A stretch of 64,000 nucleotides of DNA. It comes from Brevibacillus composti. GTDB lineage: Bacteria > Bacillota > Bacilli > Brevibacillales > Brevibacillaceae. This document shows positions 1-64,000 of this stretch, piece by piece. The translations under genes were made by a program, and so were the position numbers. The stretch covers positions 2,839,501 to 2,903,500 of the forward strand of contig NZ_CP066308.1 in assembly GCF_016406105.1 (NCBI RefSeq), in the 5' to 3' direction. The notes below the pieces were generated by a model. The model was not told the origin of the DNA and did no database searches. It was given only the letters and a program-made list of their open reading frames with translations. Each line of letters starts with the position of its first letter. Within the stretch, counting starts at the first letter, position 1.

Positions 1-726
1 GTACAGCATCCGAAGCGCCTTGTCCAGCCTTCCGGCAGCGATTGACTCGATCAGCGCAAAGACGTCCTGCTCCAGTGTGCGCGAGGCCAGCTTATCAATC
101 ACTTCATCCGTTATGACGCCGCCTTCTCTCCCTGCGTACAAAGCCAGCTTTTCCAGCTCCTTGTCCAATAGCCGAAGCTCCCCGCCGACGCGCTCCACCA
201 GTCTGGCCGCCTGCGGCCGCTGTATGCTCGCCTGGTACTTTTCGGCCTGCCGCTCCACCCACGCGTACAGCTCGGCATCCCGCAGCGGCTGAAACGCGAG
301 CATTCTCGCTTTTTGCTGCAGACTTTTTACCAGCTTCTTGCGCTCGTCCAGCTTGTCGGCCTCCGTGCACAGGATCAGCGTCGTATACGACGGCGGCTCC
401 TCCAGATAAGGAAGGAGTCCGCTTGTATCGCTGTTCTCCAGTTTTGTCGGCGGCTTGCTGCCAGTCAGAAAGTACGCTTGTCTCGCGATGACGAGGCGAT
501 GCTCGCCCAAAAAGGGCAGGGTTTCCGCATCCTGCAGGATCTCCGCCAGCGGGGTTTCCATGCAGTCGTATACGCTCAGATTCAAATCCGCATAGGCCGG
601 ATCGATCATCTCTCTCTTCGCCAGCGTCATGAACTCCTCGGCGAGAAAGGACTCGGGTCCATACAAGACATAGATCGGCGCAAACTGCTTTTGTCTGATC
701 TCCCGAATAGCCGTATGAAGCGGCAT
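1..726 (-). CDS. holA: DNA polymerase III subunit delta (HolA), 5' part only
   Basis: This is the N-terminal 242 codons of the clamp-loader delta subunit, which opens the beta clamp during replication; the gene runs off the left edge. The product starts MPLHTAIREIRQKQFAPIYVLYG and has the degenerate AAA+ segment YGPESFLAEEF near residue 20 and the family's run of short helical motifs after it. A GGAGGGGAGAAG ribosome binding site lies just upstream of the ATG at 726. In B. subtilis holA (yqeN) also lies near comEC, which supports the call. Confidence 0.9.
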   Translation of the reverse strand, partial: MPLHTAIREIRQKQFAPIYVLYGPESFLAEEFMTLAKREMIDPAYADLNLSVYDCMETPLAEILQDAETLPFLGEHRLVIARQAYFLTGSKPPTKLENSDTSGLLPYLEEPPSYTTLILCTEADKLDERKKLVKSLQQKARMLAFQPLRDAELYAWVERQAEKYQASIQRPQAARLVERVGGELRLLDKELEKLALYAGREGGVITDEVIDKLASRTLEQDVFALIESIAAGRLDKALRMLY

Positions 727-813
727 CTTCTCCCCTCCTCCATCCTGTTCCTGTGTCATTATAGCACAGCCTTTGCCCGCAGGGTGTACGCTCTGCGGCG
801 GATATATACGAAA

Positions 814-840
814 AAACCGCAACCTGTGCGGCTGCGGTTT
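814..840. terminator. Hairpin terminator between holA and the anti-sigma gene
   Basis: An 8-bp stem AAACCGCA/TGCGGTTT has an A-run on one side, so on the minus strand it reads as stem plus U-run. It would end the sigma/anti-sigma transcript before holA. Confidence 0.6.
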
Positions 841-871
841 CACGTCCGTTGGCACCTCTATGTAAACGTTA

Positions 872-899
872 GGGAAGAAACCCCGGGTAACTTCTTCCC
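872..899. other. Second hairpin in the 726-1002 gap
   Basis: An 8-bp stem GGGAAGAA/TTCTTCCC encloses a short loop. It has no clear U-run. It may be a 3' UTR stabiliser of the anti-sigma transcript. Nothing else is evident in the gap. Confidence 0.3.
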
Positions 900-1002
900 A
901 AAACGGTAAGCAGGGGGTGCTTGATACTTTACTATACGCTTCCCATCCCTGATCGGTGCCAGTACATCTGTGATCATCGGCTTTTGGCTGTCGGGATGAC
1001 GA

Positions 1003-1920
1003 TCAGTTATCGTCGTTATCATCCTTCTGTTTTTCCTTGCCATTGCCGTTGTTCTGACGATGATCGTCAGCGTCATCATCATCGTCTTCTTTCTTTTTAT
1101 CCTTCTCTTCTTTTTCCTTTTCCTTTTCCTCTTTTTCCTTTTCCTTTTGCTTCTGCTTCTCTTCCTTGTCAGGGACCTCTATGCCGATGGGGAAAGCCGG
1201 CTTGTGCTCTTCTTCGATCGCAACCGGTTTGACTGGAGGCTTTGGCAAATTGGGATCCGGCTTCGGAGGCTGCGTAGGAGTCTGAACGGCCGTACCTGAC
1301 GGCTTCGCTTCCTTGGGCGTCTGATTGACCACCGGCTTTCGCGGTTTGGCCGGGGGCTCTGTTTTTTCCTCTACCGCTTCTTCGGATGGAGATGGATGAT
1401 TGCTGGCAGGTGGAATCGGCGGCCCTACGATGAGCGGCGCTTCAGGCTCGGGCGGTGTAATAATCGAACCGTGCTGGTAGTTGTCTTCCGCCGGCTCCGG
1501 TTTTAACGGCCCCCCCGTGAGCATCAGTCCAATCAACAGGCTGGCGGCGACGACTCCGCTTCCGATCCGGGCTGTCCAGAGTGTCACCTTCTTCCACTTC
1601 GGACGTGCTTCGGCGGGTGCTGATTGGGCTGCCGCGTGCTTCGGTTCCAGCTTTGGCAATTCTTCATGCCTCCCGCTGATCGCAGCGGCCGGCCTTGCCT
1701 TCTCCGCTTCCAGCTGCGGAAGGATGGAGTCGACAATGCTGAACGGCGGTGTTACTGGGGGCAGCTGATCCAACTGCTGGGATACATGTTTCATCCGGTT
1801 GTACATCAGCTGCAAGCCAGGTTCTTTTAACAGGAGTTCGTGCAGCTGACTTTTTTCATCCGGTGAAAGATCTCCGTCCAGATCTCGCTGCATGTATTCC
1901 CAAATTTCTTCGTCGGACAT
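1003..1920 (-). CDS. Probable transmembrane anti-sigma factor
   Basis: The 305-aa protein starts immediately after the stop of the ECF sigma gene, the usual place for its membrane-anchored inhibitor. Residues 1-50 are helical and resemble the sigma-binding end of anti-sigma factors, but I see no HxxxCxxC zinc motif. One membrane segment lies at about 112-136. The outer part is rich in Pro, then in Lys/Glu (KEKEKEEKEKEKEEK type), and ends in an Asp/Asn-rich stretch (DDDDDADD). The call rests on position, topology and the N-terminus; the signal sensed is unknown. Confidence 0.65.
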   Translation of the reverse strand: MSDEEIWEYMQRDLDGDLSPDEKSQLHELLLKEPGLQLMYNRMKHVSQQLDQLPPVTPPFSIVDSILPQLEAEKARPAAAISGRHEELPKLEPKHAAAQSAPAEARPKWKKVTLWTARIGSGVVAASLLIGLMLTGGPLKPEPAEDNYQHGSIITPPEPEAPLIVGPPIPPASNHPSPSEEAVEEKTEPPAKPRKPVVNQTPKEAKPSGTAVQTPTQPPKPDPNLPKPPVKPVAIEEEHKPAFPIGIEVPDKEEKQKQKEKEKEEKEKEKEEKDKKKEDDDDDADDHRQNNGNGKEKQKDDNDDN

Positions 1921-2466
1921 TTACCCTATCCCCCCTTTCTGGTAGTCGTACAACAGCTCCTGCAGCTGCTGCCTGGCCCGAAACAGATAGGATTTGACCG
2001 TGTTGAGCGGCAACTCCAATGCCTCGGCAATCTCCTGATAGGAGAAGTCCTCCAGATAGCGAAGGACGACCACCAAGCGGTATTGCTTGGGCAGTTTTTC
2101 GATGGCCACTCTAATATCTTGTGACAAACTGCTGAGAAGGATTTCGTCTTCCACATTGTTCCGATCAGGGATGATCAGCTCGTGCTCGTCAATCGAGACC
2201 GTTTCTTTCTTTGCGCGAAATTTATCCATACAGACATTGCTCACGATCCGCTGGACCCATGTGGAAAATTTTGCTTTTTCCTGATAGGTGTGCAATTTGC
2301 GATAAATACGGATGAGAGCTTCTTGAGCGGCATCGAGAGCGTCCTGTTCGTTGCCAAGGATGTAAAAGGCGCTACGGTAGACAGAGTTCTCAATTGTGCG
2401 GAGCAATTCCACAAGCGCTTCGTGATCCCCGGCTTGCGCTTTCCTGATCAACTCTGCTTCTCCCAT
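1921..2466 (-). CDS. ECF-type RNA polymerase sigma factor
   Basis: This 181-aa protein is a group IV sigma factor with only regions 2 and 4. Region 2 spans about 30-82, with FYILGNEQDALDAAQEALI and FSTWVQRIVSN. Region 4 spans about 120-172, with LPKQYRLVVVLRYLEDFSY and the helix-turn-helix EIAEALELPLNTVKSYLFRA. It lies between comEC (52 bp upstream) and the anti-sigma gene (directly abutting), so comEC, sigma and anti-sigma may share a transcript. A GGAGGGAGAGGAG site precedes the ATG. I cannot assign it to a named sigma such as SigW or SigY. Confidence 0.88.
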   Translation of the reverse strand: MGEAELIRKAQAGDHEALVELLRTIENSVYRSAFYILGNEQDALDAAQEALIRIYRKLHTYQEKAKFSTWVQRIVSNVCMDKFRAKKETVSIDEHELIIPDRNNVEDEILLSSLSQDIRVAIEKLPKQYRLVVVLRYLEDFSYQEIAEALELPLNTVKSYLFRARQQLQELLYDYQKGGIG

Positions 2467-2518
2467 ATTCTCCTCTCCCTCCTACAGACGGGGCGCTATT
2501 TAAAAAGGTTGCAAGGAT

Positions 2519-4900
2519 TTATGTATCAGGGATCTGCGTTTCCCAATGGATGGAGCCTTTGCGAAGGACCAGCGTAACCGCTCCCTGCAGATCTGTTCGA
2601 AACAGCTTTGCGCCCGCTTCCTGTAATCTTGTTAGTACCGCCGGCGAGGGATGCCCGTAGCGGTTGTTCTGGCCGACCGAAATGACGGCATGATGCGGCT
2701 GTACAGCAGCCAAAAAATCAGCAGTGCTGGAAGTGTTGCTGCCGTGATGGGCTACCTTCAATACATCAACAGACGTAGGAAGTCTGGCAGACAGCATTTG
2801 TTCCCCTTTTTCTTCCAAATCGCCGGTAAATAGGACTGTCTTGCCGTACGCTTTGAGCAAAAGGACGACGGAGGCGTCATTGCCGGTATAGGCTGCGTCC
2901 CGTTCCGGATGATGCCAGGTCCACTCCACGCCGGGAGCATCTGTCCACGATCCGCCGGGCCGCCCGGACAGAACCGGGATTCCGCGCCCGCGTATCTGGG
3001 CCAGCAGCTCTTCCTCTTTCTCACGGGGTGGGGTGCCATTGACCAGGACCGCCCCGATCGAAAAGCGCGAAAGGATGGCACTCATTCCACCGATGTGGTC
3101 GTGATCCCCGTGCGTCATCACCACATAGTCGATCCGTTCGATCCCGCGGGCCCGCAAAAACGGAACGACGACATCTTTCCCGACCTCAAACGGATCGCGT
3201 TTTTCCCTCCAGGACTCCCGGTTGGGATATGCGGGGGTCCCACCCGCATCTATTAAGTATACCTTCTTTTTACCAATCTCGACAACGATAGAATCCCCTT
3301 GACCCACATCGAGAAAGGTGATGCGCACTTCCGAAGCACCGGAAAAAGGCTGTCGGGCCAGGACCAGGAGCAGGAACAGGATCGCGGCATAGCGCCATAA
3401 ATCCCTCCTGCGATGATAGCCTATCTTCCATAATACGGGCAAAAGACCAAAAAAGACCCCGTAGAGAATCAGCCACCACGTATCGGGATGGGGCCAATGG
3501 GAAAAAGGGAGGGGTGTCTGATGCAGTCGAAACAGCGGGCCGTGCAGCCATTCGAGAATTCGCGTGGCTGCAAGCGCCGGAAGAGCAGCCAGCGCCGGAT
3601 GGAGCAAGCTGAGCAAGAGCGCCAGATAGCCAGCCGGCAACACGACGAGCGAGAGTATTGGCACCGCGAGCAAATTGACCAGCCAGGAAACAGAGGAAGA
3701 CTGATGAAAGTGATAGAGCAAAAAAGGAAAGGAGATCGCCTGTGCGGCAAATGTAACGGCCAAACTGGAGCGAACCCAGAGGGGGCCATAAGGCATCATC
3801 TCCAAAAACAGCGGGACATAGAGCAAAAGGCCAAGCGTGACGGCAAACGAGAGTTGAAAGCCGATCTGCCAAAGCTGGTATGGACCCGACGCCAGCATCG
3901 CGATCAAGGCCCATCCCCACAGCTCGGTGCCATTCTTTCCGCGAGCCCGTGTCTGATAGAGCAGGCCGAGGCCCCCCATAATCCCGGCTCGTACCGCGGA
4001 AGCACTCGCCCCGACGATCAGGACATAGCCCGCCAGAAACGCCATTGTGGCGATCAGGGCGATTTTTCTCGGTACTCCCAGCCGCTCCACCCCCCAGAGA
4101 AACATGCCGCACACTAGCGTCACATGCAGGCCGGAGATCGCCAGTACGTGACTGAGTCCCAGGTCTGCGTACATCTCCTGGGTGCGGGGCGATACCCCGT
4201 CCGTCACGCCCAGCAAAAGAGAGCTCATATAGCCTGCCGCTTCCGGGTCCCGAAAGATCCTCTCCAGTCTCTCCGCCGCCTCGCTCTGCCTGCGCTGAAA
4301 CCACCGCATGAGTCCGCCTTTTCCTCCGGTATGCGAAAGGGCGGCATATTCGGCGTCGCCAGTCACCGAGACCCCCTGCCATTTTAAATAGCGGGCATAA
4401 TCAAAAGCGTGCGGATTGCGCGGACCTTGGGGCAACTGCAGGCGGATCGGACCCTGGAGCCGATCTCCCGGCTGCCACATCCCGATGAGAGCGGCTTCCT
4501 CTTCGCGGGCGAGCTTGATCCGCAGGGCAATCCGCTCCGTGCGGGGCAATTCCTGCATGTGCTGCGGATTTGGACCGGCTTGCCGAACGAGGAAAAAGAA
4601 CCGCGCCGAATCGCCGTCTCTTTTCACCTGTGTCTCGATCTCTCCGCTCAGATGCAGGATGGCTCCGCCCTCGGCTGGTGGGCGCAGAGAAGATTGATGC
4701 ATCGCCTCATAGGCGTGAAAATAAAAACCGGCCAAGAGAAAAACCACGGCGAGCAGGAAAAGCGGTCTCCTTTTTTTCTGCAGACCCCATGCGCAAATGC
4801 CGGCGAGCAGCGCGGCAGCCAGAAACAGCGCGGCCATCGGCATATAAGCGCCTGCAAGCACTCCACCGAGTACAGCCAGACTGGCTCGAAAAGCGGTCAT
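2519..4900 (-). CDS. comEC: DNA uptake channel ComEC/Rec2
   Basis: This 793-aa membrane protein passes single-stranded transforming DNA across the cytoplasmic membrane; B. subtilis ComEC is of similar size. Residues 1-60 hold the first membrane helices, then an OB-like DUF4131 region, then the competence domain with many helices (VLAISGLHVTLVCGMFLWG). The last 270 residues are a metallo-beta-lactamase-like domain with LDVGQGDSIVVE, MTHGDHDHIGG and AHHGSNTS. I start at the ATG at 4900 because GGAGGG lies 9 bases upstream; a TTG at 4918 is the longer alternative. Confidence 0.95.
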   Translation of the reverse strand: MTAFRASLAVLGGVLAGAYMPMAALFLAAALLAGICAWGLQKKRRPLFLLAVVFLLAGFYFHAYEAMHQSSLRPPAEGGAILHLSGEIETQVKRDGDSARFFFLVRQAGPNPQHMQELPRTERIALRIKLAREEEAALIGMWQPGDRLQGPIRLQLPQGPRNPHAFDYARYLKWQGVSVTGDAEYAALSHTGGKGGLMRWFQRRQSEAAERLERIFRDPEAAGYMSSLLLGVTDGVSPRTQEMYADLGLSHVLAISGLHVTLVCGMFLWGVERLGVPRKIALIATMAFLAGYVLIVGASASAVRAGIMGGLGLLYQTRARGKNGTELWGWALIAMLASGPYQLWQIGFQLSFAVTLGLLLYVPLFLEMMPYGPLWVRSSLAVTFAAQAISFPFLLYHFHQSSSVSWLVNLLAVPILSLVVLPAGYLALLLSLLHPALAALPALAATRILEWLHGPLFRLHQTPLPFSHWPHPDTWWLILYGVFFGLLPVLWKIGYHRRRDLWRYAAILFLLLVLARQPFSGASEVRITFLDVGQGDSIVVEIGKKKVYLIDAGGTPAYPNRESWREKRDPFEVGKDVVVPFLRARGIERIDYVVMTHGDHDHIGGMSAILSRFSIGAVLVNGTPPREKEEELLAQIRGRGIPVLSGRPGGSWTDAPGVEWTWHHPERDAAYTGNDASVVLLLKAYGKTVLFTGDLEEKGEQMLSARLPTSVDVLKVAHHGSNTSSTADFLAAVQPHHAVISVGQNNRYGHPSPAVLTRLQEAGAKLFRTDLQGAVTLVLRKGSIHWETQIPDT

Positions 4901-4966
4901 CTTCCAATCCCTCCGCAATCCAGCATTTCAAAGTGGTAGTGTACATCTTTTGGTAGGGACAAAAAA

Positions 4967-4993
4967 ACCGGGCAGGAGAGCTTCCTGCCGGTT
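4967..4993 (-). terminator. Terminator-like hairpin upstream of comEC
   Basis: On the minus strand the stem AACCGGCAGGA/TCCTGCCCGGTT, with one bulge, is followed by seven Us. It lies 67-93 bases upstream of comEC, so it could be a transcription attenuator or end an unseen short minus-strand RNA. Confidence 0.5.
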
Positions 4994-5076
4994 GCAGTAA
5001 CGAACCGCAAAACCCGGGCGAGCCGCGCCTCCCAACCGGAAGCCCGGAAGGCCGGTGGGCAATTGGAAAGATTGAT

Positions 5077-5105
5077 TTGACCGGCAATCCGTGATAGAGT
5101 TAGCA
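5077..5105 (+). promoter_or_regulatory. Possible asnB promoter
   Basis: TTGACC is followed after 17 bases by TTAGCA, 35 bases before the asnB start. The -10 element is weak, so this is tentative. Confidence 0.3.
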
Positions 5106-5139
5106 AGAGCAATCTGAGTGAGAGGAAGAGTCATTTCAT

Positions 5140-7065
5140 ATGTGTGGAATCGTATCACTCTACAACAAACGTCAAGCGCCCGTCCAACAGGAGACGATTG
5201 GCGCCATGACCCGTGTCATCCTGCACCGAGGTCCGGACGATGACGGCTTTCATCTGGAAGACAACATCGCGCTCGGCTTCCGCCGGCTCAGCATCATCGA
5301 CGTCGAAGGCGGCCACCAGCCGCTTTGCAATGAGAACCGGGACATGTGGATCATCGGCAACGGAGAAATCTACAACTACAAGGAATTGCAGCACTGGTTG
5401 AAGGAGTGCGGACACGTATTCCATACGGATTCGGATATCGAGACGATCCTGCATCTGTACGAAGAAGTCGGAACAGACGCGCCCAAGCATCTGCGGGGCA
5501 TGTTCGGCTTTACGATTTACGATTCTCGAAACAAACGCCTGTTTGGAGCGCGCGATCACTTCGGGATCAAGCCGCTCTACTATGTAGAGACGGAGGATGC
5601 GATCGCCGTCGCCAGCGAGATCAAGAGCCTCTTGGAGTTGCCTGGTCTGAAGCGAGAAGTAAACCCCACCTCTTTTTATCACTACTTAACGTTTCAATAC
5701 GTGCCCGATCCCGCCACGATGTATCAGGGCATCTACCGCATACCGCCCGCACACTTCTTCGTCATCCAGGACGACCGCATCCAGTTGGAGCGCTATTGGG
5801 ATGTCGAATTCAAACCGGATGAGAGCAAACCTTTTTCCTATTTCGTGGAAGGCACTCGCAGCATCATGCTGGAGTCGGTGGACAAACACCGCATCAGCGA
5901 AGTGCCGCGCGGAGCTTTTCTCTCCAGCGGCGTAGACTCGAGCAGCATCGTCGCCATGCTTCGCACGTTTGAAGAGGTGAAGACCTTTTCCGTCGGTTCC
6001 GACATTCCCGGCTACAGCGAGCTGGACTACGCCCGCCGGACTGCGGCTTCGCTGGGCACCGAACACCACGAGCTGGTCGTCAATGCGCAGCAGTACATGG
6101 ACGAACTGCCCCGGCTGATCTGGCATCAGGATGAACCGGTAGCAGACCCCTCGGCGATTCTGCTCTACTTCGTCGCCCAGATGGCCAGCGAACATGTAAC
6201 CGTGGTGCTCTCTGGCGAAGGAGCAGATGAGTTTTTCGGCGGCTATAACATCTACCGGGAACCGCATTCGCTGCGGATGTTTTCCCACATGCCGGATTGG
6301 ATGAGAAGCTCGGTCCGCTTCCTGGCGGAGAGAATGCCCGATCAGGTGAAAGGGAAAAACTTCCTGATCCGCGGCTCCAAAACGGTAGAAGAGCGTTTCT
6401 TTGGAAACGCGTTGATTTTCAGCGAAGAGATGAAGGCGCGGGTCGTGACGGAGGATATTTTCCATTCGGAGCATTACCGCACGCCTTGGTCGGTGACCGA
6501 AGAGATCTACAAACGGGCGCAAGCTTATGACGATGTGACCAAGATGCAATATCTGGACATTCACACTTGGCTGCGCGGCAACATCCTGATGAAAGCAGAC
6601 AAAATGACCATGGCCAACTCGCTGGAGCTGCGCGTGCCGTTTATCGACACCAAAGTGTTTGAATTCGCAGCGACCATTCCAACCAAATACAAGATCGCCG
6701 CCGGCACGACCAAGCACGTGCTGCGCGAGGCCATGAAGGATCTCTTGCCTGCTGAAATCAAGACGAGGAAGAAGCTCGGCTTCCCGGTTCCGACCCGCAC
6801 CTGGCTGAAAAATGAGTTCTACAAATGGGCCAAGGAGCTCATCTTCGAATCCAATGTCGATCATTTGATCAACAAGGCGTACGTCCTCTACATGCTGGAC
6901 GAACACCGCGAGGGCAATGCCGACTACAGCCGCAAAATCTGGACGATCCTGATCTTTATGCTGTGGCATCAGATCTTTATCGAACAAAAACACCAGTTCG
7001 GCCCGTACGTCAGCCCGAATGTGGAGATTCGCAGAAAAAAGGATTCCCTGCAGCAGATCGGATGA
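5140..7065 (+). CDS. asnB: Glutamine-dependent asparagine synthetase
   Basis: This 641-aa cytosolic enzyme makes Asn from Asp, ATP and glutamine. After Met removal, Cys2 (MCGIVSLYN) is the glutaminase nucleophile; the class II amidotransferase domain covers about 1-210 (HRGPDDDGF, RLSIIDVEGGHQPL, NGEIYNY). The synthetase domain follows, with the PP-loop FLSSGVDSSSIVAML near 265 and LSGEGADEFFGGYN near 360. The sequence resembles the B. subtilis AsnO (YisO) branch. A GAGAGGAAG site precedes the ATG. It sits alone between comEC and comEA, on the strand opposite to comEC. Confidence 0.93.
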   Translation: MCGIVSLYNKRQAPVQQETIGAMTRVILHRGPDDDGFHLEDNIALGFRRLSIIDVEGGHQPLCNENRDMWIIGNGEIYNYKELQHWLKECGHVFHTDSDIETILHLYEEVGTDAPKHLRGMFGFTIYDSRNKRLFGARDHFGIKPLYYVETEDAIAVASEIKSLLELPGLKREVNPTSFYHYLTFQYVPDPATMYQGIYRIPPAHFFVIQDDRIQLERYWDVEFKPDESKPFSYFVEGTRSIMLESVDKHRISEVPRGAFLSSGVDSSSIVAMLRTFEEVKTFSVGSDIPGYSELDYARRTAASLGTEHHELVVNAQQYMDELPRLIWHQDEPVADPSAILLYFVAQMASEHVTVVLSGEGADEFFGGYNIYREPHSLRMFSHMPDWMRSSVRFLAERMPDQVKGKNFLIRGSKTVEERFFGNALIFSEEMKARVVTEDIFHSEHYRTPWSVTEEIYKRAQAYDDVTKMQYLDIHTWLRGNILMKADKMTMANSLELRVPFIDTKVFEFAATIPTKYKIAAGTTKHVLREAMKDLLPAEIKTRKKLGFPVPTRTWLKNEFYKWAKELIFESNVDHLINKAYVLYMLDEHREGNADYSRKIWTILIFMLWHQIFIEQKHQFGPYVSPNVEIRRKKDSLQQIG

Positions 7066-7118
7066 CGGATTGAGCCGCCAGACCTGCTGCAAGAATACGA
7101 GAGACTGAAAGTGACTGC

Positions 7119-7158
7119 AAAAAAGGCTTCGCTTCGTCGATGACGAGCGGGCCTTTTT
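7119..7158 (+). terminator. Terminator after asnB
   Basis: AAAAAGGC pairs with GGCCTTTTT around an inner stem GCTTCGTC/GACGAGC, with a U-run on the plus side. Confidence 0.7.
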
Positions 7159-7244
7159 GGCATGGACGGAAATATTTGCCCAGCGCACTGTCATTTCGTA
7201 GGATGCCGGTAGAGAGATAGCTAGAGCTATTGGAGGTGTCTACG

Positions 7245-8228
7245 ATGCTGTTTGATTTGTGGGAGCGGTATAAGCGGCTGATTTTGACTGCCTTTGCGGT
7301 CTTGTTTGTCGGTGCAAGCGTCTGGATCTATCAGTCGGACGCGGAGGGCTCGCATGCGGAACTTCCCTTTTACGAGGCAGAGTATGCCGATTCGGATTTC
7401 GCCGTATCCGGTACTGCGGGTGGAGGGCCTGCTCCCGCTCCCGCTCCGGCTGCCGCGGCGGCTCCGGACGCAAAGGCAGCAGCCGGCAGCGACGTGGTGT
7501 CCGCAGCCAGTCAGGCCGCAGATTCGCAAGCTCATCCCCAGGCCGCAGGTCCGCAGGCTCAGCCCTATGCCGGAGGTACGCAAGCTCAGCTCCAGGCCGC
7601 GGTTCATCAAGCGGAGCGCCAGGCTGCCGTTTCCGCCGCAGCTGATCCTCCTGGCAATCCGGCGGCCCGGCTGGCGGCAGCTGCAGCGGGCCACTCCCCC
7701 GCCGATCCCGCTCCCCTGTTGTACGTGGACGTAAAAGGAAGGGTAAACCAGCCCGGGCTGTACGCCCTGCAGCCGGGAGCCCGGGTAGCGGATGCAATCG
7801 CCAAGGCTGGCGGCATCTCCCCTGATGGTGACGCGGAGCGAATCAATCTGGCCGAGCCGCTTGTGGACGGCAGCGCGCTGATCGTCCCTGCCAAAGGGGA
7901 TGCAGCCTCTACCGGTCAGTCGGGCATTGTCTCCGCCGTCATCCCCTCGGCAGGCGTATCAGGATCGGCCCCGTCCGCCGCAAAGGCCGCCCCTGCGCAG
8001 ACATCGAAAGACCCTGCTGCCGAGAAGGCGGCCAAGGGGGTCAACATCAACACCGCCGGTCTTCAGGAGCTGATGACCCTGCCAGGTGTGGGCGAGTCCC
8101 GGGCACACGCGATCATCCAATACCGCAGCGAAAAAGGAGCATTCCGGTCTCCCGAAGAGCTGAAGAGAATCAGCGGAATTGGGGACAAGATCTACGAGCG
8201 GATGAAGGAGCACGTCCGCATCCAGTAA
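7245..8228 (+). CDS. comEA: Competence DNA receptor ComEA
   Basis: This 327-aa protein binds double-stranded DNA outside the cell and hands it to ComEC. It has an N-terminal membrane anchor (LILTAFAVLFVGASVWIY), a long Ala/Gln/Pro-rich linker at about 50-155, an SLBB-like domain (LYVDVKGRVNQPGLYALQPG) and C-terminal tandem helix-hairpin-helix motifs (VNINTAGLQELMTLPGVGE). The ATG at 7245 has GGAGGTGT 5 bases upstream; a TTG at 7230 would overlap that site. The linker is much longer than in B. subtilis ComEA (about 205 aa). Confidence 0.93.
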   Translation: MLFDLWERYKRLILTAFAVLFVGASVWIYQSDAEGSHAELPFYEAEYADSDFAVSGTAGGGPAPAPAPAAAAAPDAKAAAGSDVVSAASQAADSQAHPQAAGPQAQPYAGGTQAQLQAAVHQAERQAAVSAAADPPGNPAARLAAAAAGHSPADPAPLLYVDVKGRVNQPGLYALQPGARVADAIAKAGGISPDGDAERINLAEPLVDGSALIVPAKGDAASTGQSGIVSAVIPSAGVSGSAPSAAKAAPAQTSKDPAAEKAAKGVNINTAGLQELMTLPGVGESRAHAIIQYRSEKGAFRSPEELKRISGIGDKIYERMKEHVRIQ

Positions 8229-8294
8229 ACGGGCATGAACGATTGGGTCGCCACATACAATGAATGGAGAATGAGTGTAGGGAGGAAATTTTCT

Positions 8295-9167
8295 ATGGAA
8301 AGGATCGGCATAATCGGCACCGGCAGCATGGGCAGCATGCTGGTCGATGCCCTGATTGCTTCCAAAGCCTTGTCTCCCAGCCAGATTATCGTGACCAATC
8401 GTACCCATGCCAAAGCGGAAGCACTGGCTGCACGGCATCCCGGCCTGATCGCCCTGGCCAGCAATGTCGAGCTGGCACAGGAAGCGCAATGGCTCCTGCT
8501 GTGCATCAAGCCGTTGGAATACAGCCATGTACTGCAGGAGCTCCAAAGAGTGCTCACTCCGGAGCACCTCCTGATCACGATCACCAGCCCTATTCAATTG
8601 GAGCATCTGCAATCGCTCGTCCCCTGCCCGGTGGCGCGCGTGGTCCCGAGCATCACAAATGCCGCCTGCAGCGGCGTCAGTCTGTGTCAATTCGGCTCGC
8701 GAATCACGCCGGAGTCGCGCGAGCGCATACTCACGCTGTTTTCGGCGATCAGCCACCCCATCGAAGTGCCGGAGCAGTACCTGCGGGTGTCATCGGACAT
8801 CAGCAGCTGCGGCCCCGCGTTTCTCAGCTACATCCTGCGCAACATGATCCACGATGCCGTTGAGGAAACCGGCATCTCGGCGGAGGCGGCCTCCCATCTC
8901 GCCATGCAAATGGTGATCGGGATGGGCGAGCTGTTCAAAAAGGAGATGTTCTCTCTCGCTTCTCTGGAACAGCGGGTATGCGTACCGGGCGGCGTCACCG
9001 GCGAAGGTCTGATCGCCCTGCAGCAAGGCATTCCCGGCGTGTTCCGCCAGGTCTATCAGCGGACTCATGCAAAATTTGCAGAAGACCTCGAATTGGTTAA
9101 AATTCAGCTGCAAACCGTACCGCCTGACAGCCTCTCCTCCCCTTCCTCTGCCGGATCGGGTACCTGA
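8295..9167 (+). CDS. comER: ComER-like pyrroline-5-carboxylate reductase family protein
   Basis: This 290-aa NAD(P)-binding protein starts with the Rossmann motif MERIGIIGTGSMGSMLVDAL and has the ProC-type dimer region near its end (CVPGGVTGEGLIALQQG). ComER proteins of this family lie beside comEA in bacilli and have been tied to sporulation and biofilm control rather than to proline synthesis. The ATG has GGAGG 9 bases upstream, which fixes this start over an in-frame ATG at 8235. It is 66 bases downstream of comEA on the same strand, whereas in B. subtilis comER is divergent. Confidence 0.85.
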   Translation: MERIGIIGTGSMGSMLVDALIASKALSPSQIIVTNRTHAKAEALAARHPGLIALASNVELAQEAQWLLLCIKPLEYSHVLQELQRVLTPEHLLITITSPIQLEHLQSLVPCPVARVVPSITNAACSGVSLCQFGSRITPESRERILTLFSAISHPIEVPEQYLRVSSDISSCGPAFLSYILRNMIHDAVEETGISAEAASHLAMQMVIGMGELFKKEMFSLASLEQRVCVPGGVTGEGLIALQQGIPGVFRQVYQRTHAKFAEDLELVKIQLQTVPPDSLSSPSSAGSGT

Positions 9168-9293
9168 CAGAGGCTGCGGCTATGCAGATCGCAGCCGCCG
9201 AAGAATCAAAACGGTGCAGCGGCTTCTCTTGCGGATAGCAGTTTTACGAAATTGGCGGCAAAAGCTAGATCCTGCAAAGGCAGCGAAAAAAGA

Positions 9294-9326
9294 AGCGAAG
9301 CCCCTTTTAAGGCTTCGCTCTTTTTG
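9294..9326. terminator. Bidirectional terminator between comER and leuS
   Basis: A 9-bp stem AGCGAAGCC/GGCTTCGCT is followed by CTTTTT on the plus strand and by TCTTTTTT on the minus strand, so it can serve both convergent genes. Confidence 0.8.
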
Positions 9327-9413
9327 CTCCTCGGCCATCCCCAAGCGCTGTCATGCTTTCTCGCTTGCAGGGCGGCACGCGTCTGCGGTCTTTTCGTTTT
9401 TTGCGAATAACTT

Positions 9414-11831
9414 TTAGCGAACGACGATATTCACCAGTTTGCCTGGGACAGCGATCACTTTGACGATGGTTTTTCCGTCAATCAGTTCTTTGATGGTCTC
9501 GTTGCTGGCAGCCATCTCTTCCATTTGTTCTTTGGTTGCATCCGCGGCAATCATCATCTTTTCTCTGTTCTTGCCGTTGATCTGCAGAACGATTTCCACC
9601 TCGTCGTCCACCAGCTTGGTCTCATCGTACTCCGGCCATGGCTCGTAGGCGATCGTGTCGGTATGGCCCAGTTTTTCCCACAGCTCTTCGCCGAGGTGAG
9701 GAGCGATCGGGGAGAGCATTTTCACGAAGCCTTCCATGTAGGATTTGGGCAGTGCTTCTGCGCGATACGCTTCGTTGACAAAGACCATGAGCTGGGAAAT
9801 GCCTGTATTGAAGCGGAGTCCTTCGTAATCCTCCGTCACTTTTTTCACCGTCTGGTGGTAAACGCGCTCTAGCGGTTTTACGTCCGCATCCGCGGAAATT
9901 TTGGCGTTCAGTGAACCGTCCTCTTCGACGAACAGTCTCCAGACGCGGTCGAGGAAGCGGCGTGCCCCATCCAGCCCTTTGGTAGACCAGGCGATGGACG
10001 CATCCAGCGGCCCCATGAACATTTCGTACAAGCGCAGGGTGTCGGCACCGTGACTGTCGATGATTTCATCCGGGTTGACGACGTTTCCTTTGGACTTGCT
10101 CATCTTTTCGTTGTTCTCTCCGAGGATCATTCCTTGGTTGAACAGCTTTTGGAAAGGCTCCTTCGTCGGAACCACGCCGATGTCGTACAGGAATTTATGC
10201 CAGAATCGCGCGTAGAGCAAGTGCAGCACCGCGTGCTCCGCACCGCCGATGTAAATGTCGATCGGCAGCCATTCCTTCAGTTTTTCCGGATCGGCCATGG
10301 CCTTGTCGTTATGCGGATCGATAAAGCGCAGGAAATACCAGCAGCTGCCAGCCCACTGCGGCATGGTGTTGGTTTCGCGGCGCGCTTTCATGCCGGTTTC
10401 CTTGTCGACGGTATGGACCCAGTCGGTGATGTTGGCCAGCGGCGATTCTCCCGTGCCGGACGGCTTGATTTCCTTTGTTTTCGGCAGGACGACCGGCAGC
10501 TCTTCTTCCGGAACGACCTTCATCGTGCCGTCCTCGAGATGCAGAATCGGGATCGGTTCCCCCCAATACCGCTGACGGCTGAACAGCCAGTCGCGCAGGC
10601 GGAACGTCACTTTCCGCGTTCCTTTGCCATTTTGCTCCAGCCACTCGATCATCTTGGCAATCGCCTGTTCCTTGTTCAAGCCGTCCAGGATGCCGGAGTT
10701 GATATGCTCGCCGTCTCCGGTATACGCTTCCTTGGACACATCGCCGCCGCGAATGACTTCTTTGATCGGCAGGTCGAATTTTTTCGCAAATTCGTAGTCG
10801 CGCTCGTCATGCGCCGGAACCGCCATGACCGAACCGGTGCCGTAGCTGATCAGCACGTAGTCGGCGATCCAGATCGGCAGCTTTTCGCCGTTCACCGGGT
10901 TAATCGCATACGCCCCGGTAAAGACGCCGGTCTTGTCCTTGGCCAGGTCCGTGCGCTCCAGGTCGCTCTTGTGCTTGGTCTGCTCCAGGTAGGCCTCTAC
11001 TGCCTCTTTCTGCTCCGGCGTGGTAATCTTTTCGACCAGCTTGTGCTCGGGTGCGAGAACCGCGAACGTAGCGCCGTACAGCGTGTCCGGACGGGTCGTA
11101 AAGACCGTAAACGTCTCGTCATGTCCGTCGATGGAAAAGACGACCTCGGCCCCTTCGGAACGGCCGATCCAGTTGCGCTGCATCTCCTTGATGCTCTCCG
11201 GCCAGTCCAGTTCCTCCAGATCCTCCAGCAGCCGGTCCGCGTATTTGGTAATCCGCAGCACCCACTGCTTCATCGGACGGCGTTCGACCGGGTGGCCGCC
11301 GCGTTCGCTCTTGCCGTCGATGACCTCTTCGTTGGCCAGCACGGTTCCCAGAGCCGGGCACCAGTTCACGGCCACTTCGTCGATATAGGCCAGGCCGTGC
11401 TCATACAGCTTGGTAAAAATCCACTGGGTCCATTTGTAGTACTCCGGATCGGTCGTATTGATTTCGCGATCCCAGTCGTAGGAAAAGCCCAGCGACTTGA
11501 TTTGGCGGCGGAATGTATTGATATTGCGCTCGGTAAATTCAGCCGGGTCATTGCCGGTATCCAGCGCGTACTGCTCCGCCGGCAGTCCGAATGCGTCCCA
11601 GCCCATCGGGTGAAGGACGTTGTAGCCTTGCATCCGCTTCATGCGGGAGAGGATGTCCGTCGCGGTATAGCCCTCTGGATGGCCGACGTGAAGACCGGCT
11701 CCGGATGGATACGGAAACATATCCAGCGCATAGAACTTTTTCTTGCTCGGATCATCCAGCGTTTTGAAGGTTTTATTTTGTTCCCAGTACGCCTGCCACT
11801 TCTTTTCCACTTCGTGATGATTAAAAGCCAT
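9414..11831 (-). CDS. leuS: Leucyl-tRNA synthetase
   Basis: This 805-aa class I aminoacyl-tRNA synthetase charges tRNA-Leu. The HIGH-type signature is [17 protein letters not shown] near residue 45, the CP1 editing domain has [20 protein letters not shown], and the KMSKS loop is [15 protein letters not shown] near residue 575. Length is as usual for the bacterial enzyme. It is a single-gene unit controlled by the T-box leader immediately upstream. In B. subtilis leuS is not in the comE region, so its position here is lineage-specific. Confidence 0.97.
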
Positions 11832-12262
11832 TGCTTTGCACTCCTATCTTGGATTCATAAAAAAATAATGAGCTGGATAAATAGTAAAAAACCTCCCGCC
11901 CCAGATCGCGAACGAAATGGGACGAGAGGATCATGAATACTCCCGCGGTACCACCCAAATTGGTGAACACTGGCAATCGGCCATCTGCCTCTTCCGGTCT
12001 CCATGTGGAGCACAGAAGCGTCCTGATGCCTGCACATACGGCTCACCCGCTTGAAACTCCGTATCGTGGGTCAGACGCTCCTCCTTACGCAGCCAAACCG
12101 ATGAGGCCGGCCTTCAGGGTGAGTGCTTGGAGGCGAGTTCGGAAAGGGACGGATTGACTTGCACCGACCGTCAATTCTCTAGTGCCGTTTCACTTTCGTA
12201 CTGCTCCTCTTCAACGCTTTGTCGATATGCACTTCTGCACTGCTAAGCTCATGCGCTTCTAG
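11832..12262 (-). ncRNA. Leucine T-box riboswitch (leuS leader)
   Basis: The leader of about 430 bases has the conserved T-box GGGTGGTACCGCGGG (complement of 11942-11956), which binds the free acceptor end of uncharged tRNA, and a stem I with AGGAGCAGTA. The likely specifier codon is CUC (complement of 12135-12137) in the context GAACUCGCC, which reads tRNA-Leu. Uncharged tRNA-Leu should favour the antiterminator and so leuS expression. Confidence 0.92.
11886..11930 (-). terminator. T-box terminator of leuS
   Basis: On the minus strand a G/C-rich stem (CCTCTCGTCCC with GGGGCGGGAGG) is followed by six Us, directly downstream of the T-box sequence. It is the regulated terminator of the riboswitch. 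Confidence 0.85.
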
Positions 12263-12267
12263 TTCCG

Positions 12268-12297
12268 ATTATAGACAATGCAAGACAGCACTGTCAA
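12268..12297 (-). promoter_or_regulatory. SigA-type promoter of the leuS T-box
   Basis: On the minus strand a perfect TTGACA (12292-12297) is separated by 18 bases from a perfect TATAAT (12268-12273). It overlaps the end of yqeM by a few bases. Confidence 0.85.
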
Positions 12298-12299
12298 CG

Positions 12300-13037
12300 C
12301 TAGGGTCGCCGCGCGCAAAAAAACAGACGCTCGCTCGTCGCGACCGGGGGCAATCCGGTGAAGTCCGCGGTCAATTCGATCTCCGCAAATCCGGCCTCCC
12401 GGAGCCACCGCACCATCTCGTAGGGCTGATAGGCCCGCTGCTCGTGGACTTCCTCCACACGCTCGTACAGGCCGTTTTCCTGCCGCAGGAAGAAGGTCAG
12501 CTCGTGGGCGACCTCCAGCCGATCGGGATCGCAAAAACATTGCCAAATATACGAAACTTCTTCTTCCGTCAAGGCAAAGGTCTGATTGCCAAAGCCATGC
12601 AAGATTTTGTACGGGCTGTGCACATCGAACAAAAATGTTCCTCCCGGCTGAAGATGTGCAAAGACGCGTGAAAAGGTCTGCTGCACATCCTCCTCGTCGG
12701 TCAGGTAGCTGAGGGAATCGCAAAAGGAAATGACGCTGTCTGCCTGAGGAACCTCCAGCTCCCGCATATCTTGTTCCACCCAGAGGACTTGAGCCTGCTC
12801 CCGCCTCATCTTGTCGTAGGCGACGGCAAGCATCTCCGCAGACAAATCGACGCCTGTCACTTGATACCCTCGCTTTGCAAGCGGGATGGCGATATTGCCC
12901 GTCCCGCAGCCGAGATCAATCACGCGGCGCGGCATCCCTTTTTTTGCCCAGACGCCCTCGGCAAAGTCCAGCCATTCTCCATAGGGGGAGTCGGCCATCA
13001 GCCTGTCGTAGACCGTCGCCATGTGCCCGTATGCCAT
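12300..13037 (-). CDS. yqeM: Class I SAM-dependent methyltransferase YqeM
   Basis: This 245-aa protein has the SAM-binding motif I VIDLGCGTGNIAIPLA near residue 40 and the later motif SVISFCDSLSYL. The substrate is unknown. It is the last gene of the yqeG-to-yqeM operon, 5 bases after rsfS, as in B. subtilis. A GGAAGG site lies 9 bases upstream of the ATG. Confidence 0.85.
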   Translation of the reverse strand: MAYGHMATVYDRLMADSPYGEWLDFAEGVWAKKGMPRRVIDLGCGTGNIAIPLAKRGYQVTGVDLSAEMLAVAYDKMRREQAQVLWVEQDMRELEVPQADSVISFCDSLSYLTDEEDVQQTFSRVFAHLQPGGTFLFDVHSPYKILHGFGNQTFALTEEEVSYIWQCFCDPDRLEVAHELTFFLRQENGLYERVEEVHEQRAYQPYEMVRWLREAGFAEIELTADFTGLPPVATSERLFFCARRP

Positions 13038-13042
13038 GTCGC

Positions 13043-13399
13043 TCAGCCTTCCTCTCCAAAGCTGACGAGCGGGGCTTCTGCCCAGAGGCGCTCCAAATTG
13101 TAAAATTCGCGGTCTTCGCGGTGGAATACGTGGATCACGACATCGCCCAGATCGACCAGCACCCAGCGTCCTTCGTCCGCTCCCTCGATCCCCCGGACCT
13201 GGTATCCATTCTTGTGAGCCTGCTCGCGGATTTCATTCACGATCGCCTGTACTTGCCGCTCATTGTTTCCGTGACAGATCATGAAGTAATCGGCGATGAC
13301 AGACAGCTTGCTGATGTCCATGATCACCAGATTCTCCGCCTTTTTCTCTTCTGCCGCTTTCGCCACTAGGCGCGCCAAAGCTTCCACTGTTTTAACCAT
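13043..13399 (-). CDS. rsfS: Ribosomal silencing factor RsfS (YqeL/YbeB)
   Basis: This 118-aa protein binds uL14 on the large ribosomal subunit and blocks subunit joining. The family signature is clear: VIMDISKLSVIADYFMICHGNNERQVQAI and the later WVLVDLGDVVIHVFH. It starts 11 bases after yqeK with GGAG before the ATG, inside a tightly packed operon. Confidence 0.95.
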   Translation of the reverse strand: MVKTVEALARLVAKAAEEKKAENLVIMDISKLSVIADYFMICHGNNERQVQAIVNEIREQAHKNGYQVRGIEGADEGRWVLVDLGDVVIHVFHREDREFYNLERLWAEAPLVSFGEEG

Positions 13400-13410
13400 T
13401 TAACTCCTCC

Positions 13411-13989
13411 TCATGCATCCAAGCCGGATACGAGATCGTTGTATGCCAACAGCGTCAACGGATACACTGTTTTCTTCTTCTCGATCAGCACCTGTATCGT
13501 GCCGCCTATGGCGGTCACCAGCGCCTGATTCAAATCCTGCTCCGCCAGCTTGCGGATTTTTTTCACGCCGGGGAAATCCCGGTTTGGTTCTATATAGTCT
13601 GCCACACAAACTATTTTTTCTAACAGGGTCATCCCCGGCCTTCCCGTCGTGTGATACCGGACGGCTTGAATGATCCCGGGATCGGTAATATTCATCTCGG
13701 TCTGAATCACGATCGCTCCGGCAAAGGCATGCCACAGCTCTTTTTCGCCGCTGAGCAGGTCTTCCGGCAGATCGTGGCGGATGAGGATGTCGCGCATCAC
13801 ATCGACCGGCCAGCACTTGCAGTAATCGTGCAGGAATCCGGCCAGCTCCGCCTTGTCCGGGTCCTCCCCGTACTGGACGGCCAGCTGTCTGGCCGATTCC
13901 GCGACGCCCAGCGTGTGCCGGTACCGTTTTTCATGCATCTGCGCCCGGACACGCTCCAGAAGTGCCTCCCGATTCTCTAGCCAGTTCAT
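13411..13989 (-). CDS. yqeK: HD-domain hydrolase YqeK
   Basis: This 192-aa metal-dependent HD protein is, by family, a symmetrical bis(5'-nucleosyl)-tetraphosphate hydrolase. The metal ligands are visible in RYRHTLGVAESA, ELAGFLHDYCK and a third His in AVRYHTTG. I start at the ATG at 13989, preceded by GGAGTGGGGAC. This overlaps the 3' end of nadD by 59 bases, suggesting coupled translation. Confidence 0.92.
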   Translation of the reverse strand: MNWLENREALLERVRAQMHEKRYRHTLGVAESARQLAVQYGEDPDKAELAGFLHDYCKCWPVDVMRDILIRHDLPEDLLSGEKELWHAFAGAIVIQTEMNITDPGIIQAVRYHTTGRPGMTLLEKIVCVADYIEPNRDFPGVKKIRKLAEQDLNQALVTAIGGTIQVLIEKKKTVYPLTLLAYNDLVSGLDA

Positions 13990-14569
13990 ACAGTCCCCAC
14001 TCCTTAATATAGCGCTCAACTGACGGATGCACCAGGTAGCGGATGCTTTTTCCCTGTGCGGCCTTTTTCCGCACGAGAGTGGACGACAGATCCCAGGCGG
14101 GCATCTCCACGAAGCGGACATACGTCTCATACGCGCTCTTGTCCAGCTTCGTGCCGGGACGCGTCAGACCGATAAAGCGGATCATGCGGACCAGCTCATC
14201 GATCCGATGCCACTTGGGAAGGATGCTCACCATATCCCCGCCGATAATAAAGGAAAACTGACAATCCGGATGGTTCTGCAAGAGGAGCTCTACAGTATCG
14301 ACCGTATAAGAAGGCCCTTCTCGTCTCAGTTCCAGATCGCACGCCCGAAAAGCCGGGTGATCGGCAACGGCCAGCTCCACCATCCGCAGCCGGTGGCGGG
14401 CTTCCGTCAGTCCTACCCGGTCCTTGTGCGGCGGGATATGGGTGGGCATGAACCAGATTTCATCCAGTCCTGCCTGCTCCCTCGCTTGTTCCGCGGCGAG
14501 AAGATGACCGGTGTGTATGGGATCAAACGTCCCTCCCATAATGCCGATCTGTTTCTTTCGCTTTTCCAT
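13931..14569 (-). CDS. nadD: Nicotinate-nucleotide adenylyltransferase
   Basis: This 212-aa enzyme adenylates nicotinate mononucleotide in NAD synthesis. It has the nucleotidyltransferase motif GGTFDPIHTGHLLAAEQA near residue 12 and the ISSTxIR-type motif LSSTLVRKKAAQGKS near the end. Its ATG overlaps the stop of yqeI by one base (TAATG). The C-terminus extends about 18 residues past the usual end, into yqeK. Confidence 0.95.
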   Translation of the reverse strand: MEKRKKQIGIMGGTFDPIHTGHLLAAEQAREQAGLDEIWFMPTHIPPHKDRVGLTEARHRLRMVELAVADHPAFRACDLELRREGPSYTVDTVELLLQNHPDCQFSFIIGGDMVSILPKWHRIDELVRMIRFIGLTRPGTKLDKSAYETYVRFVEMPAWDLSSTLVRKKAAQGKSIRYLVHPSVERYIKEWGLYELARESGGTSGACPGADA

Positions 14570-14862
14570 TACTTCGGCAGGACGATTCGCTTGTTCTCCC
14601 TGGACTCCTTGTACAGCACGACCGTATGGCCGATCAGCTGCACCAGCTCCGCTTCCGCTCCCGCCGCCAGAGCTTCCGCCACTTCCTCTTTGTCGTCCAG
14701 ATTGTTTTGCAAAATCGATACCTTGATCAATTCGCGAACTTCCAGCGCCTCTTTAATTTGCGTGATCATGTTTTCGTTGACGCCGCCCTTGCCTACCTGA
14801 AAAATGGGGGACAGATGATGGGCCTCCGCGCGTAAAAAACGTTTTTGCTTGCCTGTCAGCAT
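14569..14862 (-). CDS. yqeI: CRM-domain RNA-binding protein YqeI (YhbY family)
   Basis: This 97-aa protein is a single CRS1-YhbY domain, linked in its family to large ribosomal subunit assembly. The key features are KRFLRAEAHHLSPIFQVGKG at the start and the GxxG loop within LIGHTVVLYKES. I prefer the ATG at 14862 because GGAG lies 8 bases upstream; the ATG six bases earlier would be too close. Confidence 0.9.
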   Translation of the reverse strand: MLTGKQKRFLRAEAHHLSPIFQVGKGGVNENMITQIKEALEVRELIKVSILQNNLDDKEEVAEALAAGAEAELVQLIGHTVVLYKESRENKRIVLPK

Positions 14863-14999
14863 GCACATATCTCCTTTTTTTGTATGCCTCTATTTTTCCG
14901 TATGACCGCCGCCGGCTCAAAGCGGCGTGTTACTTCCATTTTGCCCCGCGCGCGCGATTCATACCGTTGCGCAGATGTCCTTCCGGCGGGGTTTGCGAT

Positions 15000-15845
15000 T
15001 TATTTGCCGAGCTGCTGCAAGACGACCTCGCGCATCGTCTCGGTCGGGGCGTCTTCGCCCGTCCACAGTTCAAAAGCCAGCGCGCCCTGATTGACGAACA
15101 TGCCGATGCCCGAGTGGATTTGCGCGCCTTTCGCGGCCGCCGCTTTCAACAGTCGCGTCTCCAGGGGATTGTAGATCAGATCGCTGACGATCAGGTTGGC
15201 ATGGAGCCACTCCTCCTGGACAGGCATTTCCTCCACATGCGGATGCATCCCGATGGACGTCGTGTTGATCAGCAGGCTGGCATCGGCGATCGCCTCCGCG
15301 CCCTCTGCCGGATTGAGAACGACGGTGGGGACGATCGTCCCGACGTGCTCCGCCAAAAGCGTCGCGCGCTCGCGGGAGCGGTTGAGAATCCGAATCTCCC
15401 GCACGCCCCGCTCGGCCAGCGTAAAGGCGACTGCCCTGGCGGCCCCCCCGGCGCCCAGCATGGTCACCGTCTGCTGCTCCAGGGAGATGCCCGTCTTTTC
15501 TACGAGCGAGCGGACGTACCCGAGGCCGTCCGTATTGTACCCGATCAAATAGCCGTCGCGGTTCACGACGGTGTTGACCGCACCGATGCGGGCCGCAAGC
15601 GGATCGACCTCGTCCAGCAGCGGCATGATGGCGACCTTGTGCGGGATGGTCACGTTTACCCCTTTGATCCCCAGCGCGCGAATGCCTGCGACTGCCTCCG
15701 GGAGCCGCTCGGGAGCCACGTCAAAAGAGGTATACACATAATCGAGGCCCTTCTCGGCAAATGCCGCATTGTGCATCAGCGGCGATTGCGAATGCGCAAC
15801 CGGATGACCAAACAGACCGACAAGTTGTGTTTTGCTCGTAATCAT
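15000..15845 (-). CDS. aroE: Shikimate dehydrogenase (NADP+)
   Basis: This 281-aa enzyme reduces 3-dehydroshikimate in the shikimate pathway. Substrate-binding motifs are [11 protein letters not shown] and NVTIPHKVA with the catalytic Lys, and the Rossmann motif is [21 protein letters not shown] follows. The ATG at 15845 has GGAAGGAAG upstream, so the longer in-frame start is not needed. A 130-base gap with no visible signal separates it from yqeI. Confidence 0.95.
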
Positions 15846-15906
15846 GAAGCTCTTCCTTCCTCTCTGCTCTCCCCATCCCAGCATCTGGCTTGACAACCGG
15901 ACCGCA

Positions 15907-17040
15907 TCAGATGAGCCCTTTTCGAATGCCTACACTGACACCTTTCGGCGCATGCACCACGACGCTGGCTTCTTCCTTGCCCTGCAGGCTGACCCAGCCG
16001 AGACCCGAAATGACCAGATCGGTCGTGCCTGTCGGGCGGATTTTAAAGGTATGCTTGACAAAGGCGGGCAGTTTTTCCGCAGCCTCTCGTCCGGTAGGAG
16101 GAGCGAGCATCTCCCCGTGATGCTTCTGCAGGACGTCGTCGGCATTTTCCAGCTTTGTCCGGTGGATGTACATATCATTCTTTACGTACACCACGAATGG
16201 CTGTCTGGGCCCGCGTACGAAATCAATCCGCGCCAGTCCCCCGAGAAAGAGCGACTGTCCGTCGTTGAGCTGATATACTTTGGGATTGATTCTAGTGGTT
16301 GGCGTTATTTTCCGCAAGTCTTGCGGTGTGATCATATGGCCGATCTGATCCCGGTTGATGATCCCCGGCGTATCAAAGATCGAGCGGCCGTCCTCGAGCG
16401 GAATCTCGATTTTGTCCAAGGTCGTTCCCGGAAACGGCGAGGTGGTGATTTCCAGCTCGGCCGATCCGTAATCGTGCAGGATGCGGTTAATCAGCGTCGA
16501 TTTCCCCACGTTGGTCACGCCGACAATGTATACGTCCCGCCCTTTGCGCAGCTGGCTGATCCGGGCAAGCAGCTCGTCGATATGAAGCCCTTTGTGTGCG
16601 CTGACCAGCACGACATCGGCCGGTCTCAGGCCTCTTTCTTTGGCTTCATGCTGCATCCAGTTACGGACGCGGTTCAGATTGATATTCTGAGGCAAGAGGT
16701 CCACCTTGTTTCCGACCAGCAGAATCGGGTTGTTCCCGACAAAACGGGGCAATCCCCGCAGCCAGGAACCATGAAAATCAAAAATATCGACCACCATGAC
16801 TACCAGGCTGTCGGTGGAGCCGATTCCGTCCAGAATCCGCAGAAAATCGTCATCTCCCATACTGATGGGAGCGACTTCGTTATAGTGCCGGATGCGGAAG
16901 CAGCGTTGGCAGATCACCGTTTCCCGTTGCAGGGCGGACGCCGGCGCATAGCCCGGCCGCTTCGCATCTTCGGTCTGGATCGCGATGCCGCATCCCGCGC
17001 AGGCACCTTCAAACCGCTCTGTTACTCCTGTGTTTTCCAC
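15907..17040 (-). CDS. yqeH: Circularly permuted GTPase YqeH
   Basis: This 377-aa GTPase acts in assembly of the 30S ribosomal subunit. The N-terminal zinc finger has CAGCG and CQRCF. The G motifs appear in permuted order: G4 NKVDLLP first, then the P-loop [12 protein letters not shown] and G3 DTPG. I choose the GTG at 17040, with AAAGGA 8 bases upstream; this overlaps yqeG by 19 bases. Confidence 0.95.
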
Positions 17041-17546
17041 GTAATCATTCCTTTCTTGCGCATCCAGTACAGAGCCAAGCGCTCCAATCTGCGGTTGAAG
17101 CGGGTCCAAAAGCCGTCTGTCTGGGTAACGGGCACTACCAGGATCGTATGAAAGCCCAGGCGGTTGCCCCCGAGCACATCGGTAAACAACTGATCCCCGA
17201 CGACGACCGTCTCTTCAATCGACACATTCATATCGGCAACCGCTTGCAAAAACGCCCGGTTGCCCGGTTTCCTGGCAGCAGAGATAAACCGGACTCCCAG
17301 CGGCGTACAAAATTTGTCGACTCGGTCCCGGTTATTATTGGATACGACCGTCACCTGGATGCCTTCTTTATGTAACTGTTTCAGCCAGCTTTCCACTTCG
17401 GGGGTGGCATAAGGCCTGTCCCACTCGACCAAGGTGTTGTCCAGGTCGGTAATCACCGCCTTGATCTTCTTCTCTCGCAAAAAATGTATGTCAATATGAT
17501 GGATGGACTCCACGTACTGATCTGGCATCAGCTTTTCTAGAAACAC
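17022..17546 (-). CDS. yqeG: HAD-family phosphatase YqeG
   Basis: This 174-aa protein has the HAD motif I AVITDLDNTLVEWD (Asp nucleophile), motif II VVSNNN and later VVVGDQLFTDVLGGN. B. subtilis YqeG is nearly the same size and heads the same operon. The GTG at 17546 has GGAGG 6 bases upstream, which decides the start. Confidence 0.93.
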   Translation of the reverse strand: MFLEKLMPDQYVESIHHIDIHFLREKKIKAVITDLDNTLVEWDRPYATPEVESWLKQLHKEGIQVTVVSNNNRDRVDKFCTPLGVRFISAARKPGNRAFLQAVADMNVSIEETVVVGDQLFTDVLGGNRLGFHTILVVPVTQTDGFWTRFNRRLERLALYWMRKKGMITWKTQE

Positions 17547-17592
17547 GGGACACCTCCAGAAACAACTTACAAGAACCGTGATTTCGGCACTT

Positions 17593-17622
17593 ACTATACC
17601 ATATTCAGCCATGGCCTTGCAA
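17593..17622 (-). promoter_or_regulatory. SigA-type promoter of the yqeG operon
   Basis: On the minus strand TTGCAA (17617-17622) is followed after 18 bases by TATAGT (17593-17598), about 47 bases before the yqeG start. Confidence 0.65.
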
Positions 17623-17624
17623 AA

Positions 17625-17655
17625 GAAAAAGAGGGGGGATGAAGCCCCCTCCCCT
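17625..17655 (-). terminator. Terminator of the small-peptide pair
   Basis: On the minus strand a GAGGGGGCTTC/GATCCCCCCTC-type stem is followed by TTTTTCTTTT. It ends the transcript of the two small genes to its right. Confidence 0.75.
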
Positions 17656-17672
17656 TCTGCAGATGGTTGGCC

Positions 17673-17843
17673 TTATGCCAGGTTGTTACGACGTTTTTTG
17701 GCCAGGATGGTGACATCTGCCTGATTGGCAGCCAGCGCATTCCCTGTACGGGAATTGGCTGTCGCGGCTTGTTGGATCTTCACGACGATCACCGTGTTTT
17801 TGCCCACCCTGTACTTGTAGGTTCGGACGTTGTTTTGCTGCAT
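17673..17843 (-). CDS. Small conserved-looking peptide, paralogue A (56 aa)
   Basis: This 56-aa ORF has a strong GGGAGG site 10 bases before its ATG and is followed by a good terminator. The product begins MQQNNVRTYKYRVGKN and ends KKRRNNLA. Its centre, KIQQAATANSRTGNALAANQ then ADVTIL, matches the centre of the gene just upstream (QTATASSVFGNAAAFNQADA). I do not recognise the family; spore-associated small proteins with this repeat-like Ala/Asn/Gln pattern are a possibility only. Confidence 0.7.
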   Translation of the reverse strand: MQQNNVRTYKYRVGKNTVIVVKIQQAATANSRTGNALAANQADVTILAKKRRNNLA

Positions 17844-17900
17844 GGAATCAGCACCTCCCTCGGGAATGGATGTACCAGCTCGCCTTCCCTGTCCGCATCC

Positions 17901-18068
17901 TTAGACTGCATTGGTTCCGTTAGCCCGGATTTTGATAATGCTGGCATCGGCCTGATTGAAAGCTGCTGCGTTGCCAAATACGGAACTGGCTGTCGCGGTC
18001 TGTTTGATCACGATCGTCTTTTTCCCTTTTTTGGGCCAACCGACATAGTTGCTTGCGCTTCTTTTCAT
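17901..18068 (-). CDS. Small conserved-looking peptide, paralogue B (55 aa)
   Basis: This 55-aa ORF starts MKRSASNYVGWPKKGKKTI and has GGGAGG upstream of the ATG. Its core VIKQTATASSVFGNAAAFNQ followed by ADASII aligns with paralogue A, 57 bases downstream. The shared pattern is TATA(N/S)S-x-x-GNA(L/A)A-x-NQAD. The pair probably arose by duplication and shares one transcript. Function unknown. Confidence 0.7.
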   Translation of the reverse strand: MKRSASNYVGWPKKGKKTIVIKQTATASSVFGNAAAFNQADASIIKIRANGTNAV

Positions 18069-18138
18069 CTGGCGTACCTCCCTTCTTGCAAAGGATGGTA
18101 CATCTTATTACAAACAGACTGAACCCGAAGCCACATTT

Positions 18139-18357
18139 CTACCGCATCAACCGCATATTTTTAGAGAAGATAGGATCTGTCTCCTTTTCCATCAATCGCC
18201 GCACCTGCTCTTTTGGCTCCCAGCAATGAAATTGATAGGATGGCTTCGTTTCATAGCGAAGCCTGGAGCAGCGATAGATGACCCCTTTCTCCCTCTTTTC
18301 GACGCGAAAATGGATGCAAGTGGCACAGCAATGATAGGTTTTTCCCCGAGATTCCAT
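18139..18357 (-). CDS. Small Cys-rich protein downstream of dinB
   Basis: This 72-aa ORF starts at the base after the dinB stop (TAGATG), so its translation is likely coupled. It has Cys at CCATC near residue 10, then YRCSR and FHCWEPKE, a pattern that could bind zinc. I do not recognise it. Confidence 0.65.
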   Translation of the reverse strand: MESRGKTYHCCATCIHFRVEKREKGVIYRCSRLRYETKPSYQFHCWEPKEQVRRLMEKETDPIFSKNMRLMR

Positions 18358-19434
18358 CTACTGATCCTCCTGTCTCTCTCCATAGAAAGGCGATTGCCAG
18401 GAAAAAAGAGAGAGCTGTTCGTATCTCTCTCCCTCGGCGGGCGCGAAGTTGGAAAAGCCGACGCCGACCAGCCGCACGCCCGAACTGTAGTCAAAAGCAT
18501 CCAGCAATTCCTCCAACAGCTCGCCCCAGGGCACGCCGTATTCGTTCTTGCGCTGCTTGCTGCGCATCGTAAAGTCGGCATACTTGATTTTCAGCGTGAT
18601 CGTCTGGGGAATGACGCCTTCCTCGCGGATATCCTGCTCCACCTCCTGCAGCAAGGAGAAAGCGATCGGCGCGACGGCTTCCCGCTGGTACAGGTCATAG
18701 GGCAGCGTCGTCTCTCTGCTCGATGATTTGGGCGAACGCTCTGTCACGATCTCCCGGTCGTCCTCGCCGCGTGCCCGATCATACAGGGCATGACCCATTT
18801 TCCCCAGCATCTGCACGGCTTCCTCCAGCGAGAGGCGCCAAAAGTCCTCGACGGTATAGATCTCTTTTTTGGAGAGGAGCTCCTGTGTTTTTTTGCCGAC
18901 CCCGTGCAGCGTGCCGACGGGCAGTGTGCGCAGAATCTCCATCGCCTGCTCGGGGCGGATGACGACAAAAGCATCCGGCTTCTTCAAATCGCTGGCGATT
19001 TTCGCCAGGGACATGTTATAGGAAAGACCCACGCTGCAGGTCAGCCCGGTTTCTTTGCGGACCCGCCGTTTGATCTCCTTTGCCACCGGGACGGCATTCT
19101 CGTAATCGGACAGATCCAGGTAGGCTTCATCCAGGCCGACGGTTTGATAGCGATCGGTATAGGCGGAAAAGACGCGGCGGATTTCCTTTGATTTTTCTAC
19201 GTACCGGTCAAATCGGGGCGGCAGAAAGATCCCCTGGGGACATTTCTTTTTGGCGAGAGCGACGGGCATGGCAGAGCGCACGCCGAATTTTCTCGCTTCG
19301 TAGCTGCAGGTGGAGACGACTCCGCGATTGCTGCTGCCGCCGACGATGACCGGCAGTCCCCGGTATTCCGGTCTGTCCAGCTGCTCGACACTGGCGTAAA
19401 AGGCATCGATATCTACATGGAGGATTTTTTTCAT
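18358..19434 (-). CDS. dinB: DNA polymerase IV (Y family)
   Basis: This 358-aa translesion polymerase starts MKKILHVDIDAFYASVEQ with the first catalytic Asp residues and has the finger motif STCSYEARKFGVRSAMP and the later acidic motif LDEAYLDLSD. A helix-hairpin-helix (LPVGTLHGVGKKTQELL) and the little finger follow. QLSLF near the C-terminus fits the beta-clamp binding motif. The start at 19434 is the canonical N-terminus; longer in-frame extensions lack a good ribosome binding site. Confidence 0.93.
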   Translation of the reverse strand: MKKILHVDIDAFYASVEQLDRPEYRGLPVIVGGSSNRGVVSTCSYEARKFGVRSAMPVALAKKKCPQGIFLPPRFDRYVEKSKEIRRVFSAYTDRYQTVGLDEAYLDLSDYENAVPVAKEIKRRVRKETGLTCSVGLSYNMSLAKIASDLKKPDAFVVIRPEQAMEILRTLPVGTLHGVGKKTQELLSKKEIYTVEDFWRLSLEEAVQMLGKMGHALYDRARGEDDREIVTERSPKSSSRETTLPYDLYQREAVAPIAFSLLQEVEQDIREEGVIPQTITLKIKYADFTMRSKQRKNEYGVPWGELLEELLDAFDYSSGVRLVGVGFSNFAPAEGERYEQLSLFSWQSPFYGERQEDQ

Positions 19435-19550
19435 CGAAAACGACCACCAAACATACATTCTCCTTTTTTCATTATGACGGGTTCCCCCGTCGGATGCAAG
19501 GCGGCAGGTTCGGTCCTCCCCGGCCATTTCCATGATGTCTCTGCTCGCGG

Positions 19551-19991
19551 TTATCCGTTTTTTTGCAAAGCGGCAAGCAGCTCGGATACGGGCGGATTCC
19601 CTTTTCGGGCGTAGATGATCTCCCCGTTTCGCCCGATGATGTAGACGATCCGCTGCTGGGCGAAAAAGCCGAGAATTTTGCCCACATCGTAGGCTTTTCT
19701 GATCGCTTCGTGCTCGTCTGCGATCAAGGGAAACTCGTAGCCGAATTTGCCTGAAAAGGCATGATGGCTCGTAAGGCCGGCCGGATTCACCCCCAGCACA
19801 CAAGCCCCCTTGGCCGCAAGCTCGCGGTAATTCTCCTGGATGGCGCAGAGCTGTTTGGTGCAGATCGGGGTATCATCGCCCGGATAGAAGATCAAGACGA
19901 CTTGTTTCTGGCCGATCAGCTCCTGCAGATCGATCCGCCCCTTGGTGCTATCCGCTATAAACAGCGGTGCTTTTGTACCGACGGTCAGCAT
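19551..19991 (-). CDS. Peroxiredoxin of the BCP/PrxQ type
   Basis: This 146-aa thiol peroxidase has the peroxidatic Cys in YPGDDTPICTKQLCAIQENY. The second Cys five residues later fits the atypical two-Cys BCP mechanism. It starts MLTVGTKAPLFIADS. GGAGGTG lies 11 bases before the ATG at 19991. The rest of the thioredoxin fold is present (FPLIADEHEAIRKAYDV). Confidence 0.88.
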   Translation of the reverse strand: MLTVGTKAPLFIADSTKGRIDLQELIGQKQVVLIFYPGDDTPICTKQLCAIQENYRELAAKGACVLGVNPAGLTSHHAFSGKFGYEFPLIADEHEAIRKAYDVGKILGFFAQQRIVYIIGRNGEIIYARKGNPPVSELLAALQKNG

Positions 19992-20079
19992 GGTGGCCAA
20001 CACCTCCTGTTGCCTCCAGTATACCTGATGGAAGCGAGAAAACGATGGCTTCGCCCGGCTTTTTGCGAAGCCTGCCGAC

Positions 20080-20116
20080 AAAAAAAAAGACTGCTCCTCC
20101 CAAGAGAAGCAGTCCT
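20080..20116 (-). terminator. Terminator after the C26 peptidase
   Basis: On the minus strand a GACTGCTTCTC/GAGGAGCAGTC stem is followed by nine Us. It ends the oppA-like/C26 operon. Confidence 0.85.
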
Positions 20117-20134
20117 CCGTCATCGTTTTTCACA

Positions 20135-20869
20135 TTACCGCGCGGAATGCTTTGCCTGCCGGCATTTATTCACGAACATCTCCGCTATTTTCAGCATGTT
20201 GTCGTCATGCGCCCACATCCGCTCCGGATGCCACTGCAAGCCGATGTGCAGCCCGTCGAGGCTCTCTATGGCCTCGATCACCCCGTCAGCAGCGATTCCG
20301 GTAGCCCGGTAGCCAGGGGCCACGTCCTTGACAGCCTGGTGATGGGAGGTGTTGACGAGAATTTCGGTTTTGCCCAGGGCCTCCGCGACGACCCCCGGCT
20401 GCAGCATGACCTTGTGCGCTCCGTACTGGCGCGAGCCTTTTTGCGCATGCTGGAGAGCTCCGGGCACTTGGCTCGGGATATCCTGGATCAGCGTGCCGCC
20501 CGCTGCCACATTGAGGATTTGCATGCCGCGGCAGATACCCAGGATGGGCTTTTTCAGCTCCATCGCCAGCTTGATTACCTCCAACTCCGCCAGATCCCTC
20601 TCGTACTCCACTTCCCCCAGACCCTGAAGCGGCTCCTCGCCGTACAGATGCGGCGCCGGATCGTCCCCGCCGGTCAGAATCAAGCCGTCCAGTCTTTCGA
20701 CCATCTCGCGAAACGGGGCGTCTTTTACCGTCAAAAGCGGCAAAATATATGGAACACCGCCAGTGCGGGCCACGCCGTCCACATAACCGGAACCGACATA
20801 GAAAAACTGGTCCAGGGTGTTGCCCGGAAAGTACATCTTGGTGCTTGCTACGCCAATAATCGGACGCAC
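20135..20869 (-). CDS. Class I glutamine amidotransferase-like peptidase (family C26)
   Basis: This 244-aa protein belongs with gamma-glutamyl-GABA hydrolases (PuuD type). The nucleophile elbow is PILGICRGMQILNVAAGG, the catalytic His/Glu are in HIGLQWHPERM, and LDGLILTGGDDPAPHLYGEE is the oxyanion region. I prefer the GTG at 20869 because GGGAG lies 8 bases upstream. It begins 15 bases after an oligopeptide-binding protein gene, so it may process an imported gamma-glutamyl compound; that is inference. Confidence 0.88.
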   Translation of the reverse strand: MRPIIGVASTKMYFPGNTLDQFFYVGSGYVDGVARTGGVPYILPLLTVKDAPFREMVERLDGLILTGGDDPAPHLYGEEPLQGLGEVEYERDLAELEVIKLAMELKKPILGICRGMQILNVAAGGTLIQDIPSQVPGALQHAQKGSRQYGAHKVMLQPGVVAEALGKTEILVNTSHHQAVKDVAPGYRATGIAADGVIEAIESLDGLHIGLQWHPERMWAHDDNMLKIAEMFVNKCRQAKHSAR

Positions 20870-20884
20870 GTCAGTCACTCCCTG

Positions 20885-22525
20885 CTAATTCTTTTCGTTG
20901 GATGCATACTTGAAGTCGATAAAGCCGAGCGCGTCAATCACGACATCCTTGACGCTGTCCTGCTTCACCCAGGTGTAGGTGAAGTAGTAGATCGGCAGGG
21001 CAGGCATCTCATCCATGATGATGGCGTCTGCCTTCTTGAGGATTTCTTTCCGCTTGGCGACATCTCCTTCTTTGGAGGATTGTGCCAAAAGGTCGAGGAA
21101 TTCCTGGTTCTCCCATTTGGACGTGTTCAGACCGCCTTTGAACACCTCGAGGAAGTTGATCGGGTCGTTAAAGTCGCCGATCCAGCTGGCGCGGCCAATC
21201 TCGAAATTCCCCGCCTTCATCTGCTCGCGATGTACTTTGTTCTCTTTGTTCACCAGCTTCACTTCGATGCCGAACGCCTTTCTCCACTGATCCTGAATGA
21301 CGGTGGCGACACGCTGGTTCACTTCCGTCGTATTGTAGGCGATGGTCAGCTCAGGCAGTTTGGTGATGCCCAGCTCTTTCATGCCGAGCGCAAGCAGTTC
21401 TTTTGCCTTTTCGACATCATTGTCCTTGTAATAGCCGTCCGGATTGAGCGCCATGGTCGGCGGCAGGATGCCAAAAGCCGGCGTGCTCTTGAACGGAACG
21501 ACGCTGTCGGCAATTTCCTGACGGTTGACCGCGTAGGCAAAGGCCTGACGGATATGCTTGTTGGTAAACGGCGGCTTGGTCGTATTGAAGATGTACCAGT
21601 ACGTGCCCGCCGTCGCTTTTGATTGCATTTTGCCCGAATCTTTCAAGGAATCCAGCGCGTCGAGCGGCAGATCGCCCAGCGGAGATCCCGCCCAGTCCAG
21701 ATCGCCCTTTTCAAACATGGCCAGCTCGGTATTGGCGTCTTCGATCATGTTGACGATCAGCTTGGAGAGCTTCACCCGGTCTTTATCCCAATAGGTATCG
21801 CTTTTCTCCAGCTCCATCCCCGATTTGTGCTCCCACTTTTTGAGCACAAACGGACCGTTGCCGACGTAGGTCTCCGGGCTGTTTGCCCAGTCTTTGTTGG
21901 CTTCCACCACTTTTTTGTTCACCGGGAAGTAGGTGACCGTAGAGACCAGCTCCGGGAAGAAGGGAGCCGGATTTTCCAGCGTTACCACCAGCGTCTTGTC
22001 GTCAGTCGCCTTCACCCCGACGTCGTCAGCCGTTGCCTTGTTGGCATTATATGCTTCACCGTTCTTGAGGAAGTACAGCTGATAAGCATAGCCGGAGGCC
22101 GTCTCCGGGTTCAGCACGCGCTTCCAGGCATATTCGAAATCATGCGCCGTGACCGGGTCGCCATTCGACCATTTGGTGTCGCGAAGGTGGAAGGTGTAGG
22201 TCAAACCGTCAGCGGATACTTCGTATGTTTCCGCAACCGACTCCTTGATCGTGCCGTCTACATCTAGTCGCAGGAGGCCGTCAAAAGCGGCGCGAGCGAT
22301 CGACATGGATGGAATATCCTCGGCAAGACCCGGATCGAGCGTGCTCGGATCACCTGTATTCAGGTTGATTCTCATCTCTTGACTGGAAGCCTGTTCCTGC
22401 GGTGCGGCCGGTGCTTCCGCCGGTTTTTGCTCCGTTGGCTGGTTGGCTTGCTGCCCTCCGCAGCCAGCCAGGGACAGGCTGCCGAGCAAGACGAAACAGA
22501 GCGACAGTTTGTGAAGCGCTTTCAT
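20885..22525 (-). CDS. Oligopeptide ABC transporter substrate-binding lipoprotein (OppA-like)
   Basis: This 546-aa family 5 solute-binding protein has a lipoprotein signal (MKALHKLSLCFVLLGSLSLAGC), a Pro/Gln/Ala linker, and the family signature AARAAFDGLLRLD then YEVSADGLTYTFHLRDTKWS and DPVTAHDFEYAWKRVL. No permease or ATPase genes are next to it, so it must use a transporter encoded elsewhere. GAGGGGGG precedes the ATG at 22525. It is followed by the C26 peptidase. Confidence 0.9.
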   Translation of the reverse strand: MKALHKLSLCFVLLGSLSLAGCGGQQANQPTEQKPAEAPAAPQEQASSQEMRINLNTGDPSTLDPGLAEDIPSMSIARAAFDGLLRLDVDGTIKESVAETYEVSADGLTYTFHLRDTKWSNGDPVTAHDFEYAWKRVLNPETASGYAYQLYFLKNGEAYNANKATADDVGVKATDDKTLVVTLENPAPFFPELVSTVTYFPVNKKVVEANKDWANSPETYVGNGPFVLKKWEHKSGMELEKSDTYWDKDRVKLSKLIVNMIEDANTELAMFEKGDLDWAGSPLGDLPLDALDSLKDSGKMQSKATAGTYWYIFNTTKPPFTNKHIRQAFAYAVNRQEIADSVVPFKSTPAFGILPPTMALNPDGYYKDNDVEKAKELLALGMKELGITKLPELTIAYNTTEVNQRVATVIQDQWRKAFGIEVKLVNKENKVHREQMKAGNFEIGRASWIGDFNDPINFLEVFKGGLNTSKWENQEFLDLLAQSSKEGDVAKRKEILKKADAIIMDEMPALPIYYFTYTWVKQDSVKDVVIDALGFIDFKYASNEKN

Positions 22526-22635
22526 AAAAACCCCCCTCTTGAAACTTTTTTTCTTGATTCTTGGATGCATGATTAAATAATATTATCTTGGGAAAATTTT
22601 GTCTACTGAAATCCATGCGGAATGGAGTGAGCCAT

Positions 22636-23442
22636 TTGCTCGCATCTTTGAAAGAATCGATAGAGGCATTGCTGGCGAAAAGCGGCGGACAATGGGGCGT
22701 GTACCTGGAGGACCTGACGACCAGGGAAGTGTTGGAAATCAATGCTGATCAGCGTTTTTTTGCGGCCAGTCTGATCAAGGTGCCGATCATGACGGCCGTG
22801 TTTGCCGAGGCCTACGCGGGGAAATTCTCGCTGGAGGAGCGCATCCCCCTGCGGCATGAGGATCAGGTCGGCGGATCCGGAATCTTGCAGCATATGACCC
22901 CCGGCACGGAGTGGAGCGTCTACGACCTGGCCACACTGATGATTATCCAGAGCGACAACACGGCGACGAACCTCCTCATCGAATTGGTCGGAACCGACGC
23001 GATCCGGACGGTGATGGAAAAGACGGGCATGAGCAACAGCCAGTTCTACAATAAACTGATGATCGTCCCCGCCGATTTGGAGGGATACAACGAAGTGACC
23101 GCCGCCGATATGGGCAGCCATCTCCGCGCTCTGGCCAGCGGCAGCATCATTTCCTACAACAGCTGCCTCCAGATGATGGGGATCCTCAAAAAGCAGCAGC
23201 ATCGCGACCGCATCCCGTACCTGCTGCCCGACCCGGACGGCGATTTGATCGGCATGCTGCCCAAATGGGAGCTGGCGAACAAGACAGGTACGGTCACCCG
23301 GACGGCGCATGACACCGGGATCTTGTACGTAGCCGATCGGGCCGTGACTATTTGCCTCCTGTCGAGAGAGCTGGAGATCGTGACAGCCAATGAGGCGATG
23401 GCGCAAATCGGAAAGATGGTCTACGAGCGGTACGCCAAATAA
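22636..23442 (+). CDS. Class A beta-lactamase-like serine hydrolase
   Basis: This protein of about 268 aa has the three active-site motifs of the penicillin-recognising fold: SLIK (S-x-x-K), SDN in MIIQSDNTATN and KTG in ANKTGTVTR. I see no signal peptide, so the protein may be cytosolic. The Glu166 motif ExxLN of true class A enzymes is not obvious, so a peptidase or esterase role is equally possible. I prefer the TTG at 22636 (GGAG 8 bases upstream); an in-frame ATG at 22615 lacks a good site. Confidence 0.8.
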   Translation: MLASLKESIEALLAKSGGQWGVYLEDLTTREVLEINADQRFFAASLIKVPIMTAVFAEAYAGKFSLEERIPLRHEDQVGGSGILQHMTPGTEWSVYDLATLMIIQSDNTATNLLIELVGTDAIRTVMEKTGMSNSQFYNKLMIVPADLEGYNEVTAADMGSHLRALASGSIISYNSCLQMMGILKKQQHRDRIPYLLPDPDGDLIGMLPKWELANKTGTVTRTAHDTGILYVADRAVTICLLSRELEIVTANEAMAQIGKMVYERYAK

Positions 23443-23490
23443 GCACGCACATAAGCAGCAGTATGTTCGCAGTGGTATCGGTATGAACAT

Positions 23491-23520
23491 AAAAAAGCCT
23501 GTCCGGCGAGACAGGCTTTT
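23491..23520. terminator. Bidirectional terminator between convergent genes
   Basis: AAAAAAGCCTGTC pairs with GACAGGCTTTT around CGGCGA. It serves the beta-lactamase-like gene and the ECF S component. Confidence 0.85.
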
Positions 23521-23523
23521 CGA

Positions 23524-24075
23524 TCATTCCCTTTCAACGGCTTCTTTCTGCCGTTTTGCAATCAAGGCCACGATCGGAATCCCCGTGCTGACAATCCAAA
23601 AGCAGTTGACCACCGCCGGGATGATGGCCCAACCCATGAGGGTTACGCCCGGCGTTCCGCTGATCAGATCGACCACGGCTGCCATCACGAGCCCCAGCAG
23701 GTTGCCTGCGATCCCCCAGATTGCCAGCCAGACGTAATGGATCGGGGCTACCTGACCCCTGCCCAGATCAAATCCGTCATGACAGGAAATAAACCCGGAA
23801 AAAAGGCCGATCACGCCATTTGCCAAAATCCAGATCCACCAAACTTGACCGGATAGGAGATCGCTTAGAAACGTACCGGCCAAACCGATCAAAAAGCCGG
23901 AAAACGGACCAAAATACGCACCGAATACCGTCAGGATAACGACGGCTGGGCGCAAGCTGCTGTCACCCACCGGTATGTAATCCGTTATGTAGTTGAAAAG
24001 ACCGTACCAGAGAATTCCCAAACCGATCAATACTGCTTTTTTGTTCCTTGACAGACGAGTGGGTGGCATGTCCAC
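23524..24075 (-). CDS. ECF transporter S component
   Basis: This 183-aa membrane protein with about six helices looks like the substrate-binding S subunit of an energy-coupling factor vitamin transporter (ECF-ribofla_trS-like): GAYFGPFSGFLIGLAGTFLSDLL and WGIAGNLLGLVMAAVVDLISG. The shared EcfA/EcfT module must be elsewhere. The start is the GTG at 24075, with AAAGGAG 8 bases upstream. I cannot name the substrate, and I see no recognisable riboswitch in the leader. Confidence 0.75.
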   Translation of the reverse strand: MDMPPTRLSRNKKAVLIGLGILWYGLFNYITDYIPVGDSSLRPAVVILTVFGAYFGPFSGFLIGLAGTFLSDLLSGQVWWIWILANGVIGLFSGFISCHDGFDLGRGQVAPIHYVWLAIWGIAGNLLGLVMAAVVDLISGTPGVTLMGWAIIPAVVNCFWIVSTGIPIVALIAKRQKEAVERE

Positions 24076-24161
24076 GTTGACAGCTCCTTTTCTCAGGCTA
24101 CGGACATTTTCAACATAGCATCCTCCGCTCCATGTGTCAAAATGGTTTTTCGGCGTAAACA

Positions 24162-24190
24162 GGCGCTTTCCCGCTGAGCGGAAAAGCGCC
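24162..24190. terminator. Hairpin after the FAD oxidoreductase
   Basis: AGGCGCTTTCCCGCT pairs with AGCGGAAAAGCGCCT. The U-run is short on either side. It lies just before the end of the oxidoreductase gene. Confidence 0.5.
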
Positions 24191-24215
24191 TTTGTTCTCT
24201 CCGATGTCCCGATAT

Positions 24216-25508
24216 TTATTTGCTCAGAACCAGCTTGCTCACTTCGTATGCGCTGGAGAAGGAGAGCTCGGACAATTGGCCTTGTCCCTCGCACCAGTCT
24301 CCTGCGAAGAAGAGATTGCGGTAATCCGGCAGGCTGATCGGCATCGGCCCCTGGTTCATCGTCCATTTGATTTCCTGAACGATCGCCCGCGTGGAAACCC
24401 GCGGCACCACCAGCTGTTCCCGCCAACCGGCAAAGTGCTTGTCATACAGCTGTTCGATTTCTTCTTTGCGCTTGTCGATCATCTCCTTGTCGCCTACTTC
24501 GGACTGACGGAGATAGGCTGTCGCCTGCAGCAGCTGACCGCCTTCCGGCACGCAGCTCTTGTCGTAATAGGAGATGTCGGTGATAAAAATATTGTTATGC
24601 TTGTCGTAAATATAGGTATACGGAACGTCAAGACGCTCTTTCAATCCGACGTCGTAGACGACCACCACGGTCGGATCATAGCTGGCGTACTGGGCAATCG
24701 CATGCTCCAGTTTGGTATCCTTAAACGCTTTGACCATCTCTTTGGGCGGGATGCAGCTGATGAACTCATCGCCGGTGTACTCGGCCTCTGCGGTGACGGC
24801 AGCCACGACTTTCGCATCCTCTACGCGGAACGACTCTACTTTGGTCTTGGTCAGGACGGTCCCGTTATTGGCTTCGATGACCCGGACGAATTCGTCGATC
24901 AGCGCTTGCCAGCCTCCCCCGATGTAGGCCACCGGCTTGTTGGTCGTGAAAATCCGGCGATAGTAGGCGAAAAAGACATCGGAGGGAATCCGTTCCGGTT
25001 CACGCGTGAAGAAGTTGGAAGAGGCGAGGGTGAGCATCATTTCCTGGACGTCCTCGCTGATATTCTGCTTCTCCATCCACTTTTGAATCGACAGATGGGG
25101 ATGGCCGGTCTCCATCTTCAGCATGGTTTTCAGAATCTCAAAGGTAAACAGCACCTTGTCAAAACCCTTGACCAGCTTGGTGCGGAACAAGCCCTGTACA
25201 TTGGCGGGGACCGCTGTCAGATCATCGCCCAAATCATAGCGGGCCTTGTTCGGATTGAAATCCTGCCAGTCGATATGCAGACCCAGCTCTTTTTCAAAGG
25301 TTTTCAAGACAGAGGTGTCTCGTCCATAGATGGCATGCGCACCAAAGTTGAAGTGAAAGCCCTTGATTTTCAGCGTAACGGCGCGGCCGCCGAGGGCTCC
25401 ACGCTCAAGCACGGCTACCTTTTTTCCATGAGCCGACAGATAGGCTGCGGCAGACAGACCAGCGAGCCCCCCGCCGACGATGACGACGTCAAAATGGTTC
25501 GATGTCAT
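24216..25508 (-). CDS. FAD-dependent amine oxidase/phytoene desaturase-like oxidoreductase
   Basis: This 430-aa flavoprotein has the dinucleotide-binding motif VVIVGGGLAGLSAAAYLSAH at residues 8-27 with ER downstream (VLERGALGGRA) and a C-terminal FAD motif NLFFAGDWCEGQG. The overall pattern fits the amine oxidase/phytoene desaturase superfamily. There are no carotenoid genes nearby, so the substrate is open. The ATG at 25508 has GGGAG 7 bases upstream. Confidence 0.8.
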   Translation of the reverse strand: MTSNHFDVVIVGGGLAGLSAAAYLSAHGKKVAVLERGALGGRAVTLKIKGFHFNFGAHAIYGRDTSVLKTFEKELGLHIDWQDFNPNKARYDLGDDLTAVPANVQGLFRTKLVKGFDKVLFTFEILKTMLKMETGHPHLSIQKWMEKQNISEDVQEMMLTLASSNFFTREPERIPSDVFFAYYRRIFTTNKPVAYIGGGWQALIDEFVRVIEANNGTVLTKTKVESFRVEDAKVVAAVTAEAEYTGDEFISCIPPKEMVKAFKDTKLEHAIAQYASYDPTVVVVYDVGLKERLDVPYTYIYDKHNNIFITDISYYDKSCVPEGGQLLQATAYLRQSEVGDKEMIDKRKEEIEQLYDKHFAGWREQLVVPRVSTRAIVQEIKWTMNQGPMPISLPDYRNLFFAGDWCEGQGQLSELSFSSAYEVSKLVLSK

Positions 25509-25567
25509 AACAATCTCCCTTACGTATTCCAATGTGTACTCACGTGTAATCGCTTGAATCATCCTAT

Positions 25568-25597
25568 AGGATAAGGGATGGACAAGGTAGAAGTCAA
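25568..25597 (-). promoter_or_regulatory. Promoter of the FAD oxidoreductase
   Basis: On the minus strand TTGACT (25592-25597) is followed after 18 bases by TATCCT (25568-25573). The rest of the 25509-25795 gap holds a terminator and no visible gene. Confidence 0.5.
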
Positions 25598-25730
25598 CCA
25601 TTATTGAACTCTGTCTATTTTTATACCCATACTACCAATTTTTGCCTTCCCCTGCTTCTGTTTGGACGCTGAGTCTGCTTCAATCTGTTTCCAGAAAGCT
25701 ACTGTTATTATGGCCCGAGACAGCATGACA

Positions 25731-25773
25731 AAACCCCTGCCCATCACCGGAAGCTCCGATCATGAACAGGGGC
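25731..25773 (-). terminator. Terminator after the CvfC-like gene
   Basis: On the minus strand GGCCCCTG pairs with CAGGGG across a 27-base loop region and is followed by TTTTG. The long loop lowers confidence. Confidence 0.45.
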
Positions 25774-25795
25774 CCTGCCCCGTCATCCGACGGGT

Positions 25796-26941
25796 TTACC
25801 CGTCTCTTTTTTCGTTTCTCCTCGTCATCTGCTGCCAGACCGTGCCACTCGCCGCTTCGCCGCGCTCGATCCGCTCGATGGCCATCTGGATCTGCAGCCT
25901 CACCTCGAACTCGGGGTCATCCTGCGCGTTTCGGAGGGCTTCCAGCGCGGTCTCATCCCCCACCTCGTAGAGGAAGCGGGCCGCTCTCCAACGAACCAGC
26001 TTATTGCTGTCCTTCAACGCTTCGCACATCGCCCCGATGGCTCGCGGATCTCCCAGATCGGACAGGGTGTCCCCGGCCGTTCGCCGCACCGATACCGAGG
26101 GGTCGCGGAGTGCCTCGTACAGGAGCGGAAACACCTCATCCCCGCCGACCATCCCCAGGTACACGACCGCCAAGCGGCGAATCGACCCCTTTTGATCGCG
26201 CAGCGCCTTTTTCAAGACGGGCAGGTCCGATTCGGTCGGCTCCATTTTCTCCAGGGCGGCATACCGCTTTTGCCAATCAGGTTCATCCAGCATCTCCAGG
26301 GTTACCTCTTGGCGGGTCCGCTCCTCGCGTACCGGCTCCTCCCCTACCTGGAGCTGAAGCGCCTGCTCGATCAGCTCCTCCAGCCGATCCTGCGGATAAG
26401 CGGCGTCTACCTCACTGGCCACTTCCTCGCCAATTTCGCGCAGATCCCCGTAGCGAACGCCCTGCTCGACCCATTTTCGCTCCATGATCACATTGGGCGA
26501 GGCCGAGCCCGCTTTGACCGCCGCTGCGCCAAAACGCTCCGGCAAAGCAGCCCGAATCTGCTCCGTGCCCATTGTCACTTTTACCTGCATCGGGATGCCG
26601 CGGAACATCTGGAGATAGACCTGCGCCTCTCCCCAGCCTTCTTCCGCGCCTTCTCCTGCCCAAGCCGGGATAGCCGACGCCGCTCCTTCTCCAAACACTT
26701 CGCTGGCCTGGGCCAGGATTTGCTGCCAATCTGCCTGGGGCTTTCGCTCCAGCGCGTAAAAATCGGCCGTATGAAAAATGGAAGTCACGCCTTCGATGGC
26801 CAGCAGCTGTCTCACCAGCTCCGGCACCTGCCCCTCCGACTTTTTGTCGTAAACACGTTGAACCCCATCAGGCAAACGCTCGTCCACATTCAGCTTCATG
26901 ACATTGGGACTGGGCGTCGGTTCGATGGACAACAGTTTCAT
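25796..26941 (-). CDS. CvfC/YpgR-like protein: Nfu N-terminal domain plus HEAT repeats
   Basis: This 381-aa protein starts MKLLSIEPTPSPNVMKLNVD, typical of the NifU/Nfu N-terminal domain (about 1-90). The C-terminal third has HEAT-like repeats (SIRRLAVVYLGMVGGDEVF, SVRRTAGDTLSDLGDPRAI, LVRWRAARFLYEVGDETAL). This architecture is that of the conserved virulence factor C family, B. subtilis YpgR. Its biochemical role is not established. It stands alone with its own terminator. Confidence 0.82.
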   Translation of the reverse strand: MKLLSIEPTPSPNVMKLNVDERLPDGVQRVYDKKSEGQVPELVRQLLAIEGVTSIFHTADFYALERKPQADWQQILAQASEVFGEGAASAIPAWAGEGAEEGWGEAQVYLQMFRGIPMQVKVTMGTEQIRAALPERFGAAAVKAGSASPNVIMERKWVEQGVRYGDLREIGEEVASEVDAAYPQDRLEELIEQALQLQVGEEPVREERTRQEVTLEMLDEPDWQKRYAALEKMEPTESDLPVLKKALRDQKGSIRRLAVVYLGMVGGDEVFPLLYEALRDPSVSVRRTAGDTLSDLGDPRAIGAMCEALKDSNKLVRWRAARFLYEVGDETALEALRNAQDDPEFEVRLQIQMAIERIERGEAASGTVWQQMTRRNEKRDG

Positions 26942-27030
26942 CTGGGTTCCCTCCTTGTATCAGTGATTCACATGTCCCTATGGTAGCACGTGCGCCTCTC
27001 GCATGCCATGCGGCGAGTGCAACGGAGGGT

Positions 27031-27903
27031 TTACAAGAGGTGCTGGTAGTAGTCATTGGCGGATTTGACGCGAAAACCGCAGGATTCATACAGCCCGAGA
27101 GCCTTGCTGTTTTCGGTGGCCACCTCCAAGACGATCCGCGCATAGCCTTCCTGCCGGAGCAGCTGAATCGCCTTTCCCAGCGCCGCCCGGCCATAGCCTT
27201 TCCCCTGCTGTGCCGGTTCGACCGTAAACCCGTAGATGAATGCGTGATCCTTTTGCCTCGACAGGCTCATTTTGCCGATGGGGGGAAGGCCGTCTGTTTC
27301 GATCAGATACGTGGTCCGTCCGGGCTCCTGCTCCAGGCGCGGGAACATTTCCCGCACACGCGCCTCCTCCAGGCCAAAGCCTTCCACATCCAATTGGATC
27401 AATCTCTCTTTGTCCTCCGGGACCGCTGGGCGGATCCGCACTCCGTCGGTCGGCTGCACAGACGCCTCGGCCTCCCCTGTCCACTCCATCCAGTATTCCG
27501 AGAAACGGTAGGTAGCGCGGATGCATTCCATGTAGTTTTTGCCGGAAACGGCACCGCGCTGCACGATAAACAAGAGCTGCGGTATGTTGCGGGAGCGGCA
27601 CTCCTCCTCCATCATGGCTTGCAAGCGGCGAAATATCCCTTGCCGGCGGTACTCCGGGTGCACCATGCCGCTCACCTCCGCCTCTTCCCGATGAAAGACG
27701 AAGAGAGCGCCAAAGCCCACCAGTTTGTCCCCGGCATAGCAGAGGAAATCGTCCGCATCCTTTCCCGGACGGTCTGTCAGCATGTCCAGATTCAGCTTCA
27801 AGTCGATTTGCTCGTGTTCATTGCATATTTTCGCCAACTCTTGAATGTCCCGCAGTTCTTTTTCGGTCAGCGCTGATCTCGAGAAAAAAGTATAGCTCGT
27901 CAT
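27031..27903 (-). CDS. Tandem GNAT-family N-acetyltransferase
   Basis: This 290-aa protein appears to have two GNAT domains. The first has the acetyl-CoA loop HPEYRRQGIFRRLQAMMEEE near residue 85. The second has EPAQQGKGYGRAALGKAIQL and ends with the usual NSKALGLYESCGFRV. The acceptor substrate is unknown. GAGGAAG lies 8 bases before the ATG. The HIT-like gene lies 17 bases upstream on the same strand, so both are probably one transcript. Confidence 0.88.
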   Translation of the reverse strand: MTSYTFFSRSALTEKELRDIQELAKICNEHEQIDLKLNLDMLTDRPGKDADDFLCYAGDKLVGFGALFVFHREEAEVSGMVHPEYRRQGIFRRLQAMMEEECRSRNIPQLLFIVQRGAVSGKNYMECIRATYRFSEYWMEWTGEAEASVQPTDGVRIRPAVPEDKERLIQLDVEGFGLEEARVREMFPRLEQEPGRTTYLIETDGLPPIGKMSLSRQKDHAFIYGFTVEPAQQGKGYGRAALGKAIQLLRQEGYARIVLEVATENSKALGLYESCGFRVKSANDYYQHLL

Positions 27904-27920
27904 GCCGGAATCTTCCTCTC

Positions 27921-28682
27921 TTATGAAAAATAACGGTGGCGAAACTCCCGGACGACCTCCTCCAGATTATTGCCAACCTGGGGGATGCCGTAGCCGATAT
28001 AGAGCGGAGAAGCGACGAAGCGCGGGACGATTTTGACAATGATCTGCCCGTCCCAGCGATAGAAGAACAAATTGTAGCTCTGATGGCGGCGATTGACATG
28101 GTTCAGGATCCAGTGCGTCACGATCTGCGTGTAATCCGCCAGTTGAGACAGATTCCCTTCCTCCGGCATGATCACATTGTATTCAAAGAAACCAACACGC
28201 GGCTTCGTGGACAGATTGCAGACCACTCCGTCAGCCTGGTCGATCAGGATCCCTTCGAAATCGGATGCTCTCACATCCTGATGACAATCCACATGGTCCA
28301 ATCCGACGATCTGCATATGCGGGTGGCGGATACTCCCTCCGGAATACGGACCATGATTTTTGAAAAACATCACGGAACGAAACGAGCCGCTCCTCTCCAT
28401 CTCCAGCCATTTTTCAAAGCCAAAGGCAAACAGCGAATGGAGATGAGCCTTCGGGTATTCAGAGAGATCGCTGTCGCACTGATCTGTTTCGATCAATACC
28501 GTCTGGCTGGCAGCCTGCAGGACGGGATATTTGTTCTTCAGCCAGATGATCTCCCCTCGCTTCTCGAGAATCCCCGTCAGCTCATCCCGCTTGCAGAAGG
28601 GACAGGATGTCTCTCTATTGGTAATGCTCTCCGGCTTCTGTCGGCCGATGTGCATATCAAAATGCAAATGGATCCGCGACAT
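27921..28682 (-). CDS. DUF4931 protein, HIT/GalT-like nucleotidyl transferase fold
   Basis: This 253-aa protein starts MSRIHLHFDMHIGRQKPESI. It has a CPFC pair near residue 28, resembling the zinc site of galactose-1-phosphate uridylyltransferases, and the HIT-type triad region SIRHPHMQIVGLD (HPHxQ). These support a nucleotide hydrolase or transferase, but the substrate is unknown. The ATG at 28682 has GGAGGG 8 bases upstream. Confidence 0.7.
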   Translation of the reverse strand: MSRIHLHFDMHIGRQKPESITNRETSCPFCKRDELTGILEKRGEIIWLKNKYPVLQAASQTVLIETDQCDSDLSEYPKAHLHSLFAFGFEKWLEMERSGSFRSVMFFKNHGPYSGGSIRHPHMQIVGLDHVDCHQDVRASDFEGILIDQADGVVCNLSTKPRVGFFEYNVIMPEEGNLSQLADYTQIVTHWILNHVNRRHQSYNLFFYRWDGQIIVKIVPRFVASPLYIGYGIPQVGNNLEEVVREFRHRYFS

Positions 28683-28861
28683 GGATACGTCCCTCCTTCT
28701 CGACATTTCCCCGAAACAATTCCCTGTCGGAAAAATTCATTCCTTCTTTCTTTTTAGCATATTCGCCTGAAAACGCAAAATTGGGCGCGTTGATCTATTT
28801 TTATCTCAATGCCGTCCGTTACACTGTCAGAAGCGAACATTTGCAAAAGGGGGGTCGGTTC

Positions 28862-29104
28862 TTGGAAAAAGCCGCCGACATGGAAAAATCATTTTATTAT
28901 GAAGTGAGCTGGCCGGACGCACATGCGTACAAACATCTACTGGATCAAGCGGGGGTTCCCTACATCATCCAATCCCCGCTCGATCTGCCCGGCCTGAAGG
29001 AAGGGACGCTGGCCATCGTCTTTCCATCGATACCCTTGCAGCTATACGTCTGGGTGCGAACTTTGTTTATTGGGGACGGCCGGCGCTATCCCGATGGTTA
29101 CTAA
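28862..29104 (+). CDS. Hypothetical 80-aa protein
   Basis: A TTG start with a G-run (GGGGGG) upstream opens an 80-aa ORF beginning MEKAADMEKSFYYEVSWPDA and ending IGDGRRYPDGY. I do not recognise it. It is acidic in its first half with no membrane segment. The site and the absence of any competing gene make it plausible. Confidence 0.5.
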   Translation: MEKAADMEKSFYYEVSWPDAHAYKHLLDQAGVPYIIQSPLDLPGLKEGTLAIVFPSIPLQLYVWVRTLFIGDGRRYPDGY

Positions 29105-29178
29105 GGGGGAGAGGGCCGATACTCGCATAACCCGGTGCGGTTCATGCCATTCTAAGGAAAAAGGAAGGAGCCTGGCTC

Positions 29179-29334
29179 ATGCAAACCGAGAACCGGAAGG
29201 AGAAGAAACCGTCCATCGCTCCGGGCATGAATACACATGACCCGCTGGAGGAAAAAGCAACGCCGGCGGAAATCGAAAAGGGAGACGCCACGCGCGTAAC
29301 CCGCCTTTTCCTGGATCGCACGCCGGATAACTAA
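29179..29334 (+). CDS. Hypothetical 51-aa charged peptide
   Basis: The ATG has GGAAGGAG 8 bases upstream. The 51-aa product begins MQTENRKEKKPSIAPGMNTH, continues DPLEEKATPAEIEKGD and ends FLDRTPDN. It is highly charged and predicted to be disordered. I do not recognise a family, but composition and site look real. Confidence 0.6.
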   Translation: MQTENRKEKKPSIAPGMNTHDPLEEKATPAEIEKGDATRVTRLFLDRTPDN

Positions 29335-29396
29335 AACAGCATATTCACAGTCGGAACATGCTGGTCCGTCTGATTTCCCCTGACGGAACGCTATGC

Positions 29397-29449
29397 TATA
29401 ATGAGGACGGCGAAGTCATTGGCTCCCTCTGCGGGGGCTATTTTTTTAT
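29397..29449 (+). promoter_or_regulatory. TATAAT box followed at once by a terminator-like hairpin
   Basis: A perfect TATAAT (29397-29402) has no clear -35. A 7-bp stem GGCTCCC/GGGGGCT (with G-U pairs) followed by a T-run lies 20-45 bases on. This could be a promoter with an attenuator ahead of the lipoprotein gene at 29597, or chance. The 29335-29596 gap holds nothing else I trust. Confidence 0.3.
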
Positions 29450-29596
29450 GTCCCAGAAGCCATTTTTTGCCACCACGCAGGCGATCGGCTGCCTCCTGGA
29501 AAAAAGAAGCGAACCACGCTTTTGTAACACAGAGGTTGTCTGCATCGTCCCTCTCTATAACAGCACTTTCAATCCGATCAACAATGGAGGTACATG

Positions 29597-30112
29597 ATGA
29601 AGAAATTTATTCCGATCCTGCTTTTGGCCGTATGGCTGCAGGGCTGCTCTTCGCCTGCAGAAACTCCGTCGAACGGCGCACAGCCGACGCCGGAACAGCC
29701 GCCCGCCGCGGAGCAGCCGGCTCCAACACCGCAGCCCCCCCAAACAGGAAACGCACAGCCCGCTGCGCCGGCGGAGCCGTCCGCGGAAAAACCGGGCGAT
29801 CCCGCCTCCGTGTACGGAAATGAGATTTTCCAGGAGGTCACGGTTAAAAAAGAGAAGGAAGATACCTATTCAGTCAAAGGAAAAGCGCGCGTCTTTGAAG
29901 CCGTGTTCCAGTATGTGGTCGAAGACGGCCATAATGAGCTGGCGCAGGGAGTCGTCAACACGTCGGCTGGCGCTCCCGAATGGGGCCATTTTGAATTCAC
30001 GGTCCAGGTGAAGAAAGATCAGCCCAACTCGACGCTCACCCTCGTCCTGTTCGAAGTGAGTGCCAAGGATGGCAGCCGACGACTGGAACTGCCAATTCCT
30101 TTGCCGGAATAA
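29597..30112 (+). CDS. Lipoprotein with Pro-rich linker and Gmad2-like domain
   Basis: This 171-aa protein has a lipoprotein signal MKKFIPILLLAVWLQGC, a Pro/Ala/Gln-rich linker at about 20-70, and a C-terminal Ig-like domain resembling Gmad2 (IFQEVTVKKEKEDTYSVKGK, VFQYVVEDGHNELAQGVV). Such domains occur on spore germination and sporulation lipoproteins. GGAGG lies 6 bases before the second of two adjacent ATGs. Confidence 0.75.
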   Translation: MKKFIPILLLAVWLQGCSSPAETPSNGAQPTPEQPPAAEQPAPTPQPPQTGNAQPAAPAEPSAEKPGDPASVYGNEIFQEVTVKKEKEDTYSVKGKARVFEAVFQYVVEDGHNELAQGVVNTSAGAPEWGHFEFTVQVKKDQPNSTLTLVLFEVSAKDGSRRLELPIPLPE

Positions 30113-30124
30113 GCGGCCTGCAGA

Positions 30125-30206
30125 AAAAGCAGGGTCTCGCCGTTGCACCTGATCGCATCGCATGCGATTCGGGCGTTTAAAAGGCGAAACCCTGCTCTTT
30201 TTTTCC
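30125..30206. terminator. Bidirectional terminator, long stem
   Basis: AAAGCAGGGTCTCGCC pairs with GGCGAAACCCTGCTTT-type sequence; the loop has a second small stem (GCATCGCATGC). U-runs lie on both sides between convergent genes. Confidence 0.75.
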
Positions 30207-30260
30207 ACGGCGGCGGCTGACCGCATAGAGAAGCGGGAGCCGACGGGTCCAACGACGCCG

Positions 30261-31496
30261 CTAGCTGGCGACGTTTTTTTCTTCAGCAGATGAAACGTAC
30301 ACATTCTTGCCGGTACTCCATCCAACGATCATCAGGGTTACGGAGACCAGCAGCACGATCAGGATCGGCGTCGTCCACCCTTGGGTCACGTCGCGGATAA
30401 AACCGAAGAACGTCGGCCCAAAAGCAGCCAGCAGATACCCGATGGACTGGGCCATGCCCGACAGTTCGGCCGCCTCATGCGTGGTCCGGGTGCGCAAAGC
30501 AAAGAACATGACCGCAAGTGAAAACGCGCTGCCCAGCGAGATCCCGATGCAGATCATCCACAGCGGCAAAAGCACCGTATTGCCCATGAGCAGCCCGGCA
30601 TATCCGGTAAACATCAGGCCCGTGGTAACCGCGACGAGCATGCGCTGATCCGAAGAGCGTCCAGCCAGCACCGGGGCCAGAAAACTGCCCGGCACACTGA
30701 AGATTTGCATCAGGAAGAGCAGCCAGCCGGAGGCAGACGGACTGACGCCGATGTATTGCAGAATTTGCGGAATCCAGGTGATGCCGACGTAAAAGACCAG
30801 CGATTGCAGTCCCATAAACAACGTGACCTTCCAGGCCAGCGGGGATCTCCACAGAGAGCCTCCCCGCCTGACTGCAGGGCTGTTCGCGGGGGCTCCGGCA
30901 TCCTTTTTGCCTCCCGCAAGCTGCGGTATCCAGACCAGCAGCGCGATCAAGCTCAGGCCCGCCCAGAAGGTGAGAGAGCCTCGCCAGCCGAGTGAAAAGC
31001 TCTCCGCGATCGGTATGCTGACGCCGGATGCAATCGCCGCCCACATGTTCATCGACATCGAGTAAACACCCGTCATCAGCCCGACCTTTAAGGGAAAATC
31101 CCGCTTGATCAAGCTGGGGATCAGCACATTTCCAAGCGCGATAGCAAAGCCCAGCATGGCCGTGCCCAGGAAAAGCATCCAGACCGGGTGGAAGGCCCTG
31201 AGCAAAATCCCGGTGAACAGCAGCAGCGCACTGAAAAAGAGCGTCTGCTCGATGCCGAAGCGCCGCGATATCTTGGGGGCAATCGGCGAGAGCAGGGCAA
31301 AAGCCAGCAAGGGCAAAGTCGTCAGCATCCCGGCTACCGTATTGGTGATGCCGGTGTCATCGCGAATCTGGCCCACGATCGGCCCCACGGCCGTCAGCGG
31401 GGCCCGCAAATTGGCGGCCATGAGATAGATGCCCAGCACCAAGAGCCATACGCGCCCGCGCTCGTTTGCATAGACGGCCGCTTTCAAGTGATTCAT
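30261..31496 (-). CDS. CynX/NimT-family MFS transporter
   Basis: This 411-aa protein has 12 predicted helices and the family opening LMAANLRAPLTAVGPIVGQI with the motif PLLAFALLSPIAPKISRRFG. CynX/NimT members export or import small organic anions; the substrate is not predictable. Its ATG overlaps the stop of the upstream regulator by four bases (ATGA), so the two are translationally coupled and the regulator probably controls it. Confidence 0.88.
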   Translation of the reverse strand: MNHLKAAVYANERGRVWLLVLGIYLMAANLRAPLTAVGPIVGQIRDDTGITNTVAGMLTTLPLLAFALLSPIAPKISRRFGIEQTLFFSALLLFTGILLRAFHPVWMLFLGTAMLGFAIALGNVLIPSLIKRDFPLKVGLMTGVYSMSMNMWAAIASGVSIPIAESFSLGWRGSLTFWAGLSLIALLVWIPQLAGGKKDAGAPANSPAVRRGGSLWRSPLAWKVTLFMGLQSLVFYVGITWIPQILQYIGVSPSASGWLLFLMQIFSVPGSFLAPVLAGRSSDQRMLVAVTTGLMFTGYAGLLMGNTVLLPLWMICIGISLGSAFSLAVMFFALRTRTTHEAAELSGMAQSIGYLLAAFGPTFFGFIRDVTQGWTTPILIVLLVSVTLMIVGWSTGKNVYVSSAEEKNVAS

Positions 31497-32203
31497 GCCG
31501 ATCCCCCCTGCTCTTGCCGGAGCATGGCCTGCTGGGAGGCCTCGATATGTGCCCGGACGGCCTGCGTCGCAGCTTCCGGCTCGCGGTCGATGATCGCTTC
31601 GACCATCTCTTTATGGATTTTCTTATGCGCCACAAATCGCTCGGAAGCCGGTGAAAAAATCATCCGCTCCACAGTCTCCCCGATGGATCGGTGGATCGCT
31701 TCTGTCATATGCTCGTAGAGTTCCGTCAGAATGCTGTTGTCCGCCGCTCTGATAATCGACTGGTGCAGCTTCATGTCCGCGTCGATGTACTGTTCGATTG
31801 TCTCGGCCGCATCGCTCGCTCTCAGCCAGCGAAGCATCTCCTCCACATCTTCTTCGGTCCGCCTCAGCGCGGCCAGGCGTGCGGCCTCCTGCTCCAGCGC
31901 AGACCTGACCTCCAACGTCTCGACGATATTGGAGCGCTTGCATCTGCGCTGCAAAGCTGCCCCCAAGTCGCTGGACGAGGAGACATACGTGCCGTCCCCC
32001 TGCCTCGTCTCCAGCATGCCTGTATGCACCAGTGCCCGCACGGCTTCGCGAACCGTGTTGCGGCTGACTCCCAACTGATTGACCAATTCCGGCTCAGGCG
32101 GGATGCGCGTACCGACCGGCCACTTGCCCGTGCGGATCATGCTGTCCATCTGATGGGCGACCTGTTCCGCCAGCGACATGCGGGCCGGCTGTTTTAACGT
32201 CAT
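31493..32203 (-). CDS. FadR-subfamily GntR transcriptional regulator
   Basis: This 236-aa repressor has an N-terminal winged helix (WPVGTRIPPEPELVNQLGVS, NTVREAVRALVHTGMLETR) and an all-helical FCD effector domain from about 85 on (VRSALEQEAARLAALRR, DADMKLHQSIIRAADN with metal/ligand residues). It is cotranscribed with the CynX-type transporter. GGAGGTG lies 5 bases before the ATG at 32203, so the longer upstream frame is not used. Confidence 0.9.
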   Translation of the reverse strand: MTLKQPARMSLAEQVAHQMDSMIRTGKWPVGTRIPPEPELVNQLGVSRNTVREAVRALVHTGMLETRQGDGTYVSSSSDLGAALQRRCKRSNIVETLEVRSALEQEAARLAALRRTEEDVEEMLRWLRASDAAETIEQYIDADMKLHQSIIRAADNSILTELYEHMTEAIHRSIGETVERMIFSPASERFVAHKKIHKEMVEAIIDREPEAATQAVRAHIEASQQAMLRQEQGGSA

Positions 32204-32240
32204 GATCACACCTCCAAACATAGGATGATTGGATGAGTGA

Positions 32241-32249
32241 ATTGTAGCA
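32241..32249 (-). promoter_or_regulatory. Extended -10 promoter of the fadR-like operon
   Basis: On the minus strand TGCTACAAT is an extended -10 element, 38 bases before the start. The -35 is poor. The region is AT-rich, suitable for autoregulation. Confidence 0.45.
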
Positions 32250-32447
32250 TAGAAAATGTTGGAATTGAATCCTTGATCATACAAAAATTTAAGAACAAAA
32301 CAGAAGTGACTATCAAAAATAGGAACTCGTCCTCTTGATTTTTTCATCTTTATTGATTGTTTTTCTTTTGTTAAAAAGAAGGGCAAGAAAAAGTAAAAAA
32401 GTCCTAGCGGATTGACGATACATAAATAGACGTTCTTTCATTTTTCA

Positions 32448-32480
32448 CCTGACCCCTGATACGGTCAGGCTTTTTTTTGG
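32448..32480 (+). terminator. Terminator on the plus strand in the 32204-32593 gap
   Basis: A perfect CCTGACC/GGTCAGG stem is followed by eight Us. No plus-strand gene precedes it in the gap, so it may end an unrecognised small RNA. The gap otherwise holds AT-rich sequence only. Confidence 0.6.
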
Positions 32481-32593
32481 GAAAAAAGTACCCCCAACCG
32501 CCTCATCGATTGACCGCAAGGGTTTCTCTGACGATGCTTTTGGGGGCAAACGATTGTCCATGGTTACTGATTGACGCTGTTTTCATCCGGCGA

Positions 32594-33004
32594 TTAATCA
32601 AAATGCGCCCGCAGTTCTGTAAACAAATCGTTATCGGGCTCATCGCCCGGCGCTACGACGACTTTGCCGTCCAGGAAGAAAACGATCTGCTCCCTGACGG
32701 TTCCCTCGCCATTTTTTCCGCGCAACAGCACTGCCACGCCCTCTTTTACTTTTTCTGCCGCCACCGCTTCCGGATCGCTGATCACCTATGACAGGTCGCC
32801 GTTCATTCCAATCGCCAGGTGCATAAACGCCTGCATCTCGGCTTGCACATGCTTCTCCACGAATTCCTTTTTCGCTTCGGCATCATCGCCCCGCAGAAAC
32901 ACATTGACGTACTCGACCGCGAGCTTCTTTTCCGTTTCATAGCTGCCGCCGCAGCCGGCCAGCAGGAAGAAGAATACCAGAGAAAGGACGGTTCCCTTTT
33001 TCAT
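32594..33004 (-). pseudogene. Lipoprotein gene interrupted by an in-frame amber stop
   Basis: The frame opens with a lipoprotein signal (MKKGTVLSLVFFFLLAGCGG) and runs 72 codons to a TAG at 32786-32788. It then continues in the same frame for 63 codons, VISDPEAVAAEKVKEGVAV to FTELRAHFD. Composition is the same on both sides and no new ribosome binding site appears. The full product would be about 136 aa and resembles small secreted proteins of the DUF4878 kind in size and layout only. A nonsense mutation is the simplest reading. Confidence 0.6.
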
Positions 33005-33085
33005 GATGAAAGTCCCCCTTCTTTTTCCCTAATATTACCACTAACGCGAAAATTTTACCATTATGGGCACCCTGTCCAGTGTGCG

Positions 33086-33132
33086 TAAAAATAAAAAGCC
33101 TCCGCTCGCCGGGACACGGCGTGGCGGGGGCA
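33086..33132 (-). terminator. Terminator after the cyclase-like gene
   Basis: On the minus strand GCCCCCGCCACGCCG pairs with CGGCGAGCGGAGGC and is followed by TTTTTATTTTT. Confidence 0.8.
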
Positions 33133-33165
33133 GATGGCAGATGGGACGTTTTGCGGGTCGGCGGA

Positions 33166-33921
33166 TTACGGTTCCCGCAGGATCGCGGGCAAGAGAAAGG
33201 AGGGCAATAGACTGGACCCGATATAGGCTTTGAGAAACGAAATGGTGTTGGCAATCTTCTCTTTTTCTGCCTCTGTTTTTGGGTGGCCCACGTATTTCGT
33301 CAAATTCGCTTGAAACTCTTCCATAGAAGAGAGACGCAACCCTACGAACTCGGCCCAGTTAATCACATGCATCTCTGCTCCGTATGGTTCTCCCTTTATG
33401 GGGACCGTCGTTTTCACCATCCATTTTTGCTGGAGCAGCCCGTTTTTTGTTTGTTGTTCTTCCGGCCCGGCGAAGCACGAGTCATCGACGATCAACCCGG
33501 ACCAGTTTTGTTTGCCTTCCAGCTCGTAGGCTTTGTTGACAGCTCTGCCCAGAATAATCGGGGGATCTGCGTGGATCTCACCTTTTACCAGGCCGCCGCG
33601 CAAGGGGAATCCGATCAGGCTCGCCCGCGCAAACAACAGGCATAGAACTTTGACGATCTTCTCCAATGATGCGGAGGTATCGTCTCTGGTATAGAAAATG
33701 ACAGAGTCGGAGAACTGGTAATACATCACGTCTGTTGGCAAAGTACGTGGGTCGGGATGCTTCCGGATATGTACAGATTCTCCTGTCATGGCGGCCAGAA
33801 TGGCGGACGTAAACAGCTCTTTCATCATTTGCCCCAACTCGTCCGACCTGCCTTGAAATTTTTCTACAAGAGCCTTGAATCCCAGAATATCAATAAATGC
33901 AACGTAACGGATACTGTCCAT
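33166..33921 (-). CDS. Class III nucleotide cyclase-like protein of unknown function
   Basis: This 251-aa protein starts MDSIRYVAFIDILGFKALVE. Three blocks recall class III cyclase folds: FIDILGF (Asp11) for the first metal site, YQFSDSVIFYTRD (Asp72) for the second, and FPLRGGLVKGEIHADP for the RxGIHxG segment. The two Asp are about 61 residues apart, wider than in typical cyclases, so activity is uncertain. It ends its own transcript and lies just outside the left end of the tRNA-Thr element. AGGGGGG precedes the ATG at 33921. Confidence 0.5.
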   Translation of the reverse strand: MDSIRYVAFIDILGFKALVEKFQGRSDELGQMMKELFTSAILAAMTGESVHIRKHPDPRTLPTDVMYYQFSDSVIFYTRDDTSASLEKIVKVLCLLFARASLIGFPLRGGLVKGEIHADPPIILGRAVNKAYELEGKQNWSGLIVDDSCFAGPEEQQTKNGLLQQKWMVKTTVPIKGEPYGAEMHVINWAEFVGLRLSSMEEFQANLTKYVGHPKTEAEKEKIANTISFLKAYIGSSLLPSFLLPAILREP

Positions 33922-34088
33922 AGGTATCCCCCCTGTTTCTCTTAGCTCTTTCTTCTCTTCCAATCGAAATAGCCCTGTTCGAATGAGTTTTTCATTATTG
34001 GCACAAGCGCAGTCCCACCCCTCGAAGCGTTCCCTACTCCATTCGATTCTGATCGGAACGCTACCTCTTTTCCTTCTCCAGAAATGAC

Positions 34089-34112
34089 AAAAAACCTTGA
34101 TTTCTCAAGGTT
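34089..34112 (-). terminator. Probable original terminator of the tRNA-Thr gene
   Basis: On the minus strand AAACCTTGA/TCAAGGTTT is followed by a U-run. It abuts the orphan 3' half of tRNA-Thr at the left end of the element, so before insertion it would have lain directly after the tRNA. Confidence 0.7.
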
Positions 34113-34117
34113 TCCAG

Positions 34118-34166
34118 ACGATGCCCCCACGCGGAATCGAACCACGAACTGATCATTACGAGTGAT
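34118..34166. repeat. attL: orphan 3' half of tRNA-Thr
   Basis: This 49-bp copy is identical to 50538-50586. On the minus strand it reads from the anticodon loop to the 3' end of the tRNA. No 5' half adjoins it. Confidence 0.92.
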
Positions 34167-34188
34167 GCCCGTTAACAATACGATACCT

Positions 34189-34283
34189 AAACGTTGATAC
34201 TACGCGATTTATTTCGTTCCTCAACGTTCATTTTACGCAAAGTGTAGCGTACATTCAAGCGGAACATGTACCGATCATTCAAC
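34189..34283. promoter_or_regulatory. Left integrase arm-type sites
   Basis: AAACGTTGATAC at 34189-34200, GCAAAGTGTAGCGTACATTC at 34237-34256 and a TGTACCGATCATTC motif near 34267 each recur near the right end (50517-50528, 50477-50496 and about 50427) in the same orientation. Their position just inside each core site is that of arm-type sites for a tyrosine integrase. Confidence 0.6.
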
Positions 34284-34348
34284 CGGTGGCCCATCCGTTT
34301 TTGCACAAAAAAAGACCCCGCCAGCATTGAGCCGGTCGGGGTTCGTTG

Positions 34349-34804
34349 TTACTGACGGTACATCACTACGCGATCCAATATGAGGTACGCCTGCCCATCG
34401 TTCATGGACGCCACGATCACGCGGTCGCCCGGCTTGAGTACGTCCTCGAACGTGAGTTCAACGTAGGCGTGGCGGTATTCCGTGATCGGATTGCCCTCGA
34501 CCATATCGTCCGTATCGAGTCCGTCGCGTTCGATCTTGTCTCCGAGGTCGCGCTCCGCCAGTTCCTCATGCGTGATCGTTACGATGCGTTTGTGCCGCGT
34601 CAGGTGTTCGGCCACTACGAGATCGTCCGCTTCGAGGTCTAGCGCCATGTTGTCGATACGGATGCGGAGGTCGGGCGGCGGGGAGACGACGGTGGCGAGT
34701 TCCAGGCGGTCAAATCTGTTGTATCCGATCCTGGCGATCATTTGTTTCAGTTGGCTAACCCCGCTGCCTTCGAGTCGTGTCATCCTACTCATCCTCCCTG
34801 TCAT
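34349..34804 (-). CDS. DUF2577 tail/baseplate protein
   Basis: This 151-aa protein ends with KPGDRVIVASMNDGQAYLIL before DRVV, the hallmark of DUF2577 proteins of PBSX-like tails (XkdR region). The middle is charged and the family is usually encoded close to baseplate genes. Its ATG overlaps the tape measure stop by four bases (ATGA) with AAGGAG 7 bases upstream; a later ATG at 34783 is also possible. No other baseplate gene follows: the element ends 180 bases on. Confidence 0.78.
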   Translation of the reverse strand: MTGRMSRMTRLEGSGVSQLKQMIARIGYNRFDRLELATVVSPPPDLRIRIDNMALDLEADDLVVAEHLTRHKRIVTITHEELAERDLGDKIERDGLDTDDMVEGNPITEYRHAYVELTFEDVLKPGDRVIVASMNDGQAYLILDRVVMYRQ

Positions 34805-36615
34805 GCGAGCGCTCCTTGGAGTTCGCGGGCCAGTCGGTACGCAATACGCTGGATGTCCGCTTCTTCTCTAACGGTCAAGCCGTTCACCGTAACGTTAACA
34901 GTGGGAGCACCGCCACGACCACCGCCGCCCGAATACTCCCGGTTTTCTTGCGCGGTCAAGACGCGTTCGCCTTTGTGAAGTCTCGCTTTTACGCCATCCC
35001 TAGGCACATACTCAATCCCATGGTAGAACGGTTTTTCTGGCCCTTCTTCGTCCGGAACCGACAACGTGAGCGGAGCGGGTACGAGTAACGCGCCAAACTT
35101 CGCAGGCATCGGCGGGCCGTGCATGACCGGCTTCTGCTTGTTGAGGAAGTCATACGCCTTCTTGTAGCCTTCGCTCACGTAATCCTTCGTCAATGCGACC
35201 GAATTAAGCGCTGGCATCCCGTGCAGAATCGCTTGACCGATTGGATTTTCCTTCATGCCGTCGAGAAATCCGGAGATCATCGACGATGCAATCTGACTGC
35301 CAATTCTGAGTCCGGCTTTTCCCATTTCCGGAGCCACTGTTTCCAGTCCGTCGAGGATTGTCTTCGTAACTCGTCCCGTCGCTTTTTCGAGTTGCTCGTT
35401 ACCCTTCCGGTCGTACCACTCCGAGAAGGACTTCGTAAGGTCTTCGATGATAAAGGCCACTTTAGCATGAATATCCGGCAGACTGTTAAACGTGGAATTG
35501 GAGAAGAAGTGACGGTCAAGGTAGTCCCAGGCTTTCTCTGCGGACGTTAGTAATCCGTCAAATCCTCCTGCCAATAGTCTCGCGCCACGTTCAGTAAAGG
35601 ACCTGAATCCCGGCCCTTCCAGCCACTTGTTCGCGTCAATAAGTAACGTCTTGATTTCCTCCAGGGCTCCCGTTCCCATCTTGGCGAGAGAAGCAGAGAC
35701 GTTGCTTTTGAACATGTCCCATTGAGCATTCGCAGTCTTATTGACTCGTGTCACAAATTGTTGCGTATACCCCATGTCATTGAGGACTTTATCGAGCGCA
35801 GTGATCTTTTTCTCTAGCGTGTCAGCTCCCTTGAAGGCTTTCTTTAACAAATTGCGAGGGATATCGAAACGGTCCTGGATACTCACAAGGTCGTCAGAGA
35901 GGGCTTCCCTTAAGGCATAGGCCGCCCCTTCTGCGCCCTGCAACGGTTTTGAAAGCGCCAGTCGTTCGGAAATATCGGTGAGTTTATCGATATGCTTGAG
36001 GTCCTTTGTCAGCGGCAAGTACGCTTTCCCCATCGTAAGGTAGTCGGATTCCGACAAGGTACTCGCCAGCCCCTTCTTGTAGAGCATATCGAAGAGGTCG
36101 GCCGCTTTTTTCTGATCGTTAACAAGCGCCTCTAGCGTGATTTTATCGGTCTCCATACGGGCGGCCCCGCCGATAGTGGCCGTCAGGAAAGAATCAGTCG
36201 CGCGATACAGCCCGTAGCCCGCCGCCAATCCGACAACCCCGCCGATGGCCGATTTCAGCCCGAGGACGGCCCCTTTAGCCCTTGCCGCGCCACCCGCGAT
36301 CCCGTCAAATGAATTGCTTACGTTCCTATTCGCTGATGAGAACCGGTTGAACTCCCCTCGTAAGCTACCGGTGGTATCACGGAAAGCTGTCATTGAACGC
36401 TTCAAGAGGCCCACAGTATTGTCTGTAGTTAGAAATGACTTTTTCAGAGCTTCCGTAGATTTTCCAGTAAGGTCTTGAATATCCGTAGTCTTTGCAAGCA
36501 TCCTACTCAACTGGCTTAAAGATTGATCCATTTTGTTTATTTGTGAAGTTGCACGTTTCGTCGGCGCGGTCATGTTATCGATCAACTTTAGCCGGGCCGT
36601 TAAATCGTATGCCAT
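34801..36615 (-). CDS. Phage tail tape measure protein (short)
   Basis: This 604-aa protein starts MAYDLTARLKLIDNMTAPTK, the usual opening of tape measure proteins. It has a coiled-coil N-terminal third, a hydrophobic AGYGLYRATDSFLTATIGGA segment, a long helical centre and the typical end RLHKGERVLTAQENREY with a Gly-rich patch and NVTVNGLTVREEADIQRIAY. Tape measure length sets tail length, so it implies a fairly short tail. The start at 36615 has an AGGTG site and overlaps the upstream gene by 41 bases. Confidence 0.85.
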   Translation of the reverse strand: MAYDLTARLKLIDNMTAPTKRATSQINKMDQSLSQLSRMLAKTTDIQDLTGKSTEALKKSFLTTDNTVGLLKRSMTAFRDTTGSLRGEFNRFSSANRNVSNSFDGIAGGAARAKGAVLGLKSAIGGVVGLAAGYGLYRATDSFLTATIGGAARMETDKITLEALVNDQKKAADLFDMLYKKGLASTLSESDYLTMGKAYLPLTKDLKHIDKLTDISERLALSKPLQGAEGAAYALREALSDDLVSIQDRFDIPRNLLKKAFKGADTLEKKITALDKVLNDMGYTQQFVTRVNKTANAQWDMFKSNVSASLAKMGTGALEEIKTLLIDANKWLEGPGFRSFTERGARLLAGGFDGLLTSAEKAWDYLDRHFFSNSTFNSLPDIHAKVAFIIEDLTKSFSEWYDRKGNEQLEKATGRVTKTILDGLETVAPEMGKAGLRIGSQIASSMISGFLDGMKENPIGQAILHGMPALNSVALTKDYVSEGYKKAYDFLNKQKPVMHGPPMPAKFGALLVPAPLTLSVPDEEGPEKPFYHGIEYVPRDGVKARLHKGERVLTAQENREYSGGGGRGGAPTVNVTVNGLTVREEADIQRIAYRLARELQGALA

Positions 36616-36961
36616 ATTTTTCACCTGCCTTTCGATAGACATCCGCTTCAATCCGCTCGTCCGCCCGGCCAATCGCAAGCAACGCCTTCAATATCGACTC
36701 GCGAACCTTCCGTACAGGCCGAGCATGCTCCGGGTACTGTTTCCGCAATGCTGCCAGCCGTTCGGCTCCTCGATAGACTTCGGCTAGCTTCTGCCCATAT
36801 AGCGAAAGGTTTTCGTCATCCTGGCGTTTTAGGTAGGCCGCCAGCTTGCGGAGATTTCGGAAGTCCGACGGCTGAAACTCCGCCATTCCGTTCAAAGAGC
36901 TGTCTAGGCGGTCGAGCTCCGCACTTGCAGCCGCGATGAGTTGGTTGATATCGGCACTCAC
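36575..36961 (-). CDS. Hypothetical protein between terS-like and tape measure genes
   Basis: This 128-aa helical protein (MSADINQLIAAASAELDRLD at the start, IRFNGPAKVDR at the end) sits where tail assembly chaperones lie in phages, directly upstream of and overlapping the tape measure gene. I do not recognise its sequence, and I see no programmed frameshift site. The GTG at 36961 has GGAGG 7 bases upstream. Confidence 0.6.
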   Translation of the reverse strand: MSADINQLIAAASAELDRLDSSLNGMAEFQPSDFRNLRKLAAYLKRQDDENLSLYGQKLAEVYRGAERLAALRKQYPEHARPVRKVRESILKALLAIGRADERIEADVYRKAGEKYGIRFNGPAKVDR

Positions 36962-36963
36962 CG

Positions 36964-37404
36964 TCACTCCTCCCCGTTCACCATTTCGGCCAATTTCCGA
37001 ATCTCGGCCGCGATCTCCGCGTCGGACTTACGCGGTAACTTCGATTCGCTCTCATTTTCGTACAGATGGCGCTCGGTAATTTCGCCTTGGAGCTTGTACC
37101 ACAACTCGATAGCTTTGATCCTGGGTTCCGGCATACGGATGAGTTTCAGCAGAGCCGAATCGACTTCGCTGCTATAGGCGTGGAGCTTATCGCGCGATAC
37201 CATGCGGTGGTATTCATTGAACTCCGGGTTCTTCATCCACTCGTACAGCGTCGATTTTGCGATGCCAATTTCTTCGGCTAGTTGGTCTTTGGTCATTTTT
37301 TTGCCCTCGGACAGTTCGCAAAACTCATTCGCTACGAGCAACTGCGCCGCCCGCCGTTGCTGGTCGGTTAGTCCACGCCCCACGTCGGATCGTCGTTTTG
37401 TCAT
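36964..37404 (-). CDS. Probable phage terminase small subunit (phBC6A51 HTH type)
   Basis: This 146-aa protein has a helix-turn-helix near residues 40-60 (MTKDQLAEEIGIAKSTLYEW) and a C-terminal helical region, like phBC6A51-family small terminases that recognise pac sites. No large terminase gene is present in the element. PICIs of Gram-positives often carry only the small subunit to redirect a helper's packaging motor. GGAG lies 8 bases before the ATG at 37404. A general DNA-binding protein remains possible. Confidence 0.6.
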   Translation of the reverse strand: MTKRRSDVGRGLTDQQRRAAQLLVANEFCELSEGKKMTKDQLAEEIGIAKSTLYEWMKNPEFNEYHRMVSRDKLHAYSSEVDSALLKLIRMPEPRIKAIELWYKLQGEITERHLYENESESKLPRKSDAEIAAEIRKLAEMVNGEE

Positions 37405-37416
37405 ACCCATCTCTCC

Positions 37417-38007
37417 TTATATCAGGTGTTCAATCTCGCGGTAACGACGCCATGCGGCGTCTAGTAACGCTTGGTACGCTTCGGGATCGTTTTTTAAGCG
37501 TTCGACCTCCGCTTTTATCGCGGCTTCTTGGACGTATGGTGGCTCCTCGCTCTTGTGGTTGATTCCGTCCTTCCACGGCGACCGGTTTATATTCCGGACA
37601 AAGTGGTTAAGCATCCGCATTTCCCGCCTGGTGTCGATCTCATCCTCGCGTCCTTCCTCGATAGCCTCGTTGATTTTGTCCATCGTATGCAGGGCTCTCT
37701 TCACGCTACTACCGATCAGCCCGACGTTAACCCCGACGCTCATGCTCGCCAGCTTCGCCGTCTCCCGGTACTTCTCTAATCTTGAAGTGTCCACGCGAAC
37801 TAGCGATCCGGCAGCGATAACGGCCGCATACTGCACCGCGATCTTGTAGAACGGGGCCAACTCTTCGGCCAGGATGATGCCGAGCGGAATGGGTACGAAA
37901 TTCTCCGGAGGCTCCGGCGGCTTCCCTTCCGCGATCCGAGCGGCCGCGACCCGTTGCCTCAGTTCCTCCGTCCTAGCCCGAATATCTTCGATTGATTCGA
38001 ACGCCAT
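37417..38007 (-). CDS. Hypothetical protein, helical (196 aa)
   Basis: The product starts MAFESIEDIRARTEELRQRV and ends RRYREIEHLI. It is mostly helical, with a mildly hydrophobic centre (FYKIAVQYAAVIAAGSLVRV). I do not recognise it. Its start overlaps the stop of the tiny membrane protein upstream, so translation is likely coupled. Confidence 0.6.
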   Translation of the reverse strand: MAFESIEDIRARTEELRQRVAAARIAEGKPPEPPENFVPIPLGIILAEELAPFYKIAVQYAAVIAAGSLVRVDTSRLEKYRETAKLASMSVGVNVGLIGSSVKRALHTMDKINEAIEEGREDEIDTRREMRMLNHFVRNINRSPWKDGINHKSEEPPYVQEAAIKAEVERLKNDPEAYQALLDAAWRRYREIEHLI

Positions 38008-38117
38008 CATTCACCCTCCCTCAGTCGGTTCCATAACGTCACGCCCACGGTGGCCGCCATTAAAAATCCGGCCATCATGCCCGCGAAGAATGCGGCCGGT
38101 ATCAGTGCGATTTCCAT
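38007..38117 (-). CDS. Tiny membrane protein (36 aa)
   Basis: The ORF MEIALIPAAFFAGMMAGFLM then AATVGVTLWNRLREGE has GGAGG 6 bases upstream and one membrane helix. Its TGA overlaps the ATGATG start of the next gene. It resembles small phage membrane proteins such as holin-like peptides only in size. Confidence 0.6.
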   Translation of the reverse strand: MEIALIPAAFFAGMMAGFLMAATVGVTLWNRLREGE

Positions 38118-38170
38118 TCGTTCGCCTCCGTAAAAAAGTAAAGCGCCGCCCGTTTGGACGACGCTCAGAC

Positions 38171-38422
38171 CTATTCGTATCGATTACCGAGTACATCGCG
38201 TATATGGACATAATCGAGATACCTTTGCTTCATTTTGACGTATCTGGCTGCGTCCTCTGGATTCTTCGTTTTTAATGCTTGATCGTGCATCGCTGCTAAT
38301 TGACCGACGTTTAACCTCTCGCCGTCTACAGAAACAGTCTCCAGGTCAATTCCAGTAGTCATTTCTACTACTACTGTGTCGCTATCAATAAAGGTTTTAT
38401 TATCAATCGTACAAATTCTCAC
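38171..38422 (-). CDS. Hypothetical 83-aa protein
   Basis: A GTG start with GAGGAGGAG upstream opens an 83-aa ORF: MRICTIDNKTFIDSDTVVVE to RDVLGNRYE. It has a beta-rich first half and a helical second half with LAAMHDQALKTKNPEDAARY. I do not recognise it. Confidence 0.6.
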   Translation of the reverse strand: MRICTIDNKTFIDSDTVVVEMTTGIDLETVSVDGERLNVGQLAAMHDQALKTKNPEDAARYVKMKQRYLDYVHIRDVLGNRYE

Positions 38423-38464
38423 TGTTTCTCCTCCTCGGAAAGTGAAATGAATAAAGACGCCGGA

Positions 38465-39364
38465 TTACTCCGACGCCTGACTTCCTGCTCTCAATTGTTC
38501 GATAGTGCGAGTCATACTACGCCATCTTTCGGCAAACTCGCGCTGCTCTTTTTCGCGTTGCTCCTCCGCCGCTCTGGCTGCTTTAGCTTGTGGAGTATCT
38601 TCTGGATGAACGTAGTCATCCGGCTTCAAATCCGGTTTGTCAGCGAAAAATTCTTCCGGCTTGTTCAAATAGCTGGCGTATTCCCTTCCCAGAGTTTCCG
38701 TCATGCTTTCAACTACTAATCCGGAAAAGAGAGAGCCCCTTTCGATCATCGAATCAGCGAGATCCAAAATTTGTCTTGCTTCCCTCGCGTCATCACTCAG
38801 AGAAATTTGATCTAGTCGTTCAAACATATCGCCGAGGATCGCCCTGTATTTCGCACTTTCTGTTCCTGCCGATTCCAAGATAGGGGAGGCGATTTGCTGG
38901 AACTCGTCACGAACGCGAAATGCGAAATATCTATCGTCTGCTGATTTCACATGTTTTTGAATAAACGCTTCGACTTTCTGTTTGGCTGTTTCTGCGCGAC
39001 TGGTAAGCATCAGCTCGGTCTTTAATGCCTTTAACTCGTCCTCGAACCTCTCCAACTTTACGGCATCGGGCTTCTTAGCTTTTGCGTATACGATTGCGTC
39101 AGCGCCTTCTTTAGCTTTTCTCAGCTCCTCCATATATACTTGTTTCAGTTTGTATGCGTCCTGCAAAAACTCGATCCCGTGTTTTTGTTTTAACGCGGCC
39201 ACGGCTTTAGTTCTTCCAATTTCTGACAACTCGCGATTCCTCATAATTTCGCCCATTTCGGCTTGGACCTTTCTTTTCCGTTCCAACGCCTCCGAGGCTG
39301 TGAGCGATTCAGCGATACGTGCCTTATCAATGTGCGAGCGAATTTGTTGAATAGTTTTTGCCAT
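38465..39364 (-). CDS. Coiled-coil hypothetical protein (299 aa)
   Basis: The protein starts MAKTIQQIRSHIDKARIAES and is almost wholly helical and highly charged, with long coiled-coil stretches and an acidic/Ala-rich tail (EEQREKEQREFAERWRSM). GGAGGAG precedes the ATG. A scaffolding-type or regulatory role could be imagined, but I see no signature. Confidence 0.6.
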   Translation of the reverse strand: MAKTIQQIRSHIDKARIAESLTASEALERKRKVQAEMGEIMRNRELSEIGRTKAVAALKQKHGIEFLQDAYKLKQVYMEELRKAKEGADAIVYAKAKKPDAVKLERFEDELKALKTELMLTSRAETAKQKVEAFIQKHVKSADDRYFAFRVRDEFQQIASPILESAGTESAKYRAILGDMFERLDQISLSDDAREARQILDLADSMIERGSLFSGLVVESMTETLGREYASYLNKPEEFFADKPDLKPDDYVHPEDTPQAKAARAAEEQREKEQREFAERWRSMTRTIEQLRAGSQASE

Positions 39365-39400
39365 ATAGAATCTCCTCCAAAAATTGATTTTGTTTCAGTA

Positions 39401-39856
39401 TTAAATCAGCGCCACAACCGTACGCATCTCCGGCTCATCGACCGGCCCCGAAATCCCATCGCGAATCAACCCCGCCAACTGGCGGACGGCCTGGCGGATT
39501 TCCGCCCGCTTTATGTCGATGGTCACATCGTTACCGTACCGGACGGCCCCGCGCAGGATCACCGTTGCAATGCGGAGGTCGGCTGCGATAGAGAGATACC
39601 GGGCGCAAAGCAGCCGTTCCCGGCTCCCGGAGTCATCGTAAGAAACTCGCGGCATGTGACCGGTGACGTCCGGCTTCCTCTCCGGCCTGGCCGGTTTGAG
39701 ACGGTGCCAGCGCTTGCGAAACTCGTCCTCGTAATCACGGAAGGTATCCGCGATCATGCCGGACTGACGCGGGAACTCGTTGCGTAACCGTTCGTCATCG
39801 TTAACCATCGTGTATAGACGTTGTGCCTCCGCTAGTAGTGCGCGCGCCTGCTTCAT
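39401..39856 (-). CDS. Hypothetical 151-aa protein
   Basis: The protein MKQARALLAEAQRLYTMVND to PEMRTVVALI is helical and Arg-rich. Its ATG overlaps the stop of the cold-shock-domain gene by four bases, so the two are coupled. I do not recognise it. Confidence 0.6.
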   Translation of the reverse strand: MKQARALLAEAQRLYTMVNDDERLRNEFPRQSGMIADTFRDYEDEFRKRWHRLKPARPERKPDVTGHMPRVSYDDSGSRERLLCARYLSIAADLRIATVILRGAVRYGNDVTIDIKRAEIRQAVRQLAGLIRDGISGPVDEPEMRTVVALI

Positions 39857-40194
39857 CGGATCACCTTCACGTTGACGGCTTCCGGACTCTTGCCGCCTTC
39901 CTTCACGTCAAAGCAGATACGCGAGCCGGAACGGAGCTCTCCGCTGATTACGTTTCGCGCATGGACGAATACGCCACATACGGTAAAGCCGAATCCCTTC
40001 GCGTCGTTGAACCATTTCATCTTTCCGCAGCGCTGGCCGTTGGCTGGCGGCTGTTTCGGCTCATGGCGCGGACTTACGAATCCGGTCGACTCGATCTCCG
40101 GGAAGTAGTCCGGTTGGTCCCACGTCGATACGCGTACCCTTCCGGTGGCGCGTTCCTCAAACGACGGTGCTCGTTCGGCTACTTGCTGGCTCAC
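39853..40194 (-). CDS. Cold-shock-domain protein with N-terminal extension
   Basis: This 113-aa protein ends in a cold-shock domain (about 55-113) with GKMKWFNDAKGFGFTVCG (RNP1 KGFGF) and VFVHARNV (RNP2), so it should bind single-stranded RNA or DNA. The first 50 residues, with Arg and Pro, are an extra extension not seen in CspA-type proteins. It starts with GTG, AAAGGAG upstream. Phages and satellites carry such proteins occasionally. Confidence 0.75.
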   Translation of the reverse strand: MSQQVAERAPSFEERATGRVRVSTWDQPDYFPEIESTGFVSPRHEPKQPPANGQRCGKMKWFNDAKGFGFTVCGVFVHARNVISGELRSGSRICFDVKEGGKSPEAVNVKVIR

Positions 40195-40349
40195 TCTAAC
40201 CTCTCCTTTTTAGGTGTGTATTTGGTACGCAAAACGTCGATTTCGCCCTATTTCCGCCTCGTTTCCGAAGGCATCCGATAGACGGGAAAGGGAACGTATC
40301 CCCGCGCCTCTAAACCGCCAAAATTGCTTGTTTGCGTATACGTTTCGGA

Positions 40350-40565
40350 CTATTCGCGTGCAACATCCACGCCGAGTATCCGGCGCATCGACCGCTTCCT
40401 CTGATTTGGTACGCGATACTGGACCGCGATCCGCTTGCCTGCGCGGTAATACCGGGCCATTGGCTCAATGTCGCTGTAGTAGCGGCGGATTCGCGCCATA
40501 ATGCCGGTGTCTTCGGTGTAGGCAGCGAGATAGTCCGGGTCCAGGCGCCAAAGGGCGTTGTTCAT
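40350..40565 (-). CDS. Hypothetical 71-aa basic protein
   Basis: The ORF MNNALWRLDPDYLAAYTEDT to MRRILGVDVARE is basic in its second half. The ribosome binding site is weak (AAGAG abutting, GAGGTG farther up). The 155-base gap downstream (40195-40349) holds no visible feature. Confidence 0.45.
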   Translation of the reverse strand: MNNALWRLDPDYLAAYTEDTGIMARIRRYYSDIEPMARYYRAGKRIAVQYRVPNQRKRSMRRILGVDVARE

Positions 40566-40645
40566 CTCTTGACTTTTTCACCTCGTTTGACGTAAAATGA
40601 TGATGGGTTTTTATTGCCAAAAACTATAATTGAGTCAAAAATAAA

Positions 40646-40858
40646 CTAAGCGGGAAGTTCCCGGATTTCTCGTATGCGCTCGGGTGTGAGTCCAAACGCG
40701 GCTACTATCCGAATTGCCAGGCCACGGCTGACGTCCTTCCTGTTCCTCTCAATCCCGCTAATCATCGAGTGATGCACTCCGATCTTGCTCGCAAACTGTT
40801 CTTGCGTCATTCTCTCTAAAGCCCGCAACTTGATCACAATTTCACGGTCAATAACCAT
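40646..40858 (-). CDS. XRE-family helix-turn-helix regulator (70 aa)
   Basis: This is a minimal Cro/CI-type domain: VIKLRALERMTQEQFASKIG then VHHSMISGIERNRKDVSRGL. GGAGG lies 7 bases before the ATG at 40858. It follows the CGNR-like gene on the same strand. Confidence 0.8.
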   Translation of the reverse strand: MVIDREIVIKLRALERMTQEQFASKIGVHHSMISGIERNRKDVSRGLAIRIVAAFGLTPERIREIRELPA

Positions 40859-40937
40859 CCTTCTCCCTCCGTCTTGATTTTTTCTTTTTTCTGCGACTAC
40901 ATAGGCAAAATAAATAGCCTGTGTAGCCCTTCCCCAC

Positions 40938-41864
40938 CTATATAGCATGGTTGTCCAGACTGTGGCGATGATTGCGATAGTTCTGCCATTCCCGCGCCCG
41001 CATCCATTCCGCCGTCACGTCCCGGACATTGTACGTTACGATCTTGCCCGGCTCCTCCGCCTCCCGCCACATCCCCCTGGCTCGCGGCCTATGTCGTTTG
41101 CCCTCGTACTCCGACTCCGGAACCCATTTCAGCGCCCGCCACCCGTTCCTCTTGCCGCGCTCCATCTTCGCGTCCTTCGTCGGCGTTTCCGAATAGTGCG
41201 GAATCTCCCGCAGTTCCACCGGACTATAGAACGGGTATTCGAGCATATGGCGCTCCTGGTCCCGCCTTGTGCGCGGATCGCCCGTTCGCTGGATTCGCTT
41301 CCGTATCTTATCTCGGTATCGGGCGCATTCATCGCTACACGTTTTCCCCATATTGTTCCGACTTCTATCAAGGAAAAACCATTCACAGCCTTCGCAACGC
41401 TTAACCCGGCGGCGATTACGCGGCCCGATCCGTAAGTGCCCGTAATGGCGCAAGACCACAAAGTCGGCGGCGCCTGACCCGATGTACGGCCGCTCCTCCG
41501 CCGCGTATTCGTCCGGCACCCTCGTTTGTTTGAGGCCGCGCGCGTGATCCTCCGCCAGTATGTAGTCCGCCAGGTGGTCGAGCAGGGACGGGACTGAGGG
41601 GCGACCGTCAATGAGCGTATGAGCCGACGTGCTGACCGCAAGAAGCGGCTTGTCCGTGACTCGTTCCCACCGATCCTCTGCCTTAACGTGTTCGAGCTGC
41701 GCCCACTCTTCCCCGGCGAGGTCATCCGTTATCTGGCGGACGAGTCCGATGCGGGAGGCGAGCGGCGTTTCCGAGTGCTTGCGGTAGTGTGCGCGCTTGT
41801 GGTTCGGGAAGCCCCGGCGGGCGATGGCGGTGAGCCCTGCGTGTTGAATCGCTTGTTTATTCAA
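40938..41864 (-). CDS. CGNR-like zinc finger protein
   Basis: This 308-aa protein has, near residues 155-195, KRCEGCEWFFLDRSRNN then KTCSDECARYRDKIRKRIQR, which matches the C-terminal CGNR zinc finger pattern with four Cys. The rest is not recognised; the C-terminal third is rich in Arg and Trp. It probably binds nucleic acid. A TTG start with GGAGGTCGTGGC upstream opens it. Confidence 0.6.
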   Translation of the reverse strand: MNKQAIQHAGLTAIARRGFPNHKRAHYRKHSETPLASRIGLVRQITDDLAGEEWAQLEHVKAEDRWERVTDKPLLAVSTSAHTLIDGRPSVPSLLDHLADYILAEDHARGLKQTRVPDEYAAEERPYIGSGAADFVVLRHYGHLRIGPRNRRRVKRCEGCEWFFLDRSRNNMGKTCSDECARYRDKIRKRIQRTGDPRTRRDQERHMLEYPFYSPVELREIPHYSETPTKDAKMERGKRNGWRALKWVPESEYEGKRHRPRARGMWREAEEPGKIVTYNVRDVTAEWMRAREWQNYRNHRHSLDNHAI

Positions 41865-42037
41865 GCCACGACCTCCTTCGTAGCCATGTGACGCCGACGT
41901 CGCCCGGCTATCATGGTTATTGGTTTCATTCTTCTACGCGAATAACATATCGTATATCCTTTACCGCGCAATTCCTTTCTCGCGTATACTCTTTTATTTA
42001 TGAGGAGCGTTCGCGAGTGAAGGCATTTATGCCGTAA

Positions 42038-42118
42038 TGAGCGATATCAGTATGGTTCTCGTTATAATGGCTATGGTTCTCGTTATAATGGCTCTTGTTT
42101 AAAGATGGTTCTTGTTAA
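42038..42118. repeat. Iteron-like array 1 beside winged-helix gene 1
   Basis: After TGAGCGATATC (42038-42048) come repeats of ATGG(T/C)TCT(C/T)GTT with ATGG at 42052, 42067, 42073, 42088 and 42105, giving 15-21 base spacing. The same TGAGCGATATC plus repeats occur at 44374-44434 after winged-helix gene 2. This is a candidate replication origin or autoregulatory site. The rest of the 41865-42037 gap shows nothing. Confidence 0.6.
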
Positions 42119-42153
42119 CGTGACTAGTAACCACGTGACGCTTACCTCGTGAC
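42118..42153. repeat. Second iteron set, (A/T)CGTGAC
   Basis: Three copies of (A/T)CGTGAC start at 42118, 42133 and 42147, with spacing 15 and 14. They adjoin array 1 and run up to the stop of winged-helix gene 1. Confidence 0.5.
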
Positions 42154-42155
42154 GT

Positions 42156-42515
42156 TTAGCTACTGTTTCGTTCCTTATTCCCGAATTGCAGCTCAGATTC
42201 GGGCGCGATGGTATACACGTTATTTGCCCACGTTCCGGGACCCGGTTCTCTCCGCCTCCGCACGCTGACTATCGGCTTTCCATTCCACCTGTATTTAACA
42301 AGTCGACTGACGCGGCGACTAGCGCTTTCCCGCGTGATCCCTAGCCTTGCCGCTATCGACTCCATCGACGGATAGCACTCGCCATTTTCGTCCATGTAGG
42401 CGGCCAGGACGCAGAGGGTTTGCCACCTCTCCGCGCCCATGTCCGCGATGAGTCCGGAATGTATCGCGTCAACGTACGTTTTATAGAAAATCCGCGTTTC
42501 CTTTTGTTCGTCCAT
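42156..42515 (-). CDS. Winged-helix protein 1, possible replication initiator
   Basis: This 119-aa protein has KETRIFYKTYVDAIHSGLIA, MDENGECYPSMESIAARLGI and VSRLVKYRWNGKPIV, the layout of the initiator N-terminal winged helix of RepA_N-like proteins. A paralogue lies at 44435-44887. Iteron-like repeats lie just past its 3' end. ATG at 42515 has AGGAG 9 bases upstream. A repressor role is the main alternative. Confidence 0.6.
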   Translation of the reverse strand: MDEQKETRIFYKTYVDAIHSGLIADMGAERWQTLCVLAAYMDENGECYPSMESIAARLGITRESASRRVSRLVKYRWNGKPIVSVRRRREPGPGTWANNVYTIAPESELQFGNKERNSS

Positions 42516-42543
42516 TTCCCGCAACTCCTCCGTCCTAATTCGT

Positions 42544-42620
42544 GATATAATCGTCGTACAATCGTTTATTTACCGTAGGAGCACGCCGCCAGCCCGCCAG
42601 CTTACGGCGTGGTTTTTTTT
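42544..42620 (+). ncRNA. Candidate short plus-strand RNA
   Basis: An extended -10 TGATATAAT (42543-42551) is followed 30 bases on by a perfect CACGCCG/CGGCGTG stem and eight Us (42582-42620). This predicts a transcript of roughly 60 bases, divergent from winged-helix gene 1. The terminator has a U-run only on the plus side. Confidence 0.45.
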
Positions 42621-42624
42621 CGTT

Positions 42625-43167
42625 TTACGAGGCAAGAATTTCTATTTTTTCCGCTTGCAATTTCTCGTTCAACTCCTGACGTAAGTCAATAAAATCATCG
42701 TAAGCCTTTTGTGCTTTCGTTAGTAATCTCATTAAGTTAGCTTTCCGCCCCTGCCTTAGTTTAGCATCGACTTGGAAAATGGCGAGTTGGGCTTTATCGA
42801 AAGAGTCCGCTCGGGAAATTAATCTCCTCTTTAAACGGGAGTCTGTCAACCTTTCGGCTATTTCCTTCATCATTAACATCTTGTGCTGGATGTTGTGAGA
42901 TGCGCGATAGAACTCTTGAAGTCTTTTGCTAAAAGCATCTTCGTCGTCAGGGCTAATTTCAGCCATACACCTGAACGCGATCAATTGGTGTGTGTATTGA
43001 GCCGCTGCCGCAATCATCGTAGTAAGTAGCAGATCATACGTATCATACCTCGTTGTATCTAAACCCAAATGCTCTGCCCTGGCAGTGACGAAATTTCGTT
43101 CGGTCTCCAAGCGTTGCATTGCTTTTAATAGAGGTGAAAATGGACTCGCTTGATTATGGCTACTCAT
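42625..43167 (-). CDS. Hypothetical helical protein (180 aa)
   Basis: The product starts MSSHNQASPFSPLLKAMQRL and is helical, with MLMMKEIAERLTDSRLKRRL and a charged end KLQAEKIEILAS. I start at 43167 because GGGAGAG lies upstream; the frame stays open to 43290. It is divergent from the XRE gene at 43378 and shares its operator region. Not recognised. Confidence 0.6.
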   Translation of the reverse strand: MSSHNQASPFSPLLKAMQRLETERNFVTARAEHLGLDTTRYDTYDLLLTTMIAAAAQYTHQLIAFRCMAEISPDDEDAFSKRLQEFYRASHNIQHKMLMMKEIAERLTDSRLKRRLISRADSFDKAQLAIFQVDAKLRQGRKANLMRLLTKAQKAYDDFIDLRQELNEKLQAEKIEILAS

Positions 43168-43292
43168 TTCAACATCTCTCCCATATCGTTTATTTTTGCT
43201 TGCCTTTAGCTCGTCCGACCGATCACTTCCGTTCACATGGCTGATCGCCTCCAAATGGGGAATCTCTTTCCAAAACCAATAATAACGCATAA

Positions 43293-43344
43293 GCGATATT
43301 TTTGTAAATATCTTATTTGCGATATTTTTACGTTTGATGTATTC
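43293..43344. promoter_or_regulatory. Operator/promoter region of the 43378 repressor
   Basis: GCGATATTTTT occurs twice (43293-43303 and 43319-43329), with an inverted AAATATCTTAT between. A plus-strand promoter TTGCGA-17 bases-TATTCT overlaps the second copy. It fits autoregulation by the XRE protein and control of the divergent gene. Confidence 0.55.
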
Positions 43345-43377
43345 TACTCTTAAACACGGAATGGATGGAGCGATAAC

Positions 43378-43731
43378 ATGAGTAAGATAAGCCTGTTTTC
43401 AGCTATTGGTGCTGACGCAGTAAAAAGCGCAACGGAATCCGATCCTTACGACAAACCGACCATCTACGTTGTCGAGATTTATCTAAAGGACGTTTTAAAA
43501 CGTCGAGGAATAAAACAAAAAGAACTCGCTCAAATGACTGGATTACGACCAAACGCAATAACAAACCTATGCCGCGGCTACAATGAACGAGTAAGCCTCG
43601 ACCACATTGGGCGGATTGCTACTGCATTAGGGATCACAGACATCTCTGAAATTATGAGGCTCGTAGAGTACGAAGAGGCCGATTTCTTCAACATGTACAA
43701 TTCGATTCACCGTGATGATCCCGAAGAGTGA
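43378..43731 (+). CDS. XRE-family repressor-like protein (117 aa)
   Basis: This protein has a helix-turn-helix at about 44-72 (VLKRRGIKQKELAQMTGLRP, NAITNLCRGYN) with a 35-residue N-terminal extension. It is one of only two plus-strand genes of appreciable size in the element, both regulator-like. Its 3' end overlaps the DUF3102 gene by 25 bases tail to tail. Confidence 0.8.
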   Translation: MSKISLFSAIGADAVKSATESDPYDKPTIYVVEIYLKDVLKRRGIKQKELAQMTGLRPNAITNLCRGYNERVSLDHIGRIATALGITDISEIMRLVEYEEADFFNMYNSIHRDDPEE

Positions 43732-44297
43732 CATATCTCCGTTCCCGTACGCACCTCGCGGATCGGCTGCGGCTGTTCCGCTATCGATTCGAGAGTATCG
43801 CGAAGGACTTGCGCGGATTCTTCCGCCCTCTGTCGCGCCTCCCTCTCGCGCTTCAACTCCGCCTTGACTTCGCGGAGCTCGCGGACGGTCATCTCGTCGA
43901 CCGTTTTGACTTCGCCGGTGGACGGGATTACGTGCGGGCGTTCGCGGTCTTCTGGTGAGAGTGTGGCGATCTCGTAGAGGGCGCGGAGACCGTGGTGTTG
44001 GTACGTGCCAACATCGCCCAACCCCTCGAAGACCGCGATAAATCGATGTGCCTGTGTTCTGTCAAAATCGACATGCTCCTCTAGCCATTTTATCCATCCG
44101 CCCGTTGACTCCCGTTGCTGCGCGAGCATGCGATCCTCAATACAGTCAGAATCGGTCTTGGCGTCTCTGACTTTCTTTAATCGCCTCCCAATCTCGAATA
44201 TAGCCTCGCCCGCGACTCTCTTGTAGGCGTTGATCTCAGCCGTGATTACTTGTAGATCGTTGGAGAGCGCGGCTTCCTGCTTGGCTTGCACATCCAT
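43707..44297 (-). CDS. DUF3102 protein
   Basis: This 196-aa protein has the DUF3102 core INAYKRVAGEAIFEIGRRLK, then GGWIKWLEEHVDFDRTQAHR and FIAVFEGLGDVGTYQHHGLR, followed by a charged coiled coil (VKAELKREREARQRAEESAQ). Members are found on phages and mobile elements; function unknown. GGAGG precedes the ATG. Confidence 0.75.
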   Translation of the reverse strand: MDVQAKQEAALSNDLQVITAEINAYKRVAGEAIFEIGRRLKKVRDAKTDSDCIEDRMLAQQRESTGGWIKWLEEHVDFDRTQAHRFIAVFEGLGDVGTYQHHGLRALYEIATLSPEDRERPHVIPSTGEVKTVDEMTVRELREVKAELKREREARQRAEESAQVLRDTLESIAEQPQPIREVRTGTEICHSSGSSR

Positions 44298-44373
44298 CAT
44301 TACCTCCCCTTTCTTCGCGTACATCTTGTCGCGTGATCGTATCCTTATTAATGACTGACCTCGCGAACGACAG

Positions 44374-44434
44374 TGAGCGATATCTTTTATCTAGTTTAAA
44401 GATGGCTCTTGTTTAAAGATGGTTATTGTTAGTG
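44374..44434. repeat. Iteron-like array 2 beside winged-helix gene 2
   Basis: TGAGCGATATC (44374-44384) is followed by TAGTTTAAAG, ATGGCTCTTGTTTAAAG and ATGGTTATTGTTA, with ATGG at 44402 and 44419 (17 bases apart). It mirrors array 1 in sequence and place. Confidence 0.6.
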
Positions 44435-44887
44435 TCAAGGAGAGCCATATACGGATCGACCCGTGTCGGCTCCGCTTGACATGGCTTCCGCCTCCCCACT
44501 AAATATCGCTAGCTGACTGACCGGCAGCACCGTATACCGCGTGTTATCGAACCGCTGACTCCCGTCCTCCCTCCCCTTCGTCGCGTGCACCAACGGCCGT
44601 CCCCGCCACCTGTACGCGAGCAGCGACTTGATCCGCGCCGCCGCTGTCTGCAGGGATACTCCGAGCCTGTGCGCGATCAACTCTTGCGTCGGATAGCACT
44701 CGCCGCGCTCGTCCATGAACGCCGCGATCACGCAGAGCGTCCGCCAGTTCTCGTCGCCAATGTCCGCGAGTAGTCCGGAGTGTACCGCGTCCACGTACAT
44801 CTTGACGAAGATGCGCGTTTCACGGCGTCCGGTTGTGACGGAATATTCCGACTGCGTTTCGATGGATACGAGGTTATGTTCGGTCAC
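44435..44887 (-). CDS. Winged-helix protein 2, paralogue of 42156-42515
   Basis: This 150-aa protein shares with its paralogue ETRIF-x-K-x-YVDA-x-HSGL, TLCV-x-AA-x-MDE-x-GECYP and LGV/I helix residues (RRETRIFVKMYVDAVHSGLL, ERGECYPTQELIAHRLGVSL). It starts with GTG, GGGAGG upstream. The N- and C-terminal ends are longer than in copy 1. Possible replication initiator or regulator. Confidence 0.6.
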   Translation of the reverse strand: MTEHNLVSIETQSEYSVTTGRRETRIFVKMYVDAVHSGLLADIGDENWRTLCVIAAFMDERGECYPTQELIAHRLGVSLQTAAARIKSLLAYRWRGRPLVHATKGREDGSQRFDNTRYTVLPVSQLAIFSGEAEAMSSGADTGRSVYGSP

Positions 44888-45104
44888 ACTGCGCCCTCCC
44901 TTTCGGCACGTACGCGCGAATTGCGTATTTGGCGATCTCTCGCCGGACCGTCTCGTCGAACTCCGCCTGGCTCGGGAAGATGCGCAGTTCGGATATAACG
45001 TAGTCCTTCGCCATGTTATCGCGGGCCATTAACGCTTGCTTGCGAGTTGGATACGTACGCTTCATTTTGTTACGGAAAAACAGGACGTACAGCGATTCCG
45101 TCAT
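44874..45104 (-). CDS. Hypothetical 76-aa protein
   Basis: The ORF MTESLYVLFFRNKMKRTYPT to VPKGRAQCDRT has GGAGGTGACC upstream and overlaps the start of winged-helix gene 2 by 14 bases, so they are probably coupled. Basic; not recognised. Confidence 0.6.
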   Translation of the reverse strand: MTESLYVLFFRNKMKRTYPTRKQALMARDNMAKDYVISELRIFPSQAEFDETVRREIAKYAIRAYVPKGRAQCDRT

Positions 45105-45133
45105 TTACGTGGTCACCTCCATATGGTAAAATC
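45105..45133 (+). promoter_or_regulatory. Plus-strand promoter for the small AAAC-repeat gene
   Basis: TTTACG (45105-45110) is followed after 17 bases by TAAAAT (45128-45133), pointing into the region with the small ORF and terminator. A CGTAAC/GTTACG hairpin lies at 45187-45204. Confidence 0.45.
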
Positions 45134-45223
45134 TTGAATAGTCCGAATTTCCCGCTGATACTTGGTTACCGCCAGCGCCTAAGGCCGTAACGACTAAGTT
45201 ACGCGCGGAGAGGAGGATTGCCC

Positions 45224-45329
45224 ATGAAACAAACAAACAAACAACTACACAACTACGATTGTCATCCGCCTCGATAGTGCTGTATGGGCGGCGCTACTGG
45301 TCGAGGTGCTCCTCAGGCTGCTGTCCTGA
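45224..45329 (+). CDS. Small ORF with an (AAAC)4 tract, possibly phase-variable
   Basis: With GAGGAGG upstream, the ATG opens only 17 codons as sequenced (stop TAG at 45275-45277). The ATG is followed at once by four AAAC units. With three (or six) units the same ATG would read through to a TGA at 45327-45329. That product would be a 33-residue peptide, MKQTNNYTTTIVIRLDSAVW then AALLVEVLLRLLS, with one hydrophobic helix. The TGA lies in the terminator stem. The gene may be off in this genome; a leader peptide is the alternative. Confidence 0.4.
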
Positions 45330-45338
45330 GGGGCTTTT
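45311..45338 (+). terminator. Terminator of the small AAAC-repeat gene
   Basis: CCTCAGG/CCTGAGG with a CTGCTGT loop is followed by GGCTTTT. Confidence 0.6.
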
Positions 45339-45407
45339 CGGTTTCTATAGACTGATTACTCCCTGGAATTAAAAAACTGGTACACCATCCCGTTATTTTT
45401 TTCGAAT

Positions 45408-45638
45408 TTATATATCTGTCCGCAAAAAAAATAACGCCAGCCCCGAAAAAAAAATTTCCGAAACCTCCCGCACGCACGTTCGTATAAATAAGCGTAAGAC
45501 AAAACGGAAGCCCCTCGCAAGGCGTTCCCTCACCGGTTTGGCGCCCGGCAAAGGTACGAGAGGCTCCGAAATGCCCTCCCCGTTGGCGTTCGTTCCTGGC
45601 GTTGGCGCGCCGGAACCCGGATCATCGGGCGGCGTCAC
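45408..45638 (-). CDS. Hypothetical 76-aa protein at the end of the coupled operon
   Basis: A GTG follows directly on the TAA of the upstream gene, with GTGAGG 5 bases before it. The product has a Pro/Gly-rich start (TPPDDPGSGAPTPGTNANGE) and a hydrophobic, Phe-rich end. It could be real or a chance frame. Confidence 0.35.
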   Translation of the reverse strand: MTPPDDPGSGAPTPGTNANGEGISEPLVPLPGAKPVRERLARGFRFVLRLFIRTCVREVSEIFFSGLALFFLRTDI

Positions 45639-46064
45639 TTACGCCTCACGGATCACAAGCGTATAGCCGGTCATCTCGGCGAACTTGGTCCGGACGACCT
45701 CGATCTCCTCGCGCGGAATTTTGGCGGCGCCGAACGCTTTTACGACGAACTGGCCTGCGTCCTTATGCAACGAGTGCGATTTGCTCACGTTCCAGATTGG
45801 TGGCAGGATCGACGCGAGCATTTCGGACATGTGCGTGGGCTTCGGTTCGGTCGCGTAGGTGACGGGCAGGCCGATCTCGGCGGACAGTTGCGCGATGAGG
45901 GCCGAGTGGCGTTCGGCGACCTGCGGTGTGACGAAGTGGAGTTCGAGGTACGGGCCGTACTGGCCGACCTTGTAGGCGGTTTTGTAGACGGTCAGATTGT
46001 GGTGCGATGCCCAGGCGCGGGCGCGCTCCATGGCGGTGAATTGGTCAAGTGCAACAGCGTTCAT
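45639..46064 (-). CDS. Hypothetical 141-aa protein
   Basis: The product MNAVALDQFTAMERARAWAS to AEMTGYTLVIREA is a mixed alpha/beta protein; I do not recognise it. AGGGGG lies upstream of the ATG at 46064, which overlaps the stop of a 35-aa ORF by four bases. Confidence 0.6.
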   Translation of the reverse strand: MNAVALDQFTAMERARAWASHHNLTVYKTAYKVGQYGPYLELHFVTPQVAERHSALIAQLSAEIGLPVTYATEPKPTHMSEMLASILPPIWNVSKSHSLHKDAGQFVVKAFGAAKIPREEIEVVRTKFAEMTGYTLVIREA

Positions 46065-46168
46065 TGGGATACCCCCTGTTTCGATTCTTGCGCGACAATG
46101 ACGGCCAGCATAAGGCGGAGTTTCATGCGCAGCGGCATTTGACGCCACAAACGAGCCTTGACGTTCAT
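46061..46168 (-). CDS. Tiny amphipathic peptide (35 aa)
   Basis: ATG at 46168 has GGAGGTGGCC upstream and overlaps the previous stop by four bases; its own stop overlaps the next ATG by four. The product MNVKARLWRQMPLRMKLRLM then LAVIVAQESKQGVSQ is basic and amphipathic. Confidence 0.5.
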   Translation of the reverse strand: MNVKARLWRQMPLRMKLRLMLAVIVAQESKQGVSQ

Positions 46169-46449
46169 ACGGCCACCTCCGCCAGCCCGTCGACCGAAAA
46201 ACCGAGCTCGTGCAACGTTTCGAGGCCGACTTCGCAGCATCCGGTGGTGACGCGCGGACTCACTTCCGGCAGGATCGCGTGAAACTCCTGCGGCGAGAGC
46301 GTGACGCGGGGGCGGTCCGGGTGGTCAACGAAATACACGTTCAGCCAGCCGACGATTGTGCGCTGAAACATGACTTGATATTTGAGGGCGCGGTCGACAA
46401 CGATCCCCCTCCGTTTGTGTCTTGCGAAATTATAGGCGATAAATGGCAT
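46165..46449 (-). CDS. Hypothetical 94-aa protein
   Basis: The product MPFIAYNFARHKRRGIVVDR to FSVDGLAEVAV has GGGGAGG upstream. It is the first gene of the second coupled group, 72 bases after the first. Not recognised. Confidence 0.6.
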   Translation of the reverse strand: MPFIAYNFARHKRRGIVVDRALKYQVMFQRTIVGWLNVYFVDHPDRPRVTLSPQEFHAILPEVSPRVTTGCCEVGLETLHELGFSVDGLAEVAV

Positions 46450-46521
46450 AACTTTTCCTCCCCTTTTTCGGAATGTTCCGTATTATTTGCTCGCGGGTCC
46501 TCCCCGGCTAGGGCGGCCGGT

Positions 46522-46857
46522 TCATCGGATCAGCACGATAAAATCGAAGTCGGCGGCCTCGGCCGTGCGTAGAAAGAACCGCTCGTAAAAGTCCCAGGCG
46601 GACATCGAGCGTAACTTGCCCACCACGCGCGGAATGTCTTCGGGGTCATCCGTCAACCCTCCGTAAGAATGGCCGGAGGTGGCGATGTAAAGGCCTGGCT
46701 CGTTCGTTGGGTCGACGGTCAGGAACGCAAGCTCCTCGCCGTCAACGAGATAGGCCGCGATGTCTGGCGCGATGAGGTAGCCGGGAAAACGGTCGGGGCC
46801 GAACTCGCGCTCGTAGTCGTCGGACAGGCGGAGCTTGATTCGCGGGAACTGCGTCAT
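46522..46857 (-). CDS. Hypothetical 111-aa protein
   Basis: The product MTQFPRIKLRLSDDYEREFG to DFDFIVLIR is acidic, with a beta-rich middle. Its ATG overlaps the upstream stop by four bases. Not recognised. Confidence 0.6.
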   Translation of the reverse strand: MTQFPRIKLRLSDDYEREFGPDRFPGYLIAPDIAAYLVDGEELAFLTVDPTNEPGLYIATSGHSYGGLTDDPEDIPRVVGKLRSMSAWDFYERFFLRTAEAADFDFIVLIR

Positions 46858-47057
46858 AGGGCGGTCCCCCTCTCGGCTCGTTCGCGTTCGATGCGTTCGT
46901 GAAGCGCACGTTTCCATTCGAACAGCGCGGCCAGCCTTTCAGATCGACCGGGAGTGCCGGGGCGGATCGCGAAGACTTCCGATACCTGGCGCGTGTAAAA
47001 AGCGATGGCGTCGACGGTTGAGAGCGTGGAGATGTCGGGGAGTTGCGGCGCGCTCAC
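46854..47057 (-). CDS. Hypothetical 67-aa protein
   Basis: I place the start at the GTG at 47057, which overlaps the stop of the 31-aa ORF by four bases (GTGA). The product MSAPQLPDISTLSTVDAIAF to RIERERAERGTAL has a helical, Arg/Glu-rich end. Not recognised. Confidence 0.5.
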   Translation of the reverse strand: MSAPQLPDISTLSTVDAIAFYTRQVSEVFAIRPGTPGRSERLAALFEWKRALHERIERERAERGTAL

Positions 47058-47149
47058 GGATGGATCACGCTCCTTATCGATTCTACCAGGGCGGAGATCG
47101 CGATGATGAGTTCGGAAAAGGTAGTGATCCATTGCGGGCCTTGCTTCAT
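47054..47149 (-). CDS. Tiny peptide (31 aa), first of the coupled operon
   Basis: AAGGAGG lies 10 bases before the ATG at 47149. The product MKQGPQWITTFSELIIAISA then LVESIRSVIHP has a hydrophobic centre. It would be the first gene made from the repressible promoter at 47251-47279. Confidence 0.5.
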   Translation of the reverse strand: MKQGPQWITTFSELIIAISALVESIRSVIHP

Positions 47150-47225
47150 GTGTGGATTCCTCCTTCAATCATTGAGAATTTGGGGGATTTGAGGTATAAT
47201 CGTGTTAACAATTCAACATTTCACC

Positions 47226-47290
47226 ATGTCAACATCTTGTGCATGATTTTATAATACCCCTCGCTGCACATGATGTCAACATGTTGTGCA
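47226..47290. promoter_or_regulatory. Operator region with strong minus-strand promoter
   Basis: ATGTCAACAT(C/G)TTGTGCA occurs at 47226-47243 and 47273-47290. On the minus strand a perfect TTGACA (47274-47279) is followed after 17 bases by TATTAT (47251-47256), so its -35 lies inside the second operator. The divergent XRE gene at 47311 is the likely repressor. Confidence 0.7.
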
Positions 47291-47310
47291 AGTTTTGGGA
47301 GGAAATTTTT

Positions 47311-47523
47311 ATGGCGATTCGGTGCCGTCTTGGCGAGATTATGAAGGAACGCGGTCTTTCCAATAAAGAAGTCGTTGAACTTACCGGTGTGAGTAGGAAT
47401 ACAATTACGTCTCTCGCATCCTCCGCGACCAAGCGCATCGACTACGATACCCTCGACGCGATATGTAACGGTTTGAAGATAACCCCCGCAGAGTTTTTCG
47501 AATACACTCCGGACAAAAAATAA
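47311..47523 (+). CDS. XRE-family repressor-like protein (70 aa)
   Basis: This Cro/CI-type protein has CRLGEIMKERGLSNKEVVEL then TGVSRNTITSLASSATKRID. GGGAGG lies 8 bases before the ATG. It is divergent from the operon of small genes and flanked by paired operator-like repeats. By position it is a candidate for the master repressor (Stl-like role). Confidence 0.82.
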   Translation: MAIRCRLGEIMKERGLSNKEVVELTGVSRNTITSLASSATKRIDYDTLDAICNGLKITPAEFFEYTPDKK

Positions 47524-47561
47524 AGCCGCTCCCTTGTAAATGGGACGGCTATTTTAAGTTT

Positions 47562-48176
47562 TCACCCTCCGGTTTCTAGTCGCGTTAATCTCTTCAAGCG
47601 TCTCTCAAATGATGTTTCTTCCTTTACGTTCTTTGCCATGGCCTCCTCAACGTTCTTTATTGCCTCCCGATAGCGACCCGTCCTCTCGTAGAGCAAGGCC
47701 AACTCCTTAAATGCTGGATAGTTGGGAAGCGCCTTCCATCCTTCCTTTTTCAATCCCTCATAAAAATCATCGTGAATGGAAATGTCTTTTTTCAAGTATG
47801 TTTCTAAATGTTCAAACCAAGACGAATTTTGCGACCAAAGTCTCTTGTACAACTTCCAGCGAGTCATGTAAATGTAATGAAGCTCGACAATATCAGAGGC
47901 CGATACCGCTTCTCGCTCCGCGAAATCTAACAATTGGAGTTTGAATTCGAGATTCATAACCCCCGACGCAAAAATTCTAAGTAAGCCTTGCCTCGTCATT
48001 GAAGTTGCAGCGATCTCCCTAATATCAACGTTCTCCTTACCACCATTAACTTCATATTCAAAAACACAACGACAATCCTCTCTCTGCTCCTCAGTTAGTG
48101 ACAGCCACCATTCCTCCAGTCCCAAACACCTTATATAGCCTTTCGGTTTCTTATTCAAGAAACGTTTCCAGAACAT
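47562..48176 (-). CDS. Hypothetical protein with TPR-like C-terminus
   Basis: This 204-aa protein starts MFWKRFLNKKPKGYIRCLGL. Its end has a tetratricopeptide-like unit (PAFKELALLYERTGRYREAI then KNVEEAMAKN). GAGGTG lies 6 bases before the ATG. Its lower G+C than its neighbours suggests a different source. Not recognised. Confidence 0.65.
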   Translation of the reverse strand: MFWKRFLNKKPKGYIRCLGLEEWWLSLTEEQREDCRCVFEYEVNGGKENVDIREIAATSMTRQGLLRIFASGVMNLEFKLQLLDFAEREAVSASDIVELHYIYMTRWKLYKRLWSQNSSWFEHLETYLKKDISIHDDFYEGLKKEGWKALPNYPAFKELALLYERTGRYREAIKNVEEAMAKNVKEETSFERRLKRLTRLETGG

Positions 48177-48381
48177 GAGAATCACCTCAATGGTTTATTC
48201 AACATGTCCACGGTCTTTCCTTTACTGATCATCTGCGCGAGCCGTATCAGCTTCACTAGTGTGTCGTCATCTAGTGTTAAGCCGACCGAGCCCCGAGTTT
48301 AAAAATATTGCGCGGATTTTTCGGGGGCCTGCCGACGGTGTTTCGAGGGGGTGCCGTGGGGGGATGCCGGGTCACGAAAAA

Positions 48382-48412
48382 GAGCGCCCTCATTGGGACG
48401 CCCCCGCCTTCT
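48382..48412 (-). terminator. Terminator of the serine recombinase gene
   Basis: On the minus strand GGGCGTCCC pairs, with one bulge, with GGGCGC and is followed by TCTTTTT; it overlaps the last codons. Confidence 0.5.
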
Positions 48413-48959
48413 TCAACGCGCGATATAACGTTGCCTTGCTAACGCCAGTTATCCGCTCGATATCCGGCACGGTCTTTTCCTTGGCGCGGTACAACTCGAT
48501 AGCGTGCGCCAGCTTCGCGTTCCCCTCGCCGTACTTAACCGGTCGACCGCCCTTCCTGCCACGTGCTCTCGCCGCCTCCAGGCCCGCTCTCGTGCGCTCT
48601 ACGATGATGTCCCGTTCCATCTCCGCCAATACCATGAGCATCCGAAACATGGCCTTTCCGACCGCTGTAGACGTGTCGATCTGATCGCGAATAGATACGA
48701 GTTCTATGCCGCGCCGATCCAGTTCCTCCGCCAACTCAAGCAGCCGTTTGGTGCTCCGGCCCAACCGATCCAGCTTGTAGATGACGAGCGTATCACCTGG
48801 GCGCGCGTAGGCCAACAGGCGTTCCAATTCCGGCCGGTCATCTTTCATTCCGCTAACCTTCTCGCGGTAAATCTCGTCGCAGCCAGCGGCCTTTAGCGCG
48901 TCGATCTGTAGGTCGAGCGATTGGTCCTGCGTTGATACACGAGCATAGCCGAGCTTCAT
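48390..48959 (-). CDS. Serine recombinase (resolvase/invertase family)
   Basis: This 189-aa small serine recombinase has the nucleophile Ser in MKLGYARVSTQDQSLDLQID (Ser9 region), the LDRLGRSTKRL motif, EMERDIIVERTRAGLEAARA, and a C-terminal helix-turn-helix (VPDIERITGVSKATLYRAL). It could resolve dimers or invert DNA. The region just upstream has res-like repeats. No invertible segment is obvious. Confidence 0.92.
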   Translation of the reverse strand: MKLGYARVSTQDQSLDLQIDALKAAGCDEIYREKVSGMKDDRPELERLLAYARPGDTLVIYKLDRLGRSTKRLLELAEELDRRGIELVSIRDQIDTSTAVGKAMFRMLMVLAEMERDIIVERTRAGLEAARARGRKGGRPVKYGEGNAKLAHAIELYRAKEKTVPDIERITGVSKATLYRALKKAGASQ

Positions 48960-48972
48960 ACCGGTTCACTCC

Positions 48973-49140
48973 GTTTCATTGTCGTATGACCATATTATAC
49001 CAATCGTATCACAAACGGTCAATTACGTTATTATGAAACGTTGAATATGATAACGAGTTATGAAACGACAGCAGGCGCGATATGTTATGCTGGCGTAACA
49101 TTTGGTCGGATCGTTTCGCAAATAAACGTTTATGATACGG
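48973..49140. repeat. res-like region upstream of the serine recombinase
   Basis: Imperfect inverted repeats built on GTTTCAT/ATGAAAC and CGTAT/ATACG occur around 48973-49016, 49026-49072 and 49110-49140. Three such sites upstream of a resolvase gene are the layout of a res site. The rest of the 48960-49364 gap shows nothing more. Confidence 0.5.
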
Positions 49141-49338
49141 GACCCCCTGAGTTTTCGGAGGGTGTACGCGCCGCGAGCGTGCAGCGGATGAAATCGCCTA
49201 TACCGTCCGGATTCGTTCACCAGGCAGACGGTCGCTCACCGTTACTTTACCACGTTAAACCACGAATATACTCGCGCTCTCTCGTCCGGACGGGATCGCG
49301 CAGGCCTCCCGCGCTTTATCGGACTAAAGCGTTATAAC

Positions 49339-49371
49339 AAAAGAAAACGCCAGCCCCCGAAGGACTAGCGT
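49339..49371 (-). terminator. Terminator of the integrase gene
   Basis: On the minus strand CGCTAGTCC pairs with GGGGCTGGCG and is followed by TTTTCTTTT, overlapping the last codons. Confidence 0.65.
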
Positions 49372-50375
49372 AGGAAATTGATCGGACTATATTTATCGTG
49401 CTGTCTCCGTATGTCCATGTCGTTCATTTGAACATACCGGCGAACCATCGTCATATCGTGATGACCGAGCAGTTTTTGCAATGAGTACGGATCACCGCCG
49501 TTCAAAATGTAAAACTTGGCGAAGGTATGCCGGAAAGTATGCGGCGTAACGCGAACGGTTGCGATATTCCCAGTCCGCCCGTACTCCTTAATGGCCGCCC
49601 TTATGCGCGTGGGATCAAGCTTATTCCCGTAGACGGTCGTAAACAAATACTCCGCATTGAGCTCGCGTACCTCCGCCAGCAGGCTTTGCAGCTCCTTTTT
49701 GGTACGGGCCGAGAACGGAACAGTCCGGCCGACGTTGTTCTTAGAGTTTGAGGCGCGAATATATAGTGAGCAGTTCGTGAAATCTACGTCCTCTATGCGT
49801 AGGTTGATAAGTTCGACGAGTCTAATACCGGTATCCAAAAACGTGAGCATCGCGCAGTAGTCCCTGAATCCGTTGTACGTCCGCTTGTCCGGTTGTTTCA
49901 ATAGCTTTTCAATTTGTTCGACCGTAAACGATTCAACCGTGTCCTTTTCTTCTTTGACGAGCCGAACCTTTTTGAACGGGTTCTCGGAGATATACCCCTC
50001 CGAAACCATGAAACTAAAGAATACCTTATGGTGGCGTAAATAGGTGTTGATCGCGCCAGGCGAGAGCCCCACTGTTTTCATCCGGTCCGGTATTCGCTCG
50101 TTCCCCTCGTACTGTCTCCGCTCTGATTGCATGTAGCGAACCCATCCGCGAATGACATCCGCCGTCACCTCTTGCGGTGAAAGCCCCGGATATTTCAAGT
50201 CGAGAAATTCGAGAAAGTAACGATGATACTTGTCGCGCAGGGCAAGCGTTCGCTCTGCCAGCCCCTCCGCCTCTTTTGCCCTCCGGTAGAGTCGATACAG
50301 CTCGTCCCATGAATACGAGACGCGAGCAGTATCCGCGAACGTACGTAACAGCTTTCGTTTTCCCTTTAACGCCAA
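49365..50375 (-). CDS. Tyrosine recombinase (integrase)
   Basis: This 336-aa integrase has an N-terminal SAM-like core-binding domain (about 20-130) and a catalytic domain with the first Arg in LDTGIRLVELINLR, HTFRHTFAKF (His-x-x-Arg), LLGHHDMTM and the Tyr nucleophile in RRYVQM. It lies 160 bases from the tRNA-Thr attachment site, on the same strand as the tRNA. The start is a TTG with a somewhat distant AAAGGGG. Confidence 0.93.
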   Translation of the reverse strand: MALKGKRKLLRTFADTARVSYSWDELYRLYRRAKEAEGLAERTLALRDKYHRYFLEFLDLKYPGLSPQEVTADVIRGWVRYMQSERRQYEGNERIPDRMKTVGLSPGAINTYLRHHKVFFSFMVSEGYISENPFKKVRLVKEEKDTVESFTVEQIEKLLKQPDKRTYNGFRDYCAMLTFLDTGIRLVELINLRIEDVDFTNCSLYIRASNSKNNVGRTVPFSARTKKELQSLLAEVRELNAEYLFTTVYGNKLDPTRIRAAIKEYGRTGNIATVRVTPHTFRHTFAKFYILNGGDPYSLQKLLGHHDMTMVRRYVQMNDMDIRRQHDKYSPINFLR

Positions 50376-50426
50376 AACAAAAACGCCCCTTTCCGTTGCC
50401 GCAGTAACAACGAATAGAGACGCATT

Positions 50427-50528
50427 GTGTACGGATCATTCTCGGACCATCCGCCTGATCACACCGTACATTTCCGGCAAAGTGTACGCTACATTCAACG
50501 AGGGCCAAACGGCTGAAAACGTTGATAC
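50427..50528. promoter_or_regulatory. Right integrase arm-type sites
   Basis: TGTACGGATCATTC near 50427, GCAAAGTGTACGCTACATTC at 50477-50496 and AAACGTTGATAC at 50517-50528 match the left set in the same orientation, in mirrored order from the core site. Confidence 0.6.
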
Positions 50529-50537
50529 AACGCAATT

Positions 50538-50586
50538 ACGATGCCCCCACGCGGAATCGAACCACGAACTGATCATTACGAGTGAT
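50538..50586. repeat. attR: repeat copy inside the intact tRNA-Thr
   Basis: Identical over 49 bp to 34118-34166. Here it forms the 3' half of a complete tRNA. Confidence 0.92.
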
Positions 50587-50612
50587 CTGTTATACCGTTT
50601 AACTATAGGGGC
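50542..50612 (-). tRNA. tRNA-Thr, anticodon CGU
   Basis: On the minus strand the acceptor GCCCCUA pairs with UGGGGGC. The D arm is GTTA/TAAC, the anticodon arm GATCA-CTCGTAA-TGATC has anticodon CGU (Thr codon ACG), and the T arm is CGTGG-TTCGATT-CCGCG. No CCA is encoded. The 3' half is element-derived. Confidence 0.9.
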
Positions 50613-50663
50613 AAGCAAGCTGTGAATGAGGTCAAAACCATCATCGGCGCTTTTACAAAAAAT

Positions 50664-50692
50664 ATTCTAGTAAAAACACCATCAAAAATCAA
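50664..50692 (-). promoter_or_regulatory. Promoter of tRNA-Thr
   Basis: On the minus strand TTGATT (50687-50692) is followed after 17 bases by TAGAAT (50664-50669). It overlaps the last codons of the Sir2 gene. With the native terminator displaced, it may also drive the integrase. Confidence 0.6.
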
Positions 50693-51401
50693 GAGGTAAA
50701 TTTTTTAATACATCTCCAATCAATCGGTCTTGAATCACCAAATCGGCCAGATGATCCAGCATCGTGGGCTCCCTGTTGACGATCACCAAGGTTGCGCCGC
50801 GCTCTTTGGCCTGCTGCGGGAACCAGTTGGCCGGACTTACCGCCAGCGACGATCCCAGTACAAGAAACAGCTCCGCGGGCTCCGTCCATGCCACCGCCTG
50901 CTCAAACGCCGCTTCCGGCAGCGATTCGCCAAACAGCACCACATCCGGGCGCAGAAAGCCTCCGCACTCGCAGACGCTTCCTTCCTCTTGCAGATAACGG
51001 GCGGCTTTTTCTTTGCGGCCGCATCTGAGACAGGAGAGCGTCGTCAGCGTGCCGTGAAGCTCCGCGACTCGCTGGCTGCCCGCATGCTGATGATAGCCGT
51101 CCACGTTTTGCGTAATGATTCCCTGGATCACCCCCTGCCGCTCCCATTCGGCCAGAAGGTGATGGCCGCTGTGGGGCTTGCAGGAGAGAAGCCCTTCGAT
51201 CCTCATCCGGTAAAACGCGAGAAATTCCTCCCGATTATGACGCATCGCCTGGGTACTGGCGAGCCGAGCAGGATCCTTCCCCTGCCACAACCCCGTCCGG
51301 GCCGAGCGAAAATCGGGCAGGCCGCTTTCCGTCGACATCCCCGCGCCGGTAAAGACAACGGTATGGCGCGACTCGCGCAGCCAGTTTCGCAATCGCTCCA
51401 C
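50682..51401 (-). CDS. cobB: Sir2-family NAD-dependent protein deacylase
   Basis: This 239-aa sirtuin removes acyl groups from lysines using NAD. It has TGAGMSTESGLPDFRS, TQNVDGYHQHAGS with the catalytic His nearby, and zinc Cys in LSCLRCGRK and VCECGG. B. subtilis SrtN is the likely orthologue. It starts with a GTG preceded by GGGAG. Confidence 0.92.
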   Translation of the reverse strand: MERLRNWLRESRHTVVFTGAGMSTESGLPDFRSARTGLWQGKDPARLASTQAMRHNREEFLAFYRMRIEGLLSCKPHSGHHLLAEWERQGVIQGIITQNVDGYHQHAGSQRVAELHGTLTTLSCLRCGRKEKAARYLQEEGSVCECGGFLRPDVVLFGESLPEAAFEQAVAWTEPAELFLVLGSSLAVSPANWFPQQAKERGATLVIVNREPTMLDHLADLVIQDRLIGDVLKNLPLDF

Positions 51402-51532
51402 TGTACTCCCATCCTCTCACGAAAAATCACGGTTATTCATATTTTATAGGAAGTCATGCTGGAGTGAAAGCCGTACACAAGGGCGCTACGGATGGCTACG
51501 GAAATGAACAGACGGGGAGGAGCGAGAGCGAC

Positions 51533-52324
51533 ATGAACAACATCTATCTGGTTTCGGACATTCACGGTCAATACCAGGCATTGCGGACTGCCCTCGACCG
51601 TGCATCTTTTTCCCCGGAGAGGCAGGATCGGCTGTACGTCATCGGCGACATGATCGACCGCGGCCCGGAGTCCAAGGAAGTGCTGGAATTCCTCCTGAAC
51701 CTGCGGCAAGCATACCCGAGTCAGGTCTTTCTTTCAAAGGGGAACCACGAGCAAATGTTTCAGGATTGGCTGCGCCGCGCCATTGATCCCGATCTCTATC
51801 TCCGTTTGAACGGCGGGGATGCAACGGTGCGCTCCTTTTTGGGACAGCATCCGATGCGCCGCGCCTTTCTCGGCGGAGTGCCATCTGCCGAGACGCAGGA
51901 GGCCGCTCGCGAGGAGATCCTCGCCCGTTATCCCGCACTGCTCGCCACCCTCGATGCGCTGCCCCTCGCGCTAGAGCTTCCCGGCGATTCCGGCACCGGC
52001 ACCGAACCTGCCCTGCTCGTCCATGCGGGTATCCGTCCCGGTCTGCCCCTGTCCCGGCAGCGGCCCGAAGACCTCCTCTGGATTCGCGAACCCTTTTACA
52101 ACCATTATCAGGGGGAGACCCTGATTGTCTTTGGCCATACGCCGGTCAACCGGCTGCCCGGTTACGCCGGTCAAGGCCCCTGGCGGAGCGGAAAGATGAT
52201 CGGGATCGACGGCGGAGCCGCGTCCATTGAAGGGGGCATCCTCCTGGTGAGCTGGCCGTCGCTTCAATACATCTACGTGCCCATTCGGGAAGTCCGCTCC
52301 TCTCCGCAGATCCGCGTCACCTAG
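51533..52324 (+). CDS. Metallophosphoesterase, PPP-type serine/threonine phosphatase-like
   Basis: This 263-aa protein has the PPP signature: NIYLVSDIHGQYQAL, YVIGDMIDRGPES, FLSKGNHEQM and LLVHAGIRPG, then IVFGHTPVN. These bind two metals. PrpE-like protein phosphatase or diadenosine tetraphosphatase activity is likely. The ATG at 51533 is favoured by the GGAGGAG cluster upstream. It converges on the CopC-CopD gene with a 4-base overlap. Confidence 0.88.
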   Translation: MNNIYLVSDIHGQYQALRTALDRASFSPERQDRLYVIGDMIDRGPESKEVLEFLLNLRQAYPSQVFLSKGNHEQMFQDWLRRAIDPDLYLRLNGGDATVRSFLGQHPMRRAFLGGVPSAETQEAAREEILARYPALLATLDALPLALELPGDSGTGTEPALLVHAGIRPGLPLSRQRPEDLLWIREPFYNHYQGETLIVFGHTPVNRLPGYAGQGPWRSGKMIGIDGGAASIEGGILLVSWPSLQYIYVPIREVRSSPQIRVT

Positions 52325-54252
52325 CGAATGATCGGGGGAGGCGTGGCGGACAGCAGTCCTGCCAGCAGGATCGCCGCCAAAACGACGAGCAGCTCGATGC
52401 GCAGGGTCCAGGCCAAAGTCTTCGCCATGCGTGCTGCGTCTCTCTCCTGTAGTGACGAAAGGCTGGCGAGTCGCGGCATGACGCGGGTACGATGATATCC
52501 GGCGATGAGCAGCGCGATGCCAAAAGCGAGCAGCTTGGCCAAAAGAAGCAGGCCGTAGGAGGTCGTCACGAGTTCACCCGGCTGGGAGAAGCGCAAAAGT
52601 CCAAGCACCAGCCCGGTCCCCGTGATGATGGCTACCGCATACAGCGCCAGCTGCGCGAATTGGCTCATCAGCTTGTGCATGAATGCCAGGCCCTCCGCAT
52701 TCACGGCCAGACGGAAAGAGAGCACAACCAAACCGGACAAGCCCCCGATCCATACCACAGCTGCCGTCATGTGCAAAACATCCGACACGACCGACGTCAG
52801 CCGCTCTTGGCCGGCCATCGCGTGGCCCGTCAGCGGAAATGTGGCAAACAGTGCCAACGTCAGCCCTGCGGCAGCTCTCCCCGGCCAGGCAACTGCTGGA
52901 GAGCCGGACGAAGCGGAACTCTTCCACGCAGCCCGAAGCGCCATGATCAGGAGCAAACCGAGCAGAGGCCGCACCCATCCGATCGTACCCGTCGATGTAT
53001 TCCAGAGGATCATCCGAATGTTTTCACCCACTCCCCCCGCCAATCGGAGCATGTCGGCAAGCAAGTAGATGCGAATCCCGCCGCTGACTGTAAAGCAGAG
53101 CACAGCTCCTAACAGGAACAGCTGGACGATGCCCGCAAGCCGCTTCCGGTTTGGCGTCGGAATGGCGCTGACAAATCCGCTCCAGCGCGAGAGAAATACG
53201 AGGGTGCCGATGACGGCAGCTGCCAGGACATCCCCCATGCGCAGCGCCCTGTTCCACTGTTCATGGCGTTTGTGATCATGAGCGGAAGCCGGGACGAACT
53301 TCTCCGCGACGATCTCCGCATCGGCCACATCTGCCGGATGCAGAGTGGTTTCGGCGGCACTCGCGTCTTCTGATGGAACATGCGGCTCTTGTTCCGGGGC
53401 GGTCTGACCCTCCGGCGATGAAGACTGAGCTGGCGCCGTGGAAGACGGATCTTCTGAGGTCGCCTGCTGATTTTGGGAGCTGGCGGGCGTATCCGCAGAA
53501 CCAGGCTTGCGGGAATTGTCATCGGGGCTGCTGCCCGTGACAGGGGCGGTGGTTGACGCTGACGACTTCGTGGCGGCCGCTGACGCTGTGGAATCTGTGG
53601 CGTCTTTTGTGGCGTCCTTTGCTGCGTCCGCCTTTTCGCGCGCCGGGGATCTTTCCTGCTGCTCGCCGGATGACGCTAGTTGCGCCGATCCGGCCGCATT
53701 TGAGCCGGACGAACCCGCAGGAGGCGCCGTTGTGCCGGCCATCTCCGAGGCTTTCTGCCCTCCCGCAGCGCCTGTCCCCTGCCCGGCAGTAGCCTGGCTG
53801 TCCGAAGCGGTGGAGAGCGGCGGAGCGCTGCTTGCGGCTGGCACTTCATCCAGCGACACCGTCTCCGCCGGCCGAATTTTGGGCAGCGCCACGCCCACGG
53901 CAAAGCGATAGGAGCCTTCCGTGACATGGGTGTCCACGGAGAGCACCTGCCACTCTACCCGGTAGATGCCCTTCTCCAAGGAAGAGATCGGCATCACCAA
54001 TGTCTTTTTTCCTTCGGCTCGAAACGAATCAGAAATGACATTCCCCGCCTCCGTCTTCAGCACCAGCGTGCTTACCTTTTCGTTGATCTCCTCGGTAAAG
54101 GTGAGCCGAATTTCTGTGGGCGCTTCCTGCAGCTGGGCCTCCTGCTGCGGCGACGACTGATCGACGTAGGCGTGCGCGCTGACGCCTGCCAGGAGAGCGC
54201 TTGCGATCGCCAGCCCCAAACACAGAGCACATAGCCATATCACTCTCTTCAT
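52321..54252 (-). CDS. CopC-CopD fusion copper-binding/transport protein
   Basis: This 643-aa protein resembles B. subtilis YcnJ. After a signal peptide it has a CopC domain (HAYVDQSSPQQEAQLQEAPT, including His just after cleavage; VDTHVTEGSYRFAVGV). A long Ser/Ala/Pro/Thr-rich linker covers about 145-330, and a CopD domain of about eight helices follows. The linker is unusually long. Probable role: copper import or tolerance. GGAG lies 7 bases before the ATG. Confidence 0.87.
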   Translation of the reverse strand: MKRVIWLCALCLGLAIASALLAGVSAHAYVDQSSPQQEAQLQEAPTEIRLTFTEEINEKVSTLVLKTEAGNVISDSFRAEGKKTLVMPISSLEKGIYRVEWQVLSVDTHVTEGSYRFAVGVALPKIRPAETVSLDEVPAASSAPPLSTASDSQATAGQGTGAAGGQKASEMAGTTAPPAGSSGSNAAGSAQLASSGEQQERSPAREKADAAKDATKDATDSTASAAATKSSASTTAPVTGSSPDDNSRKPGSADTPASSQNQQATSEDPSSTAPAQSSSPEGQTAPEQEPHVPSEDASAAETTLHPADVADAEIVAEKFVPASAHDHKRHEQWNRALRMGDVLAAAVIGTLVFLSRWSGFVSAIPTPNRKRLAGIVQLFLLGAVLCFTVSGGIRIYLLADMLRLAGGVGENIRMILWNTSTGTIGWVRPLLGLLLIMALRAAWKSSASSGSPAVAWPGRAAAGLTLALFATFPLTGHAMAGQERLTSVVSDVLHMTAAVVWIGGLSGLVVLSFRLAVNAEGLAFMHKLMSQFAQLALYAVAIITGTGLVLGLLRFSQPGELVTTSYGLLLLAKLLAFGIALLIAGYHRTRVMPRLASLSSLQERDAARMAKTLAWTLRIELLVVLAAILLAGLLSATPPPIIR

Positions 54253-54288
54253 ATCGATGCTCCTTTCCCTTGATGTGCAGTCGACAGA

Positions 54289-54314
54289 AAGCCGCCGAAA
54301 TTCTTCGACGGCTT
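54289..54314. other. Strong hairpin between the DUF4198 and CopC-CopD genes
   Basis: An 11-bp stem AAGCCGTCGAA/TTTCGGCGGCTT (minus strand, one G-U) has no U-run. It may adjust transcript levels between the two genes. Confidence 0.35.
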
Positions 54315-54378
54315 CGAATCGCAATCCATACGTACGACCGCGGGCGGCAGCGGCTTTCCCCCTTCGCCCCTGCAGTCC

Positions 54379-55434
54379 CTATTTTTTGCTGATGGCAATG
54401 GCGGCAGGAAAAGAGCCGACCGGTGCCAGCCATTCGGTGGCAGCGCCCGCCTCAGCCGCTGCCTTTTGCAGCTCGACCTGGCCGCTGCCCGTGAAGGCAG
54501 GGTTCAGATTCGTTTTGACAAATTCGGCGGGGACCATGGTTTTGCCGTCCGTGATGGACAGGCCGGGAACTTCGATCTGTTTGCCGTTCAGATAGACAAA
54601 CGGCGTCTGCTCATCAGCCGCTGCAGGGAGCGTGAACTTGCCATTTTGGACCGTAAATGTCATCGTTGCTTCATAGTTGGTGGTATCGTATTGGCCCGCT
54701 GCTTTTTCATCTGTCTTCGGCTTCGCGCGGAGCAGATAGTAGTCCGCCGGCCCGGTCGTAAATGTGATCCTGCCCTGCTCGTCCGTCTTATAGACAGCCG
54801 CGTCGCTCGTGCTGCGGCGGATGACGCTGATTTCCGTATCCTTTAGCGGCTGTCCCTTGAGCAGCAGTTGAACGCTTACCTCCTGGCCAGGCGTGACGGC
54901 CGCTGGGTTAAACTGGGGAATCAGCTCCGCCCGATCTGTGCTGACGGGCTGGGAGAAGCCTTTCAGCCCCGCTACGCGCTGCAGCATAGGGATGTCGCTG
55001 ACCGCCACGAATGATTTGGCGCTGCGCAGTGTGCGGCTCGCTGTCTCTCCTTGTTTGAAGATGCTGTCTCCCTCTGCGGAGACGATGTAAGCGCCGGGCT
55101 GCGACGAGGAGAACGAGGCGACGAAGTAATTGTTTTTCCCCGGCTCGGCTACCTCCTGTTCCTCCCCGGTATAAAAGAGCGTCGCGGTAATATCGGCTTT
55201 GCTTCCATTCGGCGAAATGACGTATACTTTGGTTGTATCTGTGCTCCATCGGCCTTCGATGCGGTAGCTGGCGTGATGGTTCGAGTGGTTGCCCAGCAGC
55301 AGCTCCACGTAGGAGACCTCTCCTGCGGCGATGATCGGGCTGTGGGTTTGGGACCAGCCATCGTGCGCCGACACCGGCAAAGCCAGCAGGCAGGCCAATG
55401 CGAGTGCAGGTATGAGTGTCAAACGTTTTTTCAT
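54379..55434 (-). CDS. Exported DUF4198 protein with copper-amine-oxidase-N-like tail
   Basis: This 351-aa secreted protein starts MKKRLTLIPALALACLLALP with cleavage before HDGWSQTHSP; an N-terminal His is common in metal-related DUF4198 (NikM-like) proteins. Ig-like segments follow, then VYLNGKQIEVPGLSITDGKT, typical of the copper amine oxidase N-terminal/stalk domain. It is upstream of the CopC-CopD gene on the same strand, suggesting metal handling at the cell surface. Confidence 0.75.
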   Translation of the reverse strand: MKKRLTLIPALALACLLALPVSAHDGWSQTHSPIIAAGEVSYVELLLGNHSNHHASYRIEGRWSTDTTKVYVISPNGSKADITATLFYTGEEQEVAEPGKNNYFVASFSSSQPGAYIVSAEGDSIFKQGETASRTLRSAKSFVAVSDIPMLQRVAGLKGFSQPVSTDRAELIPQFNPAAVTPGQEVSVQLLLKGQPLKDTEISVIRRSTSDAAVYKTDEQGRITFTTGPADYYLLRAKPKTDEKAAGQYDTTNYEATMTFTVQNGKFTLPAAADEQTPFVYLNGKQIEVPGLSITDGKTMVPAEFVKTNLNPAFTGSGQVELQKAAAEAGAATEWLAPVGSFPAAIAISKK

Positions 55435-55626
55435 TCGGCATTCCTTCCTTTCCATTTTCTGCATTCATCTGACAGTCAGTCTCAGTATATGGCTCGTCCT
55501 GTCAGCTGAACATGACCCAACCGGGCTATCTTTTGTTACAGATGTCGTCACCTTTTCAAAAGTCGTTACAAAACATAAGTCACTTCCTTATTGTAATTAT
55601 GGTAAGATAATGGACGAGGTGTTGAC

Positions 55627-56055
55627 ATGAAACGAGAACAAAAGAGAGAGCAAGCCCTGTTCGCGGCCTGGGTCGTCTCTCTCATCGCAACCGGAGGAAG
55701 TCTGTTTTTCTCGGAAGTAATGAAGTACATCCCTTGCGAGCTCTGCTGGTACCAGCGCATCTTCATGTACCCGCTGGTCATCCTGCTGGGCATCGCCGCG
55801 GCCAGAAAAGACTATGGAATCGCCACATACGCCCTGGTGCTTTCCATCATCGGGGGCGGATTTTCGCTGTACCACTACGCCATCCAAAAGGTCCCTGCCC
55901 TTGGCGAGCTCGGGACGGCATGCGGCATCATTCCATGCAATACGGATTACATCAACTGGCTTGGCTTCATTACCATTCCGTTTTTGGCGTTAATCGCCTT
56001 TCTTTCCATTACGATTCTGCTTGTTCTGATTCGCAAAACTGGGGAGGAGAAATAA
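55627..56055 (+). CDS. bdbC: Disulfide bond formation protein BdbC (DsbB family)
   Basis: This 142-aa four-helix membrane protein reoxidises an extracellular thiol-disulfide oxidoreductase using quinone. It has the CxxC of DsbB proteins in IPCELCWYQRIFMYP and a second Cys pair in GTACGIIPCNTDYINW. It is followed after 3 bases by a thioredoxin-like gene. The GAGGTG site is 6 bases upstream. Confidence 0.92.
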   Translation: MKREQKREQALFAAWVVSLIATGGSLFFSEVMKYIPCELCWYQRIFMYPLVILLGIAAARKDYGIATYALVLSIIGGGFSLYHYAIQKVPALGELGTACGIIPCNTDYINWLGFITIPFLALIAFLSITILLVLIRKTGEEK

Positions 56056-56058
56056 GAC

Positions 56059-56526
56059 ATGAAAAAGGTTATCATCCTGTCAATCATTGCAGCCGTCCTT
56101 TTGATCGGAGCGGTCGTCTACTCAGACATGGCCAACCGGAAAGCCGCAGAAGGCAATCCCTTTGGCAAAAGCAATCTTCATCCAGCCACCGTCGAACAGC
56201 TGGATGATCCCAACTACGGCAATCAAATCCTTCCCGCTGAACTGAAGGCCAAGCTGAAAGCAAAGGAAGAGCTCTTCGTCTACTTCTACAGCCCGACGTG
56301 TGAGCATTGCCAGGCTACGACACCGGTACTGGTCCCCGTCGCCGATGAGCTGAAGGTCGATGTGAAGAAGCATAATCTGCTGGAATTCACCGCCAGTTGG
56401 GATGATTATGGCATCGAGTACACGCCGACTCTCGTTCACTACAAAGAGGGACAAGAGGTGGCTCGCCTGGTAGGCGGTCAGGATGCCGACCAGTTGAAAC
56501 AGTGGTTCCAGGAACAAAAACAATAA
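56059..56526 (+). CDS. Membrane-anchored thioredoxin-like protein
   Basis: This 155-aa protein has one N-terminal membrane helix and an extracellular thioredoxin fold with CxxC in FVYFYSPTCEHCQATTPVLV and the cis-Pro in IEYTPTLVHYK. With BdbC it probably forms an oxidising pair, as BdbD does elsewhere, though it is shorter than BdbD and lacks the DsbA helical insert. Confidence 0.85.
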   Translation: MKKVIILSIIAAVLLIGAVVYSDMANRKAAEGNPFGKSNLHPATVEQLDDPNYGNQILPAELKAKLKAKEELFVYFYSPTCEHCQATTPVLVPVADELKVDVKKHNLLEFTASWDDYGIEYTPTLVHYKEGQEVARLVGGQDADQLKQWFQEQKQ

Positions 56527-56530
56527 AGAA

Positions 56531-56555
56531 GAGGCCTCCTGTATCGGGAGGCCTT
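56531..56555 (+). terminator. Terminator after the bdbC operon
   Basis: GAGGCCTCC/GGGAGGCCTTC around TGTATC; the U-run is short (TTCCT). Confidence 0.6.
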
Positions 56556-56761
56556 CCTGATTCTATCGGAAAAACTTGGGCTTCGCCGCAACTGGCAATG
56601 CCGCAAAAGGTGGCAGTTATGTGAATTCAGCCGTTCACAGCCTGCGAAATAGCCCGTTTGAGTCATCTGCTCCCCTGCGTTTTTGCCTATAATGTTGAAG
56701 GAAGCAAGAATACACCGGAATGTGTGTACCAAAGCCAAAGTGACGAAGGTAGGGAGAGTAG

Positions 56762-57580
56762 ATGAAGCGATATGTATTTGCGTTGATCGGTTCCCTGGCG
56801 CTGATCGCCGGAGCTGGCTGCAGCAAGCAGGAGGAGGCCCTCCCCTCTTCGACGCCAATCGAAGTCGAGCTGAAAATCGAACCGCAGGAAGTCGCCGTGA
56901 ACGAAGCGGCTACCTTTACGATTACCGTAACGCAGGATGGCAAAGCCGTCGATGACGCCAAAGAAGCCGAGTTTGAAATCTGGAAAGAGGGGCAGGAGCA
57001 GCATGAAACCATCCCCGCCGTGCACCAACAGGACGGGGTGTATACGGCACAGAAGGCTTTTTCCGAACCGGGAACCTATAATGTCATGTACCATGTCACC
57101 GCTCGCGATTTTCACAATATGCAAAAGTACAGCTTTTCGGTGAAGGGACCGGATGGCGAGGCGGACGGCTCCGCGGCAGCAGGCCATGCGGACGAGCCTG
57201 CCGCCCAACCCGGTAGCAGCGCCGGCCATGAGCACGGCGGCACTCACCAGCACGGCAGCTCCGAAACGGGCGAGCACCATCATGGCCCCAGCGTGGACAT
57301 GCACTTCCAGCCTGCTGATGTCATCAAAGCCAACACGGCTGCCACGCTTACCGTCCATCTGGTCCAGAATAACCAGCCTTTGACGGACGCCAAGGTGCGC
57401 TTTGAGTATTGGCTGGCAGGAGGGGACAAGCATGAGTTCGTCGACGCCCGCGAAACGAAGGCCGGGGAATACACGGCAAACTCCGCCATCTTCCCTGCGT
57501 CCGGCAGCTACACGGTAAAGGTGCATGTAGAAAAGGGGGATATTCACGACCACCGGGAGTACCCCGTATCAGTGCAATAA
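56762..57580 (+). CDS. Lipoprotein with two YtkA-like domains and a His-rich linker
   Basis: This 272-aa protein has a lipobox (LALIAGAGC). Two YtkA/FixH-like Ig domains follow, at about 30-130 (VELKIEPQEVAVNEAATFTI) and 180-270 (MHFQPADVIKANTAATLTVH). The linker between is rich in His (GHEHGGTHQHG, GEHHHGP) and is a likely metal-binding segment. It lies near copper and disulfide genes. GGGAGAG precedes the ATG. A TATAAT at 56689 may be its promoter. Confidence 0.8.
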   Translation: MKRYVFALIGSLALIAGAGCSKQEEALPSSTPIEVELKIEPQEVAVNEAATFTITVTQDGKAVDDAKEAEFEIWKEGQEQHETIPAVHQQDGVYTAQKAFSEPGTYNVMYHVTARDFHNMQKYSFSVKGPDGEADGSAAAGHADEPAAQPGSSAGHEHGGTHQHGSSETGEHHHGPSVDMHFQPADVIKANTAATLTVHLVQNNQPLTDAKVRFEYWLAGGDKHEFVDARETKAGEYTANSAIFPASGSYTVKVHVEKGDIHDHREYPVSVQ

Positions 57581-57599
57581 GACAAAGCAAACAGAAACG

Positions 57600-57628
57600 G
57601 GCCTCTCCCCTTTGCGGCGGAGAGGCCT
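57600..57628 (+). terminator. Terminator after the YtkA-like lipoprotein
   Basis: GGGCCTCTCC/GGAGAGGCCTTT around CCTTTGCGGC. Confidence 0.65.
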
Positions 57629-57685
57629 TTGCATTGGACTCCCGCCGGTTCAGAGCAATCCCACGGCCGCCCTCTGGAAATGATA

Positions 57686-57713
57686 TTGTTTTTTTCTAGG
57701 ATTTAGGTAAAAT
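57686..57713 (+). promoter_or_regulatory. Promoter of the Gre-like gene
   Basis: TTGTTT (57686-57691), 16 bases, TAAAAT (57708-57713), about 65 bases before a small upstream ORF. Confidence 0.45.
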
Positions 57714-57780
57714 GGTAGTATGGTCCCCTGCATATCTGGAGCAAGGGGCCACATTCTTTTATTCGGGGGGGACTAATACG

Positions 57781-57873
57781 ATGAAAATGAGGCGAACTCC
57801 GTGGCGACTCGCAGTCTTTTCTGACCGGTGGTTCATTCCAATACGAACAGGAGTTGATTACGGTGAACCGTAA
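57781..57873 (+). CDS. Small upstream ORF (30 aa) coupled to the Gre-like gene
   Basis: The ATG has a G-run 9 bases upstream. The product MKMRRTPWRLAVFSDRWFIP then IRTGVDYGEP is basic. Its TAA lies 11 bases past the GTG of the next gene, so it may be a leader that couples translation. Confidence 0.4.
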   Translation: MKMRRTPWRLAVFSDRWFIPIRTGVDYGEP

Positions 57874-58303
57874 TACTTTGCCGAATTCCATGCACCGCCG
57901 CCTGGTGGAGCAATTGGTTTTTTTTGACGAACAACGCATACCCTTTTTGGACCTTCATTTTGCCGGAAAGCACAACGAACGCCAAAAAGCCAATCAATGG
58001 CTTGACCAATATGTTTCGACGGTTGAATCCTTGCTCAAGGATACCTCAGGAAGCGATACGTCCACACTGCCCAAAGTAGTGATTGGATCTGAAGTGACCT
58101 TGCATTATGTAGATGAAGGGCTCGATGAAAGCCTGACGATCTGCTTTCCCGAACAGACTGACCCTGATTTGGGACGGATCTCTTTCCTATCCCCGATGGG
58201 ACGCCAACTGCTCATGAATCCTGTCAACGAACCCATCCGTCTGGAAATGCCGATGGGAGCCCAGGAAGTGGTGGTTCGCTCCATTCGGTTTGTCGACTGG
58301 TAA
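57863..58303 (+). CDS. GreA/GreB-family protein
   Basis: This 146-aa protein has the Gre C-terminal FKBP-like domain (VVIGSEVTLHYVDEGLDESL, ISFLSPMGRQLLMNPVNEPI) but a short N-terminal helical part instead of the full coiled coil. It may modulate RNA polymerase without transcript cleavage, as Rnk-like proteins do. I use the GTG at 57863, with AGGAG 9 bases upstream. Confidence 0.78.
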   Translation: MNRNTLPNSMHRRLVEQLVFFDEQRIPFLDLHFAGKHNERQKANQWLDQYVSTVESLLKDTSGSDTSTLPKVVIGSEVTLHYVDEGLDESLTICFPEQTDPDLGRISFLSPMGRQLLMNPVNEPIRLEMPMGAQEVVVRSIRFVDW

Positions 58304-58366
58304 CGTGGAAAACAACAGCAATCTCAGGAACTCATGTCGATTGCATTTACCATACAACTGGAAAAA

Positions 58367-58399
58367 TGCCGCGGCCATCCTCGCTCAGGTGGCCGCGGC
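58367..58399. terminator. Bidirectional hairpin between convergent genes
   Basis: GCCGCGGCCA pairs with TGGCCGCGGC; on the minus strand it is followed by ATTTTT. Confidence 0.65.
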
Positions 58400-58419
58400 T
58401 TGCTATTGGTCTTGCCTGT

Positions 58420-58776
58420 TTAGCAGGTGAAGTAGACGACTCTGTGCAAATCGAGCCCGTAATAGCGCCATGTATAGCCATTCCAGCGATAGCCGGCTAC
58501 GGAGTTGCGGCCTACAAATACGGGGTAAAACCAGAAGTTGCGCCCATTGCGCAGCCACACATACGTGTACCGATACAGGCAAGGATAAAAGGAACCCGGA
58601 TCGACGATGCGATACTGCTGCTGACCCAAGGTACGCGGGGCAGTGGGCGTTCTGCCTGGGGGCGGGCCCGACGGAGGGGGAGGAAATCCTCCAGGGGGAT
58701 ACATGCTGCTGCCGGGCGGAAAGGCGCTGCTGCCAGGTGGAAACGCGCTGCTGCCCGGGGGATACGGATAACCCAT
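58420..58776 (-). CDS. Pro-rich protein with PPGSSAF repeats
   Basis: This 118-aa protein starts MGYPYPPGSSAFPPGSSAFP and continues with further PPGSSMYPPGG and PPPPSGPPPG units to about residue 42. A Tyr/Trp-rich C-terminal domain follows (YRIVDPGSFYPCLYRYTYVW). AGGAGG lies 11 bases before the ATG at 58776. The low-complexity start suggests a surface or spore-coat protein; not recognised. Confidence 0.65.
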   Translation of the reverse strand: MGYPYPPGSSAFPPGSSAFPPGSSMYPPGGFPPPPSGPPPGRTPTAPRTLGQQQYRIVDPGSFYPCLYRYTYVWLRNGRNFWFYPVFVGRNSVAGYRWNGYTWRYYGLDLHRVVYFTC

Positions 58777-58902
58777 GACTGCTACACCTCCTATAAGTTT
58801 CCCTATATAGAGATGCAGCCAAGAGCAAAAAGGCATGTGCGAATGCCGCCCGTCAATCGTCCATTTTTCCGCTTTTACCGCTCCTCACCTGTCCCTCCCC
58901 GC

Positions 58903-59892
58903 TTAGTAGGGCCGCCCGCCCATGATAAATCGGTACTCCCAGTGCGTGTCGGAAAAGTTGGTGATTTTGACGCCGCCCGATTCTTTGGAAAAGGTATGGA
59001 GCAGTTTGTCATCGCCCATGTAGATGCCGACGTGCGTGATGCTCTGTTTGCTCGGATCTACGCCCTTGTAGTCGGACGCCTTCCAGCCGCGATAGCTCAT
59101 GAAGAAGACCAGATCGCCCTTTTTCAATTGCTTCATATCCGTCGTGTAATGGCCGTTTTGTTTGACGTAATTGGCCTGCGATTTGGCTCCGCCTCGTCCC
59201 ATGTCGATCCCGAGTCCCTCTTTGTAAGCCCACATGGTAAACTCAGAGCAGTCCATGGTTGTCTTGGTGGAGCGGGTAGAGGCGTATTGATACGGCGTAC
59301 CCAGGTATTTTTTCCCGGCTGCGATGACGCGCTCGCCTTTGGACAGGTCCGCATCGTCTGCCGGATTGGCGGTTGGCTCTCCAGGTTTTGGTGCAGCTCC
59401 GCTCTCATCGCTCAAAAAGCTGCGTACGCCCACCAGTTTGCTGGTATAATCCGATAGCTTTCGCAGGACGACTTTCCTTTCACTCTGAGAGGAGTAGACG
59501 AAGCTGTCATCGCCCAGATAGATTCCCATAAAGTTTGGGGCGCCGCTTCCATTGGACGAAAAGAAGAGCAGATCGCCCGGTTTGGCCGCCGTTTTGCTGA
59601 CCGCTTTGCCGCTCGCGTACAGCTTGCTAATGGTATCGCCAATCGTCACATCCGCTTTTTCATATACATATGTAGCCAAGCCGGCCGAACCAAAACGGGT
59701 CGGGCCCTCTGCTCCATATTGGTAACTCTTGCCGACCAGCGATTGTGCCAGGGAGACCACCTGTGCAGCTTTGCCGGAAGATTGTGAATCACTTGCAGCC
59801 GCGGCGGCTTGTCCGCCATCTGCGAACATCAAGAGGGATGTGCCAAGCATGACGGCTATCGTCGATTTCTGTATCCAATCTCGTTTCGTCAC
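58903..59892 (-). CDS. Exported protein with two NlpC/P60 domains, the first degenerate
   Basis: This 329-aa protein has a signal peptide (cleavage near QAAAAA). The C-terminal NlpC/P60 (C40) domain has Cys in TTMDCSEFTMWAYKEG and His in ITHVGIYMGDD, as in peptidoglycan endopeptidases. The N-terminal copy (about 40-160) has Ser for Cys in RFGSAGLATYVYE, Phe for His in NFMGIYLGDD and Tyr for the third residue, so it is probably inactive and may bind the wall. GTG start, GGAGG upstream. Confidence 0.87.
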   Translation of the reverse strand: MTKRDWIQKSTIAVMLGTSLLMFADGGQAAAAASDSQSSGKAAQVVSLAQSLVGKSYQYGAEGPTRFGSAGLATYVYEKADVTIGDTISKLYASGKAVSKTAAKPGDLLFFSSNGSGAPNFMGIYLGDDSFVYSSQSERKVVLRKLSDYTSKLVGVRSFLSDESGAAPKPGEPTANPADDADLSKGERVIAAGKKYLGTPYQYASTRSTKTTMDCSEFTMWAYKEGLGIDMGRGGAKSQANYVKQNGHYTTDMKQLKKGDLVFFMSYRGWKASDYKGVDPSKQSITHVGIYMGDDKLLHTFSKESGGVKITNFSDTHWEYRFIMGGRPY

Positions 59893-60280
59893 TCGCGTTG
59901 TCCTCCTCGTTGTGTTTTTCCCATCTCATTGGGTACGCAACCAGTTTAATGCAAGAGAAGACAAGCCGATAAGGCTGTAAATCTTTCCAACCAAGGATTT
60001 GATTACATAGTCCGATGACCATAGCCCTACGATTGGAAAATAGCTGGAAGTCCACGCGCATAAAAAACATGGCTTCGCCAAAAGAGATTGGCGAAGCCTT
60101 TTTTCGCGTACGGAGTGATGGAAAAGTTACCTGCCAGGCTCCAGCATTGGGCCGATTGCCCTTTGTCTGGACCTGGGCCGAGGGTGCCCCCTCCTGCCTC
60201 ACCTCTGTCCGCGTGCAGGCCGGGAGCAGCTGAAGCTGCAGAAGCAGCGCCAAAGAAAGAAGGATTCTGGATCGCAGCAT
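59789..60280 (-). CDS. Doubtful lipoprotein ORF upstream of the NlpC/P60 gene
   Basis: The frame opens with a convincing lipoprotein signal (MLRSRILLSLALLLQLQLLP before AC) and GGAGG upstream. It then runs through a perfect terminator hairpin and 104 bases into the NlpC/P60 gene. The first 55 residues look real and the rest does not, so this may be a truncated or frameshifted gene. Confidence 0.35.
   Translation of the reverse strand: MLRSRILLSLALLLQLQLLPACTRTEVRQEGAPSAQVQTKGNRPNAGAWQVTFPSLRTRKKASPISFGEAMFFMRVDFQLFSNRRAMVIGLCNQILGWKDLQPYRLVFSCIKLVAYPMRWEKHNEEDNASDETRLDTEIDDSRHAWHIPLDVRRWRTSRRGCK
60071..60106. terminator. Strong terminator between 60280 and nlpC
   Basis: GGCTTCGCCAA/TTGGCGAAGCC around AAGAGA, followed by six Us on the plus strand and an A/T-rich ATGTTTTTT on the minus. 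Confidence 0.75.
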
Positions 60281-60389
60281 GATGATCTTTCCTCCGTATT
60301 TGAGCAAAATGGCATGATCTACGCTTTACCCTCCCCTGCCGCAAACAGGTTTATCCAGAATCCCAGTTCCCCTACGGTAACGTCTGTAC

Positions 60390-60418
60390 TTTACAAACCG
60401 ACCGTAGGTTTGTATAAT
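60390..60418 (+). promoter_or_regulatory. Promoter with palindromic operator ahead of the DUF2306 gene
   Basis: TTTACA (60390-60395), 17 bases, TATAAT (60413-60418). A palindrome TACAAACC-7-GGTTTGTA (60392-60414) fills the spacer, as expected for a TetR-type repressor site. The rest of 60281-60486 holds only the ribosome binding site AAGGAGG. Confidence 0.75.
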
Positions 60419-60486
60419 GAACGTTGTACAAATTTCTGGAAAACTGTGATTAAATAGTTCTATTCAACTTCAAGGAGGAAGAATCC

Positions 60487-61188
60487 ATGCTTGGCTTCGC
60501 CATTTTTCGTATCCTTCACATTCTTGCGGGCTTTCTCGCTCTCCTGGTTTTCTGGATCCCGATCGTCACCAAAAAGGGCGGAAAAGCCCACGTTCGTGTC
60601 GGCTGGGTGTACGTAGCCGCGATGGCCACGGTAGCCGTATCCGCTCTCTACATGGGGGTTTGGCGGATCGGCTTTGATCCGGATCGGACCGCAGACTCGG
60701 TCGCTTTTGCCTGGTTTCTGAACTACATCTCGCTGCTCAGCTCGGCAACCGCCTGGTACGGCTTGAGAGTGCTGCGCTTTAAAAAGCGAGTGGCCGCTCA
60801 CCGCCATCCCGTAGATCTGCTCTTTCCCGGGCTTCTCTTCGTCTCCAGCCTGGCCATCGGCGGCTATGGCGCTGTCATTTCCTTTCCGCTGTTGACATGG
60901 TTTCCACTGGTTGGTATTTTTCTGGGAGGGACTCAGCTGTTCTACTGGCTGCGTCCGCCGGCCAACAAGATGCACTGGTGGTTTGAACATTTGTCCGGCA
61001 TGATGGGCTGCTGCATCGCGACGATTACCGCTTTTACCGTCTTTGGCGCACCCCGTCTGCTCCAGCTGGAATCTGTCAATCCGCTGCTCTGGTTTTTGCC
61101 GACGATCTTCATCGTGCCCGTGATCGTCGGCATGAGCATCTACTACCGGAAGAAATTTTTCAAAAAACCGATTGCCCCGAACAAATAG
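60487..61188 (+). CDS. DUF2306-type membrane protein
   Basis: This 233-aa protein has about seven hydrophobic helices. The pattern HILAGFLALLVFWIPIVTKK, KKGGKAHVRVGWVYVAAM and AHRHPVDLLFPGLLFVSSLA fits DUF2306-like membrane proteins with conserved His residues. Function unknown. Its promoter carries a palindromic operator, so expression is probably induced by an unknown signal. AAGGAGG precedes the ATG. Confidence 0.7.
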   Translation: MLGFAIFRILHILAGFLALLVFWIPIVTKKGGKAHVRVGWVYVAAMATVAVSALYMGVWRIGFDPDRTADSVAFAWFLNYISLLSSATAWYGLRVLRFKKRVAAHRHPVDLLFPGLLFVSSLAIGGYGAVISFPLLTWFPLVGIFLGGTQLFYWLRPPANKMHWWFEHLSGMMGCCIATITAFTVFGAPRLLQLESVNPLLWFLPTIFIVPVIVGMSIYYRKKFFKKPIAPNK

Positions 61189-61235
61189 AAGCGTGGGCAA
61201 AAGTCTCCAGCGACGACTGGGAAAAGCAACCGAGG

Positions 61236-61627
61236 AGGACTTTCATGAAACCCAGTTCTATGAGACGGCCGATATGCATGAGCGAAAAGCAAAAATGGCG
61301 GAGCTCTCCGACGCCTTCATCGCGCTGCCAGGCGGATACGGTACGTTTGAGGAATTATTTGAAGCGCTGAGCTGGGGACAGTTGGGCATTCATCAAAAGC
61401 CTGTCGGCATCCTCAATATCGACGGCTACTATACGCCGCTGGTGCAACTAGTGGAACAGGCCGTCTCCGCGGGATTTATGCCGGCTACGCATCGGGAGCT
61501 GCTGCTCGTGGACAGTATGCCCGCGGGACTTCTGGACAAACTGGCAGCCACCAGCGCCCGACGCTCGCCAATAAATGGAGCCAGAGCGAGCAAGGCGAGT
61601 AGCTTTTTTTCGTGCGGCATGGAATGA
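61236..61627 (+). pseudogene. LOG-family (TIGR00730) gene fragment, 5' part missing
   Basis: The frame has the LOG active-site region: FYETADMHERKAKMAELSDA (Arg/Lys of MHERK), then FIALPGGYGTFEELFEALSW (PGGxGTxxE) and QKPVGILNIDGYYTPLV. The normal N-terminus of 70-80 residues with the GGGxxGLMG Rossmann motif is absent; the DUF2306 gene ends 48 bases upstream. It looks like a remnant left by a deletion. A shortened protein from the ATG at 61274 cannot be excluded. Confidence 0.7.
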
Positions 61628-61710
61628 TTCCCCTCCCTTTCTAGCATCTTGTGCCCTACTCCTGTATAATAAGGGGCAATCTCATGTTGATAATAAAGGA
61701 GGCTGCCGTT

Positions 61711-62199
61711 TTGAACATTTGGGAATCCGATTTGCCTGGAATCGGTCGAAAATTTCAAATGGAGACCCGAATGGGAGAAAAATTGGTTGTTGTCATCCAT
61801 GACAACGGCAGGAGGGAACTGTATTTCTTTGATGCAGGCAACGATGACGAGTGCACCTCATCCGTCACTTTGGATGACGATGAAGCCCTGCAAGCAGCCG
61901 GAATCCTGGGCGGCATGAGCTACAAGCCGAAAGCCCTGGAAACCGTCAATCTTTCGCTGAATGACCTCGTCATTGAATGGTACAAGATCCCCCCGCAAGC
62001 CGCTTGTATCGGCAAAACGATCGGTGAGCTCGATGTCCGCCAAAAAACCGGTGCGACGATCATCGCCGTGATTGATTCGCAGGAGAAAAAACAGATCAAT
62101 CCCGGACCCGATCACGTCTTCACGGCGAATGCGCTGCTCGTCGTAGCCGGCGAGCGGGCCCATCTGAAAACGTTGAAGACTTTGCTGCAAAACGGCTAA
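61711..62199 (+). CDS. KhtT-like regulatory subunit of a K+/H+ antiporter (copy 1)
   Basis: This 162-aa protein starts MNIWESDLPGIGRKFQMETR and has a C-terminal RCK_C (TrkA-C) domain (AACIGKTIGELDVRQKTGAT, DHVFTANALLVVAGERAHLK) that senses a ligand and gates the antiporter. A TTG start with GGAGG 8 bases upstream opens it. It converges on khtU, and a paralogue lies upstream of khtU at 63552. Confidence 0.88.
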   Translation: MNIWESDLPGIGRKFQMETRMGEKLVVVIHDNGRRELYFFDAGNDDECTSSVTLDDDEALQAAGILGGMSYKPKALETVNLSLNDLVIEWYKIPPQAACIGKTIGELDVRQKTGATIIAVIDSQEKKQINPGPDHVFTANALLVVAGERAHLKTLKTLLQNG

Positions 62200-62216
62200 A
62201 CGGTTGTACACAAAAT

Positions 62217-62252
62217 GCGGGGCAGGTATCGGAAAAAGGATACCTGCCCCGC
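62217..62252. terminator. Bidirectional terminator between khtT copy 1 and khtU
   Basis: A 14-bp stem GCGGGGCAGGTATC/GATACCTGCCCCGC is followed by TTTTG on the plus strand and ATTTTG on the minus. Confidence 0.85.
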
Positions 62253-62272
62253 TTTTGCATAACCGTGCCTCG

Positions 62273-63496
62273 TCAGGAGGCGCTGCGATCCCGCTCGATC
62301 TTTCGTTTCCCCCACTTCTGCCCCAGCTTTTCGAAGTAGTTGTAAATCGTTTTCGATTCTTTGGTCAATAGCGGTCCCAGCACGGCGAGAATCAGCACAT
62401 ACAGCACGGCAAAGGACTGCACGACCGGAAGCAGGCCCCCCGCCTTGCCGATATTGGCCATGATAATGGAAAACTCCCCCCGCGAGACGAGCGTAAAGCC
62501 GATATTGACCGAAGCCTTGTTGGAGATCCCGGCGATGCGCCCGCTGAGAAAACCAGCCACCATATTGCCGATCAAGGTCAAAATGACCGCGACGATCGTA
62601 ATCCAGACCGCGCCTCCCAGCGACATCGGATCAATCGTCAAGCCGAAGCCGAAGAAGAAGATGGCGCCGAAGAAATCCCGGAACGGCAAGACCAGCCCTT
62701 CGATTCGCTTCACATGCTTCGAGTCGGCCAGGACGAGCCCGACCATCAGCGCGCCAATCGCTTCTGCGACGTGCAGCGTCTCGGAAAAGCCCGCAACCAG
62801 AAACAGCGCCGCCACCACCAGGATGAGGAAAAGCTCCGTCGACTTGACGTTAAACAGCCGGTCCACGTACTTGATGACGTATCTCCCCACGATCAGGAAG
62901 ATCAGGATAAACAGCAGCGCGGACAGCGAGGTCAACAGGACGCCGCTCAACGAAGTGGCACCGCTCAGCACCAAGCCCGACAAGATCGACATGTGCACGG
63001 CGATAAACAGATCGTCAAACATGATCATGCCCATGATGATCTCCGTTTCCGGATTGGCCGTCCGTTTCAGGTCGACCAGCACTTTGGCCACGATCGCCGT
63101 AGAAGAGCTGGTCATGATCCCGCAGATTACCAGCGTCTCTTTAAGCGGCATGCCCATCATCCAGCCGAGCAAGAGACCGGAGACAAAATTGAGCGCCACA
63201 TAAGCGGAACCGCCCACAAGAATGGATTTCCCCGATTTGACCAGGCGACTTACGGAAAACTCCAGCCCGAGGTAAAACAGCAGAAACAGTACGCCGAGCC
63301 GACCCATGAACTCGATAAACATGGAGCTTTCAATAAATCGCAAGTCAAAGATTCCAAAATGAGGGGCGTGCGGTCCGACTGCCATTCCCACCAGGATGTA
63401 AAAAGGGATGACCGAGAAGCGTAGTTTATTGGAAAGCAAACCCACGATTGATATCAACGCTAGCGCGAGGCCTATCTCAAATATGACTGTATCCAT
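62273..63496 (-). CDS. KhtU-like cation:proton antiporter (CPA2 family)
   Basis: This 407-aa membrane protein with about 12 helices has the CPA2 ion-binding region IMTSSSTAIVAKVLVDL and GVLFLLFYLGLEFSVSRLVK. By likeness to B. subtilis YhaU/KhtU it exports K+ in exchange for H+. It follows a KhtT paralogue on the same strand with a 55-base gap; AAAAGGAGG precedes the ATG. Confidence 0.9.
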   Translation of the reverse strand: MDTVIFEIGLALALISIVGLLSNKLRFSVIPFYILVGMAVGPHAPHFGIFDLRFIESSMFIEFMGRLGVLFLLFYLGLEFSVSRLVKSGKSILVGGSAYVALNFVSGLLLGWMMGMPLKETLVICGIMTSSSTAIVAKVLVDLKRTANPETEIIMGMIMFDDLFIAVHMSILSGLVLSGATSLSGVLLTSLSALLFILIFLIVGRYVIKYVDRLFNVKSTELFLILVVAALFLVAGFSETLHVAEAIGALMVGLVLADSKHVKRIEGLVLPFRDFFGAIFFFGFGLTIDPMSLGGAVWITIVAVILTLIGNMVAGFLSGRIAGISNKASVNIGFTLVSRGEFSIIMANIGKAGGLLPVVQSFAVLYVLILAVLGPLLTKESKTIYNYFEKLGQKWGKRKIERDRSAS

Positions 63497-63551
63497 ATGT
63501 TCCTCCTTTTTCAGTCTCAGATTAACGGTTAGAAAAGGAAAGGAGGGTCAG

Positions 63552-64000
63552 CTACTCCCGTCCGCCGAGCAAGAAGGATTGCAATGCTTTTAACTGCTTG
63601 CGCTCACCTGCGACGATCAGCATCGAATGAGCGGTAAACATATAGTCAGGTCCCGGATTGATATGCTTTTTATGATCTTTTTCCACCACTGCAATAATCG
63701 AGGCGCCCGTTTTTTGCCGGATGTCCAGCTCGCCGATCCTTTTCCCGATGCATTTGGCGTTCGCCTCGATTTTATGCCATTCGATCACCAAATCATCCAG
63801 ACTCATGTCAATCGATTCCAGCGCTTTTGGCTTGTATACCATCCCTCCGATAATCCCGGCCACCTGTCTGGCTTCTTCGTCATCGAGGGCTACCATGGAG
63901 ACACTGCTCTCCGGATCGTCCGGCTCAAAATGATACAGCTCGCGCCGACCGCTATCGTGGATAACAATCACCAACTTGTCTCCATTCTGCGTGTCCATTT
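63552..64000 (-). CDS. KhtT-like regulatory subunit (copy 2), partial
   Basis: The visible 149 residues align end to end with copy 1: [40 protein letters not shown], then the RCK_C end [20 protein letters not shown] and [20 protein letters not shown]. The N-terminus continues past the right edge, since copy 1 has about 16 more residues before the equivalent of MDTQNG. It is upstream of khtU in the usual khtT-khtU order. Confidence 0.88.

Follow-up and report, generated by a model that had tools for sequence, protein, structure and literature searches.

A phage satellite integrated in tRNA-Thr of Brevibacillus composti with tail tape measure and spike-like genes

Satellites of the cf-PICI type are those with capsid-formation and packaging genes of their own (capsid, portal and terL). 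Gram-positive PICIs and SaPIs are islands of about 15 kb with a terminal integrase, divergent regulators, a replication module, terS and att sites at a conserved gene; they have no terL, portal or capsid gene, and their definition demands the absence of phage structural genes (PMC6092414). The first satellites reported with a tail tape measure protein (TMP) and chimeric tails are the PLEs (March 2026, Nature; PMC12987554). PLE11, PLE1 and PLE4 of Vibrio cholerae are integrated satellites that encode their own TMP and further tail parts, the tail assembly chaperone TAC and, in PLE11, also the baseplate hub BhuB, while a contractile-tailed helper supplies the rest; the chimeric tails of PLE11 are about 10 nm shorter (PMC12987554). 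The legend of Extended Data Fig. 10 in the same article mentions putative tmp genes in a sampling of cf-PICIs. The original prediction for the locus described here was of a PICI-like satellite in a lineage for which no described PICI was known, and a literature search outside which preprints and most subscription papers fell yielded no paper linking Brevibacillus to PICIs and none on satellites of Paenibacillus.

The locus lies in a 64-kb stretch of the Brevibacillus composti genome (the window). The island occupies positions 34118–50586 and is bounded by identical 49-bp direct repeats at 34118–34166, the integrase-distal end, and at 50538–50586. The two copies are 16,420 bp apart, and an exact repeat of this length at this spacing rules out chance. 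The second copy lies within the intact tRNA-Thr(CGT) gene (50540–50613, minus strand), the sole tRNA that ARAGORN detects in the window, and spans the 3' 47 nt of that gene. The att repeats originally described, equated with the 3' half of the tRNA, are exact at the stated coordinates, and the total of 16.4 kb agrees. The empty tRNA-Thr site expected elsewhere in Brevibacillus is present, uninterrupted, in a sister species (G008), with 82% identity over the junction.

A tyrosine integrase gene (49365–50375, minus strand; PF00589, E = 8.5e-32), with homologues in related islands, is located at one end. The same strand carries a serine resolvase/invertase (48390–48959; PF00239, E = 2.4e-47) and a TPR-like accessory protein (47562–48185; weak TPR match), a 54% homologue of which lies close to the end of a 30-kb region around a contractile-tailed prophage, G031. 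Two Xre-type HTH regulators on the plus strand, at 47239–47523 (PF13443, E = 2.5e-15; homologues across islands) and 43378–43731 (PF13443, E = 4e-13), oppose minus-strand genes and form divergent regulatory regions. There are two rep-like initiators on the minus strand, B (44435–44887; phrog_12720, E = 2e-45) and A (42156–42524; phrog_12720, E = 6e-44; 93% identical in the G009 island), each adjoined by iterons identified by repeat and motif scans (44385–44448 and 42051–42117, respectively). The window contains eight matches to ATGGYTCTYGTT with at most one mismatch, against 1.1 expected by chance over its whole length, and seven of them lie at 42052–42116 and 44402–44448. Between the two modules is a DUF3102 protein (43707–44324, minus strand; PF11300, E = 6e-8; phrog_1733, E = 1.7e-36). 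All three elements of the original prediction for this half of the island, the terminal integrase, the divergent regions with putative repressors and the duplicate initiator/iteron modules, are borne out. The initiators are small and of the HTH_36 type; no primase or pri-rep module was recognised in the window, and no homologue of Stl or xis was identified in the island.

The remaining genes are all on the minus strand. A CGNR-zinc-finger-like protein (40938–41864; PF11706, E = 1e-4) is 70–77% identical in three other Brevibacillus islands. Its gene occurs in satellite-like islands and served as our census marker; the protein has no match among 50,697 phage records, and its single-sequence scan gave a 10-residue match only. 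An Xre HTH protein (40646–40858) is conserved downstream of it, followed by a 71-aa conserved satellite protein (40350–40565; 86–92% in G009 and G011), a cold-shock-domain protein (39853–40194; PF00313, E = 5e-10) and a 151-aa conserved late-region protein (39401–39856; 60–73% in G009, G011 and G004). A 299-aa protein (38465–39364; 81% in G011, 69% in G004; pN/pS 0.16) is modelled with helices throughout (pLDDT 88.5). Its gene occupies the slot in which G009 has a major capsid protein, a position from which we guess that it might remodel capsids. A 197-aa helical protein (37417–38010; model pLDDT 91.8) can be aligned across the islands, and island maps place it immediately upstream of terS wherever both are present; by position, it is a candidate packaging partner. 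Fold searches of the PDB with Foldseek and VIA-align, extended to viral libraries for the 299-aa protein, gave no informative match for either. The predicted terS-like gene is confirmed as a small terminase subunit (36964–37410; phrog_7344, E = 8.9e-21; PF13022, E = 1.3e-27), 80–81% identical in G011 and G013, with a pN/pS of 0.15–0.18. Taken with the 299-aa, 197-aa, DUF2577 and CGNR genes, the range is 0.15–0.29, indicating purifying selection. In agreement with the original prediction, neither profile searches nor tblastn with phage references revealed terL, portal, capsid, sheath or tube genes in the island, and no lysis gene was recognised.

Downstream of terS lie a 130-aa protein (36575–36967; 52% in G011, about 31–33% in G004 and G013), the TMP and a DUF2577 protein, in this order within one operon. 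The 130-aa protein is a TAC candidate by position, and its alignments over all islands are too divergent to decide this identity. The TMP (34801–36615, open reading frame to 36678) matches phrog_1068 (E = 8e-12) and the TMPs of Brevibacillus phages, and is 604 aa long if translation starts with the ATG at 36615, or 625 aa long if it starts with an upstream TTG. The C-terminus of its family profile matches the diffocin TMP CD1366 (8v3w_B, E = 1.5e-10). The DUF2577 tail spike-like protein (34349–34804; PF10844, E = 1.7e-21) has a weak match to the diffocin Spike CD1369 (8v3w_C, E = 0.0055), and its start overlaps the stop of the TMP gene (ATGA), indicating translational coupling. For both tail genes, the sequence relatives of known structure are these diffocin proteins. 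Diffocin itself differs in being a tail that lacks a head, and genes for tube, sheath and baseplate are missing from the island. The tail module did not figure in the anatomy originally given for the island, of which it is the most informative part.

Since a TMP and a spike-like protein are encoded, structural genes are not absent and the island falls outside the strict definition of a Gram-positive PICI. We therefore reject the canonical PICI label, in spite of the size, the exact att repeats with an empty site in G008, and the similar anatomy: terS and a terminal integrase are present, terL, portal and capsid are missing, and the divergent Xre-type regulators and the initiator genes with iterons are putative counterparts of the PICI regulators and replication module. 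Besides the tail genes, the HTH_36-type initiators and the lack of a recognised pri-rep, Stl or xis set it apart from PICIs. The absence of capsid, portal and terL likewise distinguishes it from cf-PICIs, although some of its relatives (G009, L169, L170 and L171) do encode a major capsid protein. The part of the original prediction that stands is that of a terS-carrying satellite integrated in tRNA-Thr, which presumably depends on a helper; it is well supported by the existence of a whole family of att-bounded islands with a narrow size range at various sites. A close parallel is with the PLEs, as the island encodes a TMP together with a coupled partner tail component. PLEs, for which chimeric tails are proven (PMC12987554), live in hosts of another phylum and have other genes; the island combines terS, TMP and DUF2577 with a PICI-like anatomy, and a second, siphophage-type tail set occurs within its Brevibacillus/Paenibacillus lineage.

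The relatives sought in other Brevibacillus genomes were found there and also in Paenibacillus: 18 further att-bounded islands occur in these genera and their relatives. The 19 islands measure 14.3–20.1 kb (mean 16.9 kb) and are inserted in tRNA-Thr, tRNA-Arg (two), tRNA-Pro, tRNA-Leu, tRNA-Ser or the 3' end of an ErpA/HesB-like gene. Their genes were counted with a simple longest-ORF caller, so that some small genes may be mis-called. The 20.1-kb island G370, in which FtsK-like and DNA-polymerase-like genes occur, is kept solely as a divergent possible member, and five genomes with TMP matches (G349, G178, G480, G543 and G654) were left outside the phage and satellite classes. In a census of 14 islands chosen by the CGNR gene, independently of the TMP, 11 encode a TMP and the other three (G123, L165 and L167) a tail-tip/fibre-like protein. 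Siphophage-type TMPs of 1142–1428 aa, accompanied by a second protein, are present in L164, L166 and L169. Fifteen of the islands were tested by tblastn with phage references: terL, portal, sheath and tube were absent from every one of them, and G009 alone had a capsid gene; large unlabelled island proteins were additionally scanned with PHROGs.

Complete prophages of the G031 type, contractile-tailed and found in Brevibacillus, Paenibacillus and relatives, carry terL, portal, capsid, sheath and tube, together with a homologous TMP and spike and, in some, terS. They are the source or homologues of the TMP, DUF2577, some terS genes and the G009 capsid. The TMP is directly followed by DUF2577 in nine of nine satellites, whereas the two genes are 1.5–2.2 kb apart in nine of nine related phages; several islands (G009, G004, G013 and G133) lack DUF2577. 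The TMP tree requires four or more switches between satellites and phages. In it, the TMPs of G004 and G013 group with phage TMPs (support 100/99), while their CGNR proteins are about 71% identical to that of the window's island and the G013 terS is 80% identical, which argues that the slot was kept and its occupant replaced. TMPs are thus exchanged with phages while the backbone stays. A TMP pair from G153 and G133 (dN 0.08, dS 0.45) is under purifying selection. TMP peptide patterns gave no match in viral contigs.

The reading we favour, and consider probable, is that of an integrated satellite making chimeric tails on a contractile-tailed helper. The integrase would excise the element from tRNA-Thr, and replication would proceed from its own rep/iteron modules. 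The satellite TerS may then steer the TerL and procapsids of the helper to satellite DNA, whose 16.4 kb would be small enough for a putative reduced capsid. Expression of the late operon (terS, 130-aa gene, TMP, DUF2577) would allow its own TMP and central spike to be built into tails, with tube, sheath, baseplate and fibres supplied by a G031-type helper. In this way the satellite would determine how long its carrier tails are and which tip they bear, and would compete with the helper for tail parts. The presence of similar tail genes in about 20 relatives in Brevibacillus and Paenibacillus suggests that half-own, half-borrowed tails are probably built. A single query with the G031 portal gave no match in the host genome, hence no resident helper of this type was found. 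More tentatively, the lineage as a whole may perhaps be defined by an exchangeable virion slot that carries a tail core (ruler and central tip), with helpers switched by swapping the core. If so, the core would come from contractile or long non-contractile phages, the backbone would be kept, and the satellite would dictate the tail length and tip of the chimeric particles.

The same genes could in principle serve interference, the TMP, with or without the spike, acting as a dominant-negative decoy that makes helper tails abortive or mis-sized and so shields the host; the satellite itself would leave in tails made wholly by the helper. Mobile-element defences that target tail assembly are known (Tai, PMC11364771; Rta in PLE11, PMC12987554), and the three census islands with a tip-like protein and no TMP would suit such a role. 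The TMP, however, is full-length, is under purifying selection, shares a late operon with terS and with the cognate tip component to which it is coupled, and is periodically replaced by intact phage versions, all of which suggests assembly-competent parts and not a poison; the PLE precedent is one of incorporation (PMC12987554). We therefore regard a decoy as unlikely. It is quite improbable that the lineage is best described as combining capsid formation with tail remodelling, taking up helper virion genes for capsid, ruler, spike or tip protein in whatever combination, with the window's island as one passing state and no specialised tail remodeller. The four capsid-bearing relatives, the siphophage-type sets and the islands with the tip-like protein alone all fit that description; the ruler is constant in the window's island and its nearest kin, and this is a broader framing of the chimeric-tail reading more than a contradiction of it.

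A degenerate G031-type prophage that lost its head, packaging and most tail genes would also explain virion-type phage genes, and a complete 29.8-kb prophage (G286) has related int, xre, rep, terS, TMP and DUF2577. Against this, many islands of 14–20 kb with intact att repeats at different sites share this one small set of genes, the genes are under purifying selection, and TMP and DUF2577 are adjacent and coupled here yet separated in phages. The CGNR, 299-aa, 197-aa and 71-aa genes are conserved across the satellite lineage and were not found in G286, and the CGNR protein, as noted, is unmatched in phage records. A capsid, portal or large terminase gene, or relatives with a complete complement of phage genes in matching order, which the original prediction named as signs of a remnant, did not turn up for this island. 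Decay is accordingly very improbable and we reject it; purifying selection on the TMPs and their exchange with phages, on a backbone that is kept, point to a satellite lineage.

The favoured reading, chimeric tails on a contractile-tailed helper, concerns a wide Gram-positive lineage, apparently unrelated to the PLEs, usually with a ruler that is most often coupled to a central tip protein. Its existence beside the PLEs suggests that satellites in general may take over tails, a strategy that would have arisen more than once. The roughly 20 variants present in soil bacteria, which between them have two tail types, provide material on tail length, helper choice and the blocking of helper tails via the TMP. 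Satellite TMPs, and with them the predicted tails, are not clearly shorter: the difference from G031-type phages is weak (mean 574 versus 627 aa, p = 0.07), and a comparison with 13 phage TMPs (p = 0.009) uses rows that are not independent. In one relative, L168, the TMP is split over two open reading frames.

The island (34118-50586) is bounded at both ends by exact 49-bp repeats, one copy of which lies within an intact tRNA-Thr(CGT) gene (50540-50613, minus strand). When its flanks are joined in silico, they find an uninterrupted match (82% identity) in the sister species G008, which makes this a genuine empty attB. The G+C content is 52.8 per cent in the island versus 55.7 per cent in the flanks.

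From the tRNA end, the island encodes a tyrosine integrase, a resolvase, a TPR-like protein and divergent Xre-type HTH proteins, followed by two genes for initiator-like proteins (phrog_12720), each accompanied by iterons, and DUF3102. The middle part comprises a CGNR-type protein (40938..41864, minus strand), a small Xre protein, a 71-aa protein and a cold-shock protein. The late genes, all on the same strand, encode proteins of 151, 299, 83 and 197 aa, TerS, a 130-aa protein, the tape measure protein (TMP) and the spike-like DUF2577. Neither PHROGs and Pfam profiles nor tblastn searches with phage reference sequences turned up a terL, portal, capsid, sheath or tube gene in the island. The resolvase (48390-48959) shares 91% identity with its counterpart in the island of Brevibacillus strain G009, whereas the two integrases are only 37% identical; the resolvase gene has therefore probably moved recently.

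The TMP open reading frame has 625 aa. Its likely start is an ATG at 36615, preceded by a plausible ribosome-binding site, giving a product of 604 aa. The reading frame matches phrog_1068 (E 8e-12) and TMPs of Brevibacillus phages, and the family profile matches the C-terminus of the diffocin TMP (8v3w_B, E 1.5e-10). The DUF2577 start overlaps the TMP stop codon (ATGA), and its product weakly matches the diffocin spike (8v3w_C, E 0.0055). By homology, the island carries the ruler of a contractile tail and probably also its central spike; the tube, sheath and baseplate that would surround them are missing.

Relatives were collected by a TMP search, each match then being boxed by exact direct repeats. 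The sites are tRNA-Arg for G009 (16,621 bp) and G011 (16,512 bp), tRNA-Pro for G318 (16,170 bp), tRNA-Leu for G632 (14,337 bp), tRNA-Ser for G613 (14,934 bp) and the 3' end of an ErpA/HesB-like gene, named from a reading of the att sequence, for G004 (16,695 bp), G013 (15,933 bp), G049 (18,479 bp), G187 (17,361 bp), G153 (16,572 bp), G133 (17,270 bp) and G653 (16,802 bp). G370 (20,085 bp) is a divergent, possible member. Exact repeats also bound G123, L164, L167, L168 and L170, giving 19 att-bounded islands (mean 16.9 kb, SD 1.3). The ErpA/HesB-like gene end is used repeatedly, by G123 and L168 as well; its repeats (56-106 bp, sometimes interrupted) restore the gene end. Gene order is broadly common (integrase, regulators, replication, CGNR, Xre, late genes), with terS and TMP at the far end in variable order; in G011 the block is flipped with respect to the integrase. 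In several islands (L107, L112, L113, L155/L156 of G653) the number of integrase genes is two or three, and they often lie in tandem.

The CGNR gene has no match among 50,697 phage records. Searches with it, independent of the TMP, yielded 14 islands or contigs, three of them from a viral contig collection. A TMP is present in 11 (the window, G009, G004, G013, G133, L164, L166, L168, L169, L170 and L171). The remaining three carry instead a 437-458-aa protein resembling the C-terminal part of a tail protein (G123, L145:11834-13156; L165:14459-15772; L167:14662-16038), a tail-tip or fibre-like product that is perhaps a host-range or adsorption modifier. L166 has a 707-aa tail protein, and these proteins resemble part of it. 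In L164 (14482-19029), L166 (14327-20733) and L169 (9893-15549), the same slot holds a siphophage-type TMP of 1142-1428 aa followed by a second protein; in L166 and L169 the latter is recognizable as a tail protein. A major capsid protein is additionally encoded in G009, L169, L170 and L171. These capsid proteins (L105 for G009) belong to the family of the G031-type phages, complete contractile-tailed prophages; the G009 gene occupies the position of the 299-aa helical protein in the window.

The TMP tree places the window, G009 and G011 in one clade, and the satellite and phage labels must change four times or more along well-supported branches. The G004 and G013 TMPs group with the phage TMPs G009b and G286, although their CGNR proteins are about 71% identical to that of the window. 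Judged from these sequences, the slot is retained and its occupant swapped. A decaying prophage does not predict a retained slot with an exchanged occupant, and the island is unlikely to be such a remnant. Purifying selection acts on every late gene compared, wherever synonymous sites have not reached saturation. TMP and DUF2577 touch or overlap in nine satellites; a gap of 1.5-2.2 kb separates them in nine phages or prophages carrying both, a set that includes contexts where terL or portal was not detected. We propose that the satellite would supply ruler and spike to chimeric tails otherwise built from helper parts, and that its TerS would divert packaging. The main rival is interference, the TMP acting as a decoy. 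In the Vibrio cholerae satellite PLE, the satellite TMP replaces that of the helper, and tail length drops by about 10 nm (PMC12987554). The mechanism proposed here matches those proven chimeric tails. This lineage is a Gram-positive counterpart, with its TMP-spike pair, its own satellite backbone and two tail types that are exchanged. Gram-positive PICIs are defined by having no structural genes (PMC6092414), which does not hold for the island, and genes of the cf-PICI class are absent; we therefore call the lineage a distinct variant of phage satellite.

Homologous terL, tube and sheath genes occur in prophages G031, G022, G038, G009b, G286 and G587, most of which also have portal and capsid. 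Their TMP and DUF2577 are homologous to those of the satellites, and the G009 and G031 capsids are 57% identical; such prophages are the likely helper type. The G031 portal, as a single query, has no match in the window's own genome, so a helper would probably have to arrive from elsewhere. The host has a further contractile-tail prophage of a different (G002) type (L074, G000:C1 about 1437000-1450000), in which terL, portal, capsid and sheath genes accompany a TMP of 720 aa. In G286, an element of 29.8 kb (G286:C3, L099+L100, joined 5164-35073) sits in tRNA-Leu and carries terL, portal, capsid, sheath, tube and TMP, together with int, xre, rep and terS related to those of the satellites; it may be an evolutionary link or represent a helper type.

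What the first reader, a model, noticed from the sequence alone, without database searches (positions are those of the whole stretch)
34349..36615. A satellite carrying its own tape measure and DUF2577 baseplate gene
The element holds a full-length-looking 604-aa tape measure protein and a DUF2577 protein but no tube, sheath or other baseplate gene. A tape measure sets tail length and helps DNA delivery. If the genes are intact in relatives, the element may replace the helper's tape measure and so change tail length or host entry, a form of tail takeover. They are translationally coupled to each other, which suggests selection.
Basis: partly seen in the sequence, partly recalled or inferred. 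Interest (0 to 1): 0.75.

Follow-up and report, generated by a model that had tools for sequence, protein, structure and literature searches.

The report
Satellite carrying tail ruler and spike
A small DNA parasite of phages, integrated in a Brevibacillus chromosome, carries its own versions of the two proteins that run down the centre of a phage tail (the length ruler and the puncturing spike), and its relatives across the Bacilli keep them, so these elements probably build hybrid tails out of a helper phage's parts.

Summary
Window 34118-50586 is a clean 16.4-kb insertion at the 3' end of tRNA-Thr: 49-bp exact att repeats, and an empty site in a relative. Its last operon is TerS, a small helical gene, a 604-aa tape measure protein (TMP) and DUF2577. 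No TerL, portal, capsid, tube, sheath, hub or wedge gene was found. DUF2577 is not a generic baseplate gene: by profile and fold it is the central spike of Gram-positive contractile tails (diffocin CD1369, phiCD508 needle tip). The TMP C-terminus matches diffocin's TMP, which in the solved structure is anchored on that spike. So the coupled genes encode two touching parts of the tail axis. Among 17 related satellites of Bacilli, 15 carry a TMP (from several unrelated TMP families), 6 the spike and 5 a capsid protein; none has sheath, tube, hub, TerL or portal. Selection is purifying (TMP dN/dS about 0.1 in the cleanest pair). Two near-identical satellite pairs differ by an exchanged TMP C-terminus plus gain or loss of the spike. 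Best reading: chimeric tails, as shown in March 2026 for Vibrio PLEs, here as a separate Gram-positive lineage with a spike. Changed tail length or host entry is not shown.

The parts
34118..50586 (.). the whole integrated element (satellite-like island), 16.4 kb between the outer ends of the att repeats
   Evidence: 49-bp exact repeats; empty tRNA-Thr site in relative G024
34118..34166 (-). distal att repeat, copy of the tRNA-Thr 3' end
50538..50586 (-). proximal att repeat inside tRNA-Thr (50540-50613)
34349..34804 (-). DUF2577 = predicted central spike (151 aa): N-terminal helix, OB-type barrel, hairpin insertion
   Evidence: PF10844; diffocin spike CD1369 by profile E 6e-4 and by fold, Foldseek E 1e-4, VIA Z 9.4
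34801..36615 (-). tape measure protein, 604 aa; its stop overlaps the spike start (ATGA)
   Evidence: phrog_1068 / phrog_33570; C-terminus matches diffocin TMP CD1366
36575..36967 (-). small four-helix protein (130 aa) directly before the TMP; a gene of similar size sits there in 10 related satellites; function unknown, TMP chaperone only a guess
   Evidence: no fold match
36964..37410 (-). small terminase subunit-like (phBC6A51 HTH) protein; packaging redirection by inference
   Evidence: phrog_7344 E 9e-21, PF13022
37417..38010 (-). 197-aa protein, partner gene of TerS in several satellites; no known family
38465..39364 (-). 299-aa helical protein found in 4 satellites without a capsid gene and in none of the 5 with one; possible capsid-size factor (speculative)
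40350..40565 (-). 71-aa marker protein of the satellite family across Bacilli
   Evidence: hits in 18 of 399 class genomes
40938..41864 (-). 308-aa zinc-finger-like (CGNR) satellite protein
42156..42524 (-). replication-initiation-like winged-helix protein (phrog_12720); a second copy at 44435-44887
43378..43731 (+). divergent HTH repressor-like gene
   Evidence: translation; inference
48390..48959 (-). serine recombinase (resolvase/invertase type)
   Evidence: PF00239 E 2e-47
49365..50375 (-). tyrosine integrase next to tRNA-Thr
   Evidence: PF00589 E 9e-32

Best explanation
The island is a phage satellite of Bacilli. When a PBSX/Jimmer-type contractile-tailed helper phage is active, it excises, uses its own TerS to redirect packaging, and takes sheath, tube, hub, wedge, portal and large terminase from the helper. 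It supplies its own tail axis: a tape measure trimer whose C-terminal helices sit on its own trimeric spike. The two proteins are made together from overlapping genes, so a matched TMP-spike pair can nucleate tails that carry the satellite's core instead of the helper's. Shown here: the element and its borders, gene identities, absence of the other tail genes, conservation and purifying selection, and the homology of both proteins to two parts that touch in diffocin. Inferred: helper dependence, incorporation into particles, and exclusion of the helper's TMP and spike. Purpose (escape from TMP-targeted interference, tail length, entry) is open.
For: Borders and empty site. TMP profile hits diffocin TMP CD1366 C-terminus E 4e-16; DUF2577 hits diffocin spike CD1369 by profile and fold. 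In diffocin the TMP C-termini are anchored on the spike (PMC11329794); phiCD508 shows the same contact (PMC11948020). In the phages the two genes are separated by the LysM/XkdP and XkdQ genes, in satellites they are adjacent. Related satellites: TMP 15/17, spike 6/17, MCP 5/17, sheath/tube/XkdP/XkdQ/BppJ/TerL/portal 0/17 (TMP of G072 by PHROG). Three satellites also carry the TMP chaperone gene XkdN. MCP, scaffold, XkdN, TMP and spike resemble those of one phage type. Purifying selection: G133/G153 TMP dS 0.22, dN/dS 0.10; IMG/VR set 0.12-0.19. Satellite TMPs derive from several phage lineages, so the slot is refilled. Natural recombinants. Precedent: PLE tmp deletions lose 96-99.9% of transduction and PLE11 virions contain the satellite's TMP and hub protein (PMC12987554).
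Against: No experiment, no particle, no proven helper; 'satellite' rests on gene content. The two prophages seen in this genome have a different TMP and, in one case, only a remotely similar spike. G123 and G382 lack a TMP, so the TMP is not strictly essential to the family. Most element proteins have no known function, and distant structural proteins could be missed. TMP C-terminal types do not map one-to-one on spike sequence in phages, so strict pairing is not proven.
Confidence: 0.7

Rival explanations
1. The TMP and spike are interference weapons: they titrate the helper's tail chaperone, hub or tube and block helper tails, while satellite particles use helper TMP.
For: Satellite-encoded tail interference exists: Rta of PLE11 (PMC12987554) and Tai in PICIs (PMC11364771). 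Full-length TMPs could act as decoys.
Against: Rta is an 80-aa dedicated inhibitor, not a full TMP. Conservation spans the TMP including its C-terminal spike-contacting end, and a spike is not needed for a decoy. In the one tested parallel the satellite TMP is incorporated and needed for transduction.
Confidence: 0.12
2. Debris of a former prophage: a remnant tail module left beside an integrase.
For: The genes come from phages; G004/G013 TMPs are 67-78% identical to phage TMPs over the N-terminal part.
Against: Same arrangement in several species and families, intact frames, dN/dS 0.1, direct TMP-spike adjacency not found in the phages examined, att repeats and an empty site.
Confidence: 0.05
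3. The pair mainly changes DNA delivery: the satellite's spike and ejected TMP give entry into cells that the helper enters poorly, or evade TMP-targeted exclusion.
For: TMP and spike are the tail parts driven into the envelope; the spike and the TMP end are gained, lost and exchanged between near-identical satellites.
Against: No host-range or entry data. Receptor binding is normally by fibres, which the satellite lacks. Compatible with the best explanation rather than opposed to it.
Confidence: 0.35

Closest known systems
Vibrio cholerae PLEs (PLE1, PLE4, PLE11) with chimeric tails, PMC12987554
   Same: A satellite with its own TMP next to other tail-core genes, no tube or sheath, parasitising a contractile-tailed phage.
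   Different: PLE carries TMP + TAC + baseplate hub (BhuB) against the lytic phage ICP1; here TMP + spike (with XkdN/TAC only in three relatives), in Bacilli, with TerS, different integration and replication genes. PLE is experimentally proven; this is not.
cf-PICIs (capsid-forming PICIs)
   Same: Five related satellites here carry MCP (three of the four with enough sequence also TerS); PMC12987554 Extended Data Fig. 10 reports putative tmp genes in some cf-PICIs.
   Different: The window element has no capsid, portal or connector gene; the usual description of cf-PICIs is own capsid, stolen tail (from memory). No sequence link tested.
SaPI-type PICIs
   Same: About 16 kb, integrase at one end, divergent HTH regulator, TerS for packaging redirection.
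   Different: [quoted passage not shown] no Stl/Pri/CpmAB tested.
PBSX/Jimmer-type myophages of Brevibacillus and diffocin CD1366-CD1369
   Same: Homologous TMP C-terminus and spike.
   Different: There the two genes are separated by LysM/XkdP and XkdQ or by CD1367-CD1368 (PMC11329794), within a full tail operon; here they are adjacent and alone.

Membership tests
Phage satellite (general) | discrete integrated element with att repeats and integrase | tested here: met
Phage satellite (general) | lacks a complete virion gene set | tested here: met
Phage satellite (general) | mobilised by a helper phage | not testable with these tools
   needs induction and transduction experiments
Tail-remodelling satellite (PLE type) | encodes a TMP but not tube/sheath | tested here: met
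Tail-remodelling satellite (PLE type) | encodes a tail assembly chaperone | tested here: not met
   no XkdN-like gene in the window element; XkdN present in L207, L251, L255; the 130-aa gene before TMP has no fold match
Tail-remodelling satellite (PLE type) | satellite TMP present in particles | not testable with these tools
   needs mass spectrometry of particles
PLE (Vibrio family proper) | homologous PLE gene set (e.g. RepA, SviR, CapR/TcaP) | not tested
   no PLE sequence compared; works like, not filed as
cf-PICI | own capsid and head-tail connector genes | tested here: not met
   no MCP, portal or connector in the window element
PICI (SaPI-like) | TerS-type packaging gene | tested here: met
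   phrog_7344 E 9e-21
PICI (SaPI-like) | Stl-type master repressor and Pri-Rep replication module | tested here: inconclusive
   HTH repressor-like and replication-initiation-like genes only
Central spike of contractile tails (DUF2577/XkdR) | N-terminal helix, OB barrel with hairpin, homology to a solved spike | tested here: met
Central spike of contractile tails (DUF2577/XkdR) | His-x-His iron-binding apex as in diffocin | tested here: not met
   no HxH in the window protein; HVH is present in the hairpin region of relatives L048 and L073; not a requirement for the fold

The most novel reading that the evidence does not exclude
A previously undescribed family of satellites across Bacilli reprograms the axial core of helper contractile tails by supplying TMP together with its docking spike as an exchangeable cassette, so that satellite particles enter cells by a route (penetration tip and ejected TMP) different from that of the helper.
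Probability: 0.3. Interest if true: 0.85.

Novelty: new variant of a known kind. Interest (0 to 1): 0.66.

Why it matters
Satellites were long thought to steal tails whole. PLEs gave the first proven exception in 2026. This family would show that tail-core replacement also arose in Gram-positive satellites, add the spike to the list of swapped parts, and provide many natural recombinants (TMP ends, ruler lengths, spike gain and loss) that make it possible to ask why a parasite changes the inside of its vehicle.

Tried and rejected
1. Resident prophages as helper: the PBSX-like prophage at G000:C1 0.86-0.90 Mb has an unrelated 576-aa TMP and only a remotely related DUF2577; the P2-like prophage at 1.44 Mb has a 720-aa TMP sharing only the C-terminal motif. 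Closest tail genes are in Brevibacillus sp. SYP-B805-type phages (spike about 60-68%).
2. Shorter tails: TMP lengths of satellites and helper-type phages overlap; no claim possible.
3. The 130-aa gene before the TMP as tail chaperone: folds as four helices (pLDDT 84) but no match in PDB or the viral library; three relatives have it in addition to XkdN, so it is probably not the chaperone itself.
4. Strict TMP-end/spike pairing: the TMP C-terminal types do not track the spike N-helix in phages.
5. G002, G005, G008 TMP hits as satellites: they are full prophages.
6. Genome-contig scan with the TMP alone and IMG/VR scans with the 299-aa protein found nothing; TerS gave one weak hit.
7. dN/dS of window versus B. 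panacihumi TMP: synonymous sites saturated, not used.
8. Promoter and terminator scans gave no more than shuffled sequence.

Full report
OBSERVATION. The finding is real. On the minus strand the TMP gene runs from ATG 36615 to 34801 (604 aa) and DUF2577 from 34804 to 34349 (151 aa), overlapping by the ATGA of stop and start. PHROGs names the first a tape measure (phrog_1068, E 7e-12; phrog_33570 at the C-terminus) and Pfam the second DUF2577 (E 1.7e-21).

ELEMENT. The tRNA-Thr at 50540-50613 lies next to a tyrosine integrase, and a 49-bp exact copy of its 3' end lies at 34118-34166. In relative G024 the same tRNA-Thr is uninterrupted, with Sir2 on one side and, about 1.1 kb on, the GntR gene that flanks the island here. 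So the island is a 16.4-kb insertion and the two genes are inside it, at the tRNA-distal end. Gene content: integrase, serine recombinase, HTH regulators, replication-initiation-like proteins, TerS, and a late operon ending in TMP and DUF2577. Pfam and PHROGs on the element's proteins found no TerL, portal, capsid, tube, sheath, hub or wedge gene.

IDENTITY OF THE PAIR. The TMP profile matches the C-terminal part of the diffocin tape measure CD1366 in PDB 8v3w (E 4e-16). A profile of 21 DUF2577 proteins matches chain C of the same entry, the spike CD1369 (E 6e-4). The AlphaFold model of the window protein (pLDDT 74; N-terminal helix, barrel, hairpin insertion) has that spike as first Foldseek match (E 1e-4, probability 1.00), with the phiCD508 needle protein second; VIA-align gives Z 9.4 and 8.3, with T6SS and R-pyocin spikes further down. 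In diffocin the TMP trimer's C-termini are anchored on the spike's N-terminal helices (PMC11329794) and the same contact is described for phiCD508 (PMC11948020). So the two coupled genes encode two parts of the tail axis that touch. In 47 DUF2577 loci fetched from genomes and IMG/VR, all but the B. panacihumi satellite sit in phage tail modules, with the order TMP - LysM/XkdP - XkdQ - DUF2577 - BppJ wherever the locus extends that far.

THE FAMILY. Searching relatives with the TMP, then with the 71-aa protein 40350-40565 (no phage structural gene), gave further satellites: Brevibacillus panacihumi W25 (same gene order, spike 76%, TerS 81%, TMP 45%), other genomes of the genus (G004, G009, G013), and genomes of other families (G049, G072, G102, G123, G133, G153, G169, G185, G382), plus three IMG/VR contigs (L207, L251, L255). 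A marker matrix over 17 satellites (with the G072 TMP identified by PHROGs) gives: TMP 15, spike 6, capsid protein 5, XkdN chaperone 3, and none with TerL, portal, sheath, tube, XkdP, XkdQ, gpD or BppJ. Some of these loci are cut by contig ends, so absences are minimum statements. G123 and G382 have no TMP; in G123 the slot holds a 440-aa protein with weak tail-fibre similarity. TMPs in the slot belong to several unrelated PHROG families, and a tree of 24 TMPs needs at least three changes between satellite and phage on well supported branches. The slot has therefore been refilled from different phages rather than decaying.

SELECTION AND RECOMBINATION. Between satellites G133 and G153 the first 340 TMP codons give dS 0.22, dN 0.022, dN/dS 0.10. 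In the IMG/VR trio TMP dN/dS is 0.12-0.19, capsid 0.06-0.07, chaperone 0.06-0.09, partly near saturation. The reading 'debris' is not tenable. Two pairs are natural recombinants. G133 and G153 are 92% identical in DNA up to TMP nucleotide about 1119, then change abruptly; G153 goes on with spike, 197-aa protein and TerS, G133 with two other TerS-like genes. L251 and L255 share a TMP that is 84-97% identical from about codon 400 to codon 650, then their last 25 residues differ and L255 has a spike gene that L251 lacks. The middle of the TMP is also exchanged, so that lengths differ (625, 642, 699 aa). The end exchanged is the one that contacts the spike in diffocin. However, C-terminal types do not track spike sequence one-to-one in phages, so I do not claim strict pairing.

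HELPER. The capsid, scaffold, chaperone, TMP and spike genes found in different satellites resemble those of one phage type, the PBSX/Jimmer-like myophages of Brevibacillus such as the prophage of strain SYP-B805. The window's own genome has a PBSX-like and a P2-like prophage, but neither matches closely. G009 and G004 carry myophage prophages with DUF2577 of their own.

MECHANISM. Best explanation (0.70): chimeric tails, in which the satellite supplies the axis (TMP, and here also spike) and the helper the rest, with TerS redirecting packaging. This is inference from anatomy, selection and one proven parallel: in Vibrio PLEs, satellite TMP replaces the phage's in particles, tails are about 10 nm shorter, and tmp deletion cuts transduction by 96-99.9% (PMC12987554). 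That paper also reports putative tmp genes in other Vibrio satellites and in some cf-PICIs. Rivals: a pure interference weapon (0.12); remnant (0.05); the delivery hypothesis overlaps with the best explanation (0.35 that altered delivery is the main benefit). Change of tail length is undecided because lengths overlap.

NOVELTY. The principle is known since March 2026. New here, as far as the searched library shows (subscription papers and preprints not covered), is a Gram-positive satellite family with it, the addition of the spike, and the exchange pattern. I rate it a new variant of a known kind.

Noticed in passing
window 38465-39364; L033, L110, L114: A 299-aa helical protein occurs in four satellites without a capsid gene and in none of the five that carry their own SU10-type capsid protein: a candidate capsid-size factor comparable in role to P4 Sid.
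   Followed up: partly
L031 15265-16863; L153 8647-10190; L207, L251, L255: Five satellites carry their own SU10-family major capsid protein (55-63% to each other or to the phage type), four of them with a scaffold, together with a TMP but no portal or large terminase.
   Followed up: partly
L145 7434-8756; L147 6838-8037: Where the TMP is missing, the slot of G123 holds a 440-aa protein (phrog_32308, weak tail-fibre similarity); G382 has a related reading frame that looks broken.
   Followed up: no
window 48390-48959: A serine recombinase sits beside the tyrosine integrase; its G009 counterpart is 91% identical although the integrases are only 37% identical, so it may be a recent passenger or a second recombination system.
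   Followed up: no
window 47562-48185; L033 2968-3558; L032 3526-4206: A variable slot near the integrase end holds different genes in different satellites (TPR-like protein here, lipoprotein-like genes in two others), possibly cargo or defence.
   Followed up: no
window 36575-36967: A four-helix protein of about 90-130 aa directly before the TMP in 11 satellites, with very low sequence conservation; no fold match.
   Followed up: partly
G000:C1 862000-897000 and 1437000-1456900 (L166, L167, L036): The same genome carries two apparently complete contractile-tailed prophages (PBSX-like and P2-like).
   Followed up: partly
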